Positions 1-64,000 of a DNA stretch of 64,000 nt are shown piece after piece. The stretch is from Fuerstiella marisgermanici. GTDB taxonomy: Bacteria; Planctomycetota; Planctomycetia; Planctomycetales; Planctomycetaceae. The notes beneath the pieces are model-generated. The model had not been told where the DNA came from, did no database searches, and saw nothing but the letters and a program-made list of their open reading frames with translations. Positions within the stretch are counted from its first letter, which is position 1, and every line of letters begins with the position of its first letter. A program made the position numbers and the translations under genes. The stretch is taken from positions 5,985,001 through 6,049,000 of the forward strand of contig NZ_CP017641.1 of NCBI RefSeq assembly GCF_001983935.1, given 5' to 3'.

Positions 1-1410
1 ACGCGCTGAAAGCCCCATATCTTCCATCGCCCCGTGCAACAGTTGTTCGGCGGGCTTATCCAGCTTGCAGAACTTGCGAATCTCCGGTGGCTTCATCTTC
101 CCATTCACGGTGGTCCGCACGTTCTTAAAACGCTTACGCTGCCGGTCGCGAGCCGCCACCACAGCTTCCCGCATGCTCGCGCTGGACGTGCCGTCCGTTT
201 CGCCAGCCAATTCGCGAAACGGCACTGGCGGCACTTCGATATGAATATCGATCCGATCGAGCAGCGGGCCACTGATACGACTTAAGTACCGCTCAATCTG
301 CATCGGCGTGCAGCTGCACTGACGTTTCGGGTCGCCGCGAAAACCGCAAGGGCAGGGGTTCATCGCCGCCACCAGCATAATGTTGGCCGGAAAAGTCACG
401 CTGCCCATTGCTCGTGAAATTGTGACGCACAGATCTTCCAGCGGCTGCCGCAACACTTCCAAAGTGCGGCGGTTGAATTCGGGCAGTTCGTCCAGAAAAA
501 GCATGCCGTGGTGCGAAAGGCTGATTTCACCTGGTTGAGGAATGCTGCCACCGCCGACAAGACCCGCTTCGGAAATCGTGTGGTGAGGCGACCGGAACGG
601 TCGTTTCAGCATCAGCGGCTGGCCTGGCTCCAGCCGACCGACTGCGCTGTAGATCTGAGTCGTTTCCAAGCTCTCTTCGCGTTCAAGTTCGGGCAGAATG
701 GTGCCCAATCGCTGGGAAAGCAGCGTTTTTCCAGTCCCTGGTGAACCGATCATCAAAATATGATGGTTTCCAGCGGCCGCGACCGTGAGAGCCCGCTTGG
801 CCATTTCCTGACCTTTAACGTCGACGTAATCGACCTCATAGACGCCGAAGGCCGTGCGAGCGTTGTCCCAGCTGAATACGACCGGTTCCAGCGGCAGATT
901 GCCGGTGAGGAACCCGACCGCCTCTGCCAGAATGCCCACGGAAATCACGTCGATCCCCTCAACCACCGCGGCTTCCATCGCGTTGGCGGCTGGTACCACG
1001 ATGTGCGACTTACCCGCGTCGCGAGCCGCAATTGCCATTGAGAGTGCTCCGCGAATAGGCCGCAGGCTACCGTCCAGAGCTAGTTCCCCGACGTAGACGG
1101 CATCGATTTCGGGATTCGCTTCGACCTGGCCGTCGGAAACCAGCAACCCAAGCGCAATTGGGAGATCCAGCGACGCCGCGTCTTTGGGTAAGTCGGCCGG
1201 GCTAAGATTGATGACGACTCGATCCATCGGCCGTCCATATCCGCTGTTCACGAGCGCTCGTTCGATACGGTGAGTGCTCTCTTTAACAGCGGCTTCGGCA
1301 AGCCCAACCAGAATGGTTTTCGGAACGGCCCCCGGCGAAATGTCGACTTCGACCTCGACCGGCATGGCTTCAATACCGAGAAGCGTGTAGGTCGCGAGGC
1401 GTGACAACAT
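1..1410 (-). CDS. comM: YifB/ComM family Mg chelatase-like AAA+ ATPase (3' part outside window)
   Basis: The frame is open from an ATG at 1410 to the left edge, giving 470 residues and no stop, so the C-terminus is missing. It starts MLSRLATYTLLGIEAMPVEV, the usual YifB/ComM N-terminal (Lon protease S5-like) fold. It then has a Walker A motif (GSPGTGKT), a LDELPEF Walker B motif, the MNPCPCG cysteine motif and a sensor stretch ISGPLLDRIDIH. The last visible residues (MGLSAR) match the start of the family's C-terminal domain. Family members act as AAA+ hexamers; ComM is a branch-migration helicase in natural transformation. No competence genes are visible nearby, so the local role is unknown. 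The family call is firm; the transformation role is by homology only. Confidence 0.95.
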   Translation of the reverse strand, partial: MLSRLATYTLLGIEAMPVEVEVDISPGAVPKTILVGLAEAAVKESTHRIERALVNSGYGRPMDRVVINLSPADLPKDAASLDLPIALGLLVSDGQVEANPEIDAVYVGELALDGSLRPIRGALSMAIAARDAGKSHIVVPAANAMEAAVVEGIDVISVGILAEAVGFLTGNLPLEPVVFSWDNARTAFGVYEVDYVDVKGQEMAKRALTVAAAGNHHILMIGSPGTGKTLLSQRLGTILPELEREESLETTQIYSAVGRLEPGQPLMLKRPFRSPHHTISEAGLVGGGSIPQPGEISLSHHGMLFLDELPEFNRRTLEVLRQPLEDLCVTISRAMGSVTFPANIMLVAAMNPCPCGFRGDPKRQCSCTPMQIERYLSRISGPLLDRIDIHIEVPPVPFRELAGETDGTSSASMREAVVAARDRQRKRFKNVRTTVNGKMKPPEIRKFCKLDKPAEQLLHGAMEDMGLSAR

Positions 1411-1867
1411 TACCGATTTCTCCAGACGATTCAGCAGGGTGTGAGGTTAGTCTGACGCTGAAGACGGTTTCGTTCAAATCCGGAAGCTCAACCATTGGTG
1501 GCTTTTAGAAAGACGATTCGGCACCGATTGCCGCGAAACCAGCTTTTTGTAGACCGAAACCGACCAACTGACCAGTCAAGCAAATGATCGCGTGAAGGCG
1601 GCATGTGGCTTCGAACTCCGTCTTCGGAATATGAGAATCCCTGCCGATCATCCGTCGGAAACGCTTCGGCACACGTCGACTTTAATACCAAACAGGCGTA
1701 AGATTAACAGGTCGAAACCACGTTTCGTTTCCTCCCAATCCGAGCTACGACTTCACATTCGGAAAAGGCTTTGTGCAGGCAGTTCATGCCTGCTGCGGCC
1801 AGTCTTTCCGGACGTGGGCAGTGGCTTCGGGCGCAACTTCCCTTCCACTACACCTGAAAGCGACGTG
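1411..1867. other. Intergenic region between divergent genes
   Basis: These 457 bases separate divergent comM and the cupredoxin-like gene and should hold both promoters. Upstream in-frame codons of the + strand gene extend to 1592 but encode Arg-rich residues with no signal peptide, so I treat them as non-coding. A 7-bp hairpin (1775-1781 with 1787-1793, loop GTTCA) lies about 75 bases before the + strand start. I see no other gene. Confidence 0.5.
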
Positions 1868-2620
1868 ATGAAGAAAATTGCTCAACTGTGTCTGTGTTCT
1901 CTGGTTCTCACCTCATCCACCTTTGCTGCGGACTGGGGGACGATTAAGGGAAAAATCGTTCTAAAAGACGCCGTTCCGAAGCCCGTTTTGCTGCACGCAA
2001 AAGGTGCAAACATCAAAGATAGCGAAACCTGTGCGGCGACGGACGTCTACAAGGATGATCTTGTAGTCGACGAGGACACCAAAGGAATCGCGAACGTGTT
2101 TGTGTTCCTGGCGAAGGCTCCCAAGAGCATTCACCCCGACGCGGCAAACCCGGAACCGAAAGTAATCTTCGACCAGGAGAACTGCATCTTTAAGCCACAT
2201 GCACTGGTTGTTCAGGCCGGACAAACTGTTGAAGTGCTCAACAGCGACCCGGTAGCTCATAACACTCACACCTATCCGCTGCGGAACCAGGGCGTGAACA
2301 TTCTTGTTGCCCCCAACACAGAGAAGGGCAATGGCGTTGATGTACCAACCGCTACTCGCGAATCACTGCCGCACGAAGTGAAGTGTGACTTTCACCCATG
2401 GATGAAGGCAGTTTGGTTGGTTGTGGATCACCCTTATGCCGCTGCCACAAACGAAAAAGGCGAGTTCACCATTAAGAACCTGCCTGTGGGCAATCACAGC
2501 TTCCGAATCTGGCACGAACGAGCTGGTTGGCTGGATCGCAAGTACAACGTCACCGTGAAGGCGGGTGACAATGCAGAACTGAAGCCCGTTGAAGTTGAAC
2601 TGGCTCAACTGGAAGGCTAA
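1868..2620 (+). CDS. Secreted cupredoxin-like (plastocyanin-type) copper protein
   Basis: A 250-residue protein. The start at 1868 is chosen because it gives a clean signal peptide (MKKIAQLCLCSLVLTSSTFA, cleavage about residue 20); an upstream in-frame start would bury it behind basic non-signal sequence. The middle has type I copper ligands: a His in DPVAHNTHTY and then Cys, His and Met in CDFHPWM, all expected in blue copper folds. The C-terminal part (ATNEKGEFTIKNLPVGNH onward) looks like a carboxypeptidase-regulatory-like beta sandwich. Planctomycetes carry many such proteins with an unassigned electron-transfer role. It is monocistronic: a strong terminator follows at once. Fold call firm, partner unknown. 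Confidence 0.85.
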   Translation: MKKIAQLCLCSLVLTSSTFAADWGTIKGKIVLKDAVPKPVLLHAKGANIKDSETCAATDVYKDDLVVDEDTKGIANVFVFLAKAPKSIHPDAANPEPKVIFDQENCIFKPHALVVQAGQTVEVLNSDPVAHNTHTYPLRNQGVNILVAPNTEKGNGVDVPTATRESLPHEVKCDFHPWMKAVWLVVDHPYAAATNEKGEFTIKNLPVGNHSFRIWHERAGWLDRKYNVTVKAGDNAELKPVEVELAQLEG

Positions 2621-2642
2621 CACTGGCCGCAGATAAAATCGC

Positions 2643-2681
2643 AGGCGGCTTCGAGCAATCGAAGCCGCCTGTTTTCGTTTT
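2643..2681 (+). terminator. Rho-independent terminator after the cupredoxin-like gene
   Basis: A perfect 12-bp stem (2643-2654 with 2659-2670) closes a GCAA tetraloop (GNRA type) and is followed by a T-rich tract GTTTTCGTTTT. It starts 22 bases after the stop codon. Confidence 0.9.
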
Positions 2682-2691
2682 AGGATTGTCC

Positions 2692-2853
2692 ATGAAGCAA
2701 CAAATCGGATTTCTGCTGCAACTGTTCGTGCTAAGTGCTTTGCCGGTGCTGGTCGTGTTTCAGTTGATCTACAGCTTTCGCCTGATCCTCATGCCCGCAT
2801 GCCTGCTGGCTGGCATCGTGGTTTTTGCGGTAGGTGCAAAACTCCGCGGGTAA
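2692..2853 (+). CDS. Small hydrophobic membrane protein (53 aa)
   Basis: An ATG at 2692 opens 53 residues ending in TAA at 2851-2853. The sequence (MKQQIGFLLQLFVLSALPVL... GAKLRG) has two hydrophobic stretches, about residues 6-28 and 31-47, with a Lys/Arg ending, as expected for a two-TM inner-membrane peptide. It starts 11 bases past the terminator of the preceding gene, so it needs its own promoter or read-through. I do not recognise a family. Its composition is far more membrane-like than chance, but no clear ribosome binding site is visible. Confidence 0.5.
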   Translation: MKQQIGFLLQLFVLSALPVLVVFQLIYSFRLILMPACLLAGIVVFAVGAKLRG

Positions 2854-2890
2854 GGCCCCCCGATTTCGCCTCCTGCAGGGCAGGGGAAGC

Positions 2891-2908
2891 AGCGTCGCCA
2901 ACGACGCT
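2891..2908. terminator. Possible bidirectional hairpin between convergent genes
   Basis: A 7-bp perfect stem AGCGTCG/CGACGCT with a CCAA loop lies between the stops of the small + strand gene and the convergent - strand gene. There is no T tract on either strand, so terminator function is uncertain. Confidence 0.3.
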
Positions 2909-2917
2909 ACCAAGCAG

Positions 2918-3934
2918 CTATTCAATAAACGGGTCGAAGCCGTTGCGGATAGCTTGAATGGCGGGCGGAAGGTTGGCACTTTCGATTGCCTTGTCGGCCA
3001 GCGGCTTCAGGGGACTGTCTTCGCTGAACATGCCGGAAACTGATTCCGGGACTGACTGCTCGATCTGGCTCCGAACAAATCGGTCCATCGAATTCGTCGA
3101 ATCGGCCAACGCCCGATCCGCTTCCTGCTGCAGACCGGAGGTGGCCCGCTTAACAGTCTCTTCGGCACGATTTTCTAAAGCGCTGGTGATCTCCTCGAAG
3201 ACTCCAAAGCCTGCATCAGCATCAGACGCTCCGCCATCAACAGACTCGCCTTCAGTTTCGCCGGCACCAAACAGCAAACTTTCCAACGCGTCAGCTTCCG
3301 AAGCGGGATCGAATTCATTGCTGGTCACGGGATTGGAAGGCGGAGCAATCGGCTGCGGAACCGTTGACGGTTTCTCGATGGGACTAAAGCCACCGGCCCC
3401 GGTACCAAAGACTTCGTCAATGCTCGGAAGATCACGACGAGCGATATCTGTGGCGGTGGTAGATGGCTCCAGGGCCGCCGAACGCCCCAGAGCGTTGCGT
3501 TTGGCATCGTCAGGAAATCGAAGCTGAAACATTTCGCCGACATCGTCTGGTGACGGCACGCGATCCGGGATCGTGATCAGCCCGGAACTGTCATTCGGCT
3601 GAACTCCTGCGGCAGTTTCGTTCAGGAACCCGCGAAGCTGATCAAGCGTGCTGCTTTCCGCTGAGACCGAATCCACAACAGAACCGGCTACCGTGCTGGC
3701 AACCAGATCCGTAGAACCGTGAGCCACCAGTGCTCGCACCAGTTCCGGCCGATCTGCCCAGGTTTCTGCGCTCCAGTTGCGAACGTCGGCGTAAGCCAGA
3801 CCGAGTGACGGCTGCGGTGTGCGTGGAATGACGCGAAAGCCTTCGTTTGATTGCACGACGTGGAACTGCAACGCACATACGGCAGTGCCGGCACCGAGAA
3901 GGGCACCAAACAAAAACGGCTTGAACTTGCCCAT
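2918..3934 (-). CDS. Hypothetical secreted/anchored acidic protein (338 aa)
   Basis: The start at 3934 gives MGKFKPFLFGALLGAGTAVCAL, a short basic N-terminus followed by one hydrophobic segment (about residues 5-22), consistent with a signal anchor. An upstream in-frame start at 4027 would place 31 extra residues before it. The rest is acidic, rich in Ser/Asp/Glu/Pro, low in complexity (for example DASDADAG), with a predicted helical C-terminal third containing ALENRAEETVKRA. No catalytic motif is seen. It is convergent with the small + strand gene and has 458 empty bases upstream. Function unknown; a periplasmic structural or envelope role is only a guess. Confidence 0.7.
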   Translation of the reverse strand: MGKFKPFLFGALLGAGTAVCALQFHVVQSNEGFRVIPRTPQPSLGLAYADVRNWSAETWADRPELVRALVAHGSTDLVASTVAGSVVDSVSAESSTLDQLRGFLNETAAGVQPNDSSGLITIPDRVPSPDDVGEMFQLRFPDDAKRNALGRSAALEPSTTATDIARRDLPSIDEVFGTGAGGFSPIEKPSTVPQPIAPPSNPVTSNEFDPASEADALESLLFGAGETEGESVDGGASDADAGFGVFEEITSALENRAEETVKRATSGLQQEADRALADSTNSMDRFVRSQIEQSVPESVSGMFSEDSPLKPLADKAIESANLPPAIQAIRNGFDPFIE

Positions 3935-4392
3935 GGCGGGAACCCGAACTGAAGGGAGTGATGGCAGGGAGAGAATGCAAAACACGGCGTTTTGACATTC
4001 AACAGTACCACCTCCCATTCGCCCCACTCCTGCCTATTCCAGGAGATCGCAATCAAAATCGCCGCAGAGAACAGGGCGGGGCCGCAGACTTTCACTGGAC
4101 GGAAAGGCTTCGCTACTTACTACAACACATGCGACCGCCAACGCCGTCGCGGGGCATCAACAGGCGAGAGTTCTGTTCGAGGCGAGCAAAACGCAGCGAA
4201 TATGCCGCGATTCGCCCATTCCGCCGAAATCGCGGAATCCGCATGTCTTTCGGTTGTCGAAATCACTTTCCGTGCGTAATCTGACGTTGTGGGTTTCGTG
4301 CCCAAAATGATCTTTGAAAACAGGTTGAAAGTGGACTGCCTGCCCAGTAGGTTAGAGCGGGGTATCTTTGCCGCGTTTTTTGGGAAGCCGTC
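3935..4392. other. Intergenic region upstream of mraZ
   Basis: 458 bases between the divergent starts of the anchored acidic protein and mraZ. It must hold both promoters. Overlapping open frames here look like chance (Arg/His-rich, no plausible start). I could not find a clear array of the short GTGGG-type repeats that MraZ binds in other bacteria. Confidence 0.4.
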
Positions 4393-4863
4393 ATGTTCAT
4401 CACCGGGGAAGTCAGGCGAACGATCGATGATCGGTTTCGCCTTACGCTGCCACCGGACTTCGCGGAGGGAATCTCCGACGAAGATGGGAACGTGATTGTG
4501 GCCAAAGAACGCACCGGCTGCCTGAGTCTCTGGCGTTCTGAAGAATGGAAAAAACGGCTCGACAGCGGTGTTGAGCTACTGCGGCAGAAGATTGATTCTG
4601 GTCGCATGGAAGGTCGCTGGGGCGATGTTCAACGACTCGGTCGATTGCTGTCAACGCGGCACCAGCAGGTGACTTTGGCCAAACGATCCCGGTTATTGAT
4701 TCCGGAGGGCTTTCGCCAGTTTCTTGGCTCCACAGCGGGTCAGGAAGTTGTTGTTGTGGGTGCCGTGATTTGTGTCGAGATCTGGAACCCCGACAACTGG
4801 TTGGACGTACTAAAGACAGAAATGCCCGACTTTGGCGATCTGTTTAAGACACTGACGGAATAA
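4393..4863 (+). CDS. mraZ: MraZ, SpoVT/AbrB-fold transcriptional regulator
   Basis: 156 residues, close to the usual 140-155 of MraZ. It has the two expected swapped-hairpin AbrB-like repeats: the first around [14 protein letters not shown] (residues 10-23), the second around [15 protein letters not shown] (about 96-110). The C-terminus [10 protein letters not shown] also matches the family. MraZ is a ring-forming DNA-binding protein that normally controls the division and cell wall (dcw) operon from its first position. Here no rsmH, ftsL or mur gene follows; the next gene is convergent rsmE. That fits planctomycetes, which lack FtsZ and a normal dcw cluster. Confidence 0.9.
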
Positions 4864-4898
4864 CGAATTCTTCCCAACAGGCAGACCCACAACACAAC

Positions 4899-4914
4899 AA
4901 CCGCACTTGCGGTT
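4899..4914. terminator. Small inverted repeat between convergent mraZ and rsmE
   Basis: AACCGCA and TGCGGTT flank two bases and could form a short bidirectional hairpin 35 bases after mraZ. No T tract follows, so this is a weak call. The rest of 4864-5079 holds nothing I recognise. Confidence 0.3.
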
Positions 4915-5079
4915 AATGAAAGCAGAACGGACCGAACGAGAGTCGGGCGACTTACTCACTCAACACTTCCCTCTAACGGCGGAAATTCGCGGAAGCCAAT
5001 TTGAGCCTTCCATGGATGGCCACTCGGCAGGGATGCCGCCCTTCTCTCTTCGGTCCTCTTCTTTCAACCTGATCTTTCA

Positions 5080-5799
5080 TTACTGGCTGCCGGCTTGAGC
5101 GGCCAAAGCCACCGTCGCGAAGACGACGGCTGCAGTCTCCGTCCTCAGAATCGGGCCTTGCCACGACACCAGGCCGGCTCCACACTGCTCGGCCTTTTGC
5201 ACTTCGTCGTCGGTGAAGCCACCTTCCGGCCCAATCAGGATGGACGTTGAGCACGCCGGGGCACCATTTGACGAAAGCGGACACGGCTGAGCTCCCGGGT
5301 GAGCCAGCAGGACGCGTTCAGTACCGCCGGTGTGGCGTTCCAGAAGGTCGTTGAATTCGACCGGCTCCGCGATTTCCATCAACCATGCTCGGCCACACTG
5401 CTTTGCAGCGCTGATCACCGTCGTCGACAGTTTGTCCAACTTCGACTGACGCGGGTCAACGACAGCTCGCTCGCACTGCAGCGGCACAAAGCGGTCGACG
5501 CCAAGTTCCGTCAACTTTTCGACCATCCATTTCAGCCGGTCGCCTTTGGGCGGCACGGCAGCGATTGTGACGGCAGCCGTCAGACGACGTTCGTGGAATG
5601 AGCGTTCTACAATCTGCGTGCGAATATCCCGACGGCTGGCTTTCTGCACCGTTGCCACGGCGACGGTCCCGGCACCGTCGAAGAGCGTCACCGTATGCCC
5701 CGGTTTGACGCGCATCACATGCAACGCGTGATGAGCCTCAGCATGCTCCAGTGTCGCGAAGTCGCCAGAGAGGTCGGGGCAAAAGAATCGATCCGCCAT
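5080..5799 (-). CDS. rsmE: 16S rRNA (uracil-1498-N3) methyltransferase RsmE
   Basis: 239 residues, the normal RsmE length. The N-terminal PUA-like part has HALHVMRVKPG. The C-terminal SPOUT knot carries the S-adenosylmethionine site: LIGPEGGFT (about residues 186-194) and GPILRTETAAV (about 217-227). WMVEKLTELGV is also characteristic. The enzyme methylates N3 of U1498 in 16S rRNA in the assembled 30S subunit. The start lies 8 bases after the stop of the HlyD-type adaptor gene, so the two are probably co-transcribed, with no obvious functional link. Confidence 0.95.
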   Translation of the reverse strand: MADRFFCPDLSGDFATLEHAEAHHALHVMRVKPGHTVTLFDGAGTVAVATVQKASRRDIRTQIVERSFHERRLTAAVTIAAVPPKGDRLKWMVEKLTELGVDRFVPLQCERAVVDPRQSKLDKLSTTVISAAKQCGRAWLMEIAEPVEFNDLLERHTGGTERVLLAHPGAQPCPLSSNGAPACSTSILIGPEGGFTDDEVQKAEQCGAGLVSWQGPILRTETAAVVFATVALAAQAGSQ

Positions 5800-5807
5800 A
5801 GTGCTGG

Positions 5808-7196
5808 TTATTCGTCCGCATTCAGTGGCCGCAGCACAGGGCTCCGCAACGACTCGATTTCTTCAAGCGGCCCGCTCACCGACTGCACGACGACCTCCTG
5901 ATCGTCCTGCACGATGTCCAGATTGGTCAGGATAACTTTTTCGCCCGGTTCCAGACCCTTTTCCACCAGCACGAGTGACTGTAGTCGACGCCCCGGCTGA
6001 ATCTTCCTGCGTTGAGCATGGCCCGCTTCGTCTACAACATAGACGCGGCCATTGACAATCGCTTCGCGCGGAATGAGCACGGCGGAATCGTACGACCTTC
6101 CATCAATGCGAGCGTGGACAAATGTGCCGGGCAGCAGTGACGATTCATCACCGGTATTGTTCACCTCAACAAACACCTGCACGGTCCGCGACTGCGGATC
6201 AGCCTCTGGAGCGACTCGAACTACGTGCCCCGTCCATTTAGGCAGGGATGTCTCGTTTTCAGCCAACGCTACGGTGGGGCGGTTACCCTGAGCCAGATCG
6301 TCGTCCAGTTGCAGAAAGTTGTCCACGCTAAGCGAGATTGGCACTTCAACCTGCGTCAAATCGGTCAACCGCACCAACTGCTCCCCCGCGCGAACGTAGC
6401 GTCCCTGTTCGACGAACACCTCGCTAAGAACCCCGTCAAATGGCGGCCGGACTTCGGTTCGTTGAAGGTCGTTTTCGGCACGCGTCTTTTCGGACAAACT
6501 GGACGCCAGACGTTGTTTCGCAGCAGAAATCTGATGGGGCAGAGCGGCCGCCTGGTTTTCGAGCTGAATGATCGTGTCTTCGTAGCGCTGGACCTCCAAC
6601 AAGGAGCGATTCAGTTCCGACGGCGTAGAAACTTTTCGCTGCACGCCTTTTTGAATACGCCCGAATTCCTCTTTCAGCGTGGTCAACACAGAAGCCGCTT
6701 TCTCCAGCTGGCGGCCTACATTCTCCTGCTGCACATTGAGTTGAGCGATTTCCGTTTTGGCTTCTTCAATTCGGTTCGACGCCTGATCGACTCGTTCACG
6801 AAAATCCCTCTGGTCGATTTTCAGCAGCAGGTCACCTGTCCGGCTGACGGTCGGGCCTTCGCCTGAAGGAACCGCCTTGCCAGCATTGACGGCAAAGCCA
6901 ACTTTAAGCTGAGGATGAACTTCGACGACCTCGCCCGTGACTTGCGCCGCAACGATGACTTCACGGTCTGCGCGGGCCGTCCCAAAACCGGTCAGCAGCT
7001 CCTGAAATCCGATCGGCCGAACTTCAAACACATCCACGTTCAGACGCACGACGTCGGTCTGCTTTTGCTCAACTTCCGGCTTCTGAGCATACAACATCTG
7101 GTACACGCTGAAACTGCCCAGCAGCACCAGCACAATTAGAATTTCTGAGACGATCAGTCGGCGAACGGCCGAGTGTGGTTTAGCCTGATGACTCAT
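5808..7196 (-). CDS. HlyD-type periplasmic adaptor subunit of an efflux system
   Basis: 462 residues. A membrane-spanning segment near residues 13-32 (IVSEILIVLVLLGSFSVY) is followed by a barrel-sandwich half (about 55-130), a coiled-coil hairpin (about 130-250, many Glu/Gln/Leu with heptads) and the second lipoyl half RPPFDGVLSEVFVEQGRY. The beta-barrel and membrane-proximal domains fill 290-440. This is the membrane fusion layout of RND or ABC tripartite pumps. No inner-membrane pump or outer-membrane channel gene is adjacent; the next gene downstream is rsmE. Substrate unknown. Confidence 0.9.
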   Translation of the reverse strand: MSHQAKPHSAVRRLIVSEILIVLVLLGSFSVYQMLYAQKPEVEQKQTDVVRLNVDVFEVRPIGFQELLTGFGTARADREVIVAAQVTGEVVEVHPQLKVGFAVNAGKAVPSGEGPTVSRTGDLLLKIDQRDFRERVDQASNRIEEAKTEIAQLNVQQENVGRQLEKAASVLTTLKEEFGRIQKGVQRKVSTPSELNRSLLEVQRYEDTIIQLENQAAALPHQISAAKQRLASSLSEKTRAENDLQRTEVRPPFDGVLSEVFVEQGRYVRAGEQLVRLTDLTQVEVPISLSVDNFLQLDDDLAQGNRPTVALAENETSLPKWTGHVVRVAPEADPQSRTVQVFVEVNNTGDESSLLPGTFVHARIDGRSYDSAVLIPREAIVNGRVYVVDEAGHAQRRKIQPGRRLQSLVLVEKGLEPGEKVILTNLDIVQDDQEVVVQSVSGPLEEIESLRSPVLRPLNADE

Positions 7197-7257
7197 GGAA
7201 GCGTGCTGCCAAGTGACAAAAACGGAAACTACCCGGATATTGTAGACAGCAGTCTAA

Positions 7258-7290
7258 CAAAAACAGCCCTGCGAAAAATCGCAGGGCTGT
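7258..7290 (-). terminator. Rho-independent terminator of the giant secreted protein gene
   Basis: Read on the minus strand, a perfect 12-bp stem (7290-7279 with 7274-7263) with a TTTT loop is followed by TTTTTGTT. It begins 31 bases after the stop at 7321 and separates that gene from the HlyD adaptor gene. Confidence 0.9.
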
Positions 7291-7320
7291 AGAGTTCATT
7301 TTTCGCTGAAGTCAGAAAAC

Positions 7321-10300
7321 TTATCCTTCGTCATCCGTTCGGCGATCGCCTTGACGGCGGCGGATTCGACCACCGGTGATCAGGCCCAGCCCCAAAGCGG
7401 CTGCAAACTGAGGAGAAGATGCTTCCTGTTCCGTCGTTTTCGATTCGCCCGTCCACCAATCGCTGGTAGCGAGGTCGGCCATGACGGCGTCGACGACTTC
7501 GCCGGCATCGAACACAACATCGTCGGCAACTTCCGTAGACGGACCGGCGACCTCAGCAGCCTCTGTCGCAGTCACTGTTTCCGTCGGAATCAACATTTCA
7601 TCGGAAACCGTCGGAGCGACCTCATAGCGTTCGTCGCCAGTTTCTGGCGTTGAAGCCACGGGCACGTTCGTCAGAAGTGTGCCCGACGTTGACGGCAATT
7701 CGATGGCAGGCGACTTAATGTCGCTGGAAGCCACGGTGATGTCGACTGGCTTGCTCCAGAAGGACCTCTCACCCATCTCGCTGATGGCTCGAATCCAGAC
7801 ACGATACGTGCCGGACGCAAGTGGCGAGGTGATGGCAAGCGACGTGGTCTGCACACTGTCGTTGTACACAACTTTTGACTGAGCAACGTCTGTGCGATCC
7901 ATCCAGAATTCGTAGCGGTCTGCCCCTGCAACGCTCGTCCACAGGAACGTTGGCGTCGACGACGTCGTTGATTCGTCCACAGGCGACACGATGTCAGGAC
8001 GGCCGCCGACGGTGAATTCTGTTGCCGGCGACCACGCGGATTCCGTACCGTCAGCAGCGACGGCCTTCACCCAAACGGCATAACGCCCGTTCTCCAGATC
8101 CATTTCTGGTGTGCGTGAGGTGCCGACGACAAAACGGTCCCTGAGAATTACCTCTGGAGTTTCGCCAGGATTGCGAAGCGTAATCCAGATGTAATAGTTT
8201 TCGGCACCGTCGACGGCATCCCATTCGATCGTTGGTGTACGGTCAAACGTCGCACCCGATGGACGCACGTTGGTCGGCGACGACAGAACGGTGAAAGTGA
8301 TCGGGGTACTCCAGAAACCATCTACAAACGCAGGCACATCGCCGTTGTTGGCTGTGTAGACATCGTCCTGAACAGAGGCTCGCACCCACGCTCGATAGGT
8401 TCCGCCCGGCAGGTTAGCCTGCGAAGCGAAGCTGGTCGTTTGCAGATTCGTTTCCCGAATAACCTGACTTTCGCCGGTACTCAAATTGTTAACCCACAGG
8501 TCGTACCGATCTGTGTCCACAACGGTTGTCCAGGAAATTTCCGGGAACGTGGCAGACGCGACAAACGACTGATTCGTTGGGCTCACCATTTGTGGGCGAG
8601 TACGAATTCGGAAATCGTAAGGATCACTCCAGAATCCGGGCTGTTCCAGATCGTCGTACGCTCGGACCCAATAGCGATACCGTCCGACACCCAATTCCTG
8701 AGTCGGCGTGAAGCTGGTCTGTGTGGCCGGAATATTGTCCAGTCGGAACAGCTGCACGATGCCGCGTGATACATCGTTGACCCACAGGTCGTAGCGTGTG
8801 GCACCTCCAACCGGATCCCACGAAATGGTAGGCGTTGGATCTTCTACAACACTTTCCGGACCAACGGGAATTGGCGGTTCATGGTCCTGCACCGTCAGAT
8901 TCAGAACGCCATTCCGATAACCGACAGACGTTCCCGTGACGGTCACCGACTGATCGCGATCAATCACAGAATCATTCACGGCGTTAATCTGGAACGTCGC
9001 CGACGTGGCTCCCACAGGAATCAGCACTTCCGTTGGAATAGAAATTTCCGTCGGATCACTGTTGGTCAGACTGACGATGATCGGCTGCGTGTGCCCAAGA
9101 GAACTGACACTCACGGTACCCGTTGTAACGTTGTCTCCCGCGTTCTCCAAAAACGAATTCTGCCCAGCCGGCACGGTGATGGAAATGAACTCAGCGTCTT
9201 CCACCACAATATCCAGCGTGCCGGAATTCACGGCGGGGTTCGCCACATTCTGATCAGCAGCAGTGATTTTGACCGTCTGAGGCCCATCCAGCAGCGTGTC
9301 TTCGACGATCGTGGCGGTGAACGTCGTGCTGACCTGCCCAATGCCGATGATGAGAGTCGTCGGCACCGTCAGTTCTGTGAGATCGCTGCTAACCAATGTC
9401 ACGGTCAACGGCTGGCTCAGGTCATTGGCGTCCAATCGAGACAATGAAATGGTAATCGTGCCCGCGTCTTCCGCGACGTCCGGCGTGAGTGTCGTTAAAG
9501 CGAGGCGTGGCTCCTGGTCGGTGACCGTGATCTCGTCACTCGTCGTCGAAATGTAGCCGGGAGCTGAAGCCTCGATCGTAACCGATTGATCGCCGTCGAA
9601 GTCAAAGTCGTCAATCGCGTCAATCGTAAAGCTAGCGGTTGCTTCACCAATCGGGATAACAATTGGTGATGCCACGGCAAGTTCGCTTGTGTCACTGCTG
9701 ACCAAAGTCACGATCAACGGCTGCGACATATCGGAATCAGAACGCGTGATTGTGCCGGAGATCGCGTTCGGCCCATCGCCTTCAGAAACGACTAGTGTGT
9801 CCAACGAAATCTGCAGGGTCTCAACATCCGTCACATCCACCGTGTCCATTCCGGGGTCAAACCCGACAAGGTTCATGGTGTCAATGCTGATGGTCACTGT
9901 CTGCGTACCGTCCACAATCGAATCATCGATCGCCGTCAGGTCAACGTAAACTTCTTCGCGAGCAGCCGGGATGACAACTGTCGTTGTGGTAACGGTGGCT
10001 TCTGAAGGATCGCTGCTGATGAGCGTGACTCTTGTTTCAGAAATGCCAACCGTATCAATGTCCAACGACCAGCTTAACAGCGTGCCGACATCGGTCACGT
10101 TGTCGTCGACAACTTCCAGTGTCCATGTCCCCGATGGATCCTCACCGTCGAACTTCGAAAGCAGTTCTCTGGGAATAAATCTTCCGGTGTACGGAGCCAC
10201 CCCGTCGCGGATGCGCGTAGCGGCTTCGTCGTCGAATATGGTCCCCGTCATGTTGGTTTCGTTGCTGCCAAGGTCCGCGAACAACTGAACGCGAGTTCCC

Positions 10301-13300
10301 GACGGGCTAACGAGCGCCACGTCAAGGTCCGGGATGAACCCATGCTGCAGCGTGATGGAAACGTCTACATCTGTGACTCGTGAAATTTGGTCGACGAGCG
10401 TAATGTGCGACAGCGTGACATCACGATCTGTAATCGGCACGGGAGTCGTCACCTGACCAAACGTGGATTCAGGAACGGTAAACGGACCGTCCACATCCGA
10501 TCGGAAGATGCGAATTTGGTTGGGAAGCAGCCCGTCCGTTTCAGCAACCTCAGACGGCATGATTTCGACACCCACCTGCTCGGCATCCGTCACCGTGACG
10601 ATGGTCGCATCCGAAACATAGTTATCCGCCGTCCCCGTGATTGTGACCAGCTGCGCGCCATCCAGGATGTTGTCGTCGATCACATCGATTGGCACCGACA
10701 CTGATGCCTGCCCAACAGGAATCTCCACCTCGATAGGCACCTGCAGCTCGGTGAGATCGTCTGAGGTCAGCCTGACGATTACGGGGCCGGTTGGAAGCGT
10801 TGAATGGCGGCCAAAGCTGGAGAATGTTGTCTTTGCGTCGACAGTGACGTCAACGGCAAACTGACTTGCGTCATCTACGAATATCGCATCTCGAGGCCCA
10901 ATGATCACGACACCATTGGTATCCGAGATAATGACTTCTTTACTGATGTTGGTATCCACGTCAGCAACGTTGGCCAGGCCGAGGCTGGACGCATCGAGAG
11001 TTGCGATCGTGGTACCGTCCGCATCAAAGATCACGACCGAACCATTGGGGCCACCGCCGAGAATATGACCTTCTTCGTCAACTGAGATCGCATTCACCAC
11101 TGCATCTAATTGGATGTTCCGTTCGAAAATCAGCGTCTCGGGATCGTAAACGGAAATCTGAGTCCCGTTTTCCACAAGGCCATAAAGCAGCTGGTCATTG
11201 ATACCAATGGACACGTCGCGGAAACTCAATTCCTGAGCCACAAGTCCTGGTACATCGCCGCCCGCAATTTCAGCGTTTCTGAAAGGGCTAAAGCCCGAGA
11301 AATCGTGAGGAACCCCGTCGATGACAACGGTGTTCAAATCAAGATCGACAGGGACGCCTGTGCGATCGAAGACTCGAATCAAATTATCGTTGGGGTCGAA
11401 TGGGTCGTCTACGTTCAGGTAAATCAACTGGTTAAGTACCGTGCCATCGCGGGATACGTCGTTCATCCCTTCAATGCCGGACGAGCGGAAGAAAGTTGAA
11501 ATGGACGCACCATCGCCTGTCGCGAACGAATTAACGACCCGACCGGTCAGCGGGTTGACCATGTACACGCGATTGTTACCGAAACCTCCGCCAATTGTAC
11601 CTGGATACCCATGGAACAGTAACACGTCTGGGTTACCGAGCGTCCCGTCGCCCTTCAGCGACCCTGTTGCTGGCCCAATGACAATACTGTTAAGAGAGTC
11701 GACTGGAATTAGTCCGCTGGCGAACTGACGATTCGCAGGGTTGTACGATTGGATCACACGATTAAAGGCAAAAGTCGAGCTATAGAACGGAATGTTGAAG
11801 TAGATCAAATCGTTCAACACCGTCATACCAATTTCTTCAAACGAGAAGAAAAAGCCCGAGCCCGCCAGCGGGATGGAGTGGACTTCCAGAATTTCGCCGG
11901 TATCCGGATTCAACTTCTGCAATTCGACCAGTGACGATGCCGACGTTGTGCGGTCAAACAAAGCCCAAAGATTGTTGCCGTCGAATGTGATTGCCTCCAG
12001 CGTGTTGAATGTCGAAAGCGTCGGCGTAGGCGTCAGCGTGCGGACAATCTCGCCGGTCACCGCGTGCGCTTCTACGATGCGATTGCTTTCGTGATAGAAC
12101 AGCCGTGATCCCACGGAACTGTCAGCAAATCGCACGACTTCGCCAGTCAGCGTGTTGACTCGAACAATCCCGCGTTCGTCGCCATCGAAGGACTCAAGGT
12201 CGGTCAAGAAGATATAGTCGCCCACAGATGCCAACCCGCCGACCGTTTCATCGGCTGACGTGTTCGCTGATAGCCCCGGCTCAGCAAAATGATCCCATGT
12301 GCCCAGAGTCACATTGTAAACGGACAGGAACACTCTGCCTGTACCGTTGTAAACAGCCACGTTGCCATCCTGCAGCACGAGGATGTCATGGACAATTTCG
12401 CCAGCAGGACGCCCTGTACCACCCGGCCATTCCACGGGAATGGTGCGGATCACAGCTCCGGATGGATCACGTTCCTGAATACTGTCACCGGCCGCGATCC
12501 AATGGTTAGCCGCGTCAATATCCGTGTTGCTACGCGTCACCGTCAGTACGGCACCGCCCGGCCCAGCGTTTTCCTTAACAGGATCAGGATTCACGGTGGC
12601 TGAAATCGTCTCGTGATCGCGAACCTTCAGTCTCACTTCGCTGTTTAGCTTGCCACCGACGAACGCCTGAACCGTCACATTCTGGTCGCCGTCCAGAACG
12701 CTGTCATCGACAGCTGTGACGTCAAACAATACAAACGTCTGACCAGGCGGAATCACGACCTGCTGAGGGACAATCAGCTCCGACGTATCGGTGCTTTGCA
12801 ACTGCACTGTCAACGAACTTGATGCGGGCTGACCCTGTGGTCGGTCCACGCGACCAATGCCCACCACGACGTTGTCATTTTCCGAGATGGATTCCACGCG
12901 CGGTTGCGTGGGGTCCGGCTGGAACGAAACGACGGCTGGCGTTCCATCCACGCCCTTCATCGTAATTGTGTACTGCCCAACGTTGCCATACTCACTCGCA
13001 CCAGTGTTGAGGTCCCGAATGTTCGAGACACTAATGTAGTACTGCCCCGCCGGAATCGTCTCAACGATCGTCGCTTTCAGACTTGCCGGACTCGCATCGT
13101 TGGGGTTGGGGGTCAGAGGAAAATCGCCATCGGAATTCACCAGCACGAGCGAGTCGGCAACGTTGCGATACAACCTGATCACCGGATCGAAGTTGGCACC
13201 CGGATTAGTGATACCAGGAACCGGATTGCCTAGTGAGTCTACGGTCAGGTCGAGGCCCGTGATGCTGATTTCAGCCGTCGCTTCCACCGTGCGGAAGGTA

Positions 13301-15189
13301 AACCAGTCCTGGTCGTCCTGCTGCTCAATGATGCCCGTCAGAACTTCGTCACCCTGAGTCACGTTGATGGCTGCCGCCGTGGCAAACCCGTTGCCCTGAA
13401 CATCGCGACGAAACGAGATGCGGTTCTGAGTGTTGGTGATGATCCCTATCGGATCCTGAATGGGATTGCCTGCGGTTGAACCTGGCCCCTGTAGAAACAC
13501 GTCTCGAAGACTGGAAACCGAATCACCGCCAATCGGGCCATAAGCCGGAAGGCCAGCCACGCGGTTGCCTGTATTGGCATCAATATACGTTTCGATTCCC
13601 ATCGATTTCGCGATGGTCGCGCTGATCTCCAGCGCGGTTTCCTTTGGTGACGTGAAGGTGTCCGAGAACACAACAGCGTTATTGTCGTCCCCACCGGAGT
13701 TGAACGTATTCAGTTCCGCAAAACCGGTTCCGAGCGGTGTGACCTGCCATGAACCATCACCACCGATGGCGACCAGAATTCCTTCGCGGTCACGATACAC
13801 AAATGGGTCGGAAGTCGTGACGTTTACGTCGAATGGTGCAAAGTCCTCGGCCACGCGTGCCCAGATCTCTTCAATCTGTGCGGTCTCTTCGGCAGAAAAA
13901 GACGTGCGGTCGCCGTCGGTATCGTAAACAGGCACGTAAAACGGCCGGTCAATGCCGTCTGCACGTTGAGCGAGTACTTCAGGGTTAGACACGACGTGAC
14001 CGTTGAAATCCAGAAACAGATTCACCGGTGCGCTTGGGTTACTCTGCTGCGGCGCGACCGGTAGTGCAGAACCGGTATCGATGCCATCCATCGTGATCGT
14101 GTACTCACCGAGATTGCCGTATTCGCCGCGGTTTGAGACCTCAATAAAATATCGCCCGGCGGCAAGGCTGGTCGAAATGCTTGCCGAAAGGCTGTTCGCC
14201 GGATCATCCTCCGCGACCAGTGTTCCGTTCGCATCAAAGATTCGCAGCACAGGATCAAGGTTGGCCCCCGGATTGGCCGCACCGAAAGAATTGCCCGTGA
14301 TTGCCGAAGCGCGCGTGGTTAAATCCAATACATTGATATTGATCGTAGCTGTGCCAGCGGCCGCTGTGCTGAATGTGAACACGTCCGTGTCATCATTTCG
14401 CTCAATCACACCGCGGATCGATTCGATGTTTGCTGTCGTAGCCACGTTTGTGGCCGTCGCAATCGAATTCCCATGATCATCAGCGGCAAAGACGATGCTG
14501 TTTGCAGTTTTCGTGATGATGGAAAGGTCGTCCTGGCCTCCGTTGTCCGACCAGATATCCCGCTCACCGGTGGCAAACAGTGGTGCATTATCGACACGAC
14601 GAATCGCAGGACTCGTGCCGACAAATGTGAGGCCGACGGCGCGACCAATCGCCCGGCTGGCTCGGTAAGCGATATCTCGGCCGAGATCCTGGTAATTCGT
14701 TGTAATGGAATCGGCACCGCCGCCATCGCCGACAGTCACGACGTTCTCAGCTGCAGCACCACTCCATTCATCCAGGGTGGCCGTGATGTCCGTGTCATTT
14801 GCACCAATGACGACTCGTAAAGCATTACCGTTCTGGAACGATAGATTCGGGTCAACCAGATCGGCCGCGCGCACTTCAATATCGAACGGCGCCAGATCTT
14901 CAGACACGCGCAAGAAGATCTCTTCAATCTTTTCCAATTCCAGATTGGAAAACGTGCCGTCGTGCTGAGCATCCATGCTGAAGGCCTGCGTGCTGCCATG
15001 ACCATCGAAGTCAAGGTACACGAGGTCAGGCGCGCCTGGCCGACTGATGAGAAAGTCGGGAATATTGGTCAGCAGCAACCGTTCTTCCAACGCCTCTGTG
15101 GTCGTCGCTCGCTGAAGATTGCGACGCGACTTGCGCGTTTGTGAACGCGAATTACGGAAACCTGCGAGCAGAGATTGCAGTACTGCCAT
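7321..15189 (-). CDS. Giant secreted multidomain protein with two inactive metallopeptidase-like domains (2622 aa)
   Basis: The N-terminus is basic (residues 1-29) and followed by EALEERLLLT (32-41), the planctomycete export-type motif of very large secreted proteins. Two copies follow of a domain related to planctomycete secreted zinc metallopeptidases (about 55-230 and 388-590), each with a pre-peptidase C-terminal (PPC) domain. The zinc motif, SHExGHxLGL in active relatives as I recall them, reads SRAIGRAVGL (178-187) and SATIAKSMGI (523-532), so both look dead. Next come Calx-beta-like repeats (DSxxDGxQxVTI motifs), a ~430-residue WD/NHL-like stretch, a proprotein convertase P-domain, more Calx-beta-like repeats and about five fibronectin-III-like repeats (YDLWVND, YWVRAYDD). 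The C-terminus LGLGLITGGRIRRRQ is hydrophobic then Arg-rich, a possible sorting tail. Probably cell-surface adhesion or scaffolding; monocistronic. Confidence 0.85.
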   Translation of the reverse strand: MAVLQSLLAGFRNSRSQTRKSRRNLQRATTTEALEERLLLTNIPDFLISRPGAPDLVYLDFDGHGSTQAFSMDAQHDGTFSNLELEKIEEIFLRVSEDLAPFDIEVRAADLVDPNLSFQNGNALRVVIGANDTDITATLDEWSGAAAENVVTVGDGGGADSITTNYQDLGRDIAYRASRAIGRAVGLTFVGTSPAIRRVDNAPLFATGERDIWSDNGGQDDLSIITKTANSIVFAADDHGNSIATATNVATTANIESIRGVIERNDDTDVFTFSTAAAGTATININVLDLTTRASAITGNSFGAANPGANLDPVLRIFDANGTLVAEDDPANSLSASISTSLAAGRYFIEVSNRGEYGNLGEYTITMDGIDTGSALPVAPQQSNPSAPVNLFLDFNGHVVSNPEVLAQRADGIDRPFYVPVYDTDGDRTSFSAEETAQIEEIWARVAEDFAPFDVNVTTSDPFVYRDREGILVAIGGDGSWQVTPLGTGFAELNTFNSGGDDNNAVVFSDTFTSPKETALEISATIAKSMGIETYIDANTGNRVAGLPAYGPIGGDSVSSLRDVFLQGPGSTAGNPIQDPIGIITNTQNRISFRRDVQGNGFATAAAINVTQGDEVLTGIIEQQDDQDWFTFRTVEATAEISITGLDLTVDSLGNPVPGITNPGANFDPVIRLYRNVADSLVLVNSDGDFPLTPNPNDASPASLKATIVETIPAGQYYISVSNIRDLNTGASEYGNVGQYTITMKGVDGTPAVVSFQPDPTQPRVESISENDNVVVGIGRVDRPQGQPASSSLTVQLQSTDTSELIVPQQVVIPPGQTFVLFDVTAVDDSVLDGDQNVTVQAFVGGKLNSEVRLKVRDHETISATVNPDPVKENAGPGGAVLTVTRSNTDIDAANHWIAAGDSIQERDPSGAVIRTIPVEWPGGTGRPAGEIVHDILVLQDGNVAVYNGTGRVFLSVYNVTLGTWDHFAEPGLSANTSADETVGGLASVGDYIFLTDLESFDGDERGIVRVNTLTGEVVRFADSSVGSRLFYHESNRIVEAHAVTGEIVRTLTPTPTLSTFNTLEAITFDGNNLWALFDRTTSASSLVELQKLNPDTGEILEVHSIPLAGSGFFFSFEEIGMTVLNDLIYFNIPFYSSTFAFNRVIQSYNPANRQFASGLIPVDSLNSIVIGPATGSLKGDGTLGNPDVLLFHGYPGTIGGGFGNNRVYMVNPLTGRVVNSFATGDGASISTFFRSSGIEGMNDVSRDGTVLNQLIYLNVDDPFDPNDNLIRVFDRTGVPVDLDLNTVVIDGVPHDFSGFSPFRNAEIAGGDVPGLVAQELSFRDVSIGINDQLLYGLVENGTQISVYDPETLIFERNIQLDAVVNAISVDEEGHILGGGPNGSVVIFDADGTTIATLDASSLGLANVADVDTNISKEVIISDTNGVVIIGPRDAIFVDDASQFAVDVTVDAKTTFSSFGRHSTLPTGPVIVRLTSDDLTELQVPIEVEIPVGQASVSVPIDVIDDNILDGAQLVTITGTADNYVSDATIVTVTDAEQVGVEIMPSEVAETDGLLPNQIRIFRSDVDGPFTVPESTFGQVTTPVPITDRDVTLSHITLVDQISRVTDVDVSITLQHGFIPDLDVALVSPSGTRVQLFADLGSNETNMTGTIFDDEAATRIRDGVAPYTGRFIPRELLSKFDGEDPSGTWTLEVVDDNVTDVGTLLSWSLDIDTVGISETRVTLISSDPSEATVTTTTVVIPAAREEVYVDLTAIDDSIVDGTQTVTISIDTMNLVGFDPGMDTVDVTDVETLQISLDTLVVSEGDGPNAISGTITRSDSDMSQPLIVTLVSSDTSELAVASPIVIPIGEATASFTIDAIDDFDFDGDQSVTIEASAPGYISTTSDEITVTDQEPRLALTTLTPDVAEDAGTITISLSRLDANDLSQPLTVTLVSSDLTELTVPTTLIIGIGQVSTTFTATIVEDTLLDGPQTVKITAADQNVANPAVNSGTLDIVVEDAEFISITVPAGQNSFLENAGDNVTTGTVSVSSLGHTQPIIVSLTNSDPTEISIPTEVLIPVGATSATFQINAVNDSVIDRDQSVTVTGTSVGYRNGVLNLTVQDHEPPIPVGPESVVEDPTPTISWDPVGGATRYDLWVNDVSRGIVQLFRLDNIPATQTSFTPTQELGVGRYRYWVRAYDDLEQPGFWSDPYDFRIRTRPQMVSPTNQSFVASATFPEISWTTVVDTDRYDLWVNNLSTGESQVIRETNLQTTSFASQANLPGGTYRAWVRASVQDDVYTANNGDVPAFVDGFWSTPITFTVLSSPTNVRPSGATFDRTPTIEWDAVDGAENYYIWITLRNPGETPEVILRDRFVVGTSRTPEMDLENGRYAVWVKAVAADGTESAWSPATEFTVGGRPDIVSPVDESTTSSTPTFLWTSVAGADRYEFWMDRTDVAQSKVVYNDSVQTTSLAITSPLASGTYRVWIRAISEMGERSFWSKPVDITVASSDIKSPAIELPSTSGTLLTNVPVASTPETGDERYEVAPTVSDEMLIPTETVTATEAAEVAGPSTEVADDVVFDAGEVVDAVMADLATSDWWTGESKTTEQEASSPQFAAALGLGLITGGRIRRRQGDRRTDDEG

Positions 15190-16097
15190 GAAAATTTATC
15201 CTCTTCAGACTCAACGGATCGTCTATCGATCTCGCGAGTGAACCGGGCTAAACACCCCAACGATCACGTTCTCTAACGGACTCACAGTTATCAAACCTGA
15301 GTCACCAGGCCGAATCCAGTGCGTTTCCTGAGCGACTTCGTCGTTCCCGGGAAACTCACGGAAGTTGTTCCTACAGCTGTCAACAAATCCACCGCCCGCA
15401 CCCATTTCCGGCCTGAATCGTGTCAGACTGCGGTGCGGATCGCCACTTCTGGCCGTCTTTTCTGATGACACGGACCCGGTCATCAACGACGCAATCAAAC
15501 GGCAGAACCAACACGAACCCACACACCTAAACATCTGTTCAGGCATATTTGCGCAGGGCGAGCGGACGGCCTTCACCCTGTCCTTCGTTTCTCGACTTTT
15601 CAGGTGCCGGAAGGAAACCGGCATTCTGAACCCTGCTTCGCGTACGCAAAATTCCTGTCGGTTGATCCGAATGCCCGAAGTTTGACAACCAGCGAATCAC
15701 CAGAATTGGCCGGAAAACGCAGTCACCTCGACCGCCCGTTGCTAAATGGCACTCCGTTTGACGATTAGGCCGAATCTGAGGGCGAGGCAAACGCGATTGG
15801 CTGATTTGGCCTTATCCGGTTGCCTTCGAAGCATTTAGGTAACGTGGGAATCTCCGTTTTTTTCTGTTGGCGGGCCGTTTTGAGTTGAGGAATACAAGCA
15901 ATACCGTGAGCCTACGGCTGCCTGTCGTGTCAGTCCGAAGCATGGGTTCCGTCACGGCGAAATGTCGTGAACTTTATGAGCCACAAGGCAATTCAAAGCG
16001 CGATTTCGAGGCAACATCCCCCAATTCCGGGCCAAATGCGATCTGACATCGCCACTGGCCGATTCCTGGTTTTCCTTCCGAACGGCAATCCCACTTC
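15190..16097. other. Long intergenic region between divergent giant gene and hisS
   Basis: 908 bases with no supportable gene. Short open frames are present on both strands but have no signal peptide, family motif or ribosome binding site, and overlap one another. The region should contain the divergent promoters and possibly a long leader for the 7.9 kb gene. I saw no strong terminator or recognisable riboswitch. Confidence 0.5.
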
Positions 16098-17426
16098 GTG
16101 TCTAGCAACAAGAAAATCAAGCCCCAAACACTTCGTGGCTTCCGGGATTTCCTACCGGACCAAATGATGGCGCGAGAACATCTGATCGATACTGCTCGGC
16201 AGGTGTATCGCAGCTATGGATTCGCCCCCATTGATACGCCCGCCCTGGAATATGCAGAAGTACTGCTGGGCAAAGGTGGTGAAGAATCGGACAAGCAGGT
16301 CTTCCGGTTCACCGATCAAGGCGATCGCGACGTCGCTATGAGGTTCGACCTGACCGTCCCGCTGGCCCGGTATTCGGCTCAGCACATCCAGGAATTAGGC
16401 ACACCGTTTCGCCGCTATCACATCGGCCCCGTCTGGCGGGGCGAACGCCCCGCGCGAGGTCGATATCGCGAATTTATGCAGTGCGACTTCGACACCATCG
16501 GCAGCGACAGCAACGCGACCGACATCGAAACTCTGATGGTAATCCACGATCTGTTCGAAAAAATCGGCATCGAACGTTTCACGATTCGTGTCAACAACCG
16601 TCGCGTGCTTAACGGCCTGCTGGAAAAGAACGACCTGCTGCAGCATGCGTCCGGAATCCTGCGAGCCCTGGACAAGCTGGACAAAATCGGGCGAGACAAG
16701 GTCGTCGCCGAAATGGTCGAACAGGTTGGCATTTCAGAAGCGCAGGCTGGCAACGTGCTGGACATGGCGATGCTAACCGGCACACCTGACGAAATTCTCA
16801 CTTCACTGGATGGCATGCTGCAAGGAAGCGAAACGGGCGAAACCGGGTTGAGCAACCTGCAGGAGTTATTTGGCACGATTCGAACGTGCGGCCTGCCTCA
16901 GGACCGAGTTACCCTTGACGTTTCGATCGCCCGCGGTCTGAATTACTACACCGGCACTATCTACGAAACCTTCCTTGGTGACTTGCCCGGCATCGGCAGC
17001 GTGTGTTCCGGCGGGCGCTACGACAACCTGGCCCAGCTCTTCACATCGCAGAAGCTGCCAGGCGTGGGCGCAAGTCTGGGCGTTGACCGCATGCTGGCCG
17101 CCATGGAGGAACTCGGCATGACGGAAAAGGCGACAACGCCGGCCCCCGTCCTGGTGACGATGTTCGAACGTGAACGAGCGGCAGACTACATGCAAATCGC
17201 CAGAACGCTGCGGCAGGCGGGAATCGGTGCTGAAGTCTTTCCCGAAGCGAAGGGGATTGGCAAGCAGATGAAGTATGCCAATCGCAAAGGCTTTCAAGTC
17301 GCGTTGATTGCAGGCACCGACGAATTTGCCAGCGGGACATGGCAGGTCAAGGGACTCGTCGATGGCTCGCAGCAGCAGGTCGCCACGGAACAGGTTGTGG
17401 CAACGATTGAGGCGCTAATCCGCTAA
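16098..17426 (+). CDS. hisS: Histidine--tRNA ligase
   Basis: 442 residues starting with GTG at 16098 (MSSNKKIKPQTLRGFRDFLP); no ATG fits upstream and the TLRGFRDFLP motif is the conserved N-terminus of HisRS. Class II motifs are present: motif 2 around IGPVWRGERPARGRYREF (residues 109-126), the HisA signature ARGLNYYTGTIYE (277-289) and motif 3 ASLGVDRMLAAM. The C-terminal anticodon-binding domain begins near PAPVLVTMFE. The enzyme charges tRNA-His. It stands alone; the next gene is convergent. Confidence 0.97.
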   Translation: MSSNKKIKPQTLRGFRDFLPDQMMAREHLIDTARQVYRSYGFAPIDTPALEYAEVLLGKGGEESDKQVFRFTDQGDRDVAMRFDLTVPLARYSAQHIQELGTPFRRYHIGPVWRGERPARGRYREFMQCDFDTIGSDSNATDIETLMVIHDLFEKIGIERFTIRVNNRRVLNGLLEKNDLLQHASGILRALDKLDKIGRDKVVAEMVEQVGISEAQAGNVLDMAMLTGTPDEILTSLDGMLQGSETGETGLSNLQELFGTIRTCGLPQDRVTLDVSIARGLNYYTGTIYETFLGDLPGIGSVCSGGRYDNLAQLFTSQKLPGVGASLGVDRMLAAMEELGMTEKATTPAPVLVTMFERERAADYMQIARTLRQAGIGAEVFPEAKGIGKQMKYANRKGFQVALIAGTDEFASGTWQVKGLVDGSQQQVATEQVVATIEALIR

Positions 17427-17450
17427 CGGAACCGAACAAGCAAAGCCTCG

Positions 17451-18272
17451 TTAACTGCTGGCGCTGCGGTAGTGTCCCAGCGACCACGAAAACACGGCCC
17501 GGGAAATTAACATCCCCACAACGGCCGACATCAACGCCACCAGCATCCAGTGCTTTTGCTCTAGTGTGTCCACGATGACTCGTGCCGGCACGGTCACCAC
17601 CAACAGGATGGGCACGATGTACGAAAACCCAAACTGCAACACTTCACCAGCTTCAAAACGCTGCGAAGCATCTCGCCCGTCGTAAATGCTGCGCGGGTAG
17701 CGAGCGAACACGGTGATATAAAACCAGAAGTCGTACAGGCCCTGATTGCGGCCCAGAAAAATGCTGCTGCATGCCGTTACCACCATCAAAGAATAAAAGA
17801 ACAGCACACCGATCAGCACGAAGGCCAGATACATCACCAACTGCATCACCGAGATCGGTTCACCAATTCGGTACAGCGATCGGATCAGCAATCCCAGGGC
17901 CAACGCCACCTGGCTTAACATCGCCAGGTTGACTCGTTCCAGCGACACCAGAAATTGAGTGTCCAGCGGTTTCACCAAAGCGAAGTCCAGCCTCCCGGTG
18001 CGAATCTGCTCGCTGAGGTTCGCGCAATTTGGCATGAAAAACGTCTCGACAATGCCGTTGATCAGCATGCCAGTGGCCATGAACGCAAAATACTGGTCCT
18101 CAGTCCACCCGTTGATCTCCGGGACTTTGCTGTAGATGATCTTGAACAGCGCAATTTGAGCAACAAACCAAAACGCGCGCGTGATGATCTGGATCAGGAA
18201 ATTGCCCTGAAACATCATCTCACGGATCAAAGCATTGCGAAGAAACGTCGCAAAGACGCGGAAGTGGTACAT
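17451..18272 (-). CDS. ABC-2 type permease subunit (COG3694-like)
   Basis: The start at 18272 (MYHFRVFATFLRNALIREMM) matches the family better than an in-frame start 16 codons upstream. The protein is 273 residues with six predicted TM helices (for example IITRAFWFVAQIALFKIIYS and VMYLAFVLIGVLFFYSLMVV) and the family feature RTGRLDFALVKPLDTQF between helices 2 and 3. Such permeases normally pair with a second permease and an ATPase in ABC exporters; neither is in the adjacent genes, so partners are probably elsewhere. Substrate unknown. Confidence 0.85.
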   Translation of the reverse strand: MYHFRVFATFLRNALIREMMFQGNFLIQIITRAFWFVAQIALFKIIYSKVPEINGWTEDQYFAFMATGMLINGIVETFFMPNCANLSEQIRTGRLDFALVKPLDTQFLVSLERVNLAMLSQVALALGLLIRSLYRIGEPISVMQLVMYLAFVLIGVLFFYSLMVVTACSSIFLGRNQGLYDFWFYITVFARYPRSIYDGRDASQRFEAGEVLQFGFSYIVPILLVVTVPARVIVDTLEQKHWMLVALMSAVVGMLISRAVFSWSLGHYRSASS

Positions 18273-18372
18273 GGAAAGCGGAATCGTCCGACATGGCGAA
18301 AGGAATGCGTAGAGACGCATTGTTGCATATCGGGGGCGTGGAAGGCGAGCGGTCAGCGCAACCGAATTTGGT

Positions 18373-19734
18373 TCAGGACTTACCCGCCGGACGCTGACTG
18401 GCGTCGTCGACAGACGACACGGCCGCTTTTGGTGAATTGGACCAATATTCCGGCAACTCTGGTTTTGTGTCGCGGAGAATTTCCACGATGGCTTGACGGT
18501 CCTGTTCTGTCAGGTGAGCGAACTCTTCAGACGTGTCTTCACCGGAAAGCACGTCCCACATCCGCTGCCAGACGTATTCCTTCATACGGGCAGGCAATCC
18601 GTCGAACTGTGCTGAATAAACCAAATAGCTGCACGGATATTTGAACATCCTCGTACGGAAGTCGAGGTCGCGCAGAGATCGTCCTTCGCTGTCATACGGT
18701 CCGACGGACGCAAACTTTTTGGCGAATCCCGATGTGCCAGCAACAGGTTCCGTTAACGGCGCTTCGTCGACCAGTAACAACGCCTCGACCAGATCATCAC
18801 CGGCGCTTTTTATTCGCCGTGCCGTGCTGTCCAGCGGTGTGCCTTCATCATAGCCCAGCGCCTTGTTCATCGTCGCTTCGTAGTGCAACGCCTGTCGCGT
18901 CGCGAAGTTGGCTTTGGTCAGACGGTTATGAACCAGAGTCTGGTGCTCCATGATCATCAGCGCCACGATATCGCTGTAGGGTGTCAGATATTTGTCGACG
19001 TTGAAGCGGTCTTTCAGTTGGCGTACGTTTTGGCCTTCGGGATTCTTAACCGGTTCGGGGACCTCTCGCGTCTTTACCACAAGGTTACCAAGATGCGTTT
19101 GGTCGCCATGAGTTCCCGTGACGTACCAACCGCCCCAGCGATCCTTAAACGGAGTTTTGTGATCGACAACTCGGCTGCCGGCTGAGTACATCGGCTGGCC
19201 GCCAGCATCAACAAACAGCGAACGTGCCAAGTGCCCTGGCACGCCTTCCGTGCGTGATGAACTGTGACAGATCAGGCAGTTGTCGACAGCTCGCTTAAAC
19301 TTCGGTTGCTCGGTCGGCTCCTGCTCAAGCGAATAGAACACGGCACCCAACTGCGGGTCAGCGACGGAGACTTCCATGATATCGCCGTTCTGACAGTATC
19401 CGATATAGACGTCGTCGTTGAAGTAGAGAGCTCGCGGCGTGCGAGGAGCGATGCGCCGCAGTTGCAGGCTGGTTTTCGAAAACACGAGCATCTGAGATTC
19501 GACCGGCACGTCCAGAGCCTTCAGCATAGAAGGCAGATAGCCGAATTCCGGATCGTGAGTCAGCAACGACGGATCCTTCGACAGCCGCGATTGCAGTTCT
19601 GTAATCACGTTGTCCGGCGTGCTCGAACGGTACAAAATCGGAGCTTGCTCGAACTCATCTGCAGCAGGGACCGCTGAAGCAAATACCGTGGCGAACAAGC
19701 TAACGACAGCGGCAAAGGTGGTTGAGTTTCTCAT
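18373..19734 (-). CDS. Secreted protein with one haem-binding CxxCH motif (453 aa)
   Basis: A signal peptide is evident (MRNSTTFAAVVSLFATVFASAVPA, about 24 residues). A single CLICH motif at 153-157 is preceded by KFKRAVDNC, a setting typical of c-type haem attachment. The remainder has no repeat and no second CxxCH, and I do not recognise a named family, although conserved secreted cytochrome-like proteins of this size are common in planctomycetes. It is divergent, 123 bases away, from another single-CxxCH protein (DUF3365-like), suggesting shared control and a redox role. Function otherwise unknown. Confidence 0.8.
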   Translation of the reverse strand: MRNSTTFAAVVSLFATVFASAVPAADEFEQAPILYRSSTPDNVITELQSRLSKDPSLLTHDPEFGYLPSMLKALDVPVESQMLVFSKTSLQLRRIAPRTPRALYFNDDVYIGYCQNGDIMEVSVADPQLGAVFYSLEQEPTEQPKFKRAVDNCLICHSSSRTEGVPGHLARSLFVDAGGQPMYSAGSRVVDHKTPFKDRWGGWYVTGTHGDQTHLGNLVVKTREVPEPVKNPEGQNVRQLKDRFNVDKYLTPYSDIVALMIMEHQTLVHNRLTKANFATRQALHYEATMNKALGYDEGTPLDSTARRIKSAGDDLVEALLLVDEAPLTEPVAGTSGFAKKFASVGPYDSEGRSLRDLDFRTRMFKYPCSYLVYSAQFDGLPARMKEYVWQRMWDVLSGEDTSEEFAHLTEQDRQAIVEILRDTKPELPEYWSNSPKAAVSSVDDASQRPAGKS

Positions 19735-19857
19735 GGCGGGCTCCCGGCGAGCGGTTCGGTTGGTGTCGACTCCCCCAGAATACCGCTTGGATTATCCACG
19801 TCAAGGTGTAGTATTTGCCGGGGAGTGCGATTTCCATCATTTGAGAGGCAAGCCGGA

Positions 19858-20412
19858 ATGACTACAGCGAACCTGTCGACCATCGTTTTTGCAGCAGTTT
19901 TTGTCGCCGCGGGTTCGCTATTGGCCAGCAGCGATGAATCGACTGACGCGGCGAAGACTGGTGCCGTAGAAGGCACTTCGACAGTCGCCACGACGACCGT
20001 TGAGGCGGCCCGACGGCAGGCGGAGATACTTCACGAAGCGATGCACTCAACGTTGCAGATCACTCACGACCGCTTTTACCGCGAAGACGAAGGGTTGCCG
20101 ATCCCGGCGTTTTCAATGAAAGAAGTGTTCGCGGAAATCAAACAGAAGCAGGGAGTTTCACTGCGTTGGCTTGTGGTGGAAGGCCAGGCAATGAACACGG
20201 ACCACAAAGCAAAAACGGATTTCGAAAAAGAAGCGGTCAAGGCGTTAAAGTCCGGCCGCGGGTTTCACGAACAAAATGAAAACGGCGTCTATCAGCGAGC
20301 CGCCGCGATCACTCTTTCCAACCACTGCCTGAAATGTCACGTCCCCGATCGACGAGACACGCGCGACCGCACAGCAGGCTTAGTGATTTCCATTCCCGTA
20401 GCATCGAATTAG
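19858..20412 (+). CDS. DUF3365 (Tll0287-like) haem-binding secreted protein
   Basis: The start at 19858 has GAGAGGCA about 10 bases upstream and gives a signal peptide (MTTANLSTIVFAAVFVAAGSLLA). 184 residues. The body fits the DUF3365/Tll0287-like fold, a PAS-like haem-binding domain: AFSMKEVFAEIKQKQGVSLRW, then RAAAITLSNHCLKCHVPDRR with the CLKCH motif close to the C-terminus. These proteins are thought to be periplasmic redox or gas sensors. Divergent from the other CxxCH protein; the stop is followed within 12 bases by a dispersed hairpin repeat. Confidence 0.85.
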   Translation: MTTANLSTIVFAAVFVAAGSLLASSDESTDAAKTGAVEGTSTVATTTVEAARRQAEILHEAMHSTLQITHDRFYREDEGLPIPAFSMKEVFAEIKQKQGVSLRWLVVEGQAMNTDHKAKTDFEKEAVKALKSGRGFHEQNENGVYQRAAAITLSNHCLKCHVPDRRDTRDRTAGLVISIPVASN

Positions 20413-20423
20413 AAGTTGCCAAA

Positions 20424-20524
20424 CAGCGAATCTCGCTGACTTGCAGCCGCGGAACAAGCGTTTCGGACGATGAAGGCTGTTTCCCACGAGCCCGAACCGG
20501 CCACGACAAAAGGAAAACTGCTCT
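20424..20524 (+). repeat. Dispersed ~100 bp hairpin-headed repeat, copy A
   Basis: Begins with the perfect hairpin CAGCGA-ATC-TCGCTG, then a conserved body containing CCGCGGAACAAG and GTTTCCCACGAGCCCG and ends near AAAACTGCTC. Matching copies lie at 54669-54770 (+) and 51732-51832 (-). Here it fills the gap between the convergent DUF3365 and amidohydrolase genes. The hairpin loop differs between copies (ATC or CTT) while the stem is kept. Confidence 0.8.
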
Positions 20525-20531
20525 AACAGCA

Positions 20532-21371
20532 TCACACTTCAAGGCCGTAGAACTTCTGAGCCGTCCCGCCAAAGACCATTTCCTGTTCTGAGTGACTTAG
20601 CGAACCGAGCAGTTCCTGTAACGCGCCGTAAACCTGCTCGTAGGTCGCCGCCAATTCGCAGACGGGCCAGTCGCTACCGTACATGCAACGAGCCGGACCG
20701 AAGGCTTCCAGGGCAGTTTCGACGTAGGGTTTCAGGTCGGCCGGCTTCCAGTTTTTCCAGTCGGCTTCCGTGACCATGCCGCTGAGTTTGCAGTAGATGT
20801 TCGGAAGCTTCGCAGCAGCCTTCAGATCGTCGACCCAGCCAGCGGTCACCTGATCTTTAATCTTCGGCTTCGCAAGATGGTCAATCACCATCGGCAGGTC
20901 GGGCAATTTTCGTCCCAGCGTAGCGGCGTGCTTCAAGTGTTGAGTGTAGAACAACAGGTCGTATGGAACCGCATGCTTTTCCAAAACCTTCAGTCCGCGG
21001 ATGATGTTCGGCTGGATGATGAAGTCCGGATCGGGTTCGTCCTGAACAATATGTCGAATGCCAACAAACTTCGGATGTTCAACAAACTCCGCAAGTTGCT
21101 CTTCACACTTGTCTGACGCCAGATCAACCCAGCCAACAACGCCCGCAATAAAATCATTCTGTTCCGCCAGCTTTAAGACCCAGCGGTTTTCAGCGACATC
21201 GTGCTGTGTCTGCACGAACACGGATTTGTCGATGCCGCATTTCTGCAGATGCACTTTCAGGTCGGCAGGCAAATAGCTGCGACAAATTGCTTTGTGCTGT
21301 GGCGTGTGCAGCCAGTCGTATTGGAACGGCAGATCAAGCTGCCAGAAGTGCTGATGGGCATCAATGATCAT
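20532..21371 (-). CDS. Amidohydrolase 2 family protein (lactonase-like)
   Basis: 279 residues, TIM-barrel amidohydrolase of the COG3618 (L-fuconolactonase/uronolactonase-like) type. Metal-binding HQHFW is at residues 6-10, the middle has VIDHLAKP (His ligand) and the end has YGSDWPVCE with the catalytic Asp. No signal peptide: cytoplasmic. The family hydrolyses sugar lactones or related cyclic esters. The second amidohydrolase-like gene upstream on the same strand (start 22280) may be co-transcribed. Exact substrate cannot be read from sequence. Confidence 0.9.
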   Translation of the reverse strand: MIIDAHQHFWQLDLPFQYDWLHTPQHKAICRSYLPADLKVHLQKCGIDKSVFVQTQHDVAENRWVLKLAEQNDFIAGVVGWVDLASDKCEEQLAEFVEHPKFVGIRHIVQDEPDPDFIIQPNIIRGLKVLEKHAVPYDLLFYTQHLKHAATLGRKLPDLPMVIDHLAKPKIKDQVTAGWVDDLKAAAKLPNIYCKLSGMVTEADWKNWKPADLKPYVETALEAFGPARCMYGSDWPVCELAATYEQVYGALQELLGSLSHSEQEMVFGGTAQKFYGLEV

Positions 21372-21419
21372 GTGACATTCTTCATCAAAGGGTCTTAAGA
21401 ACGGCTGGCGCGTGACCGG

Positions 21420-22280
21420 TTAAACGCTTGCACGTTTGAGAAGCACGTTGCTGGCGTTGTCCGTGTACACCGCTCGCAACTGTTCGTCGACTAACCGCCC
21501 CGATTCGTGAACGCGGATCATCGCCGCTTCGGGAATCAACAAAGGTGCATGGCTGCCATAGAGGACTCGTCCCTTTGGCACAGCCTTCACCAATTGGGGC
21601 ACGGCATCGGTTCCGTCCACGCGAGCTGTGTCGAAATAAATGTTGGGCAACCCCGCGAGCTGAGTCAGCAACGGAGATCTAAGACGATGGTTAAGCAATT
21701 GAATGCGGACGTTTGGATATTTTTTCTTCAATGTCAGCAGTGGCTGAACGTCGGTGTCCGGCACCTGTAACTGTGGGTGCTGAGTTCGGCCGTCTTCCAT
21801 GGCCACCACAATCTGCACGATCAGGCTGGCGTCCTGTGCCAGTTGCAGAAGTTCAGTGAACTCAGTGTCGAGCAATGTGTAGCCGTGATAGTTCGGATGC
21901 AGTCGAATGACCTTCATCTGATGTTCGCCCGCACACCGCTGCAGGTCGTCGGGCCAACCCGGCAACGCCAGATTGATACTGCCAACGGGAACCATGTCGG
22001 CATGAGGGCGGCATTCGGCCGCAAGGCGTTGATTGACAGCCGCGATATCACGATGCAGAAGGCCTTCAAAGCTTCCCGCCCATACCTGCGAAACGTTTAG
22101 AGACCGCAGCTTCTGCATCAGCTTAGTGGTGCTATCCAGCGGCAATCGGCGGAACGGCCAGGCAAACAGGCTGACGTTGGTGTCGATAACGCCTTCAACC
22201 CGTTCGGCAGCGCTCACCGGAAATGTTCCCGCTGCGGCAGCAACACCAGTGAGCTTTAACAGATGACGACGATTAAGCAT
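21420..22280 (-). CDS. Tat-exported amidohydrolase-like protein
   Basis: The start at 22280 gives MLNRRHLLKLTGVAAAAGTF, a twin-arginine signal; an in-frame start 19 codons upstream would spoil it. 286 residues. The fold resembles amidohydrolase 2 proteins (IDTNVSLFAWPFRRL near the N-terminus, MKVIRLHPNYHGY, and YGSHAPLL near the end), but the usual first motif DxHxH reads DTNVS and the final Asp motif reads GSHAP. The canonical metal ligands are therefore partly missing. Likely a divergent or non-canonical relative, encoded just upstream of a normal family member. Confidence 0.8.
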   Translation of the reverse strand: MLNRRHLLKLTGVAAAAGTFPVSAAERVEGVIDTNVSLFAWPFRRLPLDSTTKLMQKLRSLNVSQVWAGSFEGLLHRDIAAVNQRLAAECRPHADMVPVGSINLALPGWPDDLQRCAGEHQMKVIRLHPNYHGYTLLDTEFTELLQLAQDASLIVQIVVAMEDGRTQHPQLQVPDTDVQPLLTLKKKYPNVRIQLLNHRLRSPLLTQLAGLPNIYFDTARVDGTDAVPQLVKAVPKGRVLYGSHAPLLIPEAAMIRVHESGRLVDEQLRAVYTDNASNVLLKRASV

Positions 22281-22364
22281 GGATGCGTTTCGTGGCAGAA
22301 CAAAGCTAACACCGGCGTGGCCTAAGCGGTCGCACAATCTGAGCCGTGCTTGATTAGATGAAGA

Positions 22365-22802
22365 TCACGACTTCACCGGTACGCCGGCAAAGGCCGCTAG
22401 TTCCGCCAACAGCGGATCGATGGTTTTCTTCTGGAATTTGTGCGGCGGTGCCCAGTCGAACCACTCGCAGTCGTCGTGTTCTGTCAACACGATATCGACG
22501 TCGTTGATCAGTCGGCCCAAAAAGATGCGCAGCGTTTTTTCAACTCGCTTCTTGCCAGCTCCGTATCGTTTGCCATTCACAACATAACGGCTTTCGAAGC
22601 AGAAGTCGGGATCAACTTCGATATCGTTTGAGGTGATACCAGTTTCTTCTTCGAGTTCACGCAACGCGCATTCGAGGTCTGTTTCGCCCGGGTCGACATG
22701 GCCCTTGGGAAGATCCCAGCGATCCGGATGTTTCATTAACAGAAACGAAGTGACCGGGTCGCCTTTGACAATTAAAAAACCGCAGGAACGTGGTTCCTTC
22801 AT
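22365..22802 (-). CDS. Nudix hydrolase (bis(5'-nucleosyl)-tetraphosphatase-like)
   Basis: The start at 22802 (MKEPRSCGFLIVKGD) is chosen because upstream in-frame codons overlap the preceding gene and encode only Arg-rich sequence. 145 residues. The Nudix box GHVDPGETDLECALRELEEE continues TGI, a complete GX5EX7REUXEEXGU. The preceding WDLPKG and the size resemble Ap4A hydrolases of the NUDT2 type. It follows the FG-GAP gene by 31 bases and probably ends that transcription unit. Substrate assignment is tentative. Confidence 0.9.
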   Translation of the reverse strand: MKEPRSCGFLIVKGDPVTSFLLMKHPDRWDLPKGHVDPGETDLECALRELEEETGITSNDIEVDPDFCFESRYVVNGKRYGAGKKRVEKTLRIFLGRLINDVDIVLTEHDDCEWFDWAPPHKFQKKTIDPLLAELAAFAGVPVKS

Positions 22803-22833
22803 CCGTGATGTCCTTTTCACTTTTCGTCTACGT

Positions 22834-25227
22834 CTATTCGCTGGCCGACGGCGAATCGGTTGAACTCGATCCTGTGTCCACGCCACTGTCCTGAGGATAA
22901 ACGATCAGCCGGTCATGGCACAACAGAATAAGATCGTTTCGTCCGTCGCCCGTCACATCCACGATAGCGCCTTCCCGAGGCTCGGTGCCTCGCGCGGATG
23001 AATCTGAAACCAACCGCTTCTCTTCGAATACTCGAAAGTGAGTCGCCGCCTGCAGCCCTTTGTCTTTATCAAGTCGCAGGATTTCGACACCATCGATGCT
23101 GGTATCGATGACGGCCAAATCCACGTTACCATCGCCGTTAATATCACCGGCGATCACATCGGCAGCATAGGCATCGTCGCGGTCCGATTCGTACGTCGCC
23201 ACTTCCGTTAGTTCTGAATTTGCCTGGCCGGAATACAGAACGGCAAACTGCTGGCTGCCGCATAATAGTAAGTCGTCCTGTTGATCTCCGTTCAGGTCGG
23301 CCACATGAGCCGACGCAAATCGCAGCGAACCGAGTTCCACTTCCTTCCACGGCCGATACAGACCATTGTTCTTGCGCAGGACGCGAAGTTTTTTCACCCC
23401 CGTATCCACCAGCACGACTTCCGGATCGGCTTCCCCGTCCAGGTCTACGACCGCTACACCCGCCAGCCGCGCCTTCGATTCTCCGGCGTTAAACTGGTCC
23501 GCGATCTTCCATTCGTCTTCTTCGAAAGTCATCTTTCTGGCAAAGGCTTCGCGAGCCACGTAGAGCTCCCTGCCGTGGACAAACAACTCGCCTGCCGATG
23601 CAGTACCAAGGTTCAGCGGTTCCACCTTCCAGCGTCCGTTGGCGGCACCTTCGGCCGCCGTTGGTAACAGGACAACGCCTTTATTGCCAGCACCGCTGGG
23701 CACGGCCAGAAGGTCGTCGATTGCGTCGCCGTCAGCATCCAACGACAGCAGATTCATTCCCCGCGTGCCGATTGCAGCAGGTGGCAGAGTCTGCACGTCA
23801 ACTGCGTCGGTCCAACTTTCATCGCCGGACGTATTCAGCAGACGCAGTTTCAAACTGGCGCTGCTGCCGGAACCTTTTTTCATGCAGGCTGCCAGTAGAG
23901 TCTTATCCTTCTGACGAAGAATCGTCATCGCGGCGAATTCGTGTCCATCGATTGGTCGAGCGACGACTTCCGGGAAGACGAGCCGACCATCTTTAAATCG
24001 ACTCACGGCAATCGCAGATTCCTTGTCGCTCATTAAGATCACTTCGGCATGCTGATCACCGTCCAGATCGGCGATGCAAACGTCGATGGCCCCCAAAAGT
24101 CCGGGAAATGTTTCCGCCGTTCCAAGGCCGTCGATCCCGTTTTGTCGGTACACCAGCACTTGAGCATTTTCCGGATCCGTAACGACGACATCGCTAAGCA
24201 TGTCGCCATCGATGTCGCCGATCGCAATCGCGCGTTTTTCGCGGCCGGTGGCTGCTCCAATGCCATACTGGACCAGGCGAGCCGGTAGGTCATCTTCCTG
24301 TCGTTTTGTGTGTTGCAGCTTCGAGACCTGAACGCGGCCCGTGCGGCTATCCACGGTCAGAATTTCCTTGCCCGGTTCCTTGTCGACGTCAAACAACGTG
24401 ACGGAACGCGGCTGATTCAGATCGAAACGAACTTCCGGTCCCAGACGTCCGTCTTTGGTTTGCAGCCGAGCGCACAAGCCACGGTCTGAGCCTTCGTTCG
24501 CCTGATAGCTAAGATCCTGCAGGCCATCGCCATCGAGATCTGCGATCTGCACAAGAGCCAATTGGGCAGATGTATTGATCAGTGATTCGGGCGCTTTCAT
24601 CGAGCCGTCGTCTTCCTGAAAAATCACGTGCGTCGCGTTCTTGCCCAAAACTGCGATGTCAGCTCGCTTGTCGTTATTCAGGTCCCCCGTAGCAATCATC
24701 CACGCGGCAGGAGCCAGGTCCGGCAAGCGTACAGACCAGCGTTCGGTCCATTCAGTCTTCCCTTTTTCCGGCTGGTATCGAATGACCAGTCGATCCGGGA
24801 CACCTACGTACGCCAAATCAGTGCGGCCGTCTCCGTTGAAGTCACTGGCCACAAGGCCTGCCACCTGCTTGTCGACCGAAATCTGACGAACATCGAACCG
24901 CCAGTCAGACGCAAGATCGTTGACATATCGACTGGTCTTCCCCTGACCTGGCTCTGCTTCTTTCTGCTGCCGAAATAACCGCAGACAACTCGCTCGATTA
25001 TCAACCGCAACAAGGTCATCAAGCCCGTCGCTGTCGAAATCTGCGTGTACAAGGCTGAAGGCGCGGCCGTCCAGCTTGTAGAGTTCGACGCCGCTAAAGC
25101 CGTAGAACTGAGCCAGTTCGTTTTCGGTCACAGCATCGTCAAAGGCGGCAGCACGATGGCTGCCGACGCAGGCGGCCACGACCACAACAACGCTCAGGAA
25201 CTTCAACGACGGTGGGGTGGTTTGCAC
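22834..25227 (-). CDS. Secreted FG-GAP/VCBS repeat beta-propeller protein (797 aa)
   Basis: A signal peptide (MQTTPPSLKFLSVVVVVAACV, cleavage near AAA-F) precedes roughly a dozen FG-GAP-like repeats with calcium loops of the form DxDxDGxxD: DFDSDGLDDLVAV, DFNGDGRTDLAYV, DLNNDKRADIAVL, DIDGDMLSDVVV, DINGDGNVDLAVI and others. These form integrin-like propellers. Such proteins are abundant and mostly uncharacterised in planctomycetes. It sits in a same-strand run with a PQQ-propeller gene and DUF1501/DUF1549 genes, so a periplasmic role in polymer use is a reasonable guess. Confidence 0.9.
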   Translation of the reverse strand: MQTTPPSLKFLSVVVVVAACVGSHRAAAFDDAVTENELAQFYGFSGVELYKLDGRAFSLVHADFDSDGLDDLVAVDNRASCLRLFRQQKEAEPGQGKTSRYVNDLASDWRFDVRQISVDKQVAGLVASDFNGDGRTDLAYVGVPDRLVIRYQPEKGKTEWTERWSVRLPDLAPAAWMIATGDLNNDKRADIAVLGKNATHVIFQEDDGSMKAPESLINTSAQLALVQIADLDGDGLQDLSYQANEGSDRGLCARLQTKDGRLGPEVRFDLNQPRSVTLFDVDKEPGKEILTVDSRTGRVQVSKLQHTKRQEDDLPARLVQYGIGAATGREKRAIAIGDIDGDMLSDVVVTDPENAQVLVYRQNGIDGLGTAETFPGLLGAIDVCIADLDGDQHAEVILMSDKESAIAVSRFKDGRLVFPEVVARPIDGHEFAAMTILRQKDKTLLAACMKKGSGSSASLKLRLLNTSGDESWTDAVDVQTLPPAAIGTRGMNLLSLDADGDAIDDLLAVPSGAGNKGVVLLPTAAEGAANGRWKVEPLNLGTASAGELFVHGRELYVAREAFARKMTFEEDEWKIADQFNAGESKARLAGVAVVDLDGEADPEVVLVDTGVKKLRVLRKNNGLYRPWKEVELGSLRFASAHVADLNGDQQDDLLLCGSQQFAVLYSGQANSELTEVATYESDRDDAYAADVIAGDINGDGNVDLAVIDTSIDGVEILRLDKDKGLQAATHFRVFEEKRLVSDSSARGTEPREGAIVDVTGDGRNDLILLCHDRLIVYPQDSGVDTGSSSTDSPSASE

Positions 25228-25322
25228 GAAACTGATACCTTTAGAATCTGGATAACAACCGGCAGGGAGCGGATATTCTTAGCCCCATCGCATGAGTGTG
25301 CAAGCCGGTTGACTCATTGTAG

Positions 25323-26687
25323 CTACTGGTCGTGATGCTTGTCTCGAAAGCAATACAGTCGGGCGGACGTTCGAATCAGCAAACGGTCGCCCACCATCGC
25401 AGGACTCGCCATCGCCATGTCGTCTTTCGCGAGAACATTCTTATGCAGAATCTTCAGCTCGTCAGCGGACTCCATCACATAGGTGACGCCGTCTTCGTTC
25501 AGACAAAAGACTCGTCCACCATAGGCCCATGGTGAAGTCGTGAATGCTCGCCCCTGAGGAATACGTGCCTTATCGAAGACAGATTTGCCGGTTGCCGGAT
25601 CAAAGCATGCGATAAAGCCGAAGTCGTACAAAACCCACAATCGATCTTCGTAGACTAACGTGGAAGGGTTGTAGGGCCCCGCCATCTTCTGACACCACTG
25701 AATATATTCGTTGGACGTTTCGTCTTCTTTTAAGGAAATGTCGCCGGACGCGCCGGGTTTGATCGCATAGATCGGACGGCTTTTGCGATCACCCACATAC
25801 CCGGAACTGATGTACAGCAGGCCGTTGTGTTCGAAGGGTGTGGCAATCGTGATGCTGGACATACCCTGAAAATGCCACAGCAACTGACCCGCCAGGTCGT
25901 ACGATCGGACCTGGTCGGTTCCCGGTGTTACGATCTCAACGCGGTCCGCATTCTTCCAGATAAACGGAGTCGACCAGTTGCTCTTTTCATCACGCGGCGT
26001 CCGCCAGACCTCGTCGCCGGTCGCTGCATTCAGAGCCAACAGGTACGAATCTTCGTCGTTGTCATTCACCAGATACAACCGGTCTTCGTGCAGCACAGGA
26101 GACGCGGCGGTGCCCCAGCCGTTGCGAGTCTTGTGCGGCTGTAACGGCTTTTGCCAGAGCTCGTTACCGTCGAAGTCAAAACAGTAGATGCCGAGGTTCC
26201 CGAAGTAGACGTACAATCGTTGCCCGTCGGTCACGGGCGTTTCCGACGCATAGCTGCTCTTCAGATGAATGGAGGTTTCCGGTTTGGCTTCGTGAACCTG
26301 CTTTTCCCAAAGGATGTCGCCTGATTTCAGATCCAGACAGTAAACCATCCACTGATGAACGCTGTCCGGCGGAGCAGGGCGGTCGCCGCCGAAATACAGT
26401 CCCTTCTTTGGTTCTTCTGACTGGCCCTTGTTCACGACCGACGTCACAAACACCCGGTCGCCCCACACCACAGGCGAAGACCAGCCGCGGCCCGGCAGGT
26501 CGGTTTTCCATGCCACGTTTTCGGTGGCCGACCACTTCACGGGCAGGTCAGCATTATCAGAAACGCCGCGACTGTCGGCGCCTCGAAACTGAGGCCAGTT
26601 GTCTTCGTAGGCTCGCGCGTCGACGTGGAAGACCGTTCCGAGCACCAGCAGTGTTAGCATGCCAGAGGCAATATTTCTCATCGTCAT
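25323..26687 (-). CDS. Secreted PQQ-binding-like beta-propeller protein
   Basis: 454 residues from the ATG at 26687 (MTMRNIASGMLTLLVLGTVF, signal peptide); ATG at 26681 is an alternative. The body is a BamB/quinoprotein-like propeller: DNWPQFRGADSRGVS at the N-terminus, W-docking repeats such as LNAATGDEVWRTPRDE, and GRGWSSPVVWGDRVFVTSV. These planctomycete proteins are rarely true PQQ enzymes; catalytic dehydrogenase residues are not evident. It lies 122 bases downstream of the DUF1501 gene and 95 bases upstream of the FG-GAP gene, all on one strand. Confidence 0.9.
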   Translation of the reverse strand: MTMRNIASGMLTLLVLGTVFHVDARAYEDNWPQFRGADSRGVSDNADLPVKWSATENVAWKTDLPGRGWSSPVVWGDRVFVTSVVNKGQSEEPKKGLYFGGDRPAPPDSVHQWMVYCLDLKSGDILWEKQVHEAKPETSIHLKSSYASETPVTDGQRLYVYFGNLGIYCFDFDGNELWQKPLQPHKTRNGWGTAASPVLHEDRLYLVNDNDEDSYLLALNAATGDEVWRTPRDEKSNWSTPFIWKNADRVEIVTPGTDQVRSYDLAGQLLWHFQGMSSITIATPFEHNGLLYISSGYVGDRKSRPIYAIKPGASGDISLKEDETSNEYIQWCQKMAGPYNPSTLVYEDRLWVLYDFGFIACFDPATGKSVFDKARIPQGRAFTTSPWAYGGRVFCLNEDGVTYVMESADELKILHKNVLAKDDMAMASPAMVGDRLLIRTSARLYCFRDKHHDQ

Positions 26688-26809
26688 TTCAATCCATTGG
26701 GGTTTCGCAGGAATACGTTCACGGTGCGGAAGAATTTGTACAGAAGGCAACTCAGTTCACAATTATGAATCGCTGACGGTGCCATTATTACCTGCTGACG
26801 AACTGTGCC

Positions 26810-28237
26810 TTACGCCAATACGTCTTCCACAACGTTCCCATAAACGTCTGTGAGCCGGAAATCACGACCAGCGTAGTTGAATGTCAGCTTCTTATGGTCC
26901 AGCCCCAGCAGATGCAACACTGTCGCGTGCCAGTCATGGATGTGGACGGGATTCTCAACCGCTGCGTAACCCAGCTCATCCGTCGCCCCATAAGCCAGAC
27001 CACCTTTGACTCCGCCGCCCGCCATCCAGATCGTATAGCCCTTGTTGTTGTGATCGCGTCCGGTGCCACTTTGAGCATAAGGAGTGCGGCCGAATTCCCC
27101 CGCCCAGACGACCAGTGTGTCCTTCAACAGGCCGCGTGATTTCAAATCCGACAACAACGCGGCCACCGGCTGGTCCGTGGCCGCACAGGCTTCGGGCAGA
27201 ACTTTCTGCAACAGAAAATGGTGGTCCCAGCTAACTGGAGCGGTCACTTCCACAAAACGCGTGCCCGCTTCCACCATCCGTCGCGCCAGCAGACACTGAC
27301 GGCCAAAACGATCCGTCACGCGGCCCGAACCAATGCCGTACTCATCCATCGTCGCTTTCGTTTCTGACGACAGGTCCAGCAAGTCAGGCACTTCATCCTG
27401 CATGCGAAACGCCAGTTCGAATGATTCAATCGCGCCTTCGATTTCTGGGTGGTACTCGTCACGATTCAACTTGTGAGCGTTCAAGTCGCGGATCAGATCC
27501 AGTTGTCTGCGTTGTTGTTCGGCCGACAGCAGGTCGTTCTTCATGTTTTTCAACGGCCCGCCGGGTTCCTTATCCACGCCCAGCAGCTTGGCGTAGAATT
27601 CGGGAATCTGGTTCGTGCCGATTCTTGTAGCCTGATAAACGGCGGGCAAAAATGCGCTGCCGTAGTTTCGAGCTCCCCCGTTTTCGGATGGAGGATTGAT
27701 CGTGATGAAGCCCGGCAGGTTTTCGTTTTCAGTGCCCAGTCCATACAGCGACCACGCTCCCAGCGATGGCCGAGTGAACTGAAAACTGCCGGTATGCATC
27801 TGAATGAATGCCTGCGAATGATTGGGCAGATCGGTGTGCATGCTATGAATAAAACACAAATCGTCCGCGTGCTTCGCCAGTTCCGGGCAGAGTTCCGAAA
27901 ACCATAGGCCGGACTCGCCATGCTGAGCGAATTTGAACGGTGAAGGCATTAACGCCGCGTTTCCGGCCAGTGCACTCATGGCCGTTTTACGACCTGCGGC
28001 GTCGGCCAGCAGCGGTTTGTGGTCGAACAGGTCGACGTGCGATGGTCCGCCATTCATGCACAGAAAAATGACGTTCTTCGCGGTCGCCGGAAAGTGCGTG
28101 GCCTTCGGAGCCAGCGGCTTTTGCGACGTCGCCTCATCGCGCGCCCTCGCCTGTTGAGCCAGACTGGCGAAAGCGAGGTAGCCGAAGCCAGACGAAAGCG
28201 ACTGAAGCACCTGGCGGCGTGTCGGGAGATTCTTCAT
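26810..28237 (-). CDS. DUF1501 protein, Tat-exported
   Basis: 475 residues from 28237 (MKNLPTRRQVLQSLSSGFGY), a twin-arginine-like signal; upstream in-frame codons overlap the preceding gene and are rejected. The sequence has the DUF1501 (sulfatase-like fold) signature: FLCMNGGPSHVDLFDHKP, then AGEFGRTPYAQ, GRDHNNKGYTIWMAGGGVKGG and HDWHATVLHLLGLDH. DUF1501 proteins are nearly always paired with DUF1549/DUF1553 cytochromes in planctomycetes. Here the start is 4 bases past the stop of that partner, so translation is coupled. Biochemical function is unknown. Confidence 0.95.
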   Translation of the reverse strand: MKNLPTRRQVLQSLSSGFGYLAFASLAQQARARDEATSQKPLAPKATHFPATAKNVIFLCMNGGPSHVDLFDHKPLLADAAGRKTAMSALAGNAALMPSPFKFAQHGESGLWFSELCPELAKHADDLCFIHSMHTDLPNHSQAFIQMHTGSFQFTRPSLGAWSLYGLGTENENLPGFITINPPSENGGARNYGSAFLPAVYQATRIGTNQIPEFYAKLLGVDKEPGGPLKNMKNDLLSAEQQRRQLDLIRDLNAHKLNRDEYHPEIEGAIESFELAFRMQDEVPDLLDLSSETKATMDEYGIGSGRVTDRFGRQCLLARRMVEAGTRFVEVTAPVSWDHHFLLQKVLPEACAATDQPVAALLSDLKSRGLLKDTLVVWAGEFGRTPYAQSGTGRDHNNKGYTIWMAGGGVKGGLAYGATDELGYAAVENPVHIHDWHATVLHLLGLDHKKLTFNYAGRDFRLTDVYGNVVEDVLA

Positions 28238-28241
28238 GACA

Positions 28242-30710
28242 TTAATCCAAATTCCGAAACTCGGCGGTACACAACATCGCCTGACAAAAGCTGAACGCCG
28301 CCAGGTCGCCGCCGGCTTGCAGAAACGTGAGCGACCGTTGCAACTCGTCCTCATCCGGCCTCCGTGCGAGACACAACAAAAACGCTCGCTGAACCAATTG
28401 CTTGTCGTCCCGAGCCTCCTTTTCCAGCTTAGCCGCCATCGCGCGAGCTCGCGCCTGCACAAAATCGCTGTTCATTAAATACAGCGCCTGCACCGGCACG
28501 TTTGTCTGTTCACGCTCACCCGTCACAAGACTCGGTTCCGCAAAGTCGAACAAACTCAACACGTCCGGCAGCCGATCGCGAATCACGGGCAGATACACAG
28601 ATCGGTGCAGCGAACCGTCCAGGTCCTTTGGCAAGTTGCGATTCAGCCCGATCAACGACACCGGCTTATCGCCGATCTTTGTCGCCACCAAAGAACCAGC
28701 CACCGGCGTCCGCTGCAGTTCTCCCGACGCGACCAGCATCGCGTCGCGAATGGCTTCCGCTTCCAGACGTCGTTTCGGCATCCGCCACAGCCACTGATTC
28801 TCGGGATCTTTCTGAAACGACGCCGACTCAAACGTTGAAGACTGACGATAGGTCCGGGACAGCACCAGCGTACGAATCAGCTTCTTTAACGACCAGCCTT
28901 CGTTCGTGAAACGCACGGCAAGAGTATCAAGCAGCTCAGGATGACTGGGTTTGGCTCCGGACGTGCCGAAGTTGTCTACCGTGGCCACAAGCCCTCGACC
29001 AAAGAGGTGCTTCCAAACGCGATTCACAAAGACGCGACTGGTCAAGGGATGCTGTGTGTTTGTCAGCCATTCCGCCAATTCAAGGCGTCCACTTTGTTCA
29101 CGAGGAATCGACGGCGCGTCGTTTACAAGGATCGCCTGCGGAAACGCACGAGGAACAATTTCGCCTTCACGACCAATTTCGCCTCGAGCCAGCAGCGGCA
29201 CGTTCAGCACCTTGTCGTCGAGAACACCCATCGCCACGGGAACTGCCTTGCCGTTTTCGTCGAGCGTTTCCAGCTTGCCTTCCACCGGTCCCATGCGCCA
29301 AATGTTGCCCAGTACTTCCTGCAAAGTGAATGTCTTCGCCGGTTCTTTCCCGGCAAAGCGAGCAGCCTGAGCGGCGTCGATCTGGGCTCGCACCTCAGCA
29401 AGTTCTGCGAATTGAGCCTTAAGCTTCTGGAACTTTTCCGGTGTCAGCGATTTGTGAAAGACCTGCTGCCCGGGAACTCGTGGCAACACAAGTGGGTCTC
29501 CGCCGCGATTGTTCGCGGGCGATACAAATGTGCCGAAGTATGTTTTACTGCTGGCAAAGATTCCGGCCAACGCGTAGTAGTCTTCCATCGAAAACGGATC
29601 GAACTTGTGATGATGACAGCGAGCACACGCAACCGAACTCGCCATGACGGCTCGGGTGAGCGCATCAATCTGCTCATCCACAAGATCAGCCTTGAACTTC
29701 GCGTCATTGTTTTCGCCCAGGTTCTTGGTGCCGACAGCCAGAAATCCGGTCGCGGTAAGTAGGCGAGCACGTTCTTTGTCGCTGTCGCACGGCAACAGGT
29801 CGCCGGCGATTTGTTCGGTCAGAAAACGATCGTAAGGCACGTCGTTGTTGACGGCCTCAATCACATAGTCCCGATACCGCCACGCATAGGGAAACGTGAC
29901 GTTGGATTCGCCGCCGCTGGATTCGCCAAACCGAGCCACGTCCAGCCAGTGCCTGCCCCAGCGTTCTCCAAAGTGAGGCGACTGCAATAACCGATCCACT
30001 TCGTCCGGCAGTGCCGAGTCCATGCCTTTTGCAGCAACCGTCGACATGAAGTTTTTCAGCGACTTCGGCGATGGCGGCAGCCCCACGAGATCGAAGTGCA
30101 AACGTCGCAGCAGAGTTGCGGCCTCCGCATCCGGCGAAGGCCTCAGATCATTGTCCTTTAAAGCCGCCAACACAAACCGATCAACATCTCCGCGCGGCCA
30201 TTGCGAATCATCGACAATGGGGGGAGACGATTCGGTCGCTGCTTGATACGCCCAATGATCCCTGGCCGCTTCGAACCCGGCCCAATCAGAATCTTCGCCG
30301 CTGTCACCGTCGCCGTCGGCGCGAGGATCGGGGGCTCCCATTTCGATCCACTTTCGGAAGTCAGCAATGACCTTTGCTGACAACTTCGCCCCTTTCGGCG
30401 GCATCTGCAAATCGGGGTCGGCATGCCTGATGGCAGTCAACAGGATACTGGCGTCTGGTCGCTCTGGTATGACCGCGGGACCGCGGTCGCCACCTTTGCG
30501 TATCGTCGACCTTCGATCGACTCGCAAACCGCCTTCCACCTTCGCACCAGCGTGGCACTCGTAACACTGCTTCACCAATACCGGCCGAATCCTCGACTCA
30601 AAAAAAGCTTCGCCGGCAGCACTGTCATCGTCCTCAGCGGCAGCGTCGCTGGCTATGAAAAACAAAGCCCCGCAAAGAAACAGACAGCCGGTTGAAAATC
30701 GATTCGACAT
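28242..30710 (-). CDS. PSCyt1-DUF1549-DUF1553 secreted cytochrome-like protein
   Basis: 822 residues. Signal peptide (MSNRFSTGCLFLCGALFFIA), then planctomycete cytochrome domain PSCyt1 with CYECH at 49-53, DUF1549 (about 150-360, includes HFGERWGRHWLDVARFGES and CARCHHHKFDPF) and DUF1553 (about 540-800, LTSRVFVNRVWKHLFGRGLV). This is the canonical planctomycete-specific layout. The partner DUF1501 gene starts 4 bases downstream. A role in extracellular polymer degradation or electron transfer is proposed for such pairs but unproven; the sulfatase gene upstream supports it. Confidence 0.95.
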   Translation of the reverse strand: MSNRFSTGCLFLCGALFFIASDAAAEDDDSAAGEAFFESRIRPVLVKQCYECHAGAKVEGGLRVDRRSTIRKGGDRGPAVIPERPDASILLTAIRHADPDLQMPPKGAKLSAKVIADFRKWIEMGAPDPRADGDGDSGEDSDWAGFEAARDHWAYQAATESSPPIVDDSQWPRGDVDRFVLAALKDNDLRPSPDAEAATLLRRLHFDLVGLPPSPKSLKNFMSTVAAKGMDSALPDEVDRLLQSPHFGERWGRHWLDVARFGESSGGESNVTFPYAWRYRDYVIEAVNNDVPYDRFLTEQIAGDLLPCDSDKERARLLTATGFLAVGTKNLGENNDAKFKADLVDEQIDALTRAVMASSVACARCHHHKFDPFSMEDYYALAGIFASSKTYFGTFVSPANNRGGDPLVLPRVPGQQVFHKSLTPEKFQKLKAQFAELAEVRAQIDAAQAARFAGKEPAKTFTLQEVLGNIWRMGPVEGKLETLDENGKAVPVAMGVLDDKVLNVPLLARGEIGREGEIVPRAFPQAILVNDAPSIPREQSGRLELAEWLTNTQHPLTSRVFVNRVWKHLFGRGLVATVDNFGTSGAKPSHPELLDTLAVRFTNEGWSLKKLIRTLVLSRTYRQSSTFESASFQKDPENQWLWRMPKRRLEAEAIRDAMLVASGELQRTPVAGSLVATKIGDKPVSLIGLNRNLPKDLDGSLHRSVYLPVIRDRLPDVLSLFDFAEPSLVTGEREQTNVPVQALYLMNSDFVQARARAMAAKLEKEARDDKQLVQRAFLLCLARRPDEDELQRSLTFLQAGGDLAAFSFCQAMLCTAEFRNLD

Positions 30711-30829
30711 TGAACCACCGGTTACGAGTTACCGAAGCCAAGCGCACGCAGCAACGCCTACGGCAAACGAGCAGACTGCGACAATGAGCCTGCCATTGCT
30801 GAATCAACGGACTATAGGCCACCGCCATG

Positions 30830-31762
30830 TTACGGGTGCGTCAGTTCAGAATGTTCGCTGGAATACTTCTGCCACAACACATCCAGGCTCTTCGTAATTG
30901 TATCTCTGTCACCCACAACCAGCCAGTACCGATATCGAAACGTCGATTTCGGCGCCAGATTGATGCGATCAATGGGAGCGACATGCATACACGGTCCGGC
31001 AGTCGGATCGTTGCTAAGTCCACCCGCATGCGGGCCAAAGTTCCAGTGTCCTTTCGTTGTCGGGCTGAATACAGCAATGCCCTGACCGTCAGCGTTAAAG
31101 CAGGCCATCGCATTCTTCGGAGGCGCGGCTTTCCCCCATGGCGGGCCGGGGGGCTGTTTTTCAGGACGCCATTCGCCGTCACCCAGATAACTCACAACGC
31201 GGTTAAAATTCCTCGTGAAGTAGCAGGCAGGAAGCTCCTGCGGCCTGAGGGCAACCGGTCCCCAACGATCACCTTCGTCACGTTGAGAAACGAATTCACA
31301 TTTCACAACAATCGTGTTCGGCAGCGACGGTTCGAAGGACGTCCATTGCCTCATGATTGCCTTTGCTTCTTCGTTTGGCATATCCCAAAGCTTGGGCGTC
31401 GTTTCCGAATACAAGACGCCATCATCGCGTCGAAACGTCGAAGCTCGCGCCCATGATCCAACGCCGCCACCCTGAATCGGGTTCCACGTCCAGGGACTCC
31501 ACGCTTTGCTTTGGCCTTCGGCTGTGCGGTCGAGATGCCGACCAGCGTAATAGGACTGCTGAATCAGTCGGCCCGGGTCAGCAATGTTGACGATGTTGCC
31601 GGGATAGTCTTTCGATGACAGCCATGTGATCGCCGCTCCCTTGCTGCGGTCGATACCGACGGAGGTCACTCCGTTATCGATCTTCAACACGTCTTCAGCG
31701 GAACAGACCGCAGGGATGAACAGGCAGAAAACGGTGATCCAATTGAGTTTGCAAAATGGCAC
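30830..31762 (-). CDS. Hypothetical secreted protein next to a sulfatase (310 aa)
   Basis: It starts with GTG at 31762 and has a signal peptide (MPFCKLNWITVFCLFIPAVC). The mature part begins LKIDNGVTSVGIDRSKGAAI, a beta-rich pattern, and includes YLGDGEWRPEKQPPGPPWG and YRYWLVVGDRDT near the end. I do not recognise a named family; the strand pattern suggests a carbohydrate-associated beta sandwich, perhaps mutarotase-like, but no catalytic residues can be assigned. It lies 27 bases downstream of the sulfatase gene and 119 bases upstream of the DUF1549 gene, so it is likely part of the same unit. Confidence 0.75.
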   Translation of the reverse strand: MPFCKLNWITVFCLFIPAVCSAEDVLKIDNGVTSVGIDRSKGAAITWLSSKDYPGNIVNIADPGRLIQQSYYAGRHLDRTAEGQSKAWSPWTWNPIQGGGVGSWARASTFRRDDGVLYSETTPKLWDMPNEEAKAIMRQWTSFEPSLPNTIVVKCEFVSQRDEGDRWGPVALRPQELPACYFTRNFNRVVSYLGDGEWRPEKQPPGPPWGKAAPPKNAMACFNADGQGIAVFSPTTKGHWNFGPHAGGLSNDPTAGPCMHVAPIDRINLAPKSTFRYRYWLVVGDRDTITKSLDVLWQKYSSEHSELTHP

Positions 31763-31789
31763 TGGCGAATATTCCTATAAGGGATGGTC

Positions 31790-33208
31790 TTAGTCGTTGG
31801 GGTTCACGACGTTTTTCCAGGCGGGATACACTGGCCGAGCCCTTGCATTCCGACCACCTTCCAGCGGCGGCGCTGGCGGCGCACTGTTCAAAACCTGGTC
31901 TAACTTTCGGCGAGCTGATTCGACCGCTTCATTCCCGTTAGCTTGCGCAAGGTTACGCGATTCATCCAAATCCTGCGGAACGTTAAACAGCCGACCGTCC
32001 CGATACAGCTTAAAAGTTTGGTCACGCACAAACTGCGCCCCGGCGAATTTCCCCCAGTACGGTTGATAGTGCCAGAACACCCAATCTCGCGGAGTGCCGG
32101 ATTTGCCGTTTAGCTGAGGCAGGAAACTGCGCCCGTCAATCGGATCGTCTTTGCTGAGTTCCACACCGGCGGCAGCTGCCAGCGTCGGATAGAAGTCCGT
32201 GAAGTCGATCAGATCGTCCACCGCCTTTCCTTCGGGAGTGTGGCCTTTCCAATACGCCACCAATGGCACGTGAGTTCCCATGTCTTTTGTGCCGCCTTTG
32301 CCGCCTCGAATGTCACGCCCGTCCCATGCTGAAGTGATGCTGGTGTTGGTGCCATTGTCGGCCGTGAACAGGATGATCGTGTTTTCAAGCTGGCCGATGT
32401 CGTCCACCTGCTTGACAATTTCCCCCACGATCTTGTCCAGATAATTCACCATCGCCACGAAGTTGGCCTTCTGCTTGGCCTTGCCTTTGGGAGCCCGATT
32501 GGCGTCATGATCGCGCGGTGCGGCGCCGATTGTATCAGGCGTTGGTACGAACGGATTGTGAACCAGAACAGTCGGGTAGTAGACGAAAAACGGTTCGTCT
32601 TTGTTACGCTTGATGAAGTCGCAGACGAAGTCAGACATGATATCCGGGCCGTACTTGTTCAGGTTATCGTCCGGTGTCAGCAGCTTTCCATTTTGCTCAA
32701 GAGGTGGACTCCAGAAACGTTCACCGCTTCCTTTCGCACCGCGAGGTACGGTGAGTTGCCATAGGCAATATTCGTCGAACCCGGCCTTAAACGGCCGCGT
32801 GTTGTCTGAGAAACCCTCAGCCTGATGAGACAGCCCGTTCAGTTGCCATTTCCCGGCGACAGCCGTCTTGTAGCCCGCAGACTGCAGTTTGTGGCCGAAC
32901 GTCTTACTCTGCGGGTCCAGATAACCGAAGTGCGTATAGTTTCGAAAGTTGTACTGCCCCGTCATAATCTTGACGCGAGACGGCGTACATAATGGCGTCG
33001 AATAGCAATGAGTGAACCGAATTCCCTTCGTGGCCAGTTCATCAATGTGAGGGGTCTGGTAGTCTTCAGCCCCATAGCAGCCGAAGCATTCCCAGCTCAC
33101 GTCGTCCGCCATAATCAGGATAACGTTTGGCTTGCGTTCCGCGATTGCCCTGGTGCAGCACGCGAACGACAGTGCAAAAACCAGCAGCGAGATGGTATTC
33201 CTGTTCAT
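31790..33208 (-). CDS. Secreted type I (formylglycine) sulfatase
   Basis: 472 residues from 33208; AAGGAG lies about 12 bases upstream, and a start 7 codons earlier is less likely. Signal peptide MNRNTISLLVFALSFACCTR. Metal-binding MADDVSW (33-39) is followed by the sulfatase motif CTPSR (74-78), whose Cys is converted to formylglycine by FGE. AGKWQLNG and LFTADNGTNT are further family motifs. It removes sulfate esters, probably from a polysaccharide. It heads the same-strand run down to the Nudix gene and is divergent from the DUF1080 gene. Confidence 0.95.
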   Translation of the reverse strand: MNRNTISLLVFALSFACCTRAIAERKPNVILIMADDVSWECFGCYGAEDYQTPHIDELATKGIRFTHCYSTPLCTPSRVKIMTGQYNFRNYTHFGYLDPQSKTFGHKLQSAGYKTAVAGKWQLNGLSHQAEGFSDNTRPFKAGFDEYCLWQLTVPRGAKGSGERFWSPPLEQNGKLLTPDDNLNKYGPDIMSDFVCDFIKRNKDEPFFVYYPTVLVHNPFVPTPDTIGAAPRDHDANRAPKGKAKQKANFVAMVNYLDKIVGEIVKQVDDIGQLENTIILFTADNGTNTSITSAWDGRDIRGGKGGTKDMGTHVPLVAYWKGHTPEGKAVDDLIDFTDFYPTLAAAAGVELSKDDPIDGRSFLPQLNGKSGTPRDWVFWHYQPYWGKFAGAQFVRDQTFKLYRDGRLFNVPQDLDESRNLAQANGNEAVESARRKLDQVLNSAPPAPPLEGGRNARARPVYPAWKNVVNPND

Positions 33209-33359
33209 TGACGCCAGGCTCCTTTTCAATCAGATTGGAATGCGGAGTTGATTCAGGTTCAGAGAATAGGACAATCAGCGAAGAATGTCTTGCGCCGACT
33301 GACTCCCATTCAACGCCTTGACGGCGAACACCAGCACACAATCTTCAACAGGAACAACA

Positions 33360-34148
33360 ATGACTCGCACTTTTATCTCCATCGCCGCGGTCCTGCTGTT
33401 GGCTGGTTCACTTACGGCAGATGACGCGACCGACAAACAGGGCGAATGGGTGTCGCTGTTCAATGGCAAAGACCTGACGGGCTGGACGCCCAAAATTCGC
33501 TATTCAGAACTGGGCGAAAACTTTGGCAACACGTTTCGAGTCGAAGATGGCGTCATAAAGGTCCGCTACGATCAGTATAAAGATGGATTCGGCAACCGCT
33601 TCGGACACCTGTTTTACAAAGACGAATTCTCGCACTATCGGTTTCGCGTTGAATACCGATTCGTGGGCGAGCAGTGTCAGGGCGGGGCGGGGTGGGCGAC
33701 CAGAAACAGCGGCGTCATGATTCATGGCCAAAAGCCGGAAACCATGGACAAGGATCAGGACTTCCCGGTGTCAATTGAAGTGCAGTTACTCGCCGGCAAC
33801 GGCAAAGATCCTCGCACCACGTCCAACCTATGTACGCCGGGCACAAACGTCGTCATGGACGGTAAACTGCAGTTGCAACACTGCATCAGTTCAACATCCG
33901 AAACCTATCACCTCGACAAATGGGTGACGGCGGAAATCGAAGTGCGTGGCAACAAGGTGATCCGCCACATTCTGGACGGAAAAACAGTGCTGGAATACAA
34001 CGAACCGCAACTCGACAAACGCGACAAGTCGGCTCAGAAGCTGATCAAAGACGGCAAGCTTGCACTCAGCGGCGGCACAATTTCGCTGCAGTCAGAAAGC
34101 CATCCGTGTGAGTTCCGCAAAGTGGAAATCATGGTGCTGGACGAGTAG
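33360..34148 (+). CDS. Secreted DUF1080 (3-keto-disaccharide hydrolase-like) protein
   Basis: 262 residues from 33360 (MTRTFISIAAVLLLAGSLTA, signal peptide; GGAAC upstream). DUF1080 concanavalin-like fold: WVSLFNGKDLTGWTP at the mature N-terminus, FRVEYRFVGEQC, NSGVMIHGQ, PVSIEVQLLAGN and HPCEFRKVEIMVL at the end. Some members hydrolyse 3-keto sugars, others simply bind glycans. Its divergent promoter region with the sulfatase gene (151 bases) suggests related control in polysaccharide use. Confidence 0.92.
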   Translation: MTRTFISIAAVLLLAGSLTADDATDKQGEWVSLFNGKDLTGWTPKIRYSELGENFGNTFRVEDGVIKVRYDQYKDGFGNRFGHLFYKDEFSHYRFRVEYRFVGEQCQGGAGWATRNSGVMIHGQKPETMDKDQDFPVSIEVQLLAGNGKDPRTTSNLCTPGTNVVMDGKLQLQHCISSTSETYHLDKWVTAEIEVRGNKVIRHILDGKTVLEYNEPQLDKRDKSAQKLIKDGKLALSGGTISLQSESHPCEFRKVEIMVLDE

Positions 34149-34175
34149 TAGCCGCAGCAACGGGCGAGCCCAGGA

Positions 34176-34439
34176 CTTAGAACCCCTAACGAAACCTGTG
34201 TGGCCGCGTTGTGACGACAGTGGTCGAGATGCAAGGAAAAGTGACGAGGCGACAGACGTCGTCGAGGAGCGCTGACGCCGCAGATCGGCTGCTGTCGTCG
34301 CAACCCTCCGGGCCGCTTGTGGTTCCGCCTCAGGCGGCGGCGTTCGTCGTCGACGACAATTGTCGCCTCCTCCTCACTTCTTGCCTGAAACGAAACCACA
34401 AACGTCGCGGCTCACACAGGTTTGGTTAGGAGTTCTTAG
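34176..34439 (+). repeat. MITE-like ~264 bp imperfect palindrome, copy 1
   Basis: Ends are near-inverted repeats: CTTAGAACCCCTAAC on the left and GTTAGGAGTTCTTAG on the right, extending inward over CCTGTGTG/CACACAGG. The whole element folds back on itself (for example AGGCGACA pairs with TGTCGCCT). Copies 2 (37549-37812, opposite strand) and 3 (54821-55082) differ at only scattered positions. CTTAG occurs at both ends and could be a target duplication. A 72-codon frame is open in all three copies but looks incidental. It lies between convergent genes; 34149-34487 holds nothing else. Confidence 0.85.
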
Positions 34440-34487
34440 GTCCTCGGGCTTGCATGCGGAACTCGCGCCGCACGTTCAACGCGGCAG

Positions 34488-35672
34488 TTACCGACCTGGT
34501 TCGCCAACGTAGACCTGTGCATCGACCGTAGACGTAACGTCTGCCTTTTCATTCAGCACACCATTTTTCCACGTCAGACACGCGTGTCCGGCGGACATGT
34601 GATCGGCGATTTCGGTCATGCAAATTCCGGCGGCCAACAGGATCAGATGGTCACCGTCATTCAGCGGCGCAATTTTATTGCGTTCCAAGACCTCATCCAG
34701 CCGCGACACCAACGTTGGCACGGACGAAGAAATGGTGTTGCCGTAAAATTCCAGGTTGTTCAGGAATTCAATTTCCGGAAACTCCGTTCGAGCCGCCGCG
34801 ACAAGCGCCTTTAGCAGCTTGCCACTGGGTTGATGAGGCGCCACGATCACTCGTTGGCCCGGTGCGCACTGGATTGAAAGCAAGGCCGAACGCAGGTTGT
34901 CCAGCATCAATTCGATCCCGTTCAGAAATACGGGCTCGGGGTTCATCCTCATCACAGTGCGGTCGCCCAGGACGCCTCGGAAGTCGAAGACTTCGGCGGT
35001 CTCTTTATGGAACAGAGGGTCCGGATTCGGTCTCCGTTCTGCAGGGATCCGGAAGTCGTCGCTGCGAACCACCGACATCGGCAGACCGTGCCCTACTTCC
35101 AGAACAGCCGCCGTCGCACCCGCCGACACGATTCCACAGAACAGCCGGTCTGAGCCATCGTGCCAGTATTCCGGTGTCTCAACGGACAACAAAGCCACTT
35201 TGCTGCCGCGATCGCAGTCTTCCAGAAGTAAGCTGCCTTCGGCGGCCAGCTTCAGAAAACCAGAGCAGCCAAAGTTAAATGCCGCGATGCTGCCGGTCGG
35301 CAGGTTGAATGCCGTGGTGATTTCAGCAGCCAGCACTTCGCACGCGTGAACATCGGTGTGCGAATGGCACAGCAGGATGTGCTGAAAGTCACCCAACCGC
35401 ATGTCGGTGACACACTCAAGCCGACGGCAAAGCTGAACGGCGACGTCAATTGGCCGCATCGCCGATTTCAATAGGCGACGATTGCTGATACCTGTCGACT
35501 TTTTGATCGCGCGGATATCTGAGAAGCCGCGATTTCCGCCGAGCTGTGATAGCGCGAGCACTGCTTCGTTGTCCAGCTGATCAAACAGCTCGTCCTGATC
35601 GAAGACATCAACCACGGCGGACAACCCGATAAAATCGGAAGCGCTATCATTGTGAAAAGAAGTGTCCTTCAC
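34488..35672 (-). CDS. 3-oxoacyl-ACP synthase III-like (FabH/thiolase fold) protein
   Basis: 394 residues from the GTG at 35672, chosen for the GGAGA five bases upstream; GTG at 35687 is the alternative. The thiolase-fold catalytic triad is visible: Cys in FNFGCSGFLKL (about residue 136), His in APHQPSGKLL and Asn in YGNTISSSVP. LLCHSHTD replaces the usual substrate-loop sequence, so this is not an ordinary FabH. It may condense an unusual acyl primer or serve a secondary pathway. No acyl carrier protein or other fatty acid gene is adjacent. Family firm, substrate unknown. Confidence 0.85.
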   Translation of the reverse strand: MKDTSFHNDSASDFIGLSAVVDVFDQDELFDQLDNEAVLALSQLGGNRGFSDIRAIKKSTGISNRRLLKSAMRPIDVAVQLCRRLECVTDMRLGDFQHILLCHSHTDVHACEVLAAEITTAFNLPTGSIAAFNFGCSGFLKLAAEGSLLLEDCDRGSKVALLSVETPEYWHDGSDRLFCGIVSAGATAAVLEVGHGLPMSVVRSDDFRIPAERRPNPDPLFHKETAEVFDFRGVLGDRTVMRMNPEPVFLNGIELMLDNLRSALLSIQCAPGQRVIVAPHQPSGKLLKALVAAARTEFPEIEFLNNLEFYGNTISSSVPTLVSRLDEVLERNKIAPLNDGDHLILLAAGICMTEIADHMSAGHACLTWKNGVLNEKADVTSTVDAQVYVGEPGR

Positions 35673-35875
35673 CTGGTCTCCTGGCACCCGTCATGGGCAG
35701 AAATCTGGATACGCCCGCCTTTTGCCGTGCAGCTTTCGCGCGCAGAGCGTAACAGGAAAAACTGTGAGTTAAACCGGAATCCACAACGGTCTGCCGGAAA
35801 ACACACCTGAACGTGCCCTTACGTGCGTAAATCCTGCCAAAACGGGATAAGTTGGCAGTTTTCCTCGGCGGCCTG

Positions 35876-36739
35876 TTACAAAGCGCTCGCCTGATGTTTT
35901 GCCGCATGCAGAGTGTTTTGCAGCAGCATCGCAATAGTCATCGGCCCTACACCGCCCGGCACTGGAGTGATCGCCGACGCAACCTCACAGGCGGCAGAAT
36001 AGTCGACGTCACCAACCAGTTTGTCATCTACGCGGTTAATCCCCACATCAATTACGACGGCGCCCGGTTTGATCATGTCACCTTTTACGAATTCCGGAAT
36101 ACCAACGGCGGCGACCAGAATATCGGCCTGACGAGCGATCGCTGAAATGTCAGACGTGCGACTATGACAAATGGTAACAGTTGCGTCGGCCCCTTTTTGA
36201 ACCAGCAACGCGGCCATCGGTTTTCCCACGATATCGCTGCGGCCAATCACAACCGCATGCCTGCCCGACGTTTTGATGCCCTCGTGTTCCAGCATCTTCA
36301 TCACGCCATGAGGTGTGCACGGCAAAAAGCGAGGCCGCCCCTGCGACATCAAGCCAACGTTCTCCGGATGAAACCCATCCACGTCCTTGGCGGGAATAAT
36401 TGCATCCAGAATCTGCGTCGCATCCAAATGTTCTGGAAGCGGCAACTGCACCAGAATGCCATGCACAGATTCGTCCGCATTCAATTGTTGAACAAGTTCA
36501 GCCAGTTGCTGCTGAGTCGTCTCCGACGGCAGCCGATGCAGCGTGCTCTTCAGACCACACTTCTCACACGCTCGTTCTTTGTTGCGAACGTAGACCTGGC
36601 TGGCCGGGTCGTCACCGACCAGCACAGCGGCGAGGTGCGGAGTGACTCCGGTTGCCGCCACAAAGTCGGCTGTGTCTTTAGAAATTTGCTCGCGAACAGC
36701 AGCAGAGATTTTCCTGCCGTCGATAATGGAAGCTGGCAT
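35876..36739 (-). CDS. folD: Bifunctional methylenetetrahydrofolate dehydrogenase/cyclohydrolase FolD
   Basis: 287 residues from 36739 ([19 protein letters not shown]); an in-frame start 40 codons upstream adds only low-complexity sequence. Motifs: [14 protein letters not shown] with the catalytic Lys, [21 protein letters not shown], the NADP-binding [16 protein letters not shown] and the terminal [14 protein letters not shown]. It interconverts 5,10-methylene-, 5,10-methenyl- and 10-formyl-tetrahydrofolate in the cytoplasm. Monocistronic by spacing. Confidence 0.97.
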
Positions 36740-37083
36740 TGCGATACAACGATGTGTGGAACGTGGCGAAAGTGGAACTGCAATCGTACCAATTCCGGCA
36801 ATCACTTTCTCTCCGCCGCCAGAACTACTCCCATCTTTGAAAGACGACCTCACCGCCACCCGGAAATTTGAGCTCCCAAATCAAGAACTGACGCTGCAGC
36901 GCACAACGTGCCACCGTGCTAACCTCAAGGTTAACCCGGTGGTCTCCGCAGTGAGCCGAGCAACGTCATCGATTGATGGGATCGTCGCGACAAAAACCCT
37001 GCTGACCGGACAAAGGCGTCACCGGGGAGAATGCCAACCGAAATCGGAAAGCGCCCGTCGCGTTGCTCAGCTTGCGGTTACGA
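36740..37083. other. Intergenic region upstream of folD
   Basis: 344 bases between the stop of the small lipoprotein gene and the start of folD, both on the minus strand. It should hold the folD promoter. I see no gene, repeat or clear terminator. Confidence 0.4.
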
Positions 37084-37521
37084 CTATTGGTCGGTTTCGC
37101 AGCTCTGAACAAGCTTCTCCATCGCTTCGTCAATCGTGCTGGCCTCTTCTTCCCAGGTGGATCCTTCCTGTCCGTGCAACGTTTTGTCAATTTCTCCAAA
37201 GGCGGCGAACAGGGTGTTGATGTGGCCTTCGATGGTCTTTTTGTCTTCGTCCGACAGATCGCTTTGGGCGATAAGTTTCGAAAGCTCATCTAGCTTGTCA
37301 CCTACGTCGTGCAGAGGTCCATGGGCGGCATCGACGTCGCCTGACGTGAAGCCATCGCGAATCTGGTCGCGGAGTTTCACAATCAGGGCGACCTTATCTT
37401 CGATGCTGCCTGAATCTGCTTGGCTTGCACTTTCGGGCGCGTTTGAAGGCGTGTCATCGCCACAGCCGGCCAGGAGCAGCACGCAGAACAGTGGCAATGC
37501 GAAAAGGTGTCTGAACGTCAT
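37084..37521 (-). CDS. Small predicted lipoprotein, helical (145 aa)
   Basis: Lipoprotein signal MTFRHLFALPLFCVLLLAGC with the lipobox LAGC, so the mature chain starts at Cys20. A short Ser/Asp-rich linker precedes a helical acidic domain (IEDKVALIVKLRDQIRDGF, LDELSKLIAQSDLSDEDKK, TIDEAMEKLVQSC). No catalytic motif. It resembles small unnamed planctomycete lipoproteins that may bind a periplasmic ligand or partner. A MITE-like repeat starts 27 bases upstream of its start codon, so the repeat sits in its promoter region. Confidence 0.75.
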   Translation of the reverse strand: MTFRHLFALPLFCVLLLAGCGDDTPSNAPESASQADSGSIEDKVALIVKLRDQIRDGFTSGDVDAAHGPLHDVGDKLDELSKLIAQSDLSDEDKKTIEGHINTLFAAFGEIDKTLHGQEGSTWEEEASTIDEAMEKLVQSCETDQ

Positions 37522-37548
37522 ATTGGAATTCTCGTTTCTATGGCAGTT

Positions 37549-37812
37549 CTTAGAACCCCTAACAACACCTGTGTGAGCCGCGACGTTTGTGGTTTCGTTT
37601 CAGGCAAGAAGTGAGGAGGAGGCGACAAATGTCGTCGACGACGAACGACGCCGTCTGAGGCGGAACCACAAACGGCCCGGAGGGTTGCGACGACAGCAGC
37701 CGATCTGCGGCGTCAGCGCTCCTCGACGACGTCTGTCGCCTCGTCACTTTTCCTTGCATCTCGACCACTGTCGTCACAACGCGGCCACACAGGTTTTGTT
37801 AGGGGTTCTTAG
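37549..37812 (-). repeat. MITE-like ~264 bp imperfect palindrome, copy 2 (inverted)
   Basis: Opposite orientation to copies 1 and 3. Ends CTTAGAACCCC and GGGGTTCTTAG; CTTAG again flanks both ends. It occupies the region directly upstream of the small lipoprotein gene and may have displaced or supplied its promoter. Confidence 0.85.
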
Positions 37813-37850
37813 TTGGACAGCGCAACCTTTGGCCATTGGCCTGTGTTTCG

Positions 37851-37915
37851 GGTAACCCAATGCGTAAGCGAGGGATTCGTCGCAACTCGATCCCTCGCTT
37901 ACGCATCGGGTTACC
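37851..37915. repeat. Long perfect-arm hairpin (25 bp arms)
   Basis: Arms 37851-37875 and 37891-37915 pair over 25 bases with one mismatch, around a 15-base loop; the core TGCGTAAGCGAGGGA pairs with TCCCTCGCTTACGCA. It lies 22 bases beyond the stop (37938) of the propeller gene on the minus strand. It could be a bidirectional terminator without T tract, or a palindromic repeat unit. The remaining bases of 37813-37937 show nothing else. Confidence 0.75.
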
Positions 37916-37937
37916 ATTCGCACCAGCATGGCGACGT

Positions 37938-39326
37938 TCAATTAGTGAAAGTGTTCCGGAGCACCCACAGCGACGATGCTGTCGGGGCGCCGCCGACGCG
38001 GAAGCGTGCGATGATCTTCATGTTTTGCAGAGCCATCACGTTGATGATCCCGTCCGCCGGTTCCGTGAAGATCGCATAGCGACCGTAAGCATCGAAGGTG
38101 ATGGCGTGATGGCCGTAGTGCCCGTTGATTTTGCTCGCACCAACCGGCAGGCTGATTTTGACTCGTGCGTCGGAGTAGTCACGATCGCGATTGGGGTCGA
38201 GTTCAACAATGGTTAACTTTTCCTGGACATCGCTGTCTGAGTCGGTGCGATCCTGAAACAAAAACGCGTAGCGGTTCCCGAGCGACAGCACGGCCCGCGG
38301 CGTGGTCAGTTTTAGTCCGTCAGCGACATCAATGGGAACCTTGACAATCTTCGGTTCCGTCAGAGCCGCGTTGACCAAACACAGCCCCGATTGATCGGCC
38401 TTCCCCGTGGAAAACAAGACCCAGTTGCGACTGTTCTCAAATGCGCCGGTTCGCATCGGCTTGTCGGATTCTTCATCTTTGCCCAGTGACAAATGATGCA
38501 CTTTCACGCTGTCCGCCGATTGACGCAGCGAAGTATCAGCGGCCACCCAGCACACACCGTCCGCCGGAGCAAGAAACACCTTGCCAGAGCTGGCGGTGGC
38601 CCCGTGAATCACGCCCGTCGGCAGATTGAACGAATAGGAAATCTTCGGCTGCGACTGCCGCAGGTCCACCACGTCGACTCTGCCAGCGTTCGGACCACCG
38701 CCATCAATCCACGAACTATACGCAACCGTGTTATTGACGGCAGCCAGCGTGATGTGGTTACCACCGCCGGGGTAGAACTTTGCCACATCCGCACGACCGG
38801 TTTGCATGAAAGCAGTCGGCAGGGCCTTGGTGAAACCGTTGTTCCTGTCGTTTGCCAGATAGAACTGTCGATCGTAGACATACAGGTGAGCTGGGTTTCC
38901 CTGATCAGTATCCAGTTGCTTTTGCTTGACGGAGGGCTTGCGTGTGTACTTCCAGTGCGTGTGATTGCCGTGCGGTTCTTCGAACACGCCCGTATCGATC
39001 GCAACCCAGCCGCTTTGGTGTTTTCCGTCGTCGTGATCTCGAACACCGACCATCAGGACACCGTCCGACGCCTTCATCTGAACAAGATCCTGTTGTTCCG
39101 CGTCGAGTTTTGGAAACCCGTCCACCCAGCCACGCTTGATCGACCACTTGTCTGCCGCCGTGATGTCTGCGTAGGAAAGTTGGTCGGTGTCACGATCCTG
39201 CCAAAAAATTCGCGTCATGATTTTGGTACGAATCGTCTGAGCCCGCATCGGTGACGCGCAGGTGATCACGATCAGCAGGGCGGTCAGCACGCCTTTTCTA
39301 TAACGTCTTTTGTTGTTGGCCTTCAT
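37938..39326 (-). CDS. Secreted beta-propeller, possibly AztD-like zinc chaperone
   Basis: 462 residues from 39326 (MKANNKRRYRKGVLTALLIV, signal peptide; upstream in-frame codons rejected). The mature chain has propeller-like repeats and a His-rich loop VFEEPHGNHTHWKYTRKP, followed by GVIHGATASSGKVFLAPADG and KINGHYGHHAITFDAYGRYA. These features recall AztD, the periplasmic beta-propeller zinc chaperone of AztABCD systems, but I cannot confirm homology by eye. It is the last gene of block I, whose first gene is a Cys/His-rich membrane protein. If not AztD-like, it is a secreted propeller of unknown ligand. Confidence 0.6.
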   Translation of the reverse strand: MKANNKRRYRKGVLTALLIVITCASPMRAQTIRTKIMTRIFWQDRDTDQLSYADITAADKWSIKRGWVDGFPKLDAEQQDLVQMKASDGVLMVGVRDHDDGKHQSGWVAIDTGVFEEPHGNHTHWKYTRKPSVKQKQLDTDQGNPAHLYVYDRQFYLANDRNNGFTKALPTAFMQTGRADVAKFYPGGGNHITLAAVNNTVAYSSWIDGGGPNAGRVDVVDLRQSQPKISYSFNLPTGVIHGATASSGKVFLAPADGVCWVAADTSLRQSADSVKVHHLSLGKDEESDKPMRTGAFENSRNWVLFSTGKADQSGLCLVNAALTEPKIVKVPIDVADGLKLTTPRAVLSLGNRYAFLFQDRTDSDSDVQEKLTIVELDPNRDRDYSDARVKISLPVGASKINGHYGHHAITFDAYGRYAIFTEPADGIINVMALQNMKIIARFRVGGAPTASSLWVLRNTFTN

Positions 39327-39359
39327 CGTCGGTCCTATATCAATTTCTATCTCGGTAAT

Positions 39360-39379
39360 ACTGCGGATGCGTCCGCAGT
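39360..39379. other. Perfect 8-bp hairpin in the gap before the propeller gene
   Basis: ACTGCGGA and TCCGCAGT enclose a TGCG loop in the 127-base gap between the small lipoprotein and propeller genes. No T tract follows on the minus strand. It could attenuate transcription or protect the downstream mRNA. Confidence 0.4.
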
Positions 39380-39453
39380 TGACCATCTGAAGTGGGAGTA
39401 GGTTAATCAATGTGGACAGCCGTGTCCGTGAGGTGAGCTGTTTTCCGAGGCTT

Positions 39454-39837
39454 TCAGAATGGATTCTCGGTACCGTCCATGACGGAGAATTTACGATTTC
39501 GGAATTCGACACATTGCCAACGCAGGCCGTCGGCTGCCGGATTCAGCCAGTAGAAGCGACGGTCGTTTGTGCCCGACGTGAATACGGTCGGCTGGCCTTC
39601 GAATTCCGGACTGCCTGCGAGATCCTGATTCAACGAAAAGAACTTCTTCAGACATTGCATGTCGGGAGCCTGCACGCCCGGTTGCTTCTGCCAGGCGATC
39701 CCGTCCCGTTCGAACTGGTCCGGAACGTTCACTGTGACTTCCGGCAGTTGGTCCGGTTCGCTGTTACACCCCGTGGCCGCGAGCAACGACAATGCGACAA
39801 CCGAACGGTGAAGGGCAACTCTGGGGAGGAGCTTCAT
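39454..39837 (-). CDS. Small predicted lipoprotein of block I (127 aa)
   Basis: Signal MKLLPRVALHRSVVALSLLA ends in the lipobox AATGC (Cys24). The mature domain has ERDGIAWQKQPGVQAPDMQC and NDRRFYWLNPAADGLRWQC, with paired Cys that could form a disulfide. No family recognised. Its ATG overlaps the stop of the preceding PQQ/EF-hand gene as ATGA, so the two are translationally coupled. Confidence 0.8.
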   Translation of the reverse strand: MKLLPRVALHRSVVALSLLAATGCNSEPDQLPEVTVNVPDQFERDGIAWQKQPGVQAPDMQCLKKFFSLNQDLAGSPEFEGQPTVFTSGTNDRRFYWLNPAADGLRWQCVEFRNRKFSVMDGTENPF

Positions 39838-41495
39838 GGTGAATCCTCCGTTGCCAAAGCCGAGCTCTCGTCAGCGATGCAATACAATCGAGTGCCTGTG
39901 CGAACAACGACGATTCCGGGCACGGCCGCCACTCCGTAGACGATGGGGTCTCGTGACGATGCCTGAGAATTCTTCCGGCGTTCTGCAAAGCTTTTGGCCA
40001 TCGCCGCCAGTTCCTTCTGGTCCAACGATCCGTCACCGTTGGTGTCGACTCGCCTTAGCATCGGACGAAAGTCGGCGGAGATTTCGTCAGCCTGAAGGAT
40101 TCCGTCGCCGTTGGCATCGCCCTTCATCATGGCGGCAATCATCCCGCTTGCTCGACCACCACTCGCAGGGCGGGCGCTCTCACCTTCGCCACTCGGCTTC
40201 GAACCATCGCCACCTGGCGGACCTCCGTGACCAGAACCGCCTTCGGCACCGTGCGAGCCATGGCCATGGGAACGAGAGGCTTCGCGATACGTCTCCGGCT
40301 CTGGCGGATCTTTCTGGTCCCACAGTTGGTTGGTGGCAACCACGCCGAACTCGCGCCCGCGTTGCACCACTTTCACGGTGCCGTCCTTCGCAAAAAAGTA
40401 GATGCCGTCCTGTGTGACAATGGGAGTCGCCCAGCATTCGGCTCGCAAACGTTGCTGGTAAATCGTCTCGCCAGACATCGCGTCCACGCAGTACAGCACG
40501 CCGACCTTATTCAGAAAGTAGACCTGCTCACCATCCACGACCGGGCTGGCATAGTCACTGACAGCCTTGGTAGCTCGCCAGCAAAGTTCATACGGTTGGG
40601 CTGATTCCCCCGTGATGCGAATGCAAAGATTCGACTTCGCGGCATCGCTGGCCGAACCAAATTCCGGAATACGAGCACCGATAAACACATATTCGCCGAC
40701 CGCACATGGTGACGGGACGGAATTCCCTTCAAGCCCCTCAACACTCCACAGCTGTTTTCCGTTTTCAAGATCGTAGCCGGAAACGTCGCCTCCCGAAGAC
40801 ACCACCACTTGCTGGTGCGAATCCGGGCCGGCCACAATCGGCGTTGTCCATGAACTGCCGGAAGGTCGATCGGTCTTCCAGCGAGTTTTCCCCGTCCGCT
40901 TATCAACGGCCAGCAGAAACGACGGTCCTTTGTGTTCCATGTTCAGCACGATCATGTCGGCGGTCTGAGCGGGCGAACTTCCCAGACCGTGATTGTTCTG
41001 AAATGGGCCGTAGTCCGCGTTCAGGTCACGATGCCACAACTGTTGACCGTCCGGGCTGACTGCAACCAGATCTCCACTTTCAAAGAAGACGTAAACAGCA
41101 TCGCTGTCTACGACCGGTGTCGGTGCAGATCGAGCCATCATGTAGCTGGACGGTGCCTGACGAGCGGTCTCGAAGCGATGTTGCCACAGTCGCTGACCAT
41201 CCTTCAGGTCAAACGCGGTCACAGCGCATTGCTCTTTCTGTTCGCCAATCACACTGGCGACGAAGACCTTGCCATCGGCAATCACTGGTGCCGATTGTCC
41301 ATAGCCATCTGTTTCCGTCTGCCATGAGATGCCGTCGTCCGGCGACCACTGAAGCGGCAGCGATCCGGACAGACGCGACGTGCCGCCGTTGCGAAATCCC
41401 GTCCATGACGAAGCCACATTGTCCGCAGCCATGGCACTTGTTGCCGTGACCGCGAGAAGTAAAAAACTTTTGGATAGGTGTTGAAACTGATTCAT
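39834..41495 (-). CDS. Secreted PQQ-propeller protein with His/Gly linker and EF-hands
   Basis: 553 residues from 41495 (MNQFQHLSKSFLLLAVTATS, signal peptide; 84 upstream in-frame codons rejected). A quinoprotein-like propeller fills about 25-420 (WTGFRNGGTSRL, VDKRTGKTRWKTDRPSG, VDAMSGETIYQQRL). A His/Gly-rich linker SHGHGSHGAEGGSGHGG follows, then two EF-hand loops, DANGDGILQADE and DTNGDGSLDQKE, and a short closing propeller strand GIVVVRTGTRLYCI. The His-rich insert is unusual for planctomycete PQQ-like proteins and fits a metal-linked locus. Confidence 0.88.
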   Translation of the reverse strand: MNQFQHLSKSFLLLAVTATSAMAADNVASSWTGFRNGGTSRLSGSLPLQWSPDDGISWQTETDGYGQSAPVIADGKVFVASVIGEQKEQCAVTAFDLKDGQRLWQHRFETARQAPSSYMMARSAPTPVVDSDAVYVFFESGDLVAVSPDGQQLWHRDLNADYGPFQNNHGLGSSPAQTADMIVLNMEHKGPSFLLAVDKRTGKTRWKTDRPSGSSWTTPIVAGPDSHQQVVVSSGGDVSGYDLENGKQLWSVEGLEGNSVPSPCAVGEYVFIGARIPEFGSASDAAKSNLCIRITGESAQPYELCWRATKAVSDYASPVVDGEQVYFLNKVGVLYCVDAMSGETIYQQRLRAECWATPIVTQDGIYFFAKDGTVKVVQRGREFGVVATNQLWDQKDPPEPETYREASRSHGHGSHGAEGGSGHGGPPGGDGSKPSGEGESARPASGGRASGMIAAMMKGDANGDGILQADEISADFRPMLRRVDTNGDGSLDQKELAAMAKSFAERRKNSQASSRDPIVYGVAAVPGIVVVRTGTRLYCIADESSALATEDSP

Positions 41496-41592
41496 GATTT
41501 GATTCCGCAAAAAAAGTGAAGAACGCGCCGCCACGTTGGCCCAGCAAAGATGAAAAACAGCATTGGCCTTCATCTGGAGATCGCCGGCAGCA

Positions 41593-42570
41593 TTACCATT
41601 CACCGATGACCTCACCGTCGTTGCGCGAAAACGTATTTCGAAACGTACCAAGGTCGACGTTGTCGCTGATGAACCGAACGCTGCCGTCGCACAAAGCGGC
41701 CTGTGCTCCACCGACGTGCAGGCTACGCGGGCCGGAAACGACTTCACCGTGGTGAGTCATATCCGGCAGATCGGAGTTCGGCGTGAAGTAAGCATGGACG
41801 AGGGCGTGGTATCCGGTGCTGAGGATCCACGCTCCGGCACGACGGCCTTCATAGACGCTGGCCGACATCCCCGTCATATCGTCACCTGTTGGCACGCACG
41901 GTGAACCTCCGGAAACACGCTTCATCTGCCGCTGAGCATCCTGCAGTGTCGTCGTGTCTGCCTGGCGATTGCCAAACAGCGACTCCGCCATGAAAACGGT
42001 GTTGCTGGTGCCGTCGGTGATGTCGCGAAACTTCGTGCGCGATCCTCGCCAGAACAGACCGTCGTTCCTTGAAGAACAGTATTCGATGCCGCTTCCGGAA
42101 CCGCCGTTCAGCAAATAGTTGCCGCCGGCCCACGTGTCGCCATTGGCGTCAACGTAAAATGGATCGCCCGCTTCACTCGGGCATCGCAGGACGTTCAACT
42201 CACGCGACGCGACAGGTTGAATCGCAGGATTCATCTGCGGAGCCCATGGCAGCCCTACTTGAGCTGGCTGGTTGAAGTCGATCAGGCTGTGCAGATTGGC
42301 CTGTTCGTGAAAGGGAAGCAGTTGAGCGTGTGCCGAATATCCATACAGCGAGGACGACGAATTCAGCGGAAACGAAGAGTGTGTGTCGTGATAGTTGTGG
42401 GCTGCCAGTGCCAACTGCTTGAGATTGTTTTTGCACTGAGTCCGCCGAGCGGCTGCGCGAGCTTGTTGAACGGCGGGCAGAAGTAACGCGATGAGTATGG
42501 CAATGATCGCAATCACCACCAATAATTCGATGAGAGTAAACCCATTCGGGCGAGTAATTTTGTTTTGCAT
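41593..42570 (-). CDS. DUF1559 pseudopilin-like protein (type II secretion G-like N-terminus)
   Basis: 325 residues. The class III prepilin signal is [20 protein letters not shown]; cleavage by a prepilin peptidase is expected before Phe. The DUF1559 body is intact: [40 protein letters not shown] and the closing [19 protein letters not shown]. These are very numerous, uncharacterised pseudopilins in planctomycetes. It lies downstream of paralogue 1 of the Cys/His-rich family in block I; a paralogue (broken) holds the same position in block III. Confidence 0.93.
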
Positions 42571-42691
42571 GATTCAACTTTTTCAACATGTATCGAAGGA
42601 CACCGCGCAGCGGTGTCCGATGCGCGGTCTGTTTAGACAAACGAAGGTGGTCAGGCGAAAACGGAACCTCGGCGCGACCCGCGCACCGCAA

Positions 42692-42704
42692 GACTGGTCG
42701 GACC
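42692..42704. promoter_or_regulatory. Candidate operator GACTGGTCGGACC (site 1)
   Basis: Identical over 13 bases to site 4 (62982-62994) and similar to sites upstream of the three DUF2946-like genes. The core TGGTCGGACC is almost palindromic. It lies 122 bases upstream of the DUF1559 start. The rest of the 300-base gap 42571-42870 shows nothing else. Confidence 0.45.
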
Positions 42705-42870
42705 CGAAGTGTGACGGGGCCGCGACCGAGGATTCCTGATCGCATCACGCAACCGCTGCCGATGTGATCAGCAGACAGCCGCAGAAATCAGAGTCCACGT
42801 CGTCGATCTTTCCTGTGCGCACGGCGGTCGCTAATTGCGAACTTGCGCGCGGCGAAGTCGACGGCTGGAG

Positions 42871-43302
42871 TCAGGAAACAGCAGCTATAGACGGCGGACC
42901 GCGGCTCTTGCTGCGATAGCGCTCAGCTGACTCGGGGACGCCTGATTCGGCTCGTGGAAGCGCGGAAGCCGTCGCGAATTGCGGCAATCCAAGAGCGGAG
43001 AAATCAGCGGTGGACGTCGCAAACGCGGCCTGGCACACCGGACACGAATGAGAATCATGAGGCTTCTCAGGCGACGGCGATTCACTGCCCGAACGCTCAT
43101 CAGTTGCATGATGCGAGCAGTCGCAGTGGTGGCCGGAAAAACACGAAACAACAGCGCTGACCACTCCACTGTTGTGGTGACCATCGCTGTGTGCGTGTTC
43201 ACACCCGATGTGCAGCGAATACGTCGCGGGCACCACAGCAAGCTGCAGCAGCGCGACGAAGCACACAAACGAGCGTCGAAAGTTGTAATGTGTTTTGGAC
43301 AT
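42871..43302 (-). CDS. DUF2946-like Cys/His-rich membrane protein, paralogue 1
   Basis: 143 residues from 43302 (MSKTHYNFRRSFVCFVALLQ); 43311 is an alternative. One hydrophobic segment (about 11-28) is followed by a Cys/His-rich region (IGCEHAHSDGHH, SGHHCDCSHH), then HDSHSCPVCQAAFA (around residue 85), and a C-terminus ending in SRGPPSIAAVS. The last two features recur in the proteins at 50958-51476 and 63240-63653. CPxCQ plus a terminal R-G-P-P resembles the DUF2946 family, small proteins often near metal transporters. Predicted periplasmic metal-binding role, inferred only. First gene of block I. Confidence 0.75.
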   Translation of the reverse strand: MSKTHYNFRRSFVCFVALLQLAVVPATYSLHIGCEHAHSDGHHNSGVVSAVVSCFSGHHCDCSHHATDERSGSESPSPEKPHDSHSCPVCQAAFATSTADFSALGLPQFATASALPRAESGVPESAERYRSKSRGPPSIAAVS

Positions 43303-43326
43303 CAGAGTCATTAAGAGAAACTCCGA

Positions 43327-43338
43327 GTCCGACCAGGT
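43327..43338 (-). promoter_or_regulatory. Candidate operator TGGTCGGAC upstream of paralogue 1 (site 2)
   Basis: Minus-strand reading CCTGGTCGGACT, 25 bases upstream of the start at 43302. A TATACT hexamer lies about 8 bases further upstream and could be the -10 box, placing the site near the transcription start. Confidence 0.45.
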
Positions 43339-43521
43339 ACCGAAGTATACGATTGCATGTGAAGTAATGTGAGCACGGACTCAACGTAGTTCAGGAATTT
43401 CAGGAATGTTCTGGCCTCTGCATTTTTTTGATTGGCACATTGCCCAAACAGGGAATCAGAAATCGCCAACAAACTCGTCTGCAGATCGAGTCAGCAGGCA
43501 GCCCGCCTATCGACAGTATCA

Positions 43522-45081
43522 TCATCCTTGTGGATCTCGTTCGGACTCAAGAAACGCCGATCTCATACGATTGTGACTTCTCGCAACCTTAGCCACCCAT
43601 GCGCGAGCTTCGTCGTGCTCACCGTCTTCGACGCTGTGCTTCAACATTTCCAGATGTTCGCGCACAAGTCGAGCTTTCCAGCGTTGGTAGTCCGTCACTT
43701 GCCCATTCCGCAGGAACACGCCGACTTCCAGTTTTCTGGTCCATTCCTGATAGACGTCAATCCAGTACTCGGCGTGAGTCACGTTGCCCGTCAGTCCGGC
43801 ACTTAACGCTTCACCTTTGGCAATGCCGATCTCTTCAAACACTTCGCCGGCGGGAGGGTAGTAGGCAAAGCATCCGACACCGCTGAAGATCACCAATCCC
43901 AGCAGGGCCAGGCCGCCCAGCACAGACGGCGGAACGATGATATCTTTCCGTCCTGAAACAGATGGTTCGGGAACCTGAGCAATCCAGGCTTCCAAACGAC
44001 CACGGCGATCCGCGATTCGAACAACAACGCCCGCGACGATCAACAGCGCGAGCAATTCCAGGCTGTACCATTCGTAGGGAACGATGTCGCGTTTAAGTTT
44101 TTTTGCCGATTGCGTGGCAAGCTGAGCGAACGATGCTGAACCGGCGAACGGCTGACCGTAGATGTCGAAGGCATGCGTGTGATTTGCGGGATCAACGTCC
44201 TGTGGAAATAGCGGTTTATCCACAGCATAACCCAGGCCGACGACTACCAGCAGCAAAATCGACATCCACACCGCGCTGCGTTTGATTCCGTATTCCTGCA
44301 GCATCCACGCGATCAGCCCGGTGTTCATCCCGGCTCCCAGAGCCAACAGTACGAATGCGGCTCCGATGGAATTCGCGTGCTGAAACATCATGCCCATTTG
44401 TGACATTGCCAGCATCGGCGTCGCGTAAACCGGAATTCCCAGCGCTGCCATTTTCAGCGGAGCCAGCGGCTGATCATGGTTGAAGTGATGCTGCAGCGAC
44501 GCGTGTGGAATGAAGGCTCCCAGCAGTCCGACTCCGGTTAACCCCACCAGCACTAACCCAAGAGAACGTCCGGTCGCTTCTTTGGCGGAAGAAACTCCCA
44601 GTGCCGCCATACGACGAATGCCATAGTGAACGGATTCGTCAGGAACGCCGGAGAGTTCACTGTTTGGAAAAAGCCGGTCCCACAACATTCCCACCAATGT
44701 CACAATCACCAGCGAACAGCCGGCAAAGGACAGGATCGCGATCGGTTCGCTTAACGTCAGTCCGTAAAGCAGCGACAAAGGATTGAACAGCGGAGCGGAC
44801 ATCGCAAACGCCAGGATCGTTCCGCCCCGAATCCCGGCGCGACGCAGTTCCACGATGACCGGAATCACTCCCAACGAACACACGGGCAGCAGCATGCCGA
44901 TGATCCAGGCTTTAAATAACGACTGTAACTCCGAACCGCCAAAAAGCCGCCGAGTCTTTTCGTAGCCAATGAATCGTCGAAACACGGCCGCCACAAAGAA
45001 CCCCGTCAAAATAAACGGAGCCGCCTGTGCGAGAGACTGAGCAAAGCGAACGGCAAAGCCGAAAATCATTGTGGACGTCAT
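43522..45081 (-). CDS. COG0701 permease (DUF318/ArsP-like)
   Basis: 519 residues from 45081 (MTSTMIFGFAVRFAQSLAQA); upstream in-frame codons to 45201 are rejected because they cross a hairpin. About ten TM helices with the family signature: LLPVCSLGVIPVIVELRRAG and MSAPLFNPLSLLYG in the first half, ALGIPVYATPMLAMSQMGMM in the second. A periplasmic or loop insert HTHAFDIYGQPF carries His. The soluble C-terminal ~120 residues are an unusual extension. COG0701 permeases include zinc-regulated and metalloid exporters; last gene of block II beside a metal GTPase. Direction and substrate unknown. Confidence 0.85.
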   Translation of the reverse strand: MTSTMIFGFAVRFAQSLAQAAPFILTGFFVAAVFRRFIGYEKTRRLFGGSELQSLFKAWIIGMLLPVCSLGVIPVIVELRRAGIRGGTILAFAMSAPLFNPLSLLYGLTLSEPIAILSFAGCSLVIVTLVGMLWDRLFPNSELSGVPDESVHYGIRRMAALGVSSAKEATGRSLGLVLVGLTGVGLLGAFIPHASLQHHFNHDQPLAPLKMAALGIPVYATPMLAMSQMGMMFQHANSIGAAFVLLALGAGMNTGLIAWMLQEYGIKRSAVWMSILLLVVVGLGYAVDKPLFPQDVDPANHTHAFDIYGQPFAGSASFAQLATQSAKKLKRDIVPYEWYSLELLALLIVAGVVVRIADRRGRLEAWIAQVPEPSVSGRKDIIVPPSVLGGLALLGLVIFSGVGCFAYYPPAGEVFEEIGIAKGEALSAGLTGNVTHAEYWIDVYQEWTRKLEVGVFLRNGQVTDYQRWKARLVREHLEMLKHSVEDGEHDEARAWVAKVARSHNRMRSAFLESERDPQG

Positions 45082-45183
45082 AGCTCGTTCTTTTCTGCAG
45101 CTTCTGTTGAACTCAGTTGAGGAGGAAGAAAGGAGATTGCGAGTCAGCGGATAGTTGTAAGCCCGGAGGGCGGTACACGGACT

Positions 45184-45205
45184 GCCGGTGGCGTCAGCCA
45201 CCGGC
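45184..45205. other. Strong intercistronic hairpin before the permease gene
   Basis: Perfect 9-bp stem GCCGGTGGC/GCCACCGGC with GTCA loop in the 165-base gap between the His-rich lipoprotein and permease genes. It could be a partial terminator, an mRNA-stabilising element or a planctomycete palindromic repeat. No T tract on the minus strand. Confidence 0.55.
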
Positions 45206-45246
45206 TAAAGGAACGATGGCTTTTCGTCGAACCTGCCGCTGTTCGG

Positions 45247-45789
45247 CTAATGTTGCTCATGATCATGATCATGATCATGATCATGATCATGGCCGTGGTG
45301 GCCGTCATGGCCATGATCGTGGTCGTGATGAATGGCGGTTTCCGGTTTCCCCGCTTCCGGGATCAGCGTTTGCAAAGTCTTCAGTTCGGTGGCGATCGCC
45401 TGAGACAGGTCTGAGAGATCAAGGCTTCCATCGGCTGACTTGCGAGTCGCCAGTTGCTCAGCAATCGCATTCGCCGCACTCACGGCTTGATTCCACTTTG
45501 CTTCATCAAGGTCGCTGTCTGCAGCCAGTTCCGGCATCCAATTCACGACGTCCAGCAATTCCTGAAACTCGTCCGCTTCATCGTCGTGCCCATGTCCGGC
45601 ATGAGCCGCAAGGTGGTCGCATCGGTGTTCGATCGCCTCAACGCCCTCCGCGAAATTGGCAGGCTTGTGGTGCGGAACAAAGTGTTCCAGATGGTGGTCA
45701 TCCGTGTGAGCATCCGCTTGCCAATCGCTGCAGCCACTGTGCGAACCCAACAGGAACAAGCCTGCGAACAGCGTGAAGAATAATTTCAT
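45247..45789 (-). CDS. His/Asp-rich predicted metal-binding lipoprotein
   Basis: 180 residues. The signal MKLFFTLFAGLFLLGSHSGC ends at the lipobox Cys20. The mature chain begins with scattered His (ADAHTDDHHLEHFVPHHK), has a helical middle, and ends in a run of alternating His and Asp (about residues 150-180) encoded by an ATGATC hexanucleotide array. Such tails bind Zn, Ni or Co and serve as buffers or chaperones. Its ATG overlaps the MoxR stop as ATGA. Predicted to sit on the periplasmic face; metal binding is inferred from composition. Confidence 0.85.
   Translation of the reverse strand: MKLFFTLFAGLFLLGSHSGCSDWQADAHTDDHHLEHFVPHHKPANFAEGVEAIEHRCDHLAAHAGHGHDDEADEFQELLDVVNWMPELAADSDLDEAKWNQAVSAANAIAEQLATRKSADGSLDLSDLSQAIATELKTLQTLIPEAGKPETAIHHDHDHGHDGHHGHDHDHDHDHDHEQH
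45257..45290. repeat. In-frame CATGAT hexanucleotide microsatellite
   Basis: About five and a half tandem units encode alternating His and Asp in the C-terminus of the His-rich lipoprotein. Because each unit is six bases, gain or loss changes the length of the metal-binding tail without a frameshift. Confidence 0.85.
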
Positions 45790-46760
45790 TTCGAGTTCTC
45801 CGAGTAAGCAGGAACAGCGACCGCATCCAGGACTTCCTGAATGACACGATTCGCTTCGTTGGTTTCAAGACCGAGCCTCACGCCGAGCACCGGAAAGACA
45901 ACGTCAAGCACGTCGTCGGGTGTGACAAAGTTACGGCTGGCCAGAAAGGCGCGAGCCTGTGCCGCGCGTTGCAGAGTCAGCAGTCCGCGGGGACTGAGTC
46001 CCAGTGAGATGCTCGGATGACGTCGGGTTTCGTCTGCGATACGAACCAGATAGTCCTGCACAGGCTCCACAACAGCGATGGCAGCAACTTCATTTTGCAT
46101 GCGATGAAGTTGCCCTGTTGACAATGCCGGAGATGCGTCCTCCACCCCTTCCGCAGGCACACCAACGGCTTCCTGCAGCATGCGAATTTCGTCGGAGGCC
46201 GCCGGATACCCAACGCTGAGCTTCATCGCAAAACGGTCGAGCTGCGCTTCCGGCAGAGGATAGGTGCCGTGCTGATCAACCGGGTTCTGTGTGGCGATCA
46301 CAAAGAAATCAGAACTCAGTTCGTAACGCTCAGCATCCACAGTCACCTGACGTTCGGCCATCGCTTCCAACAGCGCGCTTTGCGTGCGCGGAGTCGCGCG
46401 ATTGATTTCATCGGCCAACAAAACGTCAGCAAAGACCGGCCCGCGACGAAATTCGAATTCGTGCGACTTCTGATTGAAGATATTGAACCCCGTGATGTCG
46501 CTGGGCAGCAGGTCCGGCGTACATTGAGCCCGCGCGAAGTCGCCTCCGACCGCGGCAGCCAGAGCTTTCGCGAGTGTGGTCTTTCCGAGCCCGGGTTTAT
46601 CTTCCAGCAGCAAATGACCGCGAGAAAGAAGGCAGACGAGTACCATCTCAACGACATCTTCCTTGCCGCGCAGAGCAGCGTTCAATCGCTGGCGAATGTC
46701 GGCGATGAGAGATGACGTGGATTGGTTCGCGTCAGAGATTGTTGACAGAGTTGTGATCAT
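45786..46760 (-). CDS. MoxR-type AAA+ ATPase
   Basis: 324 residues from 46760 (MITTLSTISDANQSTSS). Walker A is PGLGKTT preceded by LLLEDK rather than the common LLEGVPG; Walker B is LLADEINRA; sensor ATQNPVDQHGTYPLPEAQLD is exactly MoxR. The C-terminal lid has SPRGLLTLQRAAQARAF. MoxR ATPases usually precede a DUF58/VWA protein whose maturation or metal insertion they assist. No such partner is present; instead the neighbours are a 75-residue protein (overlap ATGA) and the His-rich lipoprotein (overlap ATGA). Role as metal-insertion chaperone is plausible but inferred. Confidence 0.93.
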   Translation of the reverse strand: MITTLSTISDANQSTSSLIADIRQRLNAALRGKEDVVEMVLVCLLSRGHLLLEDKPGLGKTTLAKALAAAVGGDFARAQCTPDLLPSDITGFNIFNQKSHEFEFRRGPVFADVLLADEINRATPRTQSALLEAMAERQVTVDAERYELSSDFFVIATQNPVDQHGTYPLPEAQLDRFAMKLSVGYPAASDEIRMLQEAVGVPAEGVEDASPALSTGQLHRMQNEVAAIAVVEPVQDYLVRIADETRRHPSISLGLSPRGLLTLQRAAQARAFLASRNFVTPDDVLDVVFPVLGVRLGLETNEANRVIQEVLDAVAVPAYSENSK

Positions 46761-46984
46761 GTTGTTGATTGAAGAGTGTTTGATAGAAGTAGAAATCGCT
46801 GAGTAGTCACCGCCCGCGTTAATGCCGGGCAAATCGAATCCGCCTTGTGTTCGTGCGCAGTAACCTGTGGCCCACAAGAGTAGTCGCGGTGTGGGGCGTG
46901 CGGCAGATGTGTTGAAGGGACAACGACCAACGGAGTTGCCGCCAGCAACGTGATGAAGTGGATCTGCCGGAATAAGCTATTCAC
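46757..46984 (-). CDS. Small His/Cys-containing secreted protein, overlapping both neighbours (75 aa)
   Basis: A GTG at 46984 opens 75 residues: MNSLFRQIHFITLLAATPLV is a plausible signal peptide, and the mature part has HLPHAPHRDYSCG and HEHKADSICPALTRA. The second stretch weakly resembles the CPxCQ region of the DUF2946-like proteins. The GTG lies inside the ATGTGA at the end of the prepilin peptidase gene, and its TGA overlaps the MoxR ATG. This double coupling, and the otherwise empty 220 bases, support a real gene. No family recognised. Confidence 0.6.
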   Translation of the reverse strand: MNSLFRQIHFITLLAATPLVVVPSTHLPHAPHRDYSCGPQVTAHEHKADSICPALTRAVTTQRFLLLSNTLQSTT

Positions 46985-48612
46985 ATGGCACCTCCCACGG
47001 TCACTGTGAGTTGCCGCCACAGGCAATGGTGAATCAGCACAATGACCGGCAGCAACCAGTGCCGCGGTGCGATCGCAGTGGTTGTGGCAAGTAGCCCGTT
47101 GGCAGTGGAATGCACGCTGGTCCCTTGAGCAACGCCCGCAGTCGTTTCCCTGCCTGCGCCGGTCGATGCGATCGTTCCAGTTCCAGTGGGCAACATGTCT
47201 GCGAGTGTCCAGAGCACGCTGGCTGCCGCGCAGAGAACGCCGATCCCAACCGCGGCCTGCCAGCCGAATGCGATCCCGATCAGCAGCCATGTCGCCAACT
47301 GAAACGGAAGCCCGCATAAACGACTGACCAGCCAGCCTGTCAGGCCGCCGACGATCATGCCGCTTAGCAACCGGCCAGCTATGTCCACAAATAGATGGAG
47401 CGCATTATTCCCCGGCCTCCACAAATTCGCTTCGCCGTTGGCCCAGGGCAGCAGATGTGGCCAGATCAGTGTGGCTGTGACAGCCAGTCCGATCGTGATC
47501 ACCGCTGCTTTCACCGGCACAACATGTCCGTCGCGTCTCATCATCGTCCATGCAAATACGGCGCATAGGACGAAACAATGAAACAGATACAGCCCCAGCA
47601 AATCCCACTTGGTGTAGAACAGAATCCAGAGGACCCCCGCATAATGATTTGGCGACCTTCCGGGCAGATTCGTACCACCGGAAATCAGTTCCACAAAATA
47701 GAGGAGTAGAAACAGCAAGCCAACGGTCAGCTCGACCGAAGGATAGCGTGATGAAATTGGCGTTTGGCAGCTTCTGCACCGACCCTGTAACTTTAACCAG
47801 CCAATCAACGGCAGATTGTCTCGCCAGGCAATCTCCGTCCGACAGACCGGGCAGTGCGATGCGCTGGCCACCACAGAAATGCCTGCGGGTACGCGATAGA
47901 TCACGACGTTCAGAAAGCTACCCACGCAGCTTCCCACAACCAGAAACCACAGACCTGTTACAGCTTCACTGAAGTTAAACAGAATATTCTGCGGCAGCGT
48001 CATTCGATCCATCGCACGCTGCGGATCGGTTGCATCCAGCGATTGCTGGTAAATGGCTTCCTGAACCAGCGGAACAGCCAGGGACCAGACCATCACGGCT
48101 CCAAGCGTACCCCAGAGCAAAATTCGCAGCCCATCCCGCATCAACAGTGCAGACATCCGGGCACGAGTCTGCGGCACCTGCAATGTGCGGCGCAGACCAA
48201 TAGCGAAGTCGGCCAAATCCCGACAGAGCAGCAAGCCCAACATGGTCAGCAAGACAGTTTCGGAAAACGGTCCATGAGCAATCACGGCACGACTGGTTCC
48301 GCGCGACATAAAGGCGCCCCCAACCAGCAGCGTGCATGCGACCGTGATAAGCGGGAAGAACCAGCGACGCCTGACAGCATAGACAACTCGCCAGCACAAC
48401 CAGGCACTAGCCACAATTCCAACGATCACCGAAGGCTGGCTGCCAATCACCATGAGGCGAACCCCACCGCAGAAGGCTGCTTGCACGCACAGTAAGATGC
48501 GAACGTATTGCGCAATCAGTGACGACTCAACATGCACTTCGGCAGCCGCTTCACGACGAGGAATGTCCTCCGCTTGTATTACGGAAGGAGTTTGCAGCAG
48601 CAACCTGCTCAT
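46981..48612 (-). CDS. Prepilin peptidase (A24)-like membrane protein, possibly inactive
   Basis: 543 residues. An extra N-terminal membrane part (about 1-205) precedes a PilD-type core: FLNVVIYRVPAGISVV, then CPVC and CRSC zinc cysteines (about 250-285) and PSVELTVGLLF. The first catalytic Asp may be in RRDGHVVP. The second, normally GxGD in an Asp-Val-Lys context ahead of a GWQ-containing helix, appears as LPFQLATWLL (around 435-444), with Gln in the Asp position. It may therefore be inactive, or aligned wrongly by eye. It overlaps the thioredoxin-like gene (ATGA) and the 75-residue gene. Confidence 0.82.
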   Translation of the reverse strand: MSRLLLQTPSVIQAEDIPRREAAAEVHVESSLIAQYVRILLCVQAAFCGGVRLMVIGSQPSVIVGIVASAWLCWRVVYAVRRRWFFPLITVACTLLVGGAFMSRGTSRAVIAHGPFSETVLLTMLGLLLCRDLADFAIGLRRTLQVPQTRARMSALLMRDGLRILLWGTLGAVMVWSLAVPLVQEAIYQQSLDATDPQRAMDRMTLPQNILFNFSEAVTGLWFLVVGSCVGSFLNVVIYRVPAGISVVASASHCPVCRTEIAWRDNLPLIGWLKLQGRCRSCQTPISSRYPSVELTVGLLFLLLYFVELISGGTNLPGRSPNHYAGVLWILFYTKWDLLGLYLFHCFVLCAVFAWTMMRRDGHVVPVKAAVITIGLAVTATLIWPHLLPWANGEANLWRPGNNALHLFVDIAGRLLSGMIVGGLTGWLVSRLCGLPFQLATWLLIGIAFGWQAAVGIGVLCAAASVLWTLADMLPTGTGTIASTGAGRETTAGVAQGTSVHSTANGLLATTTAIAPRHWLLPVIVLIHHCLWRQLTVTVGGAM

Positions 48613-49214
48613 GGCAAACTCCCTTCAGTTTGCTGGTGTGCTGAAGCTTTCGAGGCAGCATCATCCAGTTTCGTTCCGACCGCAGCTCGGACATCTTCCG
48701 CGACAAAATCAGCCGACGTGGGCCACGTGCGAACGCTGGCAACCTTGCCTTCTGAATACACGACATAGCTGGGACAGACCGTGGCTCCTACGTTCTGCGC
48801 GAGCGTGTGGTTCAGGTTGAAGTCGATCCGCACCACATCGGCCTGTTGCTGCAATTCCGCGGCCTTCTGCCGAATGGGAGAACGCATGTCATCGCAGCGG
48901 TAACAGCCAGAAAGCACGCTGAATTCCACCAGCACAGGTCGCTCGCTGGTGTCCACAAGTTCCCGCAATTCATCTTTACCGACTTCACGAATGACCGCTT
49001 CGGGCGGATCGCTCACGGATGACACCGACGGCAGGACGGGCATCGATAAGTCGTCTGTCGCGGCTTCGTCCGCGCAACCCGACAGCAGCAGCAACAGGCA
49101 CGATAGCCCGGTCGCCGCAAGTACCGGGGCGGAAGCCGCAGCAACAAACGGGCGTGGGCTCGCAGCCTCGATTGCGTCTGGTATCAGATCGCTGGACAAG
49201 GTGGACCGCGACAT
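48609..49214 (-). CDS. Thioredoxin-like lipoprotein with CYRC motif
   Basis: 201 residues from the ATG at 49214 (overlapping the GTPase stop as TGATG); GTG at 49217 is possible. A lipobox-like LLLSGC follows a hydrophobic stretch near residues 28-45, so it is probably lipid-anchored despite a long N-region. The thioredoxin fold follows: PVLVEFSVLSGCYRCDDM, with CxxC in the active-site position, and TVCPSYVVYSEGK with the cis-Pro region. A periplasmic disulfide reductase keeping Cys metal sites reduced would fit its neighbours (inferred). Confidence 0.87.
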   Translation of the reverse strand: MSRSTLSSDLIPDAIEAASPRPFVAAASAPVLAATGLSCLLLLLSGCADEAATDDLSMPVLPSVSSVSDPPEAVIREVGKDELRELVDTSERPVLVEFSVLSGCYRCDDMRSPIRQKAAELQQQADVVRIDFNLNHTLAQNVGATVCPSYVVYSEGKVASVRTWPTSADFVAEDVRAAVGTKLDDAASKASAHQQTEGSLP

Positions 49215-50458
49215 CACGTGTCCTCACCAAAATCAACAGCAACTTCCTGATCATTCATCACTGTCCACGGTTCGAATGGGTCCTCGAACTGCTTCCAAAC
49301 CAGTTCGCCAGCGGCCATTTCCTCACCCGTCAGCAGACACTCATCCAATGTTCGCTGGATCGTTGTGCGATCCAGATCCTGACCGATGATCACCAATTCC
49401 TGACGCCGGTCGCCGACTTGTTCGTCCCATACGGATCGAATCTCGGCAACCGTTTGCGGGTCTTCCAATGGCCAGTCATCCTGAGGCGTTTCGGCCCACC
49501 ATTGTCCCGCCGGATCGGCACTGATCACCTGCCCGGCCTGAGACCAGTAACCCGCCAACATGTGCCGACTGGCCAGCCAGAAGTAGCCCTTCGATCGCAA
49601 GATGGTGGACGTGTCACCGCATTCAGTCCAGAAGCGATAGAATCGTTCCGGATGAAACGGTCGGCGAGCGCGGTACACGAAACTGCTGATGCCGTACTCT
49701 TCGGTTTCTTTGGCTTCTTCGCCCCGAGGCACCTGCAGCCACTGTTCCGATTCCTCGGCCCATTCCGCCTGAAACAATCCGGTGTTCAAAATGGACGACA
49801 ACCGCACAGCACCACGAACGGCTTCCAGAATCACGGCTTCGGCATTTAGCTTTTTCAGCGTCGCGTGAAGCGTTTGACGGTCGTCGTCACTAACCAGATC
49901 TGTCTTGTTCAGGATGATCACATTGGCAAATTCAATTTGCTCGACCAACAGCAGCGAGATGTCACGATCATCTGTCTCGTCCAGACCGATTCGCCGATCT
50001 CGCAGCTCTTCGACAGACTGCAGATCGTTCAGGAAGTTCGCGGCATCGACGACTGTCACCATCGTGTCGAGGGTAGCGAAATCACTCAACGCGGAACCAT
50101 CTTCGTCGACGAACGTAAACGTTTCGGCCACGGGAAGCGGTTCGGAAATACCGGTCGATTCGATCAGCAGATAGTCAAAGCGACCTTCACGAGCCAACCG
50201 ACTGACTTCCACCAGCAGGTCTTCTCGCAGAGTACAGCAGATGCAGCCGTTGGACATTTCCACCAGTTTTTCATCGGCGCGACTGAGTTGTGCCTGGCCA
50301 CCGCGTACCAAAGAAGCATCAATGTTGACTTCCGACATATCATTCACAATCACGGCGACTCGCAGGCCATCGCGATTGGTCAGGACGTGATTCAGCAACG
50401 TTGTCTTGCCTGCGCCGAGGAATCCGGACAGCACGGTGACGGGCAGTTTTTTATTCAT
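49214..50458 (-). CDS. COG0523 (CobW/ZigA-like) metal-chaperone GTPase
   Basis: 414 residues from 50458 ([20 protein letters not shown]). G1 Walker [10 protein letters not shown], the metal-binding CICC (in [14 protein letters not shown]), ESTGISEP for the switch region, and ILNKTDLV (NKxD). The CobW_C domain starts at [23 protein letters not shown]0523 GTPases deliver zinc or cobalt to client proteins and are often induced by zinc starvation. The start lies inside the last codons of the preceding 106-residue gene. This is the strongest evidence that block II concerns transition metals. Confidence 0.95.
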
Positions 50459-50771
50459 GAGCCTGAAGGCTTGCTGTTGTTTGAAAAGTGGAGCCAGAAT
50501 GAATGGGCGCCGCCCGCCACGAGCTTGTCTCATGAGTTGGCCGGGCCATACCGGCAGAGGCGGACGCGACCGTGGCGGAGTCGCCAGGCCGTGTAGCCTG
50601 CTTCTGGTGCAAAGGTGGTGGGACTACATAACCTGAGGTCGCAGACGAGACCGGCGACAGTTTGCGTGCCGTCGGTTGTGGCCCCAGAATAATCAGAGCA
50701 CACAGTGACAGCAGGATGGCTGCACACAGCGCAGCCTCACCCAATCGATTGAGCAATTCGCGATTGATCAT
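50451..50771 (-). CDS. Small one-TM protein at the head of the GTPase operon (106 aa)
   Basis: ATG at 50771 ([20 protein letters not shown]). One TM helix at about residues 12-31 is followed by a Ser/Thr/Pro/Ala-rich tail, likely periplasmic and disordered. Its stop at 50451-50453 overlaps the GTPase start by 8 bases, which supports translation. No family recognised. Confidence 0.65.
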
Positions 50772-50957
50772 GACTGTTCCCTGGCGGAAGCATGGAAGTG
50801 CCGACAAAACCAATGCGCGACACCGTGCTTTCAAAACACGATTGCGCAGCGGTCGCCTGTAATGCGTGCGATCTCAGTCGCAACAGAAAAGCATCGACTG
50901 CGCGAGCATCTCTGTAGACGAAACTTGCGTCGTCAGAAAGCGGCAGTCGGGAGCGAC

Positions 50958-51476
50958 TCAGACAGTCGGCGGCCCACGCGAGGGCAGCGTAAAGCGGGCA
51001 GCGATGTCTGCCACGGCAATCGCATCAGGAAGAGCATAGGGCATCGAGCCAGTCTGCTCCGGCAGCTGTACCGCCACAGCGTTCACTCGAGCCGCGAAGA
51101 TCACCTGGCAGATCGGACATTGGTCGTGATCATGCTCAGGAGCAGGGGAATCTTCCGAATCACGACCGCTGTCTGCCGCAGACGAAGCGTCGTGAGCACA
51201 ACAGGAGTGTCGGCTTGAGCAGGAACGTGCTTCGCTGCCGCCCATCGACTGCAACTGTTCCGAATCGGCGTGGTGGCAACAGTGCGAATGAGTCAACCCG
51301 TGCCAGATGGACGCAACCGATTCCCACAGTAAATGTGAGTCACTCGCCTCGGCCCGGACGTGCGAATGCCCGTCGCATCCGGAATGCAGCAGTTCAGACG
51401 CCGGTTGCAGCAGCAGTTGAGACGCTGCAAGCAACCAGACGATGCTGTTGAGAAAAGTTGTTCGAGGCGCGAACAT
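50958..51476 (-). CDS. DUF2946-like Cys/His-rich membrane protein, paralogue 2
   Basis: 172 residues from 51476 (MFAPRTTFLNSIVWLLAASQ); 51506 is an alternative. A TM or signal segment (about 8-27) precedes a His/Cys-rich region with HSGCDGHSHVRAE, THSHCCHHAD and SSRHSCCAHD, then HDHDQCPICQVIFA and a C-terminus RFTLPSRGPPTV. The order of features equals paralogues 1 and 3. It heads block II with a 186-base gap to the one-TM gene. Predicted metal sensor, chaperone or trap at the membrane surface; inferred. Confidence 0.78.
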   Translation of the reverse strand: MFAPRTTFLNSIVWLLAASQLLLQPASELLHSGCDGHSHVRAEASDSHLLWESVASIWHGLTHSHCCHHADSEQLQSMGGSEARSCSSRHSCCAHDASSAADSGRDSEDSPAPEHDHDQCPICQVIFAARVNAVAVQLPEQTGSMPYALPDAIAVADIAARFTLPSRGPPTV

Positions 51477-51506
51477 TCGAACCGTCAAGCAGTTAGATTT
51501 CTGCAA

Positions 51507-51516
51507 GGTCCGACCA
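51507..51516 (-). promoter_or_regulatory. Candidate operator TGGTCGGACC upstream of paralogue 2 (site 3)
   Basis: Minus-strand reading TTTGGTCGGACCTT, 31 bases upstream of the start at 51476. The other 300-odd bases to 51891 hold only the repeat copy C. Confidence 0.45.
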
Positions 51517-51731
51517 AAGACTAGCTATCAAAGGATACGGCAAACGGCCTGGCTTCAACAGCGCAATCTGAAAGTAATTAGCAGTTTTCCAATGTCGTCG
51601 GGGATGAAGGCGGTCAACGTCCTGTGCCGTTGTGGGAGTGCGGTAAATAGTGCCGCTGGCAGCCGACCGCACAGATTTTCATGTGAGCTGGCGTGTCATT
51701 CGATCCGGCTGCACGTTGAACACGATGCCTG

Positions 51732-51832
51732 GAGCAGTTTCCCTTTTGTTGTGGACGGTGCGGGCTCGTGGGAAACAGCCAACGGAGTTCGAAAAGCTTG
51801 ATCCGCGGCCACAAGTCAGCGAAAGTCGCTGC
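51732..51832 (-). repeat. Dispersed ~100 bp hairpin-headed repeat, copy C
   Basis: On the minus strand it starts CAGCGA-CTT-TCGCTG and continues with the conserved CCGCGG and GTTTCCCACGAGCCCG core. The hairpin end faces the 3' end of the TPR gene, 60 bases away, as copy A faces the 3' end of the DUF3365 gene. More diverged than copies A and B. Confidence 0.7.
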
Positions 51833-51891
51833 AACATTAAGGTGCGGATGCGGTGGTATTTGCATCTTTCATAAATCGTGGCACCTGTCGG

Positions 51892-53412
51892 TTACCGCAA
51901 CGCACGGACACAGGCTTCGATTGTTCGCTGGATTGTGGGATTGTCCTTGCCGCGGCTCACACAAGCCGTCAGGTCTCCGATCGCTTCGGAATGGTTACCG
52001 AGTTCAGCATGAATTTGGCCACGCGTTTCCAGAAATGACACGATATTTGGCATGTCCGCAGTCGCCTGTTCGCTTAGTGCCAGTGCTTCCACCAGAAATT
52101 GTTGCCTCTTATCGATCGGCGTACTCGCATGCAGCGATCGGCATTTTCGCAGAAGGAGCCATGCCAGATTATTGGCCAGTGTCGGATCGTCCGGCGCGGC
52201 CTTCAGCGCGACCCGATAGGCGTCTTCGGCGCGATCCCACTCTCCTCGGGCAACTCGAGCATTGCCGTCCAATGCAGCAAGAACCCATGATGTGGAAGGG
52301 TTCAGTAAAGCGGCCCTCATCGCGGTTGCCAACCGGTCAGGTCGGTCGTTTCCACTGACCGCGTTCTCATTCAGATGAAGAAGTCTGTACAGGCACTGCA
52401 ATTGTGTTTGCTGTTCGTCCGTTGACAGAGTTGTCATCCAGGCCAGGTAAGTATTGCTAAGGGTCAGTGCGATATTCCGACGACGTCCAGCCAGCGTCTC
52501 TGCATACGCCACTTGAGATGCGGGATCCCTTTTTCCGTCCAGCGCTAGACCAGACGCGATTGGTGAATCTGCAGGGGGTGATTCTGCTGTCGGCATTCCT
52601 TCAGATAAAACGCAGACTGCGTCTGAAAATCGGCCGAGAAAGACATACGCCTGAGCCAAATGGATTCGCAGATCGACATTATGTGGTGATTCCGCGAGAA
52701 GCGTTTCGAAGGCTCGGCAAGCCGCTTCTGTTTCCCATCGCGCACCGGACTGATCCCCCTGTCGCGACTTCAACTGAGCGAGCAGCAAACGATCTTCGGG
52801 ATAACGATCAAGCGCCTCGTGAACCAGGGCTTCGACATCACCTAACTTTCGATACTTGGCCAGAAGATGAAGCAGCTCAACGCATTCTTCTCGTGATTCA
52901 ACAGAATTGCGGACAAGATGGCTGAGGTGAACAGCCTGAAAGTAATCTTTCTTTTCGGGCGGAAGGTCAGGCGGATGCTGTGCCAGAAAACGATGAGCCG
53001 GTAAGTGACCCGAGGAATGCGTTGGCGCAATCGATTCCAGCAACTGGTAGGCCTCAGCTTGTTCTCCCAACTCATACAACGACGAAGCCAGCTCTGTTGT
53101 GATGTCGTGATTGCTTTGAGCAAGCTGGCTGGCTTTCTGAAACAACAGTCGCACATCCTGTACGTTCCCATCCACCACAGCCTGGCGGGCAAGCATCAGA
53201 TACTGTTCGAGCAGGGCGGGATCGCGACTTCTGAGATGCGAAACAGCCACTGCTGAGACAAACGCAAATATGAGTGCGATGGCCGGGCTGGCAATGGCAA
53301 GTCTTCCGAACCTGCGACTTCGCCACCATGTTCGAAAAAACAAAAGCAGGCTGAACAACAATCGTCCGAGCCATTTCATTTCGGGAATAAGGAGTAGCCG
53401 TTTGAGCTTCAT
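51892..53412 (-). CDS. Membrane-anchored TPR protein coupled to the exosortase gene
   Basis: 506 residues. A basic N-terminus and a TM segment (about residues 40-60, LAIASPAIALIFAFVSAVAV) precede several TPR-like helix pairs: ALLEQYLMLARQAVVDGNVQ, ELASSLYELGEQAEAYQLLE, WDRAEDAYRVALKAAPDDPTL and SEQATADMPNIVSFLETRG. The start overlaps the exosortase stop as ATGA. Exosortase loci often carry TPR proteins of unclear function; this is probably an accessory of the same membrane system. Confidence 0.87.
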   Translation of the reverse strand: MKLKRLLLIPEMKWLGRLLFSLLLFFRTWWRSRRFGRLAIASPAIALIFAFVSAVAVSHLRSRDPALLEQYLMLARQAVVDGNVQDVRLLFQKASQLAQSNHDITTELASSLYELGEQAEAYQLLESIAPTHSSGHLPAHRFLAQHPPDLPPEKKDYFQAVHLSHLVRNSVESREECVELLHLLAKYRKLGDVEALVHEALDRYPEDRLLLAQLKSRQGDQSGARWETEAACRAFETLLAESPHNVDLRIHLAQAYVFLGRFSDAVCVLSEGMPTAESPPADSPIASGLALDGKRDPASQVAYAETLAGRRRNIALTLSNTYLAWMTTLSTDEQQTQLQCLYRLLHLNENAVSGNDRPDRLATAMRAALLNPSTSWVLAALDGNARVARGEWDRAEDAYRVALKAAPDDPTLANNLAWLLLRKCRSLHASTPIDKRQQFLVEALALSEQATADMPNIVSFLETRGQIHAELGNHSEAIGDLTACVSRGKDNPTIQRTIEACVRALR

Positions 53413-54605
53413 CTGGACTTCCTCCCGTGGGCGACGAATACTTTCTGCACGTCCTGAGTCACCGTAATCCGAGCCGGTCGGAACGAAATGGTTGCGCGGT
53501 CGAGCACGATTTGTGAAGTCGATAGCATCGACGGCCAGAACCGCCAGACGTTTCCAACGCAGCCAACCGCGAAAAACAGGATCAGCACGGCAACGAATCG
53601 TCCGCGCGTCATTCGCAAGCCGGACGGCTGCTTTTTACGAAGGCGTATGCCGGGATCCATGGTTGTCAGCCTGTCCCAGATTCTTCCGAGATTCCCAGCA
53701 AGTCTTTGTCGTTTGGTTTCCGATGCGTTTGGAATCGTCGGAGTATTAATGGGTTCGAAGACAAACAGAAGCGCCTGTTCAGTCATCATCAACAGAAGCA
53801 GAGACATCAAATAGGTGGCGGCCCCCAGGATGTCATGCAGAATGCCGGAACTGAGGTCGAACTGCAGATAGGCATGAGCCCACGCGACGCAGAAGATTCG
53901 GAAGGTATTGCCCGCCACGGCCCAGAAGATGGCTGACAACAAAAGCGGAACGGCGACCACAAACCGCAGCTGACGCCACGACGCATACACGGCAGCGGAA
54001 GCGAGCAACAGATACACTGAGCCGATACCACTGCATGCTTCTTCGACAAAAAACTTTTTGCCGGAAACCTCCAGAATGTTTCCGGACATCAGGTGACGGA
54101 TCGCCGCCATGTCCAGCAAGGCACTTGCCCCACGCGAGGACACTCGCTGCAGTCCGTGAACAAGCTCGCCATCCATGGAAAAGGGCAGTGGCAACAGCAC
54201 AAACAACGGAGCAATCGTGCTGCTGCCAAACGGAATGTTGCGTGCAATTGTCCACAGAATCAGGAGTGTCGCCAAGTACGCGAGCCACGGAGAACCGAGC
54301 CACAGCGCGCCGCCAAAAACCACAGTGGCCAAACCAAACAGCGGTGCACTGAACTTCAGAATCTCAAACGAACACCCGCGATCTGCCGCGACCTTCCAGC
54401 AATCATGGCTTATCACAGCAACGGCGATCAGCATCATCGGAAAGAACTGATAGTGTTCTCGCCGCCATAGGTGACCAAAATACACCTGCAGCCATGGTCC
54501 AAAGCAAACTACGAACAGAATCAACGCGACGAAGGTGTAGAGCTTCGTGCGGCGATTAACTTTTGCTTCCAGTTGTAGAAGTGGCCTAAAAACAGAGACC
54601 TTCAT
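53409..54605 (-). CDS. Exosortase (planctomycete type, XrtU-like)
   Basis: 398 residues from 54605 (MKVSVFRPLLQL); ATG at 54617 is possible. About eight TM helices. The exosortase/archaeosortase catalytic residues are present in order: Cys in EEACSGIGSVYLLL, Arg in NTFRIFCVA and His in ILHDILGAATY. A C-terminal soluble part continues after a further TM (RFVAVLILFFAVGCVGNVW). It cleaves and re-anchors PEP-CTERM proteins at the membrane. A PEP-CTERM gene is 475 bases upstream. The assignment to XrtU is a guess. Confidence 0.9.
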   Translation of the reverse strand: MKVSVFRPLLQLEAKVNRRTKLYTFVALILFVVCFGPWLQVYFGHLWRREHYQFFPMMLIAVAVISHDCWKVAADRGCSFEILKFSAPLFGLATVVFGGALWLGSPWLAYLATLLILWTIARNIPFGSSTIAPLFVLLPLPFSMDGELVHGLQRVSSRGASALLDMAAIRHLMSGNILEVSGKKFFVEEACSGIGSVYLLLASAAVYASWRQLRFVVAVPLLLSAIFWAVAGNTFRIFCVAWAHAYLQFDLSSGILHDILGAATYLMSLLLLMMTEQALLFVFEPINTPTIPNASETKRQRLAGNLGRIWDRLTTMDPGIRLRKKQPSGLRMTRGRFVAVLILFFAVGCVGNVWRFWPSMLSTSQIVLDRATISFRPARITVTQDVQKVFVAHGRKSR

Positions 54606-54668
54606 CGAATTCACCATTTCACTGATACATCACGTTTCTGAGGGCGCTGCGTGACGGCATTCGCGTTA

Positions 54669-54770
54669 CAGCGAATCTCGCTGACCTGTGGCCGCGGAAC
54701 AAGTGTTTCGAACGATGAGGGTTGTTTCCCACGAGCCCGAACCGTCCACCACAAAACGTAAATTGCCCTC
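54669..54770 (+). repeat. Dispersed ~100 bp hairpin-headed repeat, copy B
   Basis: Starts with the same CAGCGA-ATC-TCGCTG hairpin as copy A and shares most of its sequence through GTTTCCCACGAGCCCG. Together with copy C it flanks the exosortase/TPR pair in inverted orientation, hairpins inward. It lies upstream of the exosortase start. Confidence 0.8.
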
Positions 54771-54820
54771 ACGCCCGTCAGCAGATCGCCACGACCACAA
54801 CTCTCAGGACAAACAAAGCT

Positions 54821-55082
54821 CTAAGAACCCCTAACAAAAGCTGTGTGGCCGCGTTGTGACGACAGTGGTCGAGATGCAAGGAAAAGTGACGAGGCGACAG
54901 ATGTCGTCGAGGAGCGCTGACGCTGCAGATCGGCTGCTGTCGTCGCAACCCTCCGGGCCGCTTGTGGTTCCGCCTCAGGCGGCGTCGTTCGTCGTCAACG
55001 ACATTTGTCGCCTCCTTCTCACTTCTTGCCTGAAACGGAACCACAAACGTCGCGGCTCACACAGGTTTGGTTAGGGGTTCTA
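54821..55082 (+). repeat. MITE-like ~264 bp imperfect palindrome, copy 3
   Basis: Same orientation as copy 1, ends CTAAGAACCCCTAAC and GTTAGGGGTTCTA. The last three bases form the TAG stop of the PEP-CTERM gene (minus strand), so the element abuts or was inserted into the end of that gene. Ends CTAAG and CTACG do not form a clean duplication here. Confidence 0.85.
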
Positions 55083-55766
55083 CGCTTGGCCTTGCCCTTC
55101 GCGTGAAACGCTTGAACGGTTTCTGCGTCGTCGAAACCACATACCGCCGGCCGCCAAACACGTGATGCCACCCAGGATCACGCTCGCCGGTTCGGGAACC
55201 GCAGCCGCATTAACAGAAAAGCTGGTACCTGTCGCCGTGTACGAAAAGTTGCCAAAGCCGACATCTGCAAAACTGGAACTGGGATCAACTTCAACACCAA
55301 ACGTTCCAGGACTCACAGCATCAAAGGTAAGGCGAGTCAGAAGTCCCGGCAATCCGGCGCCGGGCAAAGTGACGGGAAGTGGTGTGAATGCATTCAGCGG
55401 ATCTTCCGTCAAATCGACCACCGTGACTTCACTTCCGCCGGCCCCCACCGTGGTTGCAGGAAGGGCGTTGATCAAACTGGAACTGCGTCCGAAGAACACA
55501 TAGTCGCTGTCGCTGAGAAACGACTCACTTTGCGGGTCCGTAAACACGGCTCCCGATCCACCTGTGATATTCACGCCCATCAAATAGGAGTCCAGTTCAT
55601 CGGCCGACGTGCTGTAGATCATCACATCGACAAAGCCACTATCACCCACGTTGTAGGAGGGAGCCGACGGTGTCACTGAAAGGACAAGGTCAGCGCTGGC
55701 CGTTCTGCTGAATACGCAGGCCAGAAGCGTCACAGCAGCGGGCAAAAATCGTTTTCGGTTCATCAT
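55080..55766 (-). CDS. PEP-CTERM sorting-domain protein
   Basis: 228 residues from 55766 (MMNRKRFLPAAVTLLACVFS, signal peptide); an earlier GTG at 55823 overlaps the preceding stop and is rejected. The body is beta-rich and resembles cohesin-like or bacterial Ig-like surface domains (LVLSVTPSAPSYNVGDSGFV, LTRLTFDAVSPGTFGVEV). The C-terminus has PEP, a hydrophobic helix and a basic cluster (VPEPASVILGG... MWFRRRRNR), the PEP-CTERM signal processed by exosortase. The tail after the basic cluster (SSVSREGQGQA) is longer than usual and its stop codon lies in a MITE-like repeat. Confidence 0.93.
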   Translation of the reverse strand: MMNRKRFLPAAVTLLACVFSRTASADLVLSVTPSAPSYNVGDSGFVDVMIYSTSADELDSYLMGVNITGGSGAVFTDPQSESFLSDSDYVFFGRSSSLINALPATTVGAGGSEVTVVDLTEDPLNAFTPLPVTLPGAGLPGLLTRLTFDAVSPGTFGVEVDPSSSFADVGFGNFSYTATGTSFSVNAAAVPEPASVILGGITCLAAGGMWFRRRRNRSSVSREGQGQA

Positions 55767-55819
55767 TATTCTCAATCTTGTCAAAAAGGAGTTAGTGAAA
55801 GTGATCCTGGGATTGAACA

Positions 55820-58800
55820 TCACTCGTCCTCATCATCATCAAACAGTCCATCCCTGAGATCTCTGCCGAGTGCTCTGGAAACCAGAACGAAATCGATCGA
55901 GTTCACTCGTCCATCTCCGTTGACATCCGCTTCCGGATTCTGATTTCTCATCGACTGCATCACGCTCATGCGGTCCGCAGCATCCACTTTTCGGTCACCG
56001 TTGACGTCACCCAGCAGACGGTAGAACGATTGATAAGTTTCGTACTCACCGTCGCCATCCGCATCGATTCCGATTTCGTAGTAGCCGTCGCCCGCGTTGG
56101 AGTTTCGATTGCCACCCAATCCCTGCACGCCGAAGTTAAATGACAGCCTGCTGCCGTTGGCCGACAGGGAATAGCCAGCGTCGGAAAGCAGGGATCCGTT
56201 TTCGCCGTTAAGATCATATTTGGTAATCTGAACTCGGTCTGGATTGGTCAGAATGTCGTCCAGCCCGTCTTCGCTGCCGAACAGCACATCCAGTTCGTCA
56301 ATGTACGAACGCTGTGTCATTCCGTTCTGAACTTCGATTCCTTCGGCCGTGTTGCCGACCTTAAAGAAGTAAGTCACGTCTTCACTGACATCGCCATCGG
56401 CCAGAGTTCCGCTGGCCTGCAACGTGATCTGGTACAGCCCCATTTCTGTGAAACCGAAGTTGGCGTGAGCGTGCCCGGCTTCCAGAAGCGTGATCAGGTC
56501 CGCTTCGGTGATGCCGTCCGACGTGGCCATGGCGACTTCCGGGCCTTCCAGTCCGGATGTCCACATCGAAAACTGTCCCGGCCCACTGACCGATTTCAGA
56601 CGCAGTTCCAGAGTGCCGTCCAGGAACGTCCCGACCTCAATCTCTTCAGTGCCAAGTCCCAGGAACAGCAAGTCGGAGTTCTCAGTGGCTGGCAGAACGA
56701 AGACCGATTCACCGGCATCCGTTCCGATGAAATCGTAGGCCGTTCCCGCAGGTCGGTCCGTGATCGCGTCCATGCCAACGTAAAGCAATGCCTCGTCGGC
56801 GTGGTATTCGACCTCACCTTCATGGTCATGAACGTGAAGGTCCCATTCTGCTTCTTCTTCGTGATCGTGATCATCGTCGTCGTCATGATCGTCTTCATCC
56901 TCGTCGTGATCGTGTTCTCCGATCACCACGCCGATGTCAACGTGGCCTTCTGTCAGCACCACCTCGAATTCTGCGTCCTCAGCAGCGCTAATGACGACTG
57001 TCGCAGTGGACGCCAGCCCCGTTCCATCATCGATGGAATACGTGAAACTATCCGAATCGTCGAAGGCTGCCGATGGCGTGTAAACGAACGAACCATCCGC
57101 AGAAACAACCACGCTGCCGCTGGTTGGTCCGGCGTCCAGTGCAGCCAAAAGCGCGTCGCCATCCACATCAAAGTCGTTGAACAACACATTGCCGTAGACC
57201 GAACTGCCCGAAGCTACCACAAATGCATCCTCAACGGCCGTAGGCGAGTGATGCGTCAACAGCGTCACGGTCGCAGTGGTGAATCCGCCACGTTCATTGG
57301 TCAGGCGATAGGCGAAGCTATCAACACCAGTCAATGCAGCGACCGGCTCGTAGGTGAACGTTCCATCCGCGTTGAGCGTCAGCGTTCCGTGTGCGGGTTC
57401 TGTTTCGACTGACGCCGTGTATTCGCCCATCGCTTCGTGCCAGTCGTCGTTTGCCGACACATCCCCGGTCAACGTTTCGCCTTCAAGGACCGTGAACGAA
57501 TCGTCCACAGCCCCAAGAGAGTCGACTGCAAAGACCATGGTCTGGATGCCGCTTTCGATGTAACTGTCTTTGCCAGGGTCGTAGACGCCGTTGTGATCAT
57601 TGTCGAGATAGCCACTTGCGTAAATATCGACTTCGTAGATCCCTGGTTCGCTAAAGCCGACGTTGAAATGTCCGTGGCTACCGACACGCAGGAAGAGTGC
57701 ATCAGCATCGCTAACCCCATCGCTGGTTGCCATGTAGACAGTGACTCCCGCACTCGGGTTCCAGGATGGAGGGTTGGACCAAAGGGAGAATTCACCTCCA
57801 CTGGTGCTCCGCACATCGACCATTTCGAGTTTGATGTATGGGCTGGCGCTGCTCGAAGTCACATTCGGACGGTCCGGCACATAACTTGCCAATGCTCCGC
57901 TCGGCACGCCCTCACCACTGAACCCAAGGAATGGCAACGAAGGCACCTGGGTGCTGGGGATCACATACAGCGGCTCATTCGCATCGACGCCCAGGAAGTC
58001 GTAGCTATCGTCCTCCGCCCGATTCACGATCCCTGTTGAGTCGACGTAGGTATAGATTCCGCCGCTGGGCACTTCGCCATCGGGGATTACGCCCGAATCG
58101 CCGTGAAGCACGTACGAAAGTTCGCCGTCGTTCAAGACCGGTCGATAGTCACCATGACCATCGGTGAAATACTTGTCGATCGGTGCCTCAACGCCGCGAC
58201 GAAGCGTATAGACCTCTCCACCGACGTAGCCTCTCGCCAGCGGAGCGCCTTCCAGATCGGCGATGCTGGCGTTTTCATTTACGCTCAAGGCCAGGACTCC
58301 GCTGCCTGTCCCGGCCGAAACAGTCACCTCGTACGTGCCGCCCGAACCCGTTACGGATTCGATAACGGCACCTGCAAGGTCGCCGTCGAACATCTTGACC
58401 TGGAAGTCCGAGACATCAACGCCTTCGACTGCCTCAGAGAACTCAACGGTAAAACGCACGGAAGCTGCGTCCGTCGGTGCGGAATCGCCTCGCGAGATAT
58501 GCTGCACCAGCGGCCCTACCGCATTAACGACCACCCCGTCGAGCACTGTGTCAGGGAATTCCAACAGGGCGCTGGTGCCCAGCGGGTCAGTAAGCGTTCC
58601 TTCATTGAGATCAATGGCATTGTCTGCGAGTTGGACACCATCGAGATCGAGGTCCGTCTCGCCGACCTGATAGACGAACTGATGCGTGGCGGTTCCCGAC
58701 CCGCTGGCGTATTCCGCGTAGACGGTTTCTCCTCCCAGATCCAACGCGATGCGAGGGGTACCCGTCACGGTAATTGGAAGTCCAAAATAGACTTGCAGTT

Positions 58801-59515
58801 CAATGGGATCGCCACCGGTATATGTGCGCGACTCGGGAGCAATGAACCGCATCGGATCTTCACCGTCTTGATTGATGAAGGCAGCCACGCTTGTTGGCCC
58901 CGACCTTTGAGGGACCACGATGTCCGGGTCGCCATCACCGTCGAGGTCTGGCGTCGCCATCGAATACATGATCGAATCGTATCGCTGCACCACGATCGCC
59001 GGCCCAAAGTCACCTCCACCCTGACCAAGCGCCCAACCCACGTTGAAATCGAAGAACGTGAATGCGACATCGTCATAGTTCGTGTGGGCGAACCCGATTT
59101 CGATAACCCCGTCGCCGTTGAAATCAGTCGCACTCAGACTGCTCACCACTTGCCCATAAATCGGCACATTCACTCGAGCACCGAAGGTTCCGCCCGCTTG
59201 CTGTGGATAGTAACCCACTTTATTCGGAGCACCTGCATCGGTGACCAGGAGATCGGCATAGCCGTCTCCATTGAGGTCAACAACCTGGTGCAGCGTCGTC
59301 CCGGTTTCGTCGGGCGTCACACTCGCCGGTGCCCCAAAATTCGCGGAACCATCATTTATGAAAATCAGGATGCTTTCTGCGCCGCTGTCCGATGCGACGA
59401 TGTCCAGGTCACCATCGTTGTCAATGTCGTGCAACTTCGTGGAAGCAATCGACGAAAGTGAGGAGAGGACGACTTCCGCGCCCAGCTCTCCCGCTGAGTT
59501 ACTGGTCTGCAGCAC
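55820..59515 (-). CDS. C-terminal part of interrupted giant surface protein (1231 aa)
   Basis: Same frame as the gene ending at 59534; only one TAG and six codons lie between them. A restart at GTG 59515 is possible, but it has no signal peptide. FG-GAP repeats (1-210) continue those upstream; then Ig-like domains (about 225-430), a choice-of-anchor M/TIGR03769-like domain (440-690), two cadherin-like tandem repeats (695-890), a second such domain with a His/Asp/Glu-rich insert (890-1110) and a dockerin-like pair of calcium loops (about 1165-1220, DVNGDRKVDAAD and DVNGDGRVNSID). The C-terminus LFDDDEDE is acidic. Likely not secreted on its own. Confidence 0.85.
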   Translation of the reverse strand: MLQTSNSAGELGAEVVLSSLSSIASTKLHDIDNDGDLDIVASDSGAESILIFINDGSANFGAPASVTPDETGTTLHQVVDLNGDGYADLLVTDAGAPNKVGYYPQQAGGTFGARVNVPIYGQVVSSLSATDFNGDGVIEIGFAHTNYDDVAFTFFDFNVGWALGQGGGDFGPAIVVQRYDSIMYSMATPDLDGDGDPDIVVPQRSGPTSVAAFINQDGEDPMRFIAPESRTYTGGDPIELQVYFGLPITVTGTPRIALDLGGETVYAEYASGSGTATHQFVYQVGETDLDLDGVQLADNAIDLNEGTLTDPLGTSALLEFPDTVLDGVVVNAVGPLVQHISRGDSAPTDAASVRFTVEFSEAVEGVDVSDFQVKMFDGDLAGAVIESVTGSGGTYEVTVSAGTGSGVLALSVNENASIADLEGAPLARGYVGGEVYTLRRGVEAPIDKYFTDGHGDYRPVLNDGELSYVLHGDSGVIPDGEVPSGGIYTYVDSTGIVNRAEDDSYDFLGVDANEPLYVIPSTQVPSLPFLGFSGEGVPSGALASYVPDRPNVTSSSASPYIKLEMVDVRSTSGGEFSLWSNPPSWNPSAGVTVYMATSDGVSDADALFLRVGSHGHFNVGFSEPGIYEVDIYASGYLDNDHNGVYDPGKDSYIESGIQTMVFAVDSLGAVDDSFTVLEGETLTGDVSANDDWHEAMGEYTASVETEPAHGTLTLNADGTFTYEPVAALTGVDSFAYRLTNERGGFTTATVTLLTHHSPTAVEDAFVVASGSSVYGNVLFNDFDVDGDALLAALDAGPTSGSVVVSADGSFVYTPSAAFDDSDSFTYSIDDGTGLASTATVVISAAEDAEFEVVLTEGHVDIGVVIGEHDHDEDEDDHDDDDDHDHEEEAEWDLHVHDHEGEVEYHADEALLYVGMDAITDRPAGTAYDFIGTDAGESVFVLPATENSDLLFLGLGTEEIEVGTFLDGTLELRLKSVSGPGQFSMWTSGLEGPEVAMATSDGITEADLITLLEAGHAHANFGFTEMGLYQITLQASGTLADGDVSEDVTYFFKVGNTAEGIEVQNGMTQRSYIDELDVLFGSEDGLDDILTNPDRVQITKYDLNGENGSLLSDAGYSLSANGSRLSFNFGVQGLGGNRNSNAGDGYYEIGIDADGDGEYETYQSFYRLLGDVNGDRKVDAADRMSVMQSMRNQNPEADVNGDGRVNSIDFVLVSRALGRDLRDGLFDDDEDE

Positions 59516-59533
59516 AAGGCTGGTTGAGTCCTT

Positions 59534-59536
59534 CTA
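59534..59536 (-). other. In-frame TAG splitting the giant surface protein
   Basis: Reading GTT TTT TAG AAG GAC TCA ACC AGC on the minus strand, homology runs through the stop in the same frame. A CAG, AAG or GAG codon one substitution away would restore a single 2003-codon gene (61828-55820). Confidence 0.85.
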
Positions 59537-61828
59537 AAAAACGATGTCTCCGAAATCGTCGCCATTCAGGTCTGCCACAGTGGTGTCTGCAACCTGCGGC
59601 AGTCCCCCACGTAGTATTTCGCGAGTGAATTGCCCTGATCCGTCGTTCCGATAAAGGGCCAGTTGGCCGTCCATCGTCAAACCGTTCAATGTGTCGGCAT
59701 CGTATTCCCCGGCGACGATGTCCAGATCGCCGTCGCCATCAAAGTCAATTTCAGCCAGATCTCCCGAGTACATGTCAGATCCGTGGTTCAACGCGACATC
59801 GGAGACAAAACTTCCGTTCCCGACGCCTTCCAGAAAGATGAGTGAACCAGCGAATCCGGCCGCTGCAATCACATCAGCAATGCCATCCCCGGTGAAGTCT
59901 ACGGACTTCAGCTGTTGCGACTGACCTTGACCGGACGCAATCGGCATGGAGAACGGCACAAGCCCACTGATCACTGCCACATCGAATGTTTCGGTGGCCT
60001 GCAGTCCACCGCCATCAGTAACCGTAACCGTGATCGTGGTCGATCCGCTCTGGTCCGCGGCCGGAGTGATCGTCAAGGTACGATTCGTACCCGTTCCACC
60101 GAGTACCAGATTTGCATCGGGAACGACTGCCATGTTCGCAGACGTCGCAACAACAACCAGGTCACCTGCTGCAGTCTCGGCATCGCCAATGGTGAAACTG
60201 ACGGACGAGTTGCTGTTCTCACCCACAACCACATCGCCGATTGCAGAAATCGTAGGATTCCCGTTGGCGGCATTGACGGTCAGGACGAACGTGTCCGTCG
60301 CCTTCAGTCCGCCTGCTTCAGTCACCGTAAGCGTAATTGTTGTTGTTCCGGTTTGATTAGCTGCGGGAGCAACGGTGACCGTTCGGTTTGCTCCGCTGCC
60401 CCCGAGCGTAATGTTGGCATTGGGAATAAGTGTCGGATTGGACGAGGTTGCCGTAACCGCCAACGCAGCCGCTGCTGTTTCTGCGTCTCCAACGACAAAT
60501 GCCAGGGCCGCCGTAGAGTCGCCTTCTTCGACCACCTGGTCCACCACGTCTGAGATGGTGGGCGGCGTGTTAACCGGCTGATCATTACCAGCAATGGTGA
60601 CAGTTGTTGAGGTGATCGTTCCGAGCAATCCGTTGGTGTCGCCTTCAATGTCGGTCAGGTAGTCATCGATATTCTCCGGACCAGCATTGCTTAGCTCGAT
60701 AGTAAACGATTCATCACCTTCCTCGTCCGCGTCATCGATAATCGGAACGGTGATCGTTTTCCGAATTTCGCCGTCAAGGAATTCCAGTGTCCCGCTGGCT
60801 GCCGTGTAGTCGCCAGGTTCTGTTGCTGTCCCATCGCTGGTGGCATAGTCCACGGTAATTCGGCCATCACTGCCGCCGGTGCGGACCACATCGATCGACG
60901 CGGTTCCGGCATCTTCGTTCACTGAGTAACTGGACTGCTCAAACTGCAGCTCCCCGACACTGATCACCGAAAAGTAAAGGGTGATATCGTCGCTTTCGCT
61001 GTAGCCCGCTGCGTTTGCCGTTGAGTTGTTGCCATCATCGCCGAAGTAGGCCGACAGCTTCACATCCACTTCGTAACGCCCCGGTTCTGTGAAGTCGAAG
61101 TTGAAGTGATTGTGTCCGCCCGCTGGAATCCACATGGCGTCGTCGCCCGAAATCCCATCCGTGACATCCAGCCCGTCCGAATTGGCGTTGTCCTGTCCGT
61201 CATCATAGGACGCCATCAGCACGGTGATCAGACCAAATGTTCCCGCTTGCCACAATGAGAACTTGCCGTCTCCCGTTGTCCCGTCGGGGTTGGTGTGGCG
61301 AACATCGGTTAACGTTGTCTTCGCCCAGCGCGTACTGCCGTTGACTCGCCCCTTCGATTCATCGACCGGGTTGTAAGAATCGACAGAACAGCCAAGACCG
61401 TAGGCGGCGAAGCCAGCGAAAATCAGCTCTGTGTCCTGGCTTTGAGGGAGATAGAATAAGCTCTCCCCGGATTCGACGCCCATGAAGTCAAAGTCGCTAC
61501 TGCCCGGCCGAGTAATTTCGGCTGGCGCGCCGACATACATCACGGCTTCATCGTTGGCATATTGGATGGCGGGAAACTGGTCCGAGTTGCGAGGGCCAAT
61601 TGCCCATTCCGAGCCATCATGCTGCAGATTGAGATCCACGTGCTCGGTCGTCAAATAGTTTTGCAGTGTCGCGGTCAGCAGCGTTTTGGCTTCCAGAGCC
61701 TCAATGGCCGTCTGATTCCGAACCTGCAATTTTCGTTTCCGGCCGCGTGATCGGCGAGCTGTGTGTGAGTCGGAAAATCCGTCACGCAAAAATCTCTTGA
61801 ACGTGTTCAACATGTTGGGGAAATCCAA
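59534..61828 (-). CDS. N-terminal part of interrupted giant surface protein (764 aa)
   Basis: Basic N-terminus and the export-type motif AIEALEAKTLLT (41-52). A choice-of-anchor M/TIGR03769-like domain spans about 60-295 (EHVDLNLQHDGSEW, GESLFYLPQSQDTEL, GGHNHFNFDFTEPGRYEVDV). A Calx-beta domain follows (YSVNEDAGTASIDVVRTGG), then two cadherin-like repeats (ENSNSSVSFTIGDAETAAG) and FG-GAP repeats that stop abruptly at LNGDDFGDIVF. Downstream codons continue the FG-GAP pattern in the same frame after TAG. TIGR03769-type domains are known from surface proteins linked to metal-uptake loci in actinobacteria. Confidence 0.87.
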   Translation of the reverse strand: MDFPNMLNTFKRFLRDGFSDSHTARRSRGRKRKLQVRNQTAIEALEAKTLLTATLQNYLTTEHVDLNLQHDGSEWAIGPRNSDQFPAIQYANDEAVMYVGAPAEITRPGSSDFDFMGVESGESLFYLPQSQDTELIFAGFAAYGLGCSVDSYNPVDESKGRVNGSTRWAKTTLTDVRHTNPDGTTGDGKFSLWQAGTFGLITVLMASYDDGQDNANSDGLDVTDGISGDDAMWIPAGGHNHFNFDFTEPGRYEVDVKLSAYFGDDGNNSTANAAGYSESDDITLYFSVISVGELQFEQSSYSVNEDAGTASIDVVRTGGSDGRITVDYATSDGTATEPGDYTAASGTLEFLDGEIRKTITVPIIDDADEEGDESFTIELSNAGPENIDDYLTDIEGDTNGLLGTITSTTVTIAGNDQPVNTPPTISDVVDQVVEEGDSTAALAFVVGDAETAAAALAVTATSSNPTLIPNANITLGGSGANRTVTVAPAANQTGTTTITLTVTEAGGLKATDTFVLTVNAANGNPTISAIGDVVVGENSNSSVSFTIGDAETAAGDLVVVATSANMAVVPDANLVLGGTGTNRTLTITPAADQSGSTTITVTVTDGGGLQATETFDVAVISGLVPFSMPIASGQGQSQQLKSVDFTGDGIADVIAAAGFAGSLIFLEGVGNGSFVSDVALNHGSDMYSGDLAEIDFDGDGDLDIVAGEYDADTLNGLTMDGQLALYRNDGSGQFTREILRGGLPQVADTTVADLNGDDFGDIVF

Positions 61829-61989
61829 TCTGGTTTTGTCAGTGAGGGAGGGAGATTTAAGACAGACAAAGCGCCGACCAGATCGCTTGACCGTGACTTG
61901 AGGGTTTCGGGGTTAGGGTTTCAGGTTTCAGAGAGTTCGTGTTTGTGAAGCATTTTCGTAGTGAAGACATCCAGTCGCCGCGACTGGAC

Positions 61990-62763
61990 TCAGGAAGTTG
62001 ATTCAGGGAAGTTCGTTAAAACAAATTGGGACATCCGTCGGGCCGGGCAAAGTTCTGTTCCTGATCGACCCACTGTTTGATCGTGGCGGCAGGAATCAGC
62101 TGCACATGACCATCGCAGAACAGATAGTTCGCATAGCCCATTGTTCGTCGCTCGGGAGGTGTGCCGATCGGAGCTCCGCTGAAACGGTCCGGCTGGATAT
62201 CCGCCAGAATCCGCCAGAATCCGCTGCCACGTGGCACTCTGCGGTGGTCTGAACCAGCTCCGGGAATGCGTGTGGTCCTCCGTGATTGCCGTTCCCTTCG
62301 CATTAGACGCCGTAAAGACAATGATGGTCCGGGACGTCGCCTGCAGATGATCCAGCTTCAGCGCCGCTTCGTCTCCGGGCACACACAGGTATTCGTTCAT
62401 TACATAGCTCGTTCCTTTGTTTTGCATGCGTTCCTGCCCTCTGGGGTCTTCCGGACAGATGCGAATCGCATCCACGTCTTCCATGTACGGACCGAGCGTG
62501 TAAATCCAGGTGTTTTCGAAGTCATAAGTGCCGTGAGTCGAAATCGGAAACTTGCCATTGTGGACTTCGCAGAACTGATGAATGGCCAGCCCAATTTGCC
62601 TCAGGTTGTTAGCGCACTGCGTACGCCGAGCGGCTTCGCGCGCTTTTTGAACAGCAGGCAATATGAGTGATACCAACACACCGGTGATGGCAATCACGAT
62701 CAGCAATTCGATGATCGTAAAACCGCATCTCAACGACGGCTTTGAGCCGCCTGAACGTTTCAT
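61990..62763 (-). pseudogene. DUF1559 pseudopilin gene frameshifted by a 10-bp tandem duplication
   Basis: The start at 62763 ([20 protein letters not shown]) gives a class III prepilin signal [18 protein letters not shown] and normal DUF1559 sequence up to about codon 185. After two tandem copies of CCGCCAGAAT the current frame encodes unrelated residues to 61990. Removing one copy restores [20 protein letters not shown] and the family C-terminus [13 protein letters not shown], ending at 62016. The product is probably non-functional unless the duplication is variable. It occupies the same operon position as the intact DUF1559 gene of block I. Confidence 0.85.
62201..62220. repeat. 10-bp tandem duplication (CCGCCAGAAT x2)
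   Basis: Two perfect adjacent copies, with the next bases CCGC continuing the period. It shifts the reading frame of the DUF1559 gene by one. Confidence 0.95.
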
Positions 62764-63239
62764 AAAGAGGAGTCCTCTATCGTTCTGTGACCAACTGGCA
62801 GATTCAGGTTTTTGAACTAAGAGCACACGGACGCCTTTCCGAACATCGACTGGCCGCGCCAAAAGTCCAGATCACGGCTCCGCTTCTGCCCGCCAACCAA
62901 CACTCGAAGTCGCCACGAACGAAGTCGTCGCGCAATCACCACAGAGCCCCTTACAGGGCCGCTACACGAGCGCAGGAACAGGACTGGTCGGACCATCATC
63001 CACACACCCGCGCAGCAGCTTTCCCTGACAGAACTCGGTGATGTAACCAAGCCAAGCATGCAGTGCCCCGATTTGCCGGAGCTTCATTTGGTGCAGCGAC
63101 CAACGTCGCCAACCGGCCGCATCAGATGGCGGCGGTTCGCAAAGCGAAAGCAGGGACGAGCCACCGCATTCGTGATCCGAAGTGGCGTGACTTGCCGGAA
63201 CTTTCCGTTTCGCACACTGCAAAAAGGGGATGTCGCACT
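62764..63239. other. Intergenic region between paralogue 3 and the DUF1559 gene
   Basis: 476 bases in block III, minus-strand genes on both sides. It holds the palindromic site 4 (62982-62994) but no supportable gene; short frames here have no signal or family motif. It corresponds in position to the 300-base gap with site 1 in block I. Confidence 0.4.
62982..62994. promoter_or_regulatory. Candidate operator GACTGGTCGGACC (site 4)
   Basis: Contains the perfect 11-base palindrome TGGTC-G-GACCA (62985-62995). Identical over 13 bases to site 1. It lies 219 bases upstream of the DUF1559 start. Confidence 0.5.
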
Positions 63240-63653
63240 CTAAGCGAGAGGCGGACCACGGGATTGAGCATCGCGGACGTAGCCAGCAACGGCGGATTCC
63301 TGAAGCGGAACCCACACCTCAGGCCGACAGCCACCGCCAGCAAGGCTGACTGGCAATGTAAGCCGATCGCTTGCAACAGCCAGAATCTGGCAGATCGAAC
63401 AGGAATCAGGATCGTGCTCCGGAGTCGGGGCATCGCCCGCAGGCGCTTGATGATCGCCCGTCGCCGCAGATGCCGTGACGGGAGTCAGCGAATGGCTATG
63501 CCCATGACAGCAACCGGAAGTACAAGCCGAAACCGAGCCAGCATCAACAGCACAGGACGCGCACTGAACCCGATGCACCATTTCCCCAAACAGCGAAATG
63601 CTGAGGTATATGATGAGAGCGGACCAGGTAAGAAGTCTTTGCGCGGGGCGCAT
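63240..63653 (-). CDS. DUF2946-like Cys/His-rich membrane protein, paralogue 3
   Basis: 137 residues from 63653 (MRPAQRLLTWSALIIYLSIS). TM or signal segment about 7-25; then Cys/His clusters (QCASCAVDAG, SGCCHGHSHS), HDPDSCSICQILAVA in the position of CPxCQ (here CSICQ), and a C-terminus RDAQSRGPPLA. It heads block III. Same layout as paralogues 1 and 2 but clearly diverged, so not a recent duplication. Role inferred as membrane-associated metal binding. Confidence 0.76.
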   Translation of the reverse strand: MRPAQRLLTWSALIIYLSISLFGEMVHRVQCASCAVDAGSVSACTSGCCHGHSHSLTPVTASAATGDHQAPAGDAPTPEHDPDSCSICQILAVASDRLTLPVSLAGGGCRPEVWVPLQESAVAGYVRDAQSRGPPLA

Positions 63654-64000
63654 AGTGGCGTCTACAAGCAGTATTAGCGAGACGACCAGTCCTGAGCTAT
63701 GGAGAGTAGCCGTACTACGATACCCGGAGTCAATCTGTTGGTTGGAATTCGTCGAGAATTCCTAAGTTGGGGTGTGGTCGCTAAACACCGCTTGGTTTTC
63801 GAGAGTGCGGTTCAACTATGCGAAGCTTGCTATGCCCGGGAAATTAAGAGCCAAAGGAAAGCGCCGACGAATCGAAGCCCCCGTTCTCTCCTGACCGGCG
63901 TCGTGCAACTCGCGAACAAACGCCCCCAAAGTTGTCGCTAACTGGTATGACTCAAATCTTGAGTCTGTTGCTGGTGCAGCGTTCGCAACCTTCGGTAACT
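63654..64000. other. Right-edge region without a supportable gene
   Basis: 347 bases upstream of paralogue 3. Apart from site 5 and a perfect hairpin GACTCAA-ATC-TTGAGTC (63948-63964) I see nothing. An 80-codon frame at 63699-63941 lacks a convincing start, signal or family motif. Confidence 0.4.
63683..63691 (-). promoter_or_regulatory. Candidate half-site ACTGGTCG upstream of paralogue 3 (site 5)
   Basis: Minus-strand reading GGACTGGTCGTC keeps the first half of the TGGTCGGAC motif, 30 bases upstream of the start at 63653, the same spacing as sites 2 and 3. The second half is not conserved. Confidence 0.3.

What the first reader, a model, noticed from the sequence alone, without database searches (positions are those of the whole stretch)
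37938..63691. Three gene blocks each headed by a paralogous Cys/His-rich SRGPP protein: candidate metal-responsive surface system
Seen: three small membrane proteins (42871-43302, 50958-51476, 63240-63653) share one hydrophobic segment, Cys/His clusters, a (C/S)PxCQ-like motif after HDxxxC, and a terminal SRGPP. Each is the first gene of a same-strand block. Block II contains a COG0523 GTPase with CICC, a His-Asp-rich lipoprotein, a COG0701 permease, a thioredoxin-like lipoprotein and MoxR. Blocks I and III contain DUF1559 pseudopilins and large secreted proteins with His-rich inserts. Known: COG0523 proteins are metal chaperones often induced by zinc limitation, and TIGR03769-type surface proteins occur at metal-uptake loci. 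Inferred: one regulon for capturing and trafficking zinc (or another metal) at the surface. I know of no description of this combination.
Basis: partly seen in the sequence, partly recalled or inferred. Interest (0 to 1): 0.85.

Follow-up and report, generated by a model that had tools for sequence, protein, structure and literature searches.

The report
Arrest-peptide leaders of zinc genes
The three small "SRGPP" proteins look less like surface proteins than like short leader genes whose half-made product may sense metal and stall the ribosome, controlling the zinc-scavenging genes behind them; such control is known for copper in other bacteria and is here tied to zinc-type genes in planctomycetes.

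Summary
In detail: three related minus-strand ORFs (42871-43302, 50958-51476, 63240-63653) head blocks of metal genes; a fourth lies about 4 kb beyond the window, a fifth elsewhere. A zinc link is well supported: block II has a ZigA GTPase above the curated cut-off, and block I's unknown 524-aa protein is AztD-like (zinc chaperone) in predicted fold and zinc ligands. The surface-protein reading of the SRGPP proteins is probably wrong. Of 91 relatives all hold R(G/A)PP, nearly always at the C-terminus; 90 have CxxC, and the spacer is 43 residues in 76 of 90 (range 42-46) with little sequence conservation; in 86 of 87 the next gene downstream is on the same strand. That is the architecture of the copper-sensing nascent-chain leaders CruR/CutF (DUF2946), and RGPP is a shown ribosome-arrest motif. 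Many leaders are flanked by complementary RNA elements: CUGGUCGG(A/G)C near the predicted mRNA 5' end, and GUCCGACCAG in the loop of a strong hairpin before the target gene; base changes covary, and Rfam has no match. Best reading: metal-sensing arrest-peptide leaders of zinc-acquisition operons. Stalling, metal and RNA pairing are untested. New variant of a known kind.

The parts
42871..43302 (-). leader I (SRGPP ORF, DUF2946-like)
   Evidence: translation; Pfam DUF2946 22.0 bits, below cut-off 23.7
50958..51476 (-). leader II (SRGPP ORF)
63240..63653 (-). leader III (SRGPP ORF)
43344..43373 (-). sigma70-like promoter before leader I (CTCACA, 18, TATACT)
   Evidence: consensus match only
43327..43336 (-). 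5' element CTGGTCGGAC, leader I
51508..51517 (-). 5' element TTGGTCGGAC (1 mismatch), leader II
63680..63689 (-). weak 5' element CTGGTCGTCT (3 mismatches), leader III
42661..42731 (-). hairpin between leader I and DUF1559; loop GTCCGACCAG at 42694-42703
62951..63012 (-). hairpin between leader III and DUF1559; loop element at 62984-62993
   Evidence: (as L016)
41593..42570 (-). DUF1559 pseudopilin, block I
   Evidence: PF07596 E 2e-55
39834..41747 (-). PQQ-type propeller with EF-hand
39454..39837 (-). small lipoprotein LP18, conserved in the block
37938..39512 (-). AztD-like zinc chaperone (X524); C-terminus apparently frameshifted near 37983
37084..37482 (-). small lipoprotein LP9, conserved in the block
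49214..50533 (-). ZigA (COG0523) GTPase with CICC
   Evidence: NF038288 614.7 bits, cut-off 600; sequence
48609..49217 (-). thioredoxin-like lipoprotein
46981..48612 (-). membrane protein with A24_N domain
45786..46877 (-). MoxR ATPase
45247..45789 (-). His/Asp-rich lipoprotein (not ZrgA by score)
43522..45201 (-). COG0701/ArsP_1 permease
61990..62862 (-). DUF1559, block III, apparently frameshifted
59534..61828 (-). choice-of-anchor M protein, first part, ends at in-frame TAG
55820..59515 (-). choice-of-anchor M/TIGR03769 protein, second part, His/Asp-rich insert

Best explanation
The SRGPP ORFs are leader ORFs of the CruR/CutF (DUF2946) type. Proposed mechanism: transcription starts at or near a CUGGUCGG(A/G)C element; the leader is translated and enters the membrane; its R-G-P-P core arrests the ribosome at the extreme C-terminus while the HDxxxCxxC site, 43 residues back, has just left the tunnel and can bind metal, most likely zinc. 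Metal changes the arrest and with it expression of the genes behind a long hairpin whose loop is complementary to the mRNA 5' end. By analogy with CruR, low metal gives arrest and expression of the acquisition genes (AztD-like chaperone, ZigA, DUF1559, permease, anchored surface protein). Shown here: protein architecture, fixed spacing, position, conserved RNA elements with covariation, zinc-type partners. Inferred: arrest, zinc as ligand, direction, start of the transcript, and how hairpin and 5' end act.
For: R(G/A)PP in 91 of 91 distinct relatives, 1-4 residues from the end in 73. CxxC-to-R spacing 43 in 76 of 90, 42-46 in all 90, s.d. 0.64, against s.d. 13.4 for hydrophobic segment to CxxC. 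In the spacer only the first residue (Gln, 55%) exceeds 40% identity, and RGPP codons vary synonymously, so length and peptide are what is kept. CruR: CXXC and RAPP 45 residues apart, both needed for normal control (PMC9426467, passages). CutF: 45 residues, placing the site in the SecY vestibule (PMC9973294, part of the discussion). RGPP arrests ribosomes in vivo and in vitro (PMC12992588, passages). [quoted passage not shown] 5' element within 1 mismatch in 36 of 88 leaders against 1 of 246 control genes. Hairpins: z below -2 in 29 of 29, control windows 7 of 109; stem covariation score reached by 0 of 500 shuffles; 5'-end/loop covariation score by 1 of 500. RNA-model search of 150 genomes: 27 hits; 8 lie outside the training set, 7 of them have an R(G/A)PP ORF 89-388 nt upstream on the same strand, the eighth lies at a contig end. 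Zinc partners: ZigA, AztD fold and ligands.
Against: No arrest, metal response or transcript was measured. Window copies score below the DUF2946 cut-off (22.0, 15.9, 15.1 against 23.7); 23 of 88 members match it at E<=1e-3. 5' element and loop occur together within 1 mismatch in only 19 of 88 leaders; 17 have only the first, 11 only the second. Block II and copies four and five show no such hairpin. Two of the five loop-pairing measures do not beat shuffles (67 and 311 of 500), a third is marginal (21 of 500). The plain consensus fold misses the long stem. Neither 10-11-base motif is over-represented in the whole genome (36 against 51, 31 against 41 for the reversed control). 13 of 843 other gene starts in the leader/ZigA loci also have the element within 1 mismatch. 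The DUF2946 leaders studied respond to copper. Apparent lesions in blocks I and III may mean decay or assembly errors.
Confidence: 0.62

Rival explanations
1. The SRGPP proteins are stable membrane-anchored metal-binding proteins that hand zinc to their block's other products; RGPP is a structural or sorting tail.
For: Cys/His-rich and variable N-terminal half with several conserved His/Cys; metal gene neighbours.
Against: Fixed 43-residue spacer with little conserved sequence and R(G/A)PP at the very end are not explained; studied relatives CruR and CutF act in cis as nascent chains.
Confidence: 0.15
2. The leaders are arrest-peptide sensors but of another signal: copper, several metals, or thiol/disulphide state.
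For: Studied DUF2946 leaders are copper sensors; RGPP/RAPP leaders also precede thioredoxin/DsbA genes; the permease's nearest NCBIfam model is a Cu/Zn exporter, far below cut-off.
Against: ZigA and AztD-like neighbours are zinc-type; in Caulobacter DUF2946 genes are listed among genes lowered in a zur mutant, one beside czrCBA (PMC4176598, passages).
Confidence: 0.22
3. CTGGTCGGAC and its inverted copy are operator sites of a DNA-binding regulator (core GGTC-N-GACC, recalled as similar to GntR/FadR-type operators), not RNA elements.
For: Core is palindromic; sites lie at promoters.
Against: Orientation is strict: 27 of 59 antisense and 0 of 59 sense within 1 mismatch downstream; changes within one element are not mirrored inside it but in the distant partner, as in L139, L210 and L127; the downstream copy sits in a conserved hairpin loop.
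Confidence: 0.2
4. The hairpin is an ordinary terminator or processing site between leader and operon, with no link to the leader's arrest.
For: Strong GC-rich stems, some followed by T runs.
Against: No terminator-like site called in window 42400-43600; invariant loop complementary to the 5' end.
Confidence: 0.15

Closest known systems
CruR (BP2923) leader of Bordetella, DUF2946
   Same: Small exported-type leader ORF, CXXC, C-terminal RAPP, fixed spacing, first in a metal-uptake operon, long intergenic region (PMC9426467, passages)
   Different: Copper, TonB-receptor target, RAPP, spacing 45; here mostly RGPP, spacing 43, zinc-type targets, and a 5'-end/hairpin-loop pair that the passages read do not describe. 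The paper notes a few homologues in Planctomycetes.
CutF of Rhodobacter capsulatus and CutF-like proteins
   Same: DUF2946, metal motif 45 residues before a Pro-rich stalling motif, intergenic stem-loop, control of the downstream gene (PMC9973294: abstract, sections 10-12, part of 13)
   Different: Copper; intergenic regions mostly under 100 nt; stem-loop hides the Shine-Dalgarno. The words planctomyc, zinc, COG0523, RGPP, DUF1559 and Zur are not in the main text held; the paper suggests that some members see other metals.
RAPP/RGPP arrest peptides (ApdA, ApdP and others)
   Same: RGPP core near the C-terminus of small localised proteins upstream of same-strand genes, metal genes among them (PMC12992588: section 13 and passages)
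   Different: Founding members sense Sec/YidC activity; no DUF1559 or zinc in the main text; its figures, which list downstream gene groups, are not held
AztD zinc chaperone (PDB 6ck1, 6cmk, 6n01)
   Same: Propeller fold; histidines of sites 1 and 2 (PMC6689063, passages)
   Different: Planctomycete branch with 13-17% identity to the solved ones; neighbours DUF1559 and leader ORF; AztABC not looked for
ZepA zinc exoprotein system
   Same: PVC members lie near COG0523 and Fur-family genes and PEP-CTERM proteins (PMC10957091: abstract, section 13, passages)
   Different: Its H-X2-9-H-F/Y-H motif is absent from P0012, P0013 and P0014

Membership tests
DUF2946 / CruR-CutF leader peptides | CXXC metal motif | tested here: met
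   90 of 91 relatives and all five own copies
DUF2946 / CruR-CutF leader peptides | R(A/G)PP within about 15 residues of the C-terminus | tested here: met
   motif in 91 of 91; 90 with a tail of 11 residues or fewer, one of 80
DUF2946 / CruR-CutF leader peptides | fixed spacing of about 45 residues between the motifs | tested here: met
   43 in 76 of 90, range 42-46; CruR and CutF 45
DUF2946 / CruR-CutF leader peptides | N-terminal hydrophobic signal or anchor | tested here: met
   best 16-mer hydropathy median 2.0, minimum 0.97; no signal-peptide predictor run
DUF2946 / CruR-CutF leader peptides | score over Pfam's gathering cut-off | tested here: not met
   window copies 22.0, 15.9, 15.1 against 23.7; 23 of 88 relatives match at E<=1e-3, best 1.1e-7
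DUF2946 / CruR-CutF leader peptides | ribosome arrest and metal-dependent control in cis | not testable with these tools
   needs reporter, toeprint or ribosome profiling
AztD zinc chaperones | AztD propeller fold | tested here: met
   model pLDDT 92; first nine PDB hits are all AztD chains, E 7e-13 to 1e-10, TM 0.61-0.66 by query
AztD zinc chaperones | site 1 (3 His) and site 2 (HGxHxD plus C-terminal His) | tested here: met
   H112, H156, H206 and H84-G85-x-H87-x-(H/D) kept in 12 of 12; correspondence to PdAztD read from a partial HMM alignment and motif order, not from superposition; the C-terminal His is lost in the window copy
AztD zinc chaperones | clear sequence match | tested here: inconclusive
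   profile E=0.034 to 6ck1; no NCBIfam match up to E 1
AztD zinc chaperones | aztABC transporter neighbours | not tested
   no search made for them
ZigA (COG0523) | NF038288 above curated cut-off | tested here: met
   614.7 against 600
ZrgA zinc uptake protein | NF047873 cut-off; ferredoxin-like fold (fold known for PA4063 from an abstract; that PA4063 is ZrgA is recalled) | tested here: not met
   20.9 against 185; model all-helical but for two single-residue strands, pLDDT 75
ZepA | H-X2-9-H-F/Y-H motif | tested here: not met
   absent from P0012, P0013, P0014
known Rfam RNA families | match at the hairpin or 5' element | tested here: not met
   window 37000-64000 up to E 5: four weak hits elsewhere; six relatives at gathering score: tmRNA only

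The most novel reading that the evidence does not exclude
Planctomycetes control zinc acquisition by a composite switch not described before: a zinc-sensing arrest-peptide leader whose mRNA 5' end base-pairs with the loop of a hairpin between leader and target, repeated at the head of several operons, so that each operon reads zinc through its own nascent chain; in this genome, where only one Fur-family gene was found, it may stand in for Zur.
Probability: 0.4. Interest if true: 0.88.

Novelty: new variant of a known kind. Interest (0 to 1): 0.76.

Why it matters
Nascent-chain metal sensing has been shown for copper in Proteobacteria. If these leaders respond to zinc, the principle extends to a second essential metal and to Planctomycetota, and it gives a function to a class of hypothetical SRGPP proteins and a context for the DUF1559 pseudopilins that follow them. 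The complementary 5'-end and hairpin-loop elements, if they pair, would be an unusual regulatory RNA architecture that a compensatory-change experiment can test directly. It also places AztD-like zinc chaperones in planctomycetes.

Tried and rejected
Surface-protein reading of the SRGPP proteins: set aside because of the fixed-length, poorly conserved spacer and the C-terminal arrest motif. ZrgA for the His/Asp-rich lipoprotein: rejected. ZepA: motif absent. A classical Zur box: blind searches upstream of 80 non-redundant leaders gave GGTC-N-GACC instead. Zur in the genome: one Fur-family gene, far away, not typed further. Hairpin as intrinsic terminator: no such site called at the window copy. 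MAFFT-based consensus folding of the hairpins did not recover the stem; a stem read by eye from the alignment and single folds was then counted, so it tends to exceed its slid versions for that reason alone. Pattern CGCGGNCCNCC was not informative. Genus not settled: the contig of a record titled Fuerstiella (L199) has the same length (13,156) as a contig of a same-genus genome, but another Fuerstiella-titled record (L188) matches in length a contig of a different genus. Searches behind 'not described': seen as listings; six papers read in the parts named; supplementary files could not be read.

Dropped or chosen rows: leaders with the same last 60 residues removed (104 to 91); 90 of 91 in the strict CxxC count and 4 of 91 without a downstream feature; 89 leaders with a usable start, 88 with enough upstream sequence; upstreams sharing a 25-mer removed and near-identical ones (32 kept). 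Of 49 loop-motif matches 30 follow a leader within 500 nt; 29 went into the hairpin set and L132, with a weaker fold, was left out; the other 19 are antisense copies of 5' elements or scattered, three of them in control loci. The 29 include close relatives. 31 of 88 leaders entered the loop-pairing count, chosen by mismatch to the two consensus elements only; some are probably chance hits and were kept. 88 of 89 leader proteins entered (L112, with an unknown residue, left out). Control genes come from 20 regions that I picked at round coordinates; control hairpin windows used 60 shuffles each, the set 200.


Full report
WHAT IS THERE. All three ORFs are real and on the minus strand and resemble each other. 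An HMM made from them finds five copies in the 8.92-Mb genome: the three, a fourth at 6052941-6053357 about 4 kb beyond the window, and a fifth at 2882222-2882638. The genes called from the fourth copy through the finding lie on one strand, about 31 kb. Order in the direction of transcription: leader D, DUF58, transglutaminase, leader III, DUF1559, anchor-M protein (split), PEP-CTERM, exosortase, TPR, leader II, ZigA, thioredoxin lipoprotein, A24_N protein, MoxR, His/Asp lipoprotein, permease, leader I, DUF1559, PQQ protein, lipoprotein, AztD-like protein, lipoprotein.

ZINC. The COG0523 protein passes the curated cut-off for ZigA (614.7 against 600 bits), the only match in the genome to do so. 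The 524-aa protein of block I matched no family. A profile of 12 relatives gave as its best PDB match 6ck1, E=0.034, in two partial pieces; PMC6689063 (passages) names 6ck1 as Paracoccus AztD. A model from 42 sequences (pLDDT 92) finds AztD in its first nine PDB hits, from three crystal entries, at 13-17% identity. The AztD zinc ligands given there (H124, H167, H218; H99, G100, H102, D104, C-terminal H408) have counterparts in the family: H112, H156, H206; H84-G85-x-H87-x-H/D; and a C-terminal His, the last lost in the window copy by what looks like a frameshift (another frame reads GAPEHFH and stops). In 66 named loci with this protein, DUF1559 is in the fetched stretch in 56, a leader in 30, ZigA in 13. 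Fur-family matches occur in 12 of 83 loci fetched round leaders or ZigA, two of them weak and partial, and in none of 20 control loci; one was scanned: PF01475, E=6e-13. None of this shows that the leaders themselves see zinc.

FAMILY SURVEY. In 150 genomes of the same family, drawn evenly from a larger group, 48 have a leader match, 42 a ZigA match at E<=1e-100, 23 both (Fisher p=4e-4). In 9 of the 23, leader and ZigA lie within 15 kb on one contig. Two arrangements recur: leader-DUF1559-PQQ-lipoprotein-AztD-like-(ZigA)-two lipoproteins; and leader-DUF58-transglutaminase-MoxR-His-rich lipoprotein-permease. The window holds the first as block I and a rearranged second split between block II and leader D.

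WHAT THE SRGPP PROTEINS ARE. Among 91 distinct relatives R(G/A)PP is universal and near the end: 1-4 residues follow in 73, 5-11 in 17, 80 in one. CxxC to R is 43 residues in 76 of 90, never outside 42-46, while the stretch from the hydrophobic segment to CxxC ranges from 28 to 112. Within the 43 residues only the first (Gln, 55%) exceeds 40% identity, and the RGPP codons vary synonymously: length and peptide are conserved. The next gene is on the same strand in 86 of 87, DUF1559 in 59, DUF58 in 12. These are the marks of DUF2946 leaders: CruR, with CXXC and RAPP 45 residues apart and both needed for normal copper control (PMC9426467, passages), and CutF, also 45 (PMC9973294: abstract, sections 10-12 and part of 13). 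RGPP was shown to arrest ribosomes strongly (PMC12992588: section 13 and passages). Pfam agrees weakly: window copies fall below the cut-off, 23 of 88 relatives match at E<=1e-3, best 1.1e-7. Prior hints beyond copper: CruR's paper mentions a few homologues in Planctomycetes; CutF's paper suggests nickel or cobalt for some members and names CzcI; two DUF2946 genes are lowered in a Caulobacter zur mutant, one beside czrCBA (PMC4176598, passages).

TWO RNA ELEMENTS. A blind motif search upstream of 80 non-redundant leaders found aCTGGTCGG(A/G)C. It is within one mismatch in 36 of 88 leaders, 20-41 nt before the start in 30 of the 36, against 1 of 246 control genes and 13 of 843 other gene starts in the same loci. 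In 32 non-redundant cases 19 have a -10-like hexamer starting 13-15 nt before it; shuffles reach at most 5 at any one offset, the real set 12 at -13. So the element probably lies at or near the mRNA 5' end. Between leader and DUF1559 the reverse complement stands within one mismatch in 27 of 59 regions, the sense form in none, one shuffle of each region in none. In 29 hairpins chosen beside leaders it lies in the apical part, enclosed by 23 or more pairs in 28 and 14 in the other; all have z below -2, median -4.4, against 7 of 109 control windows. Ten outer-stem pairs covary (20 cells with both sides changed, shuffles 7.5, 0 of 500; two further measures 34 and 44 of 500). Element and loop covary too: C-G to U-A in five, U-A to C-G in two, A-U to U-A in one, A-U to G-U in eleven of 29 distinct rows; the covariation score is reached by 1 and the share paired by 2 of 500 shuffles, the three other measures by 21, 67 and 311; related sequences share changes. 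A model of the hairpin searched over 150 genomes gave 27 hits in 25 genomes. Nineteen belong to the training set, by coordinate or contig length. Of the other eight, seven have an R(G/A)PP ORF 89-388 nt upstream on the same strand (five; G120:C38 and G100:C146 from the leader positions), the eighth is 3 nt from a contig end. No control locus matches at E<=1. No Rfam family matches. In the window, block I has both elements exactly, block III a weak 5' element and the loop, block II only the 5' element with one mismatch. Neither short motif is in excess genome-wide.

HOW IT PROBABLY WORKS. Shown: architecture, position, conservation. Inferred: the ribosome pauses at RGPP when the metal site has just emerged; metal alters the pause; the pause decides whether downstream genes are expressed, through Rho-type termination as in CruR or by changing the structured leader as in CutF. 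In the window copy the hairpin ends about 90 nt before the DUF1559 start, so simple hiding of the ribosome-binding site is not the obvious mode. What the 5'-end/loop pairing does is unknown; a leader looped on itself that a stalled ribosome keeps open or closed is one possibility.

VERDICT. The papers listed, as far as seen (listings, and the named parts of six papers), do not describe zinc-linked or DUF1559-linked planctomycete leaders of this kind or the RNA pair; supplementary tables and figures were not readable.

Noticed in passing
window 59534-59536, minus strand: In-frame TAG splits one FG-GAP/anchor-M protein of about 2000 aa into two ORFs in the same frame; the repeat continues on both sides.
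   Followed up: partly
window about 37983, minus strand: Apparent frameshift removes the conserved C-terminal His of the AztD-like protein.
   Followed up: partly
window about 62200-62300, minus strand: Apparent frameshift in the block III DUF1559; its C-terminal part is open in another frame.
   Followed up: partly
L016:10535-11386 and 13632-14483: Two ORFs of identical 283-aa translation in opposite orientation, transposase-like by eye, and a 390-aa transposase-like ORF between them, beside the fourth leader copy.
   Followed up: no
L089, L136, L137, L145, L155: ZigA genes in relatives recur with an FAD oxidoreductase (Pyr_redox_3) and an unknown ~200-aa protein (C20); MerC-like proteins and tandem ZigA genes also occur.
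   Followed up: partly
L016:8509-10120: Divergent DUF1559 plus small lipoprotein facing the fourth leader; the same pair faces leaders in L078 and L084.
   Followed up: no
window 51892-55823: TPR, exosortase and PEP-CTERM genes within block III; single-sequence HMMs of the first two found no match in the other fetched loci.
   Followed up: partly
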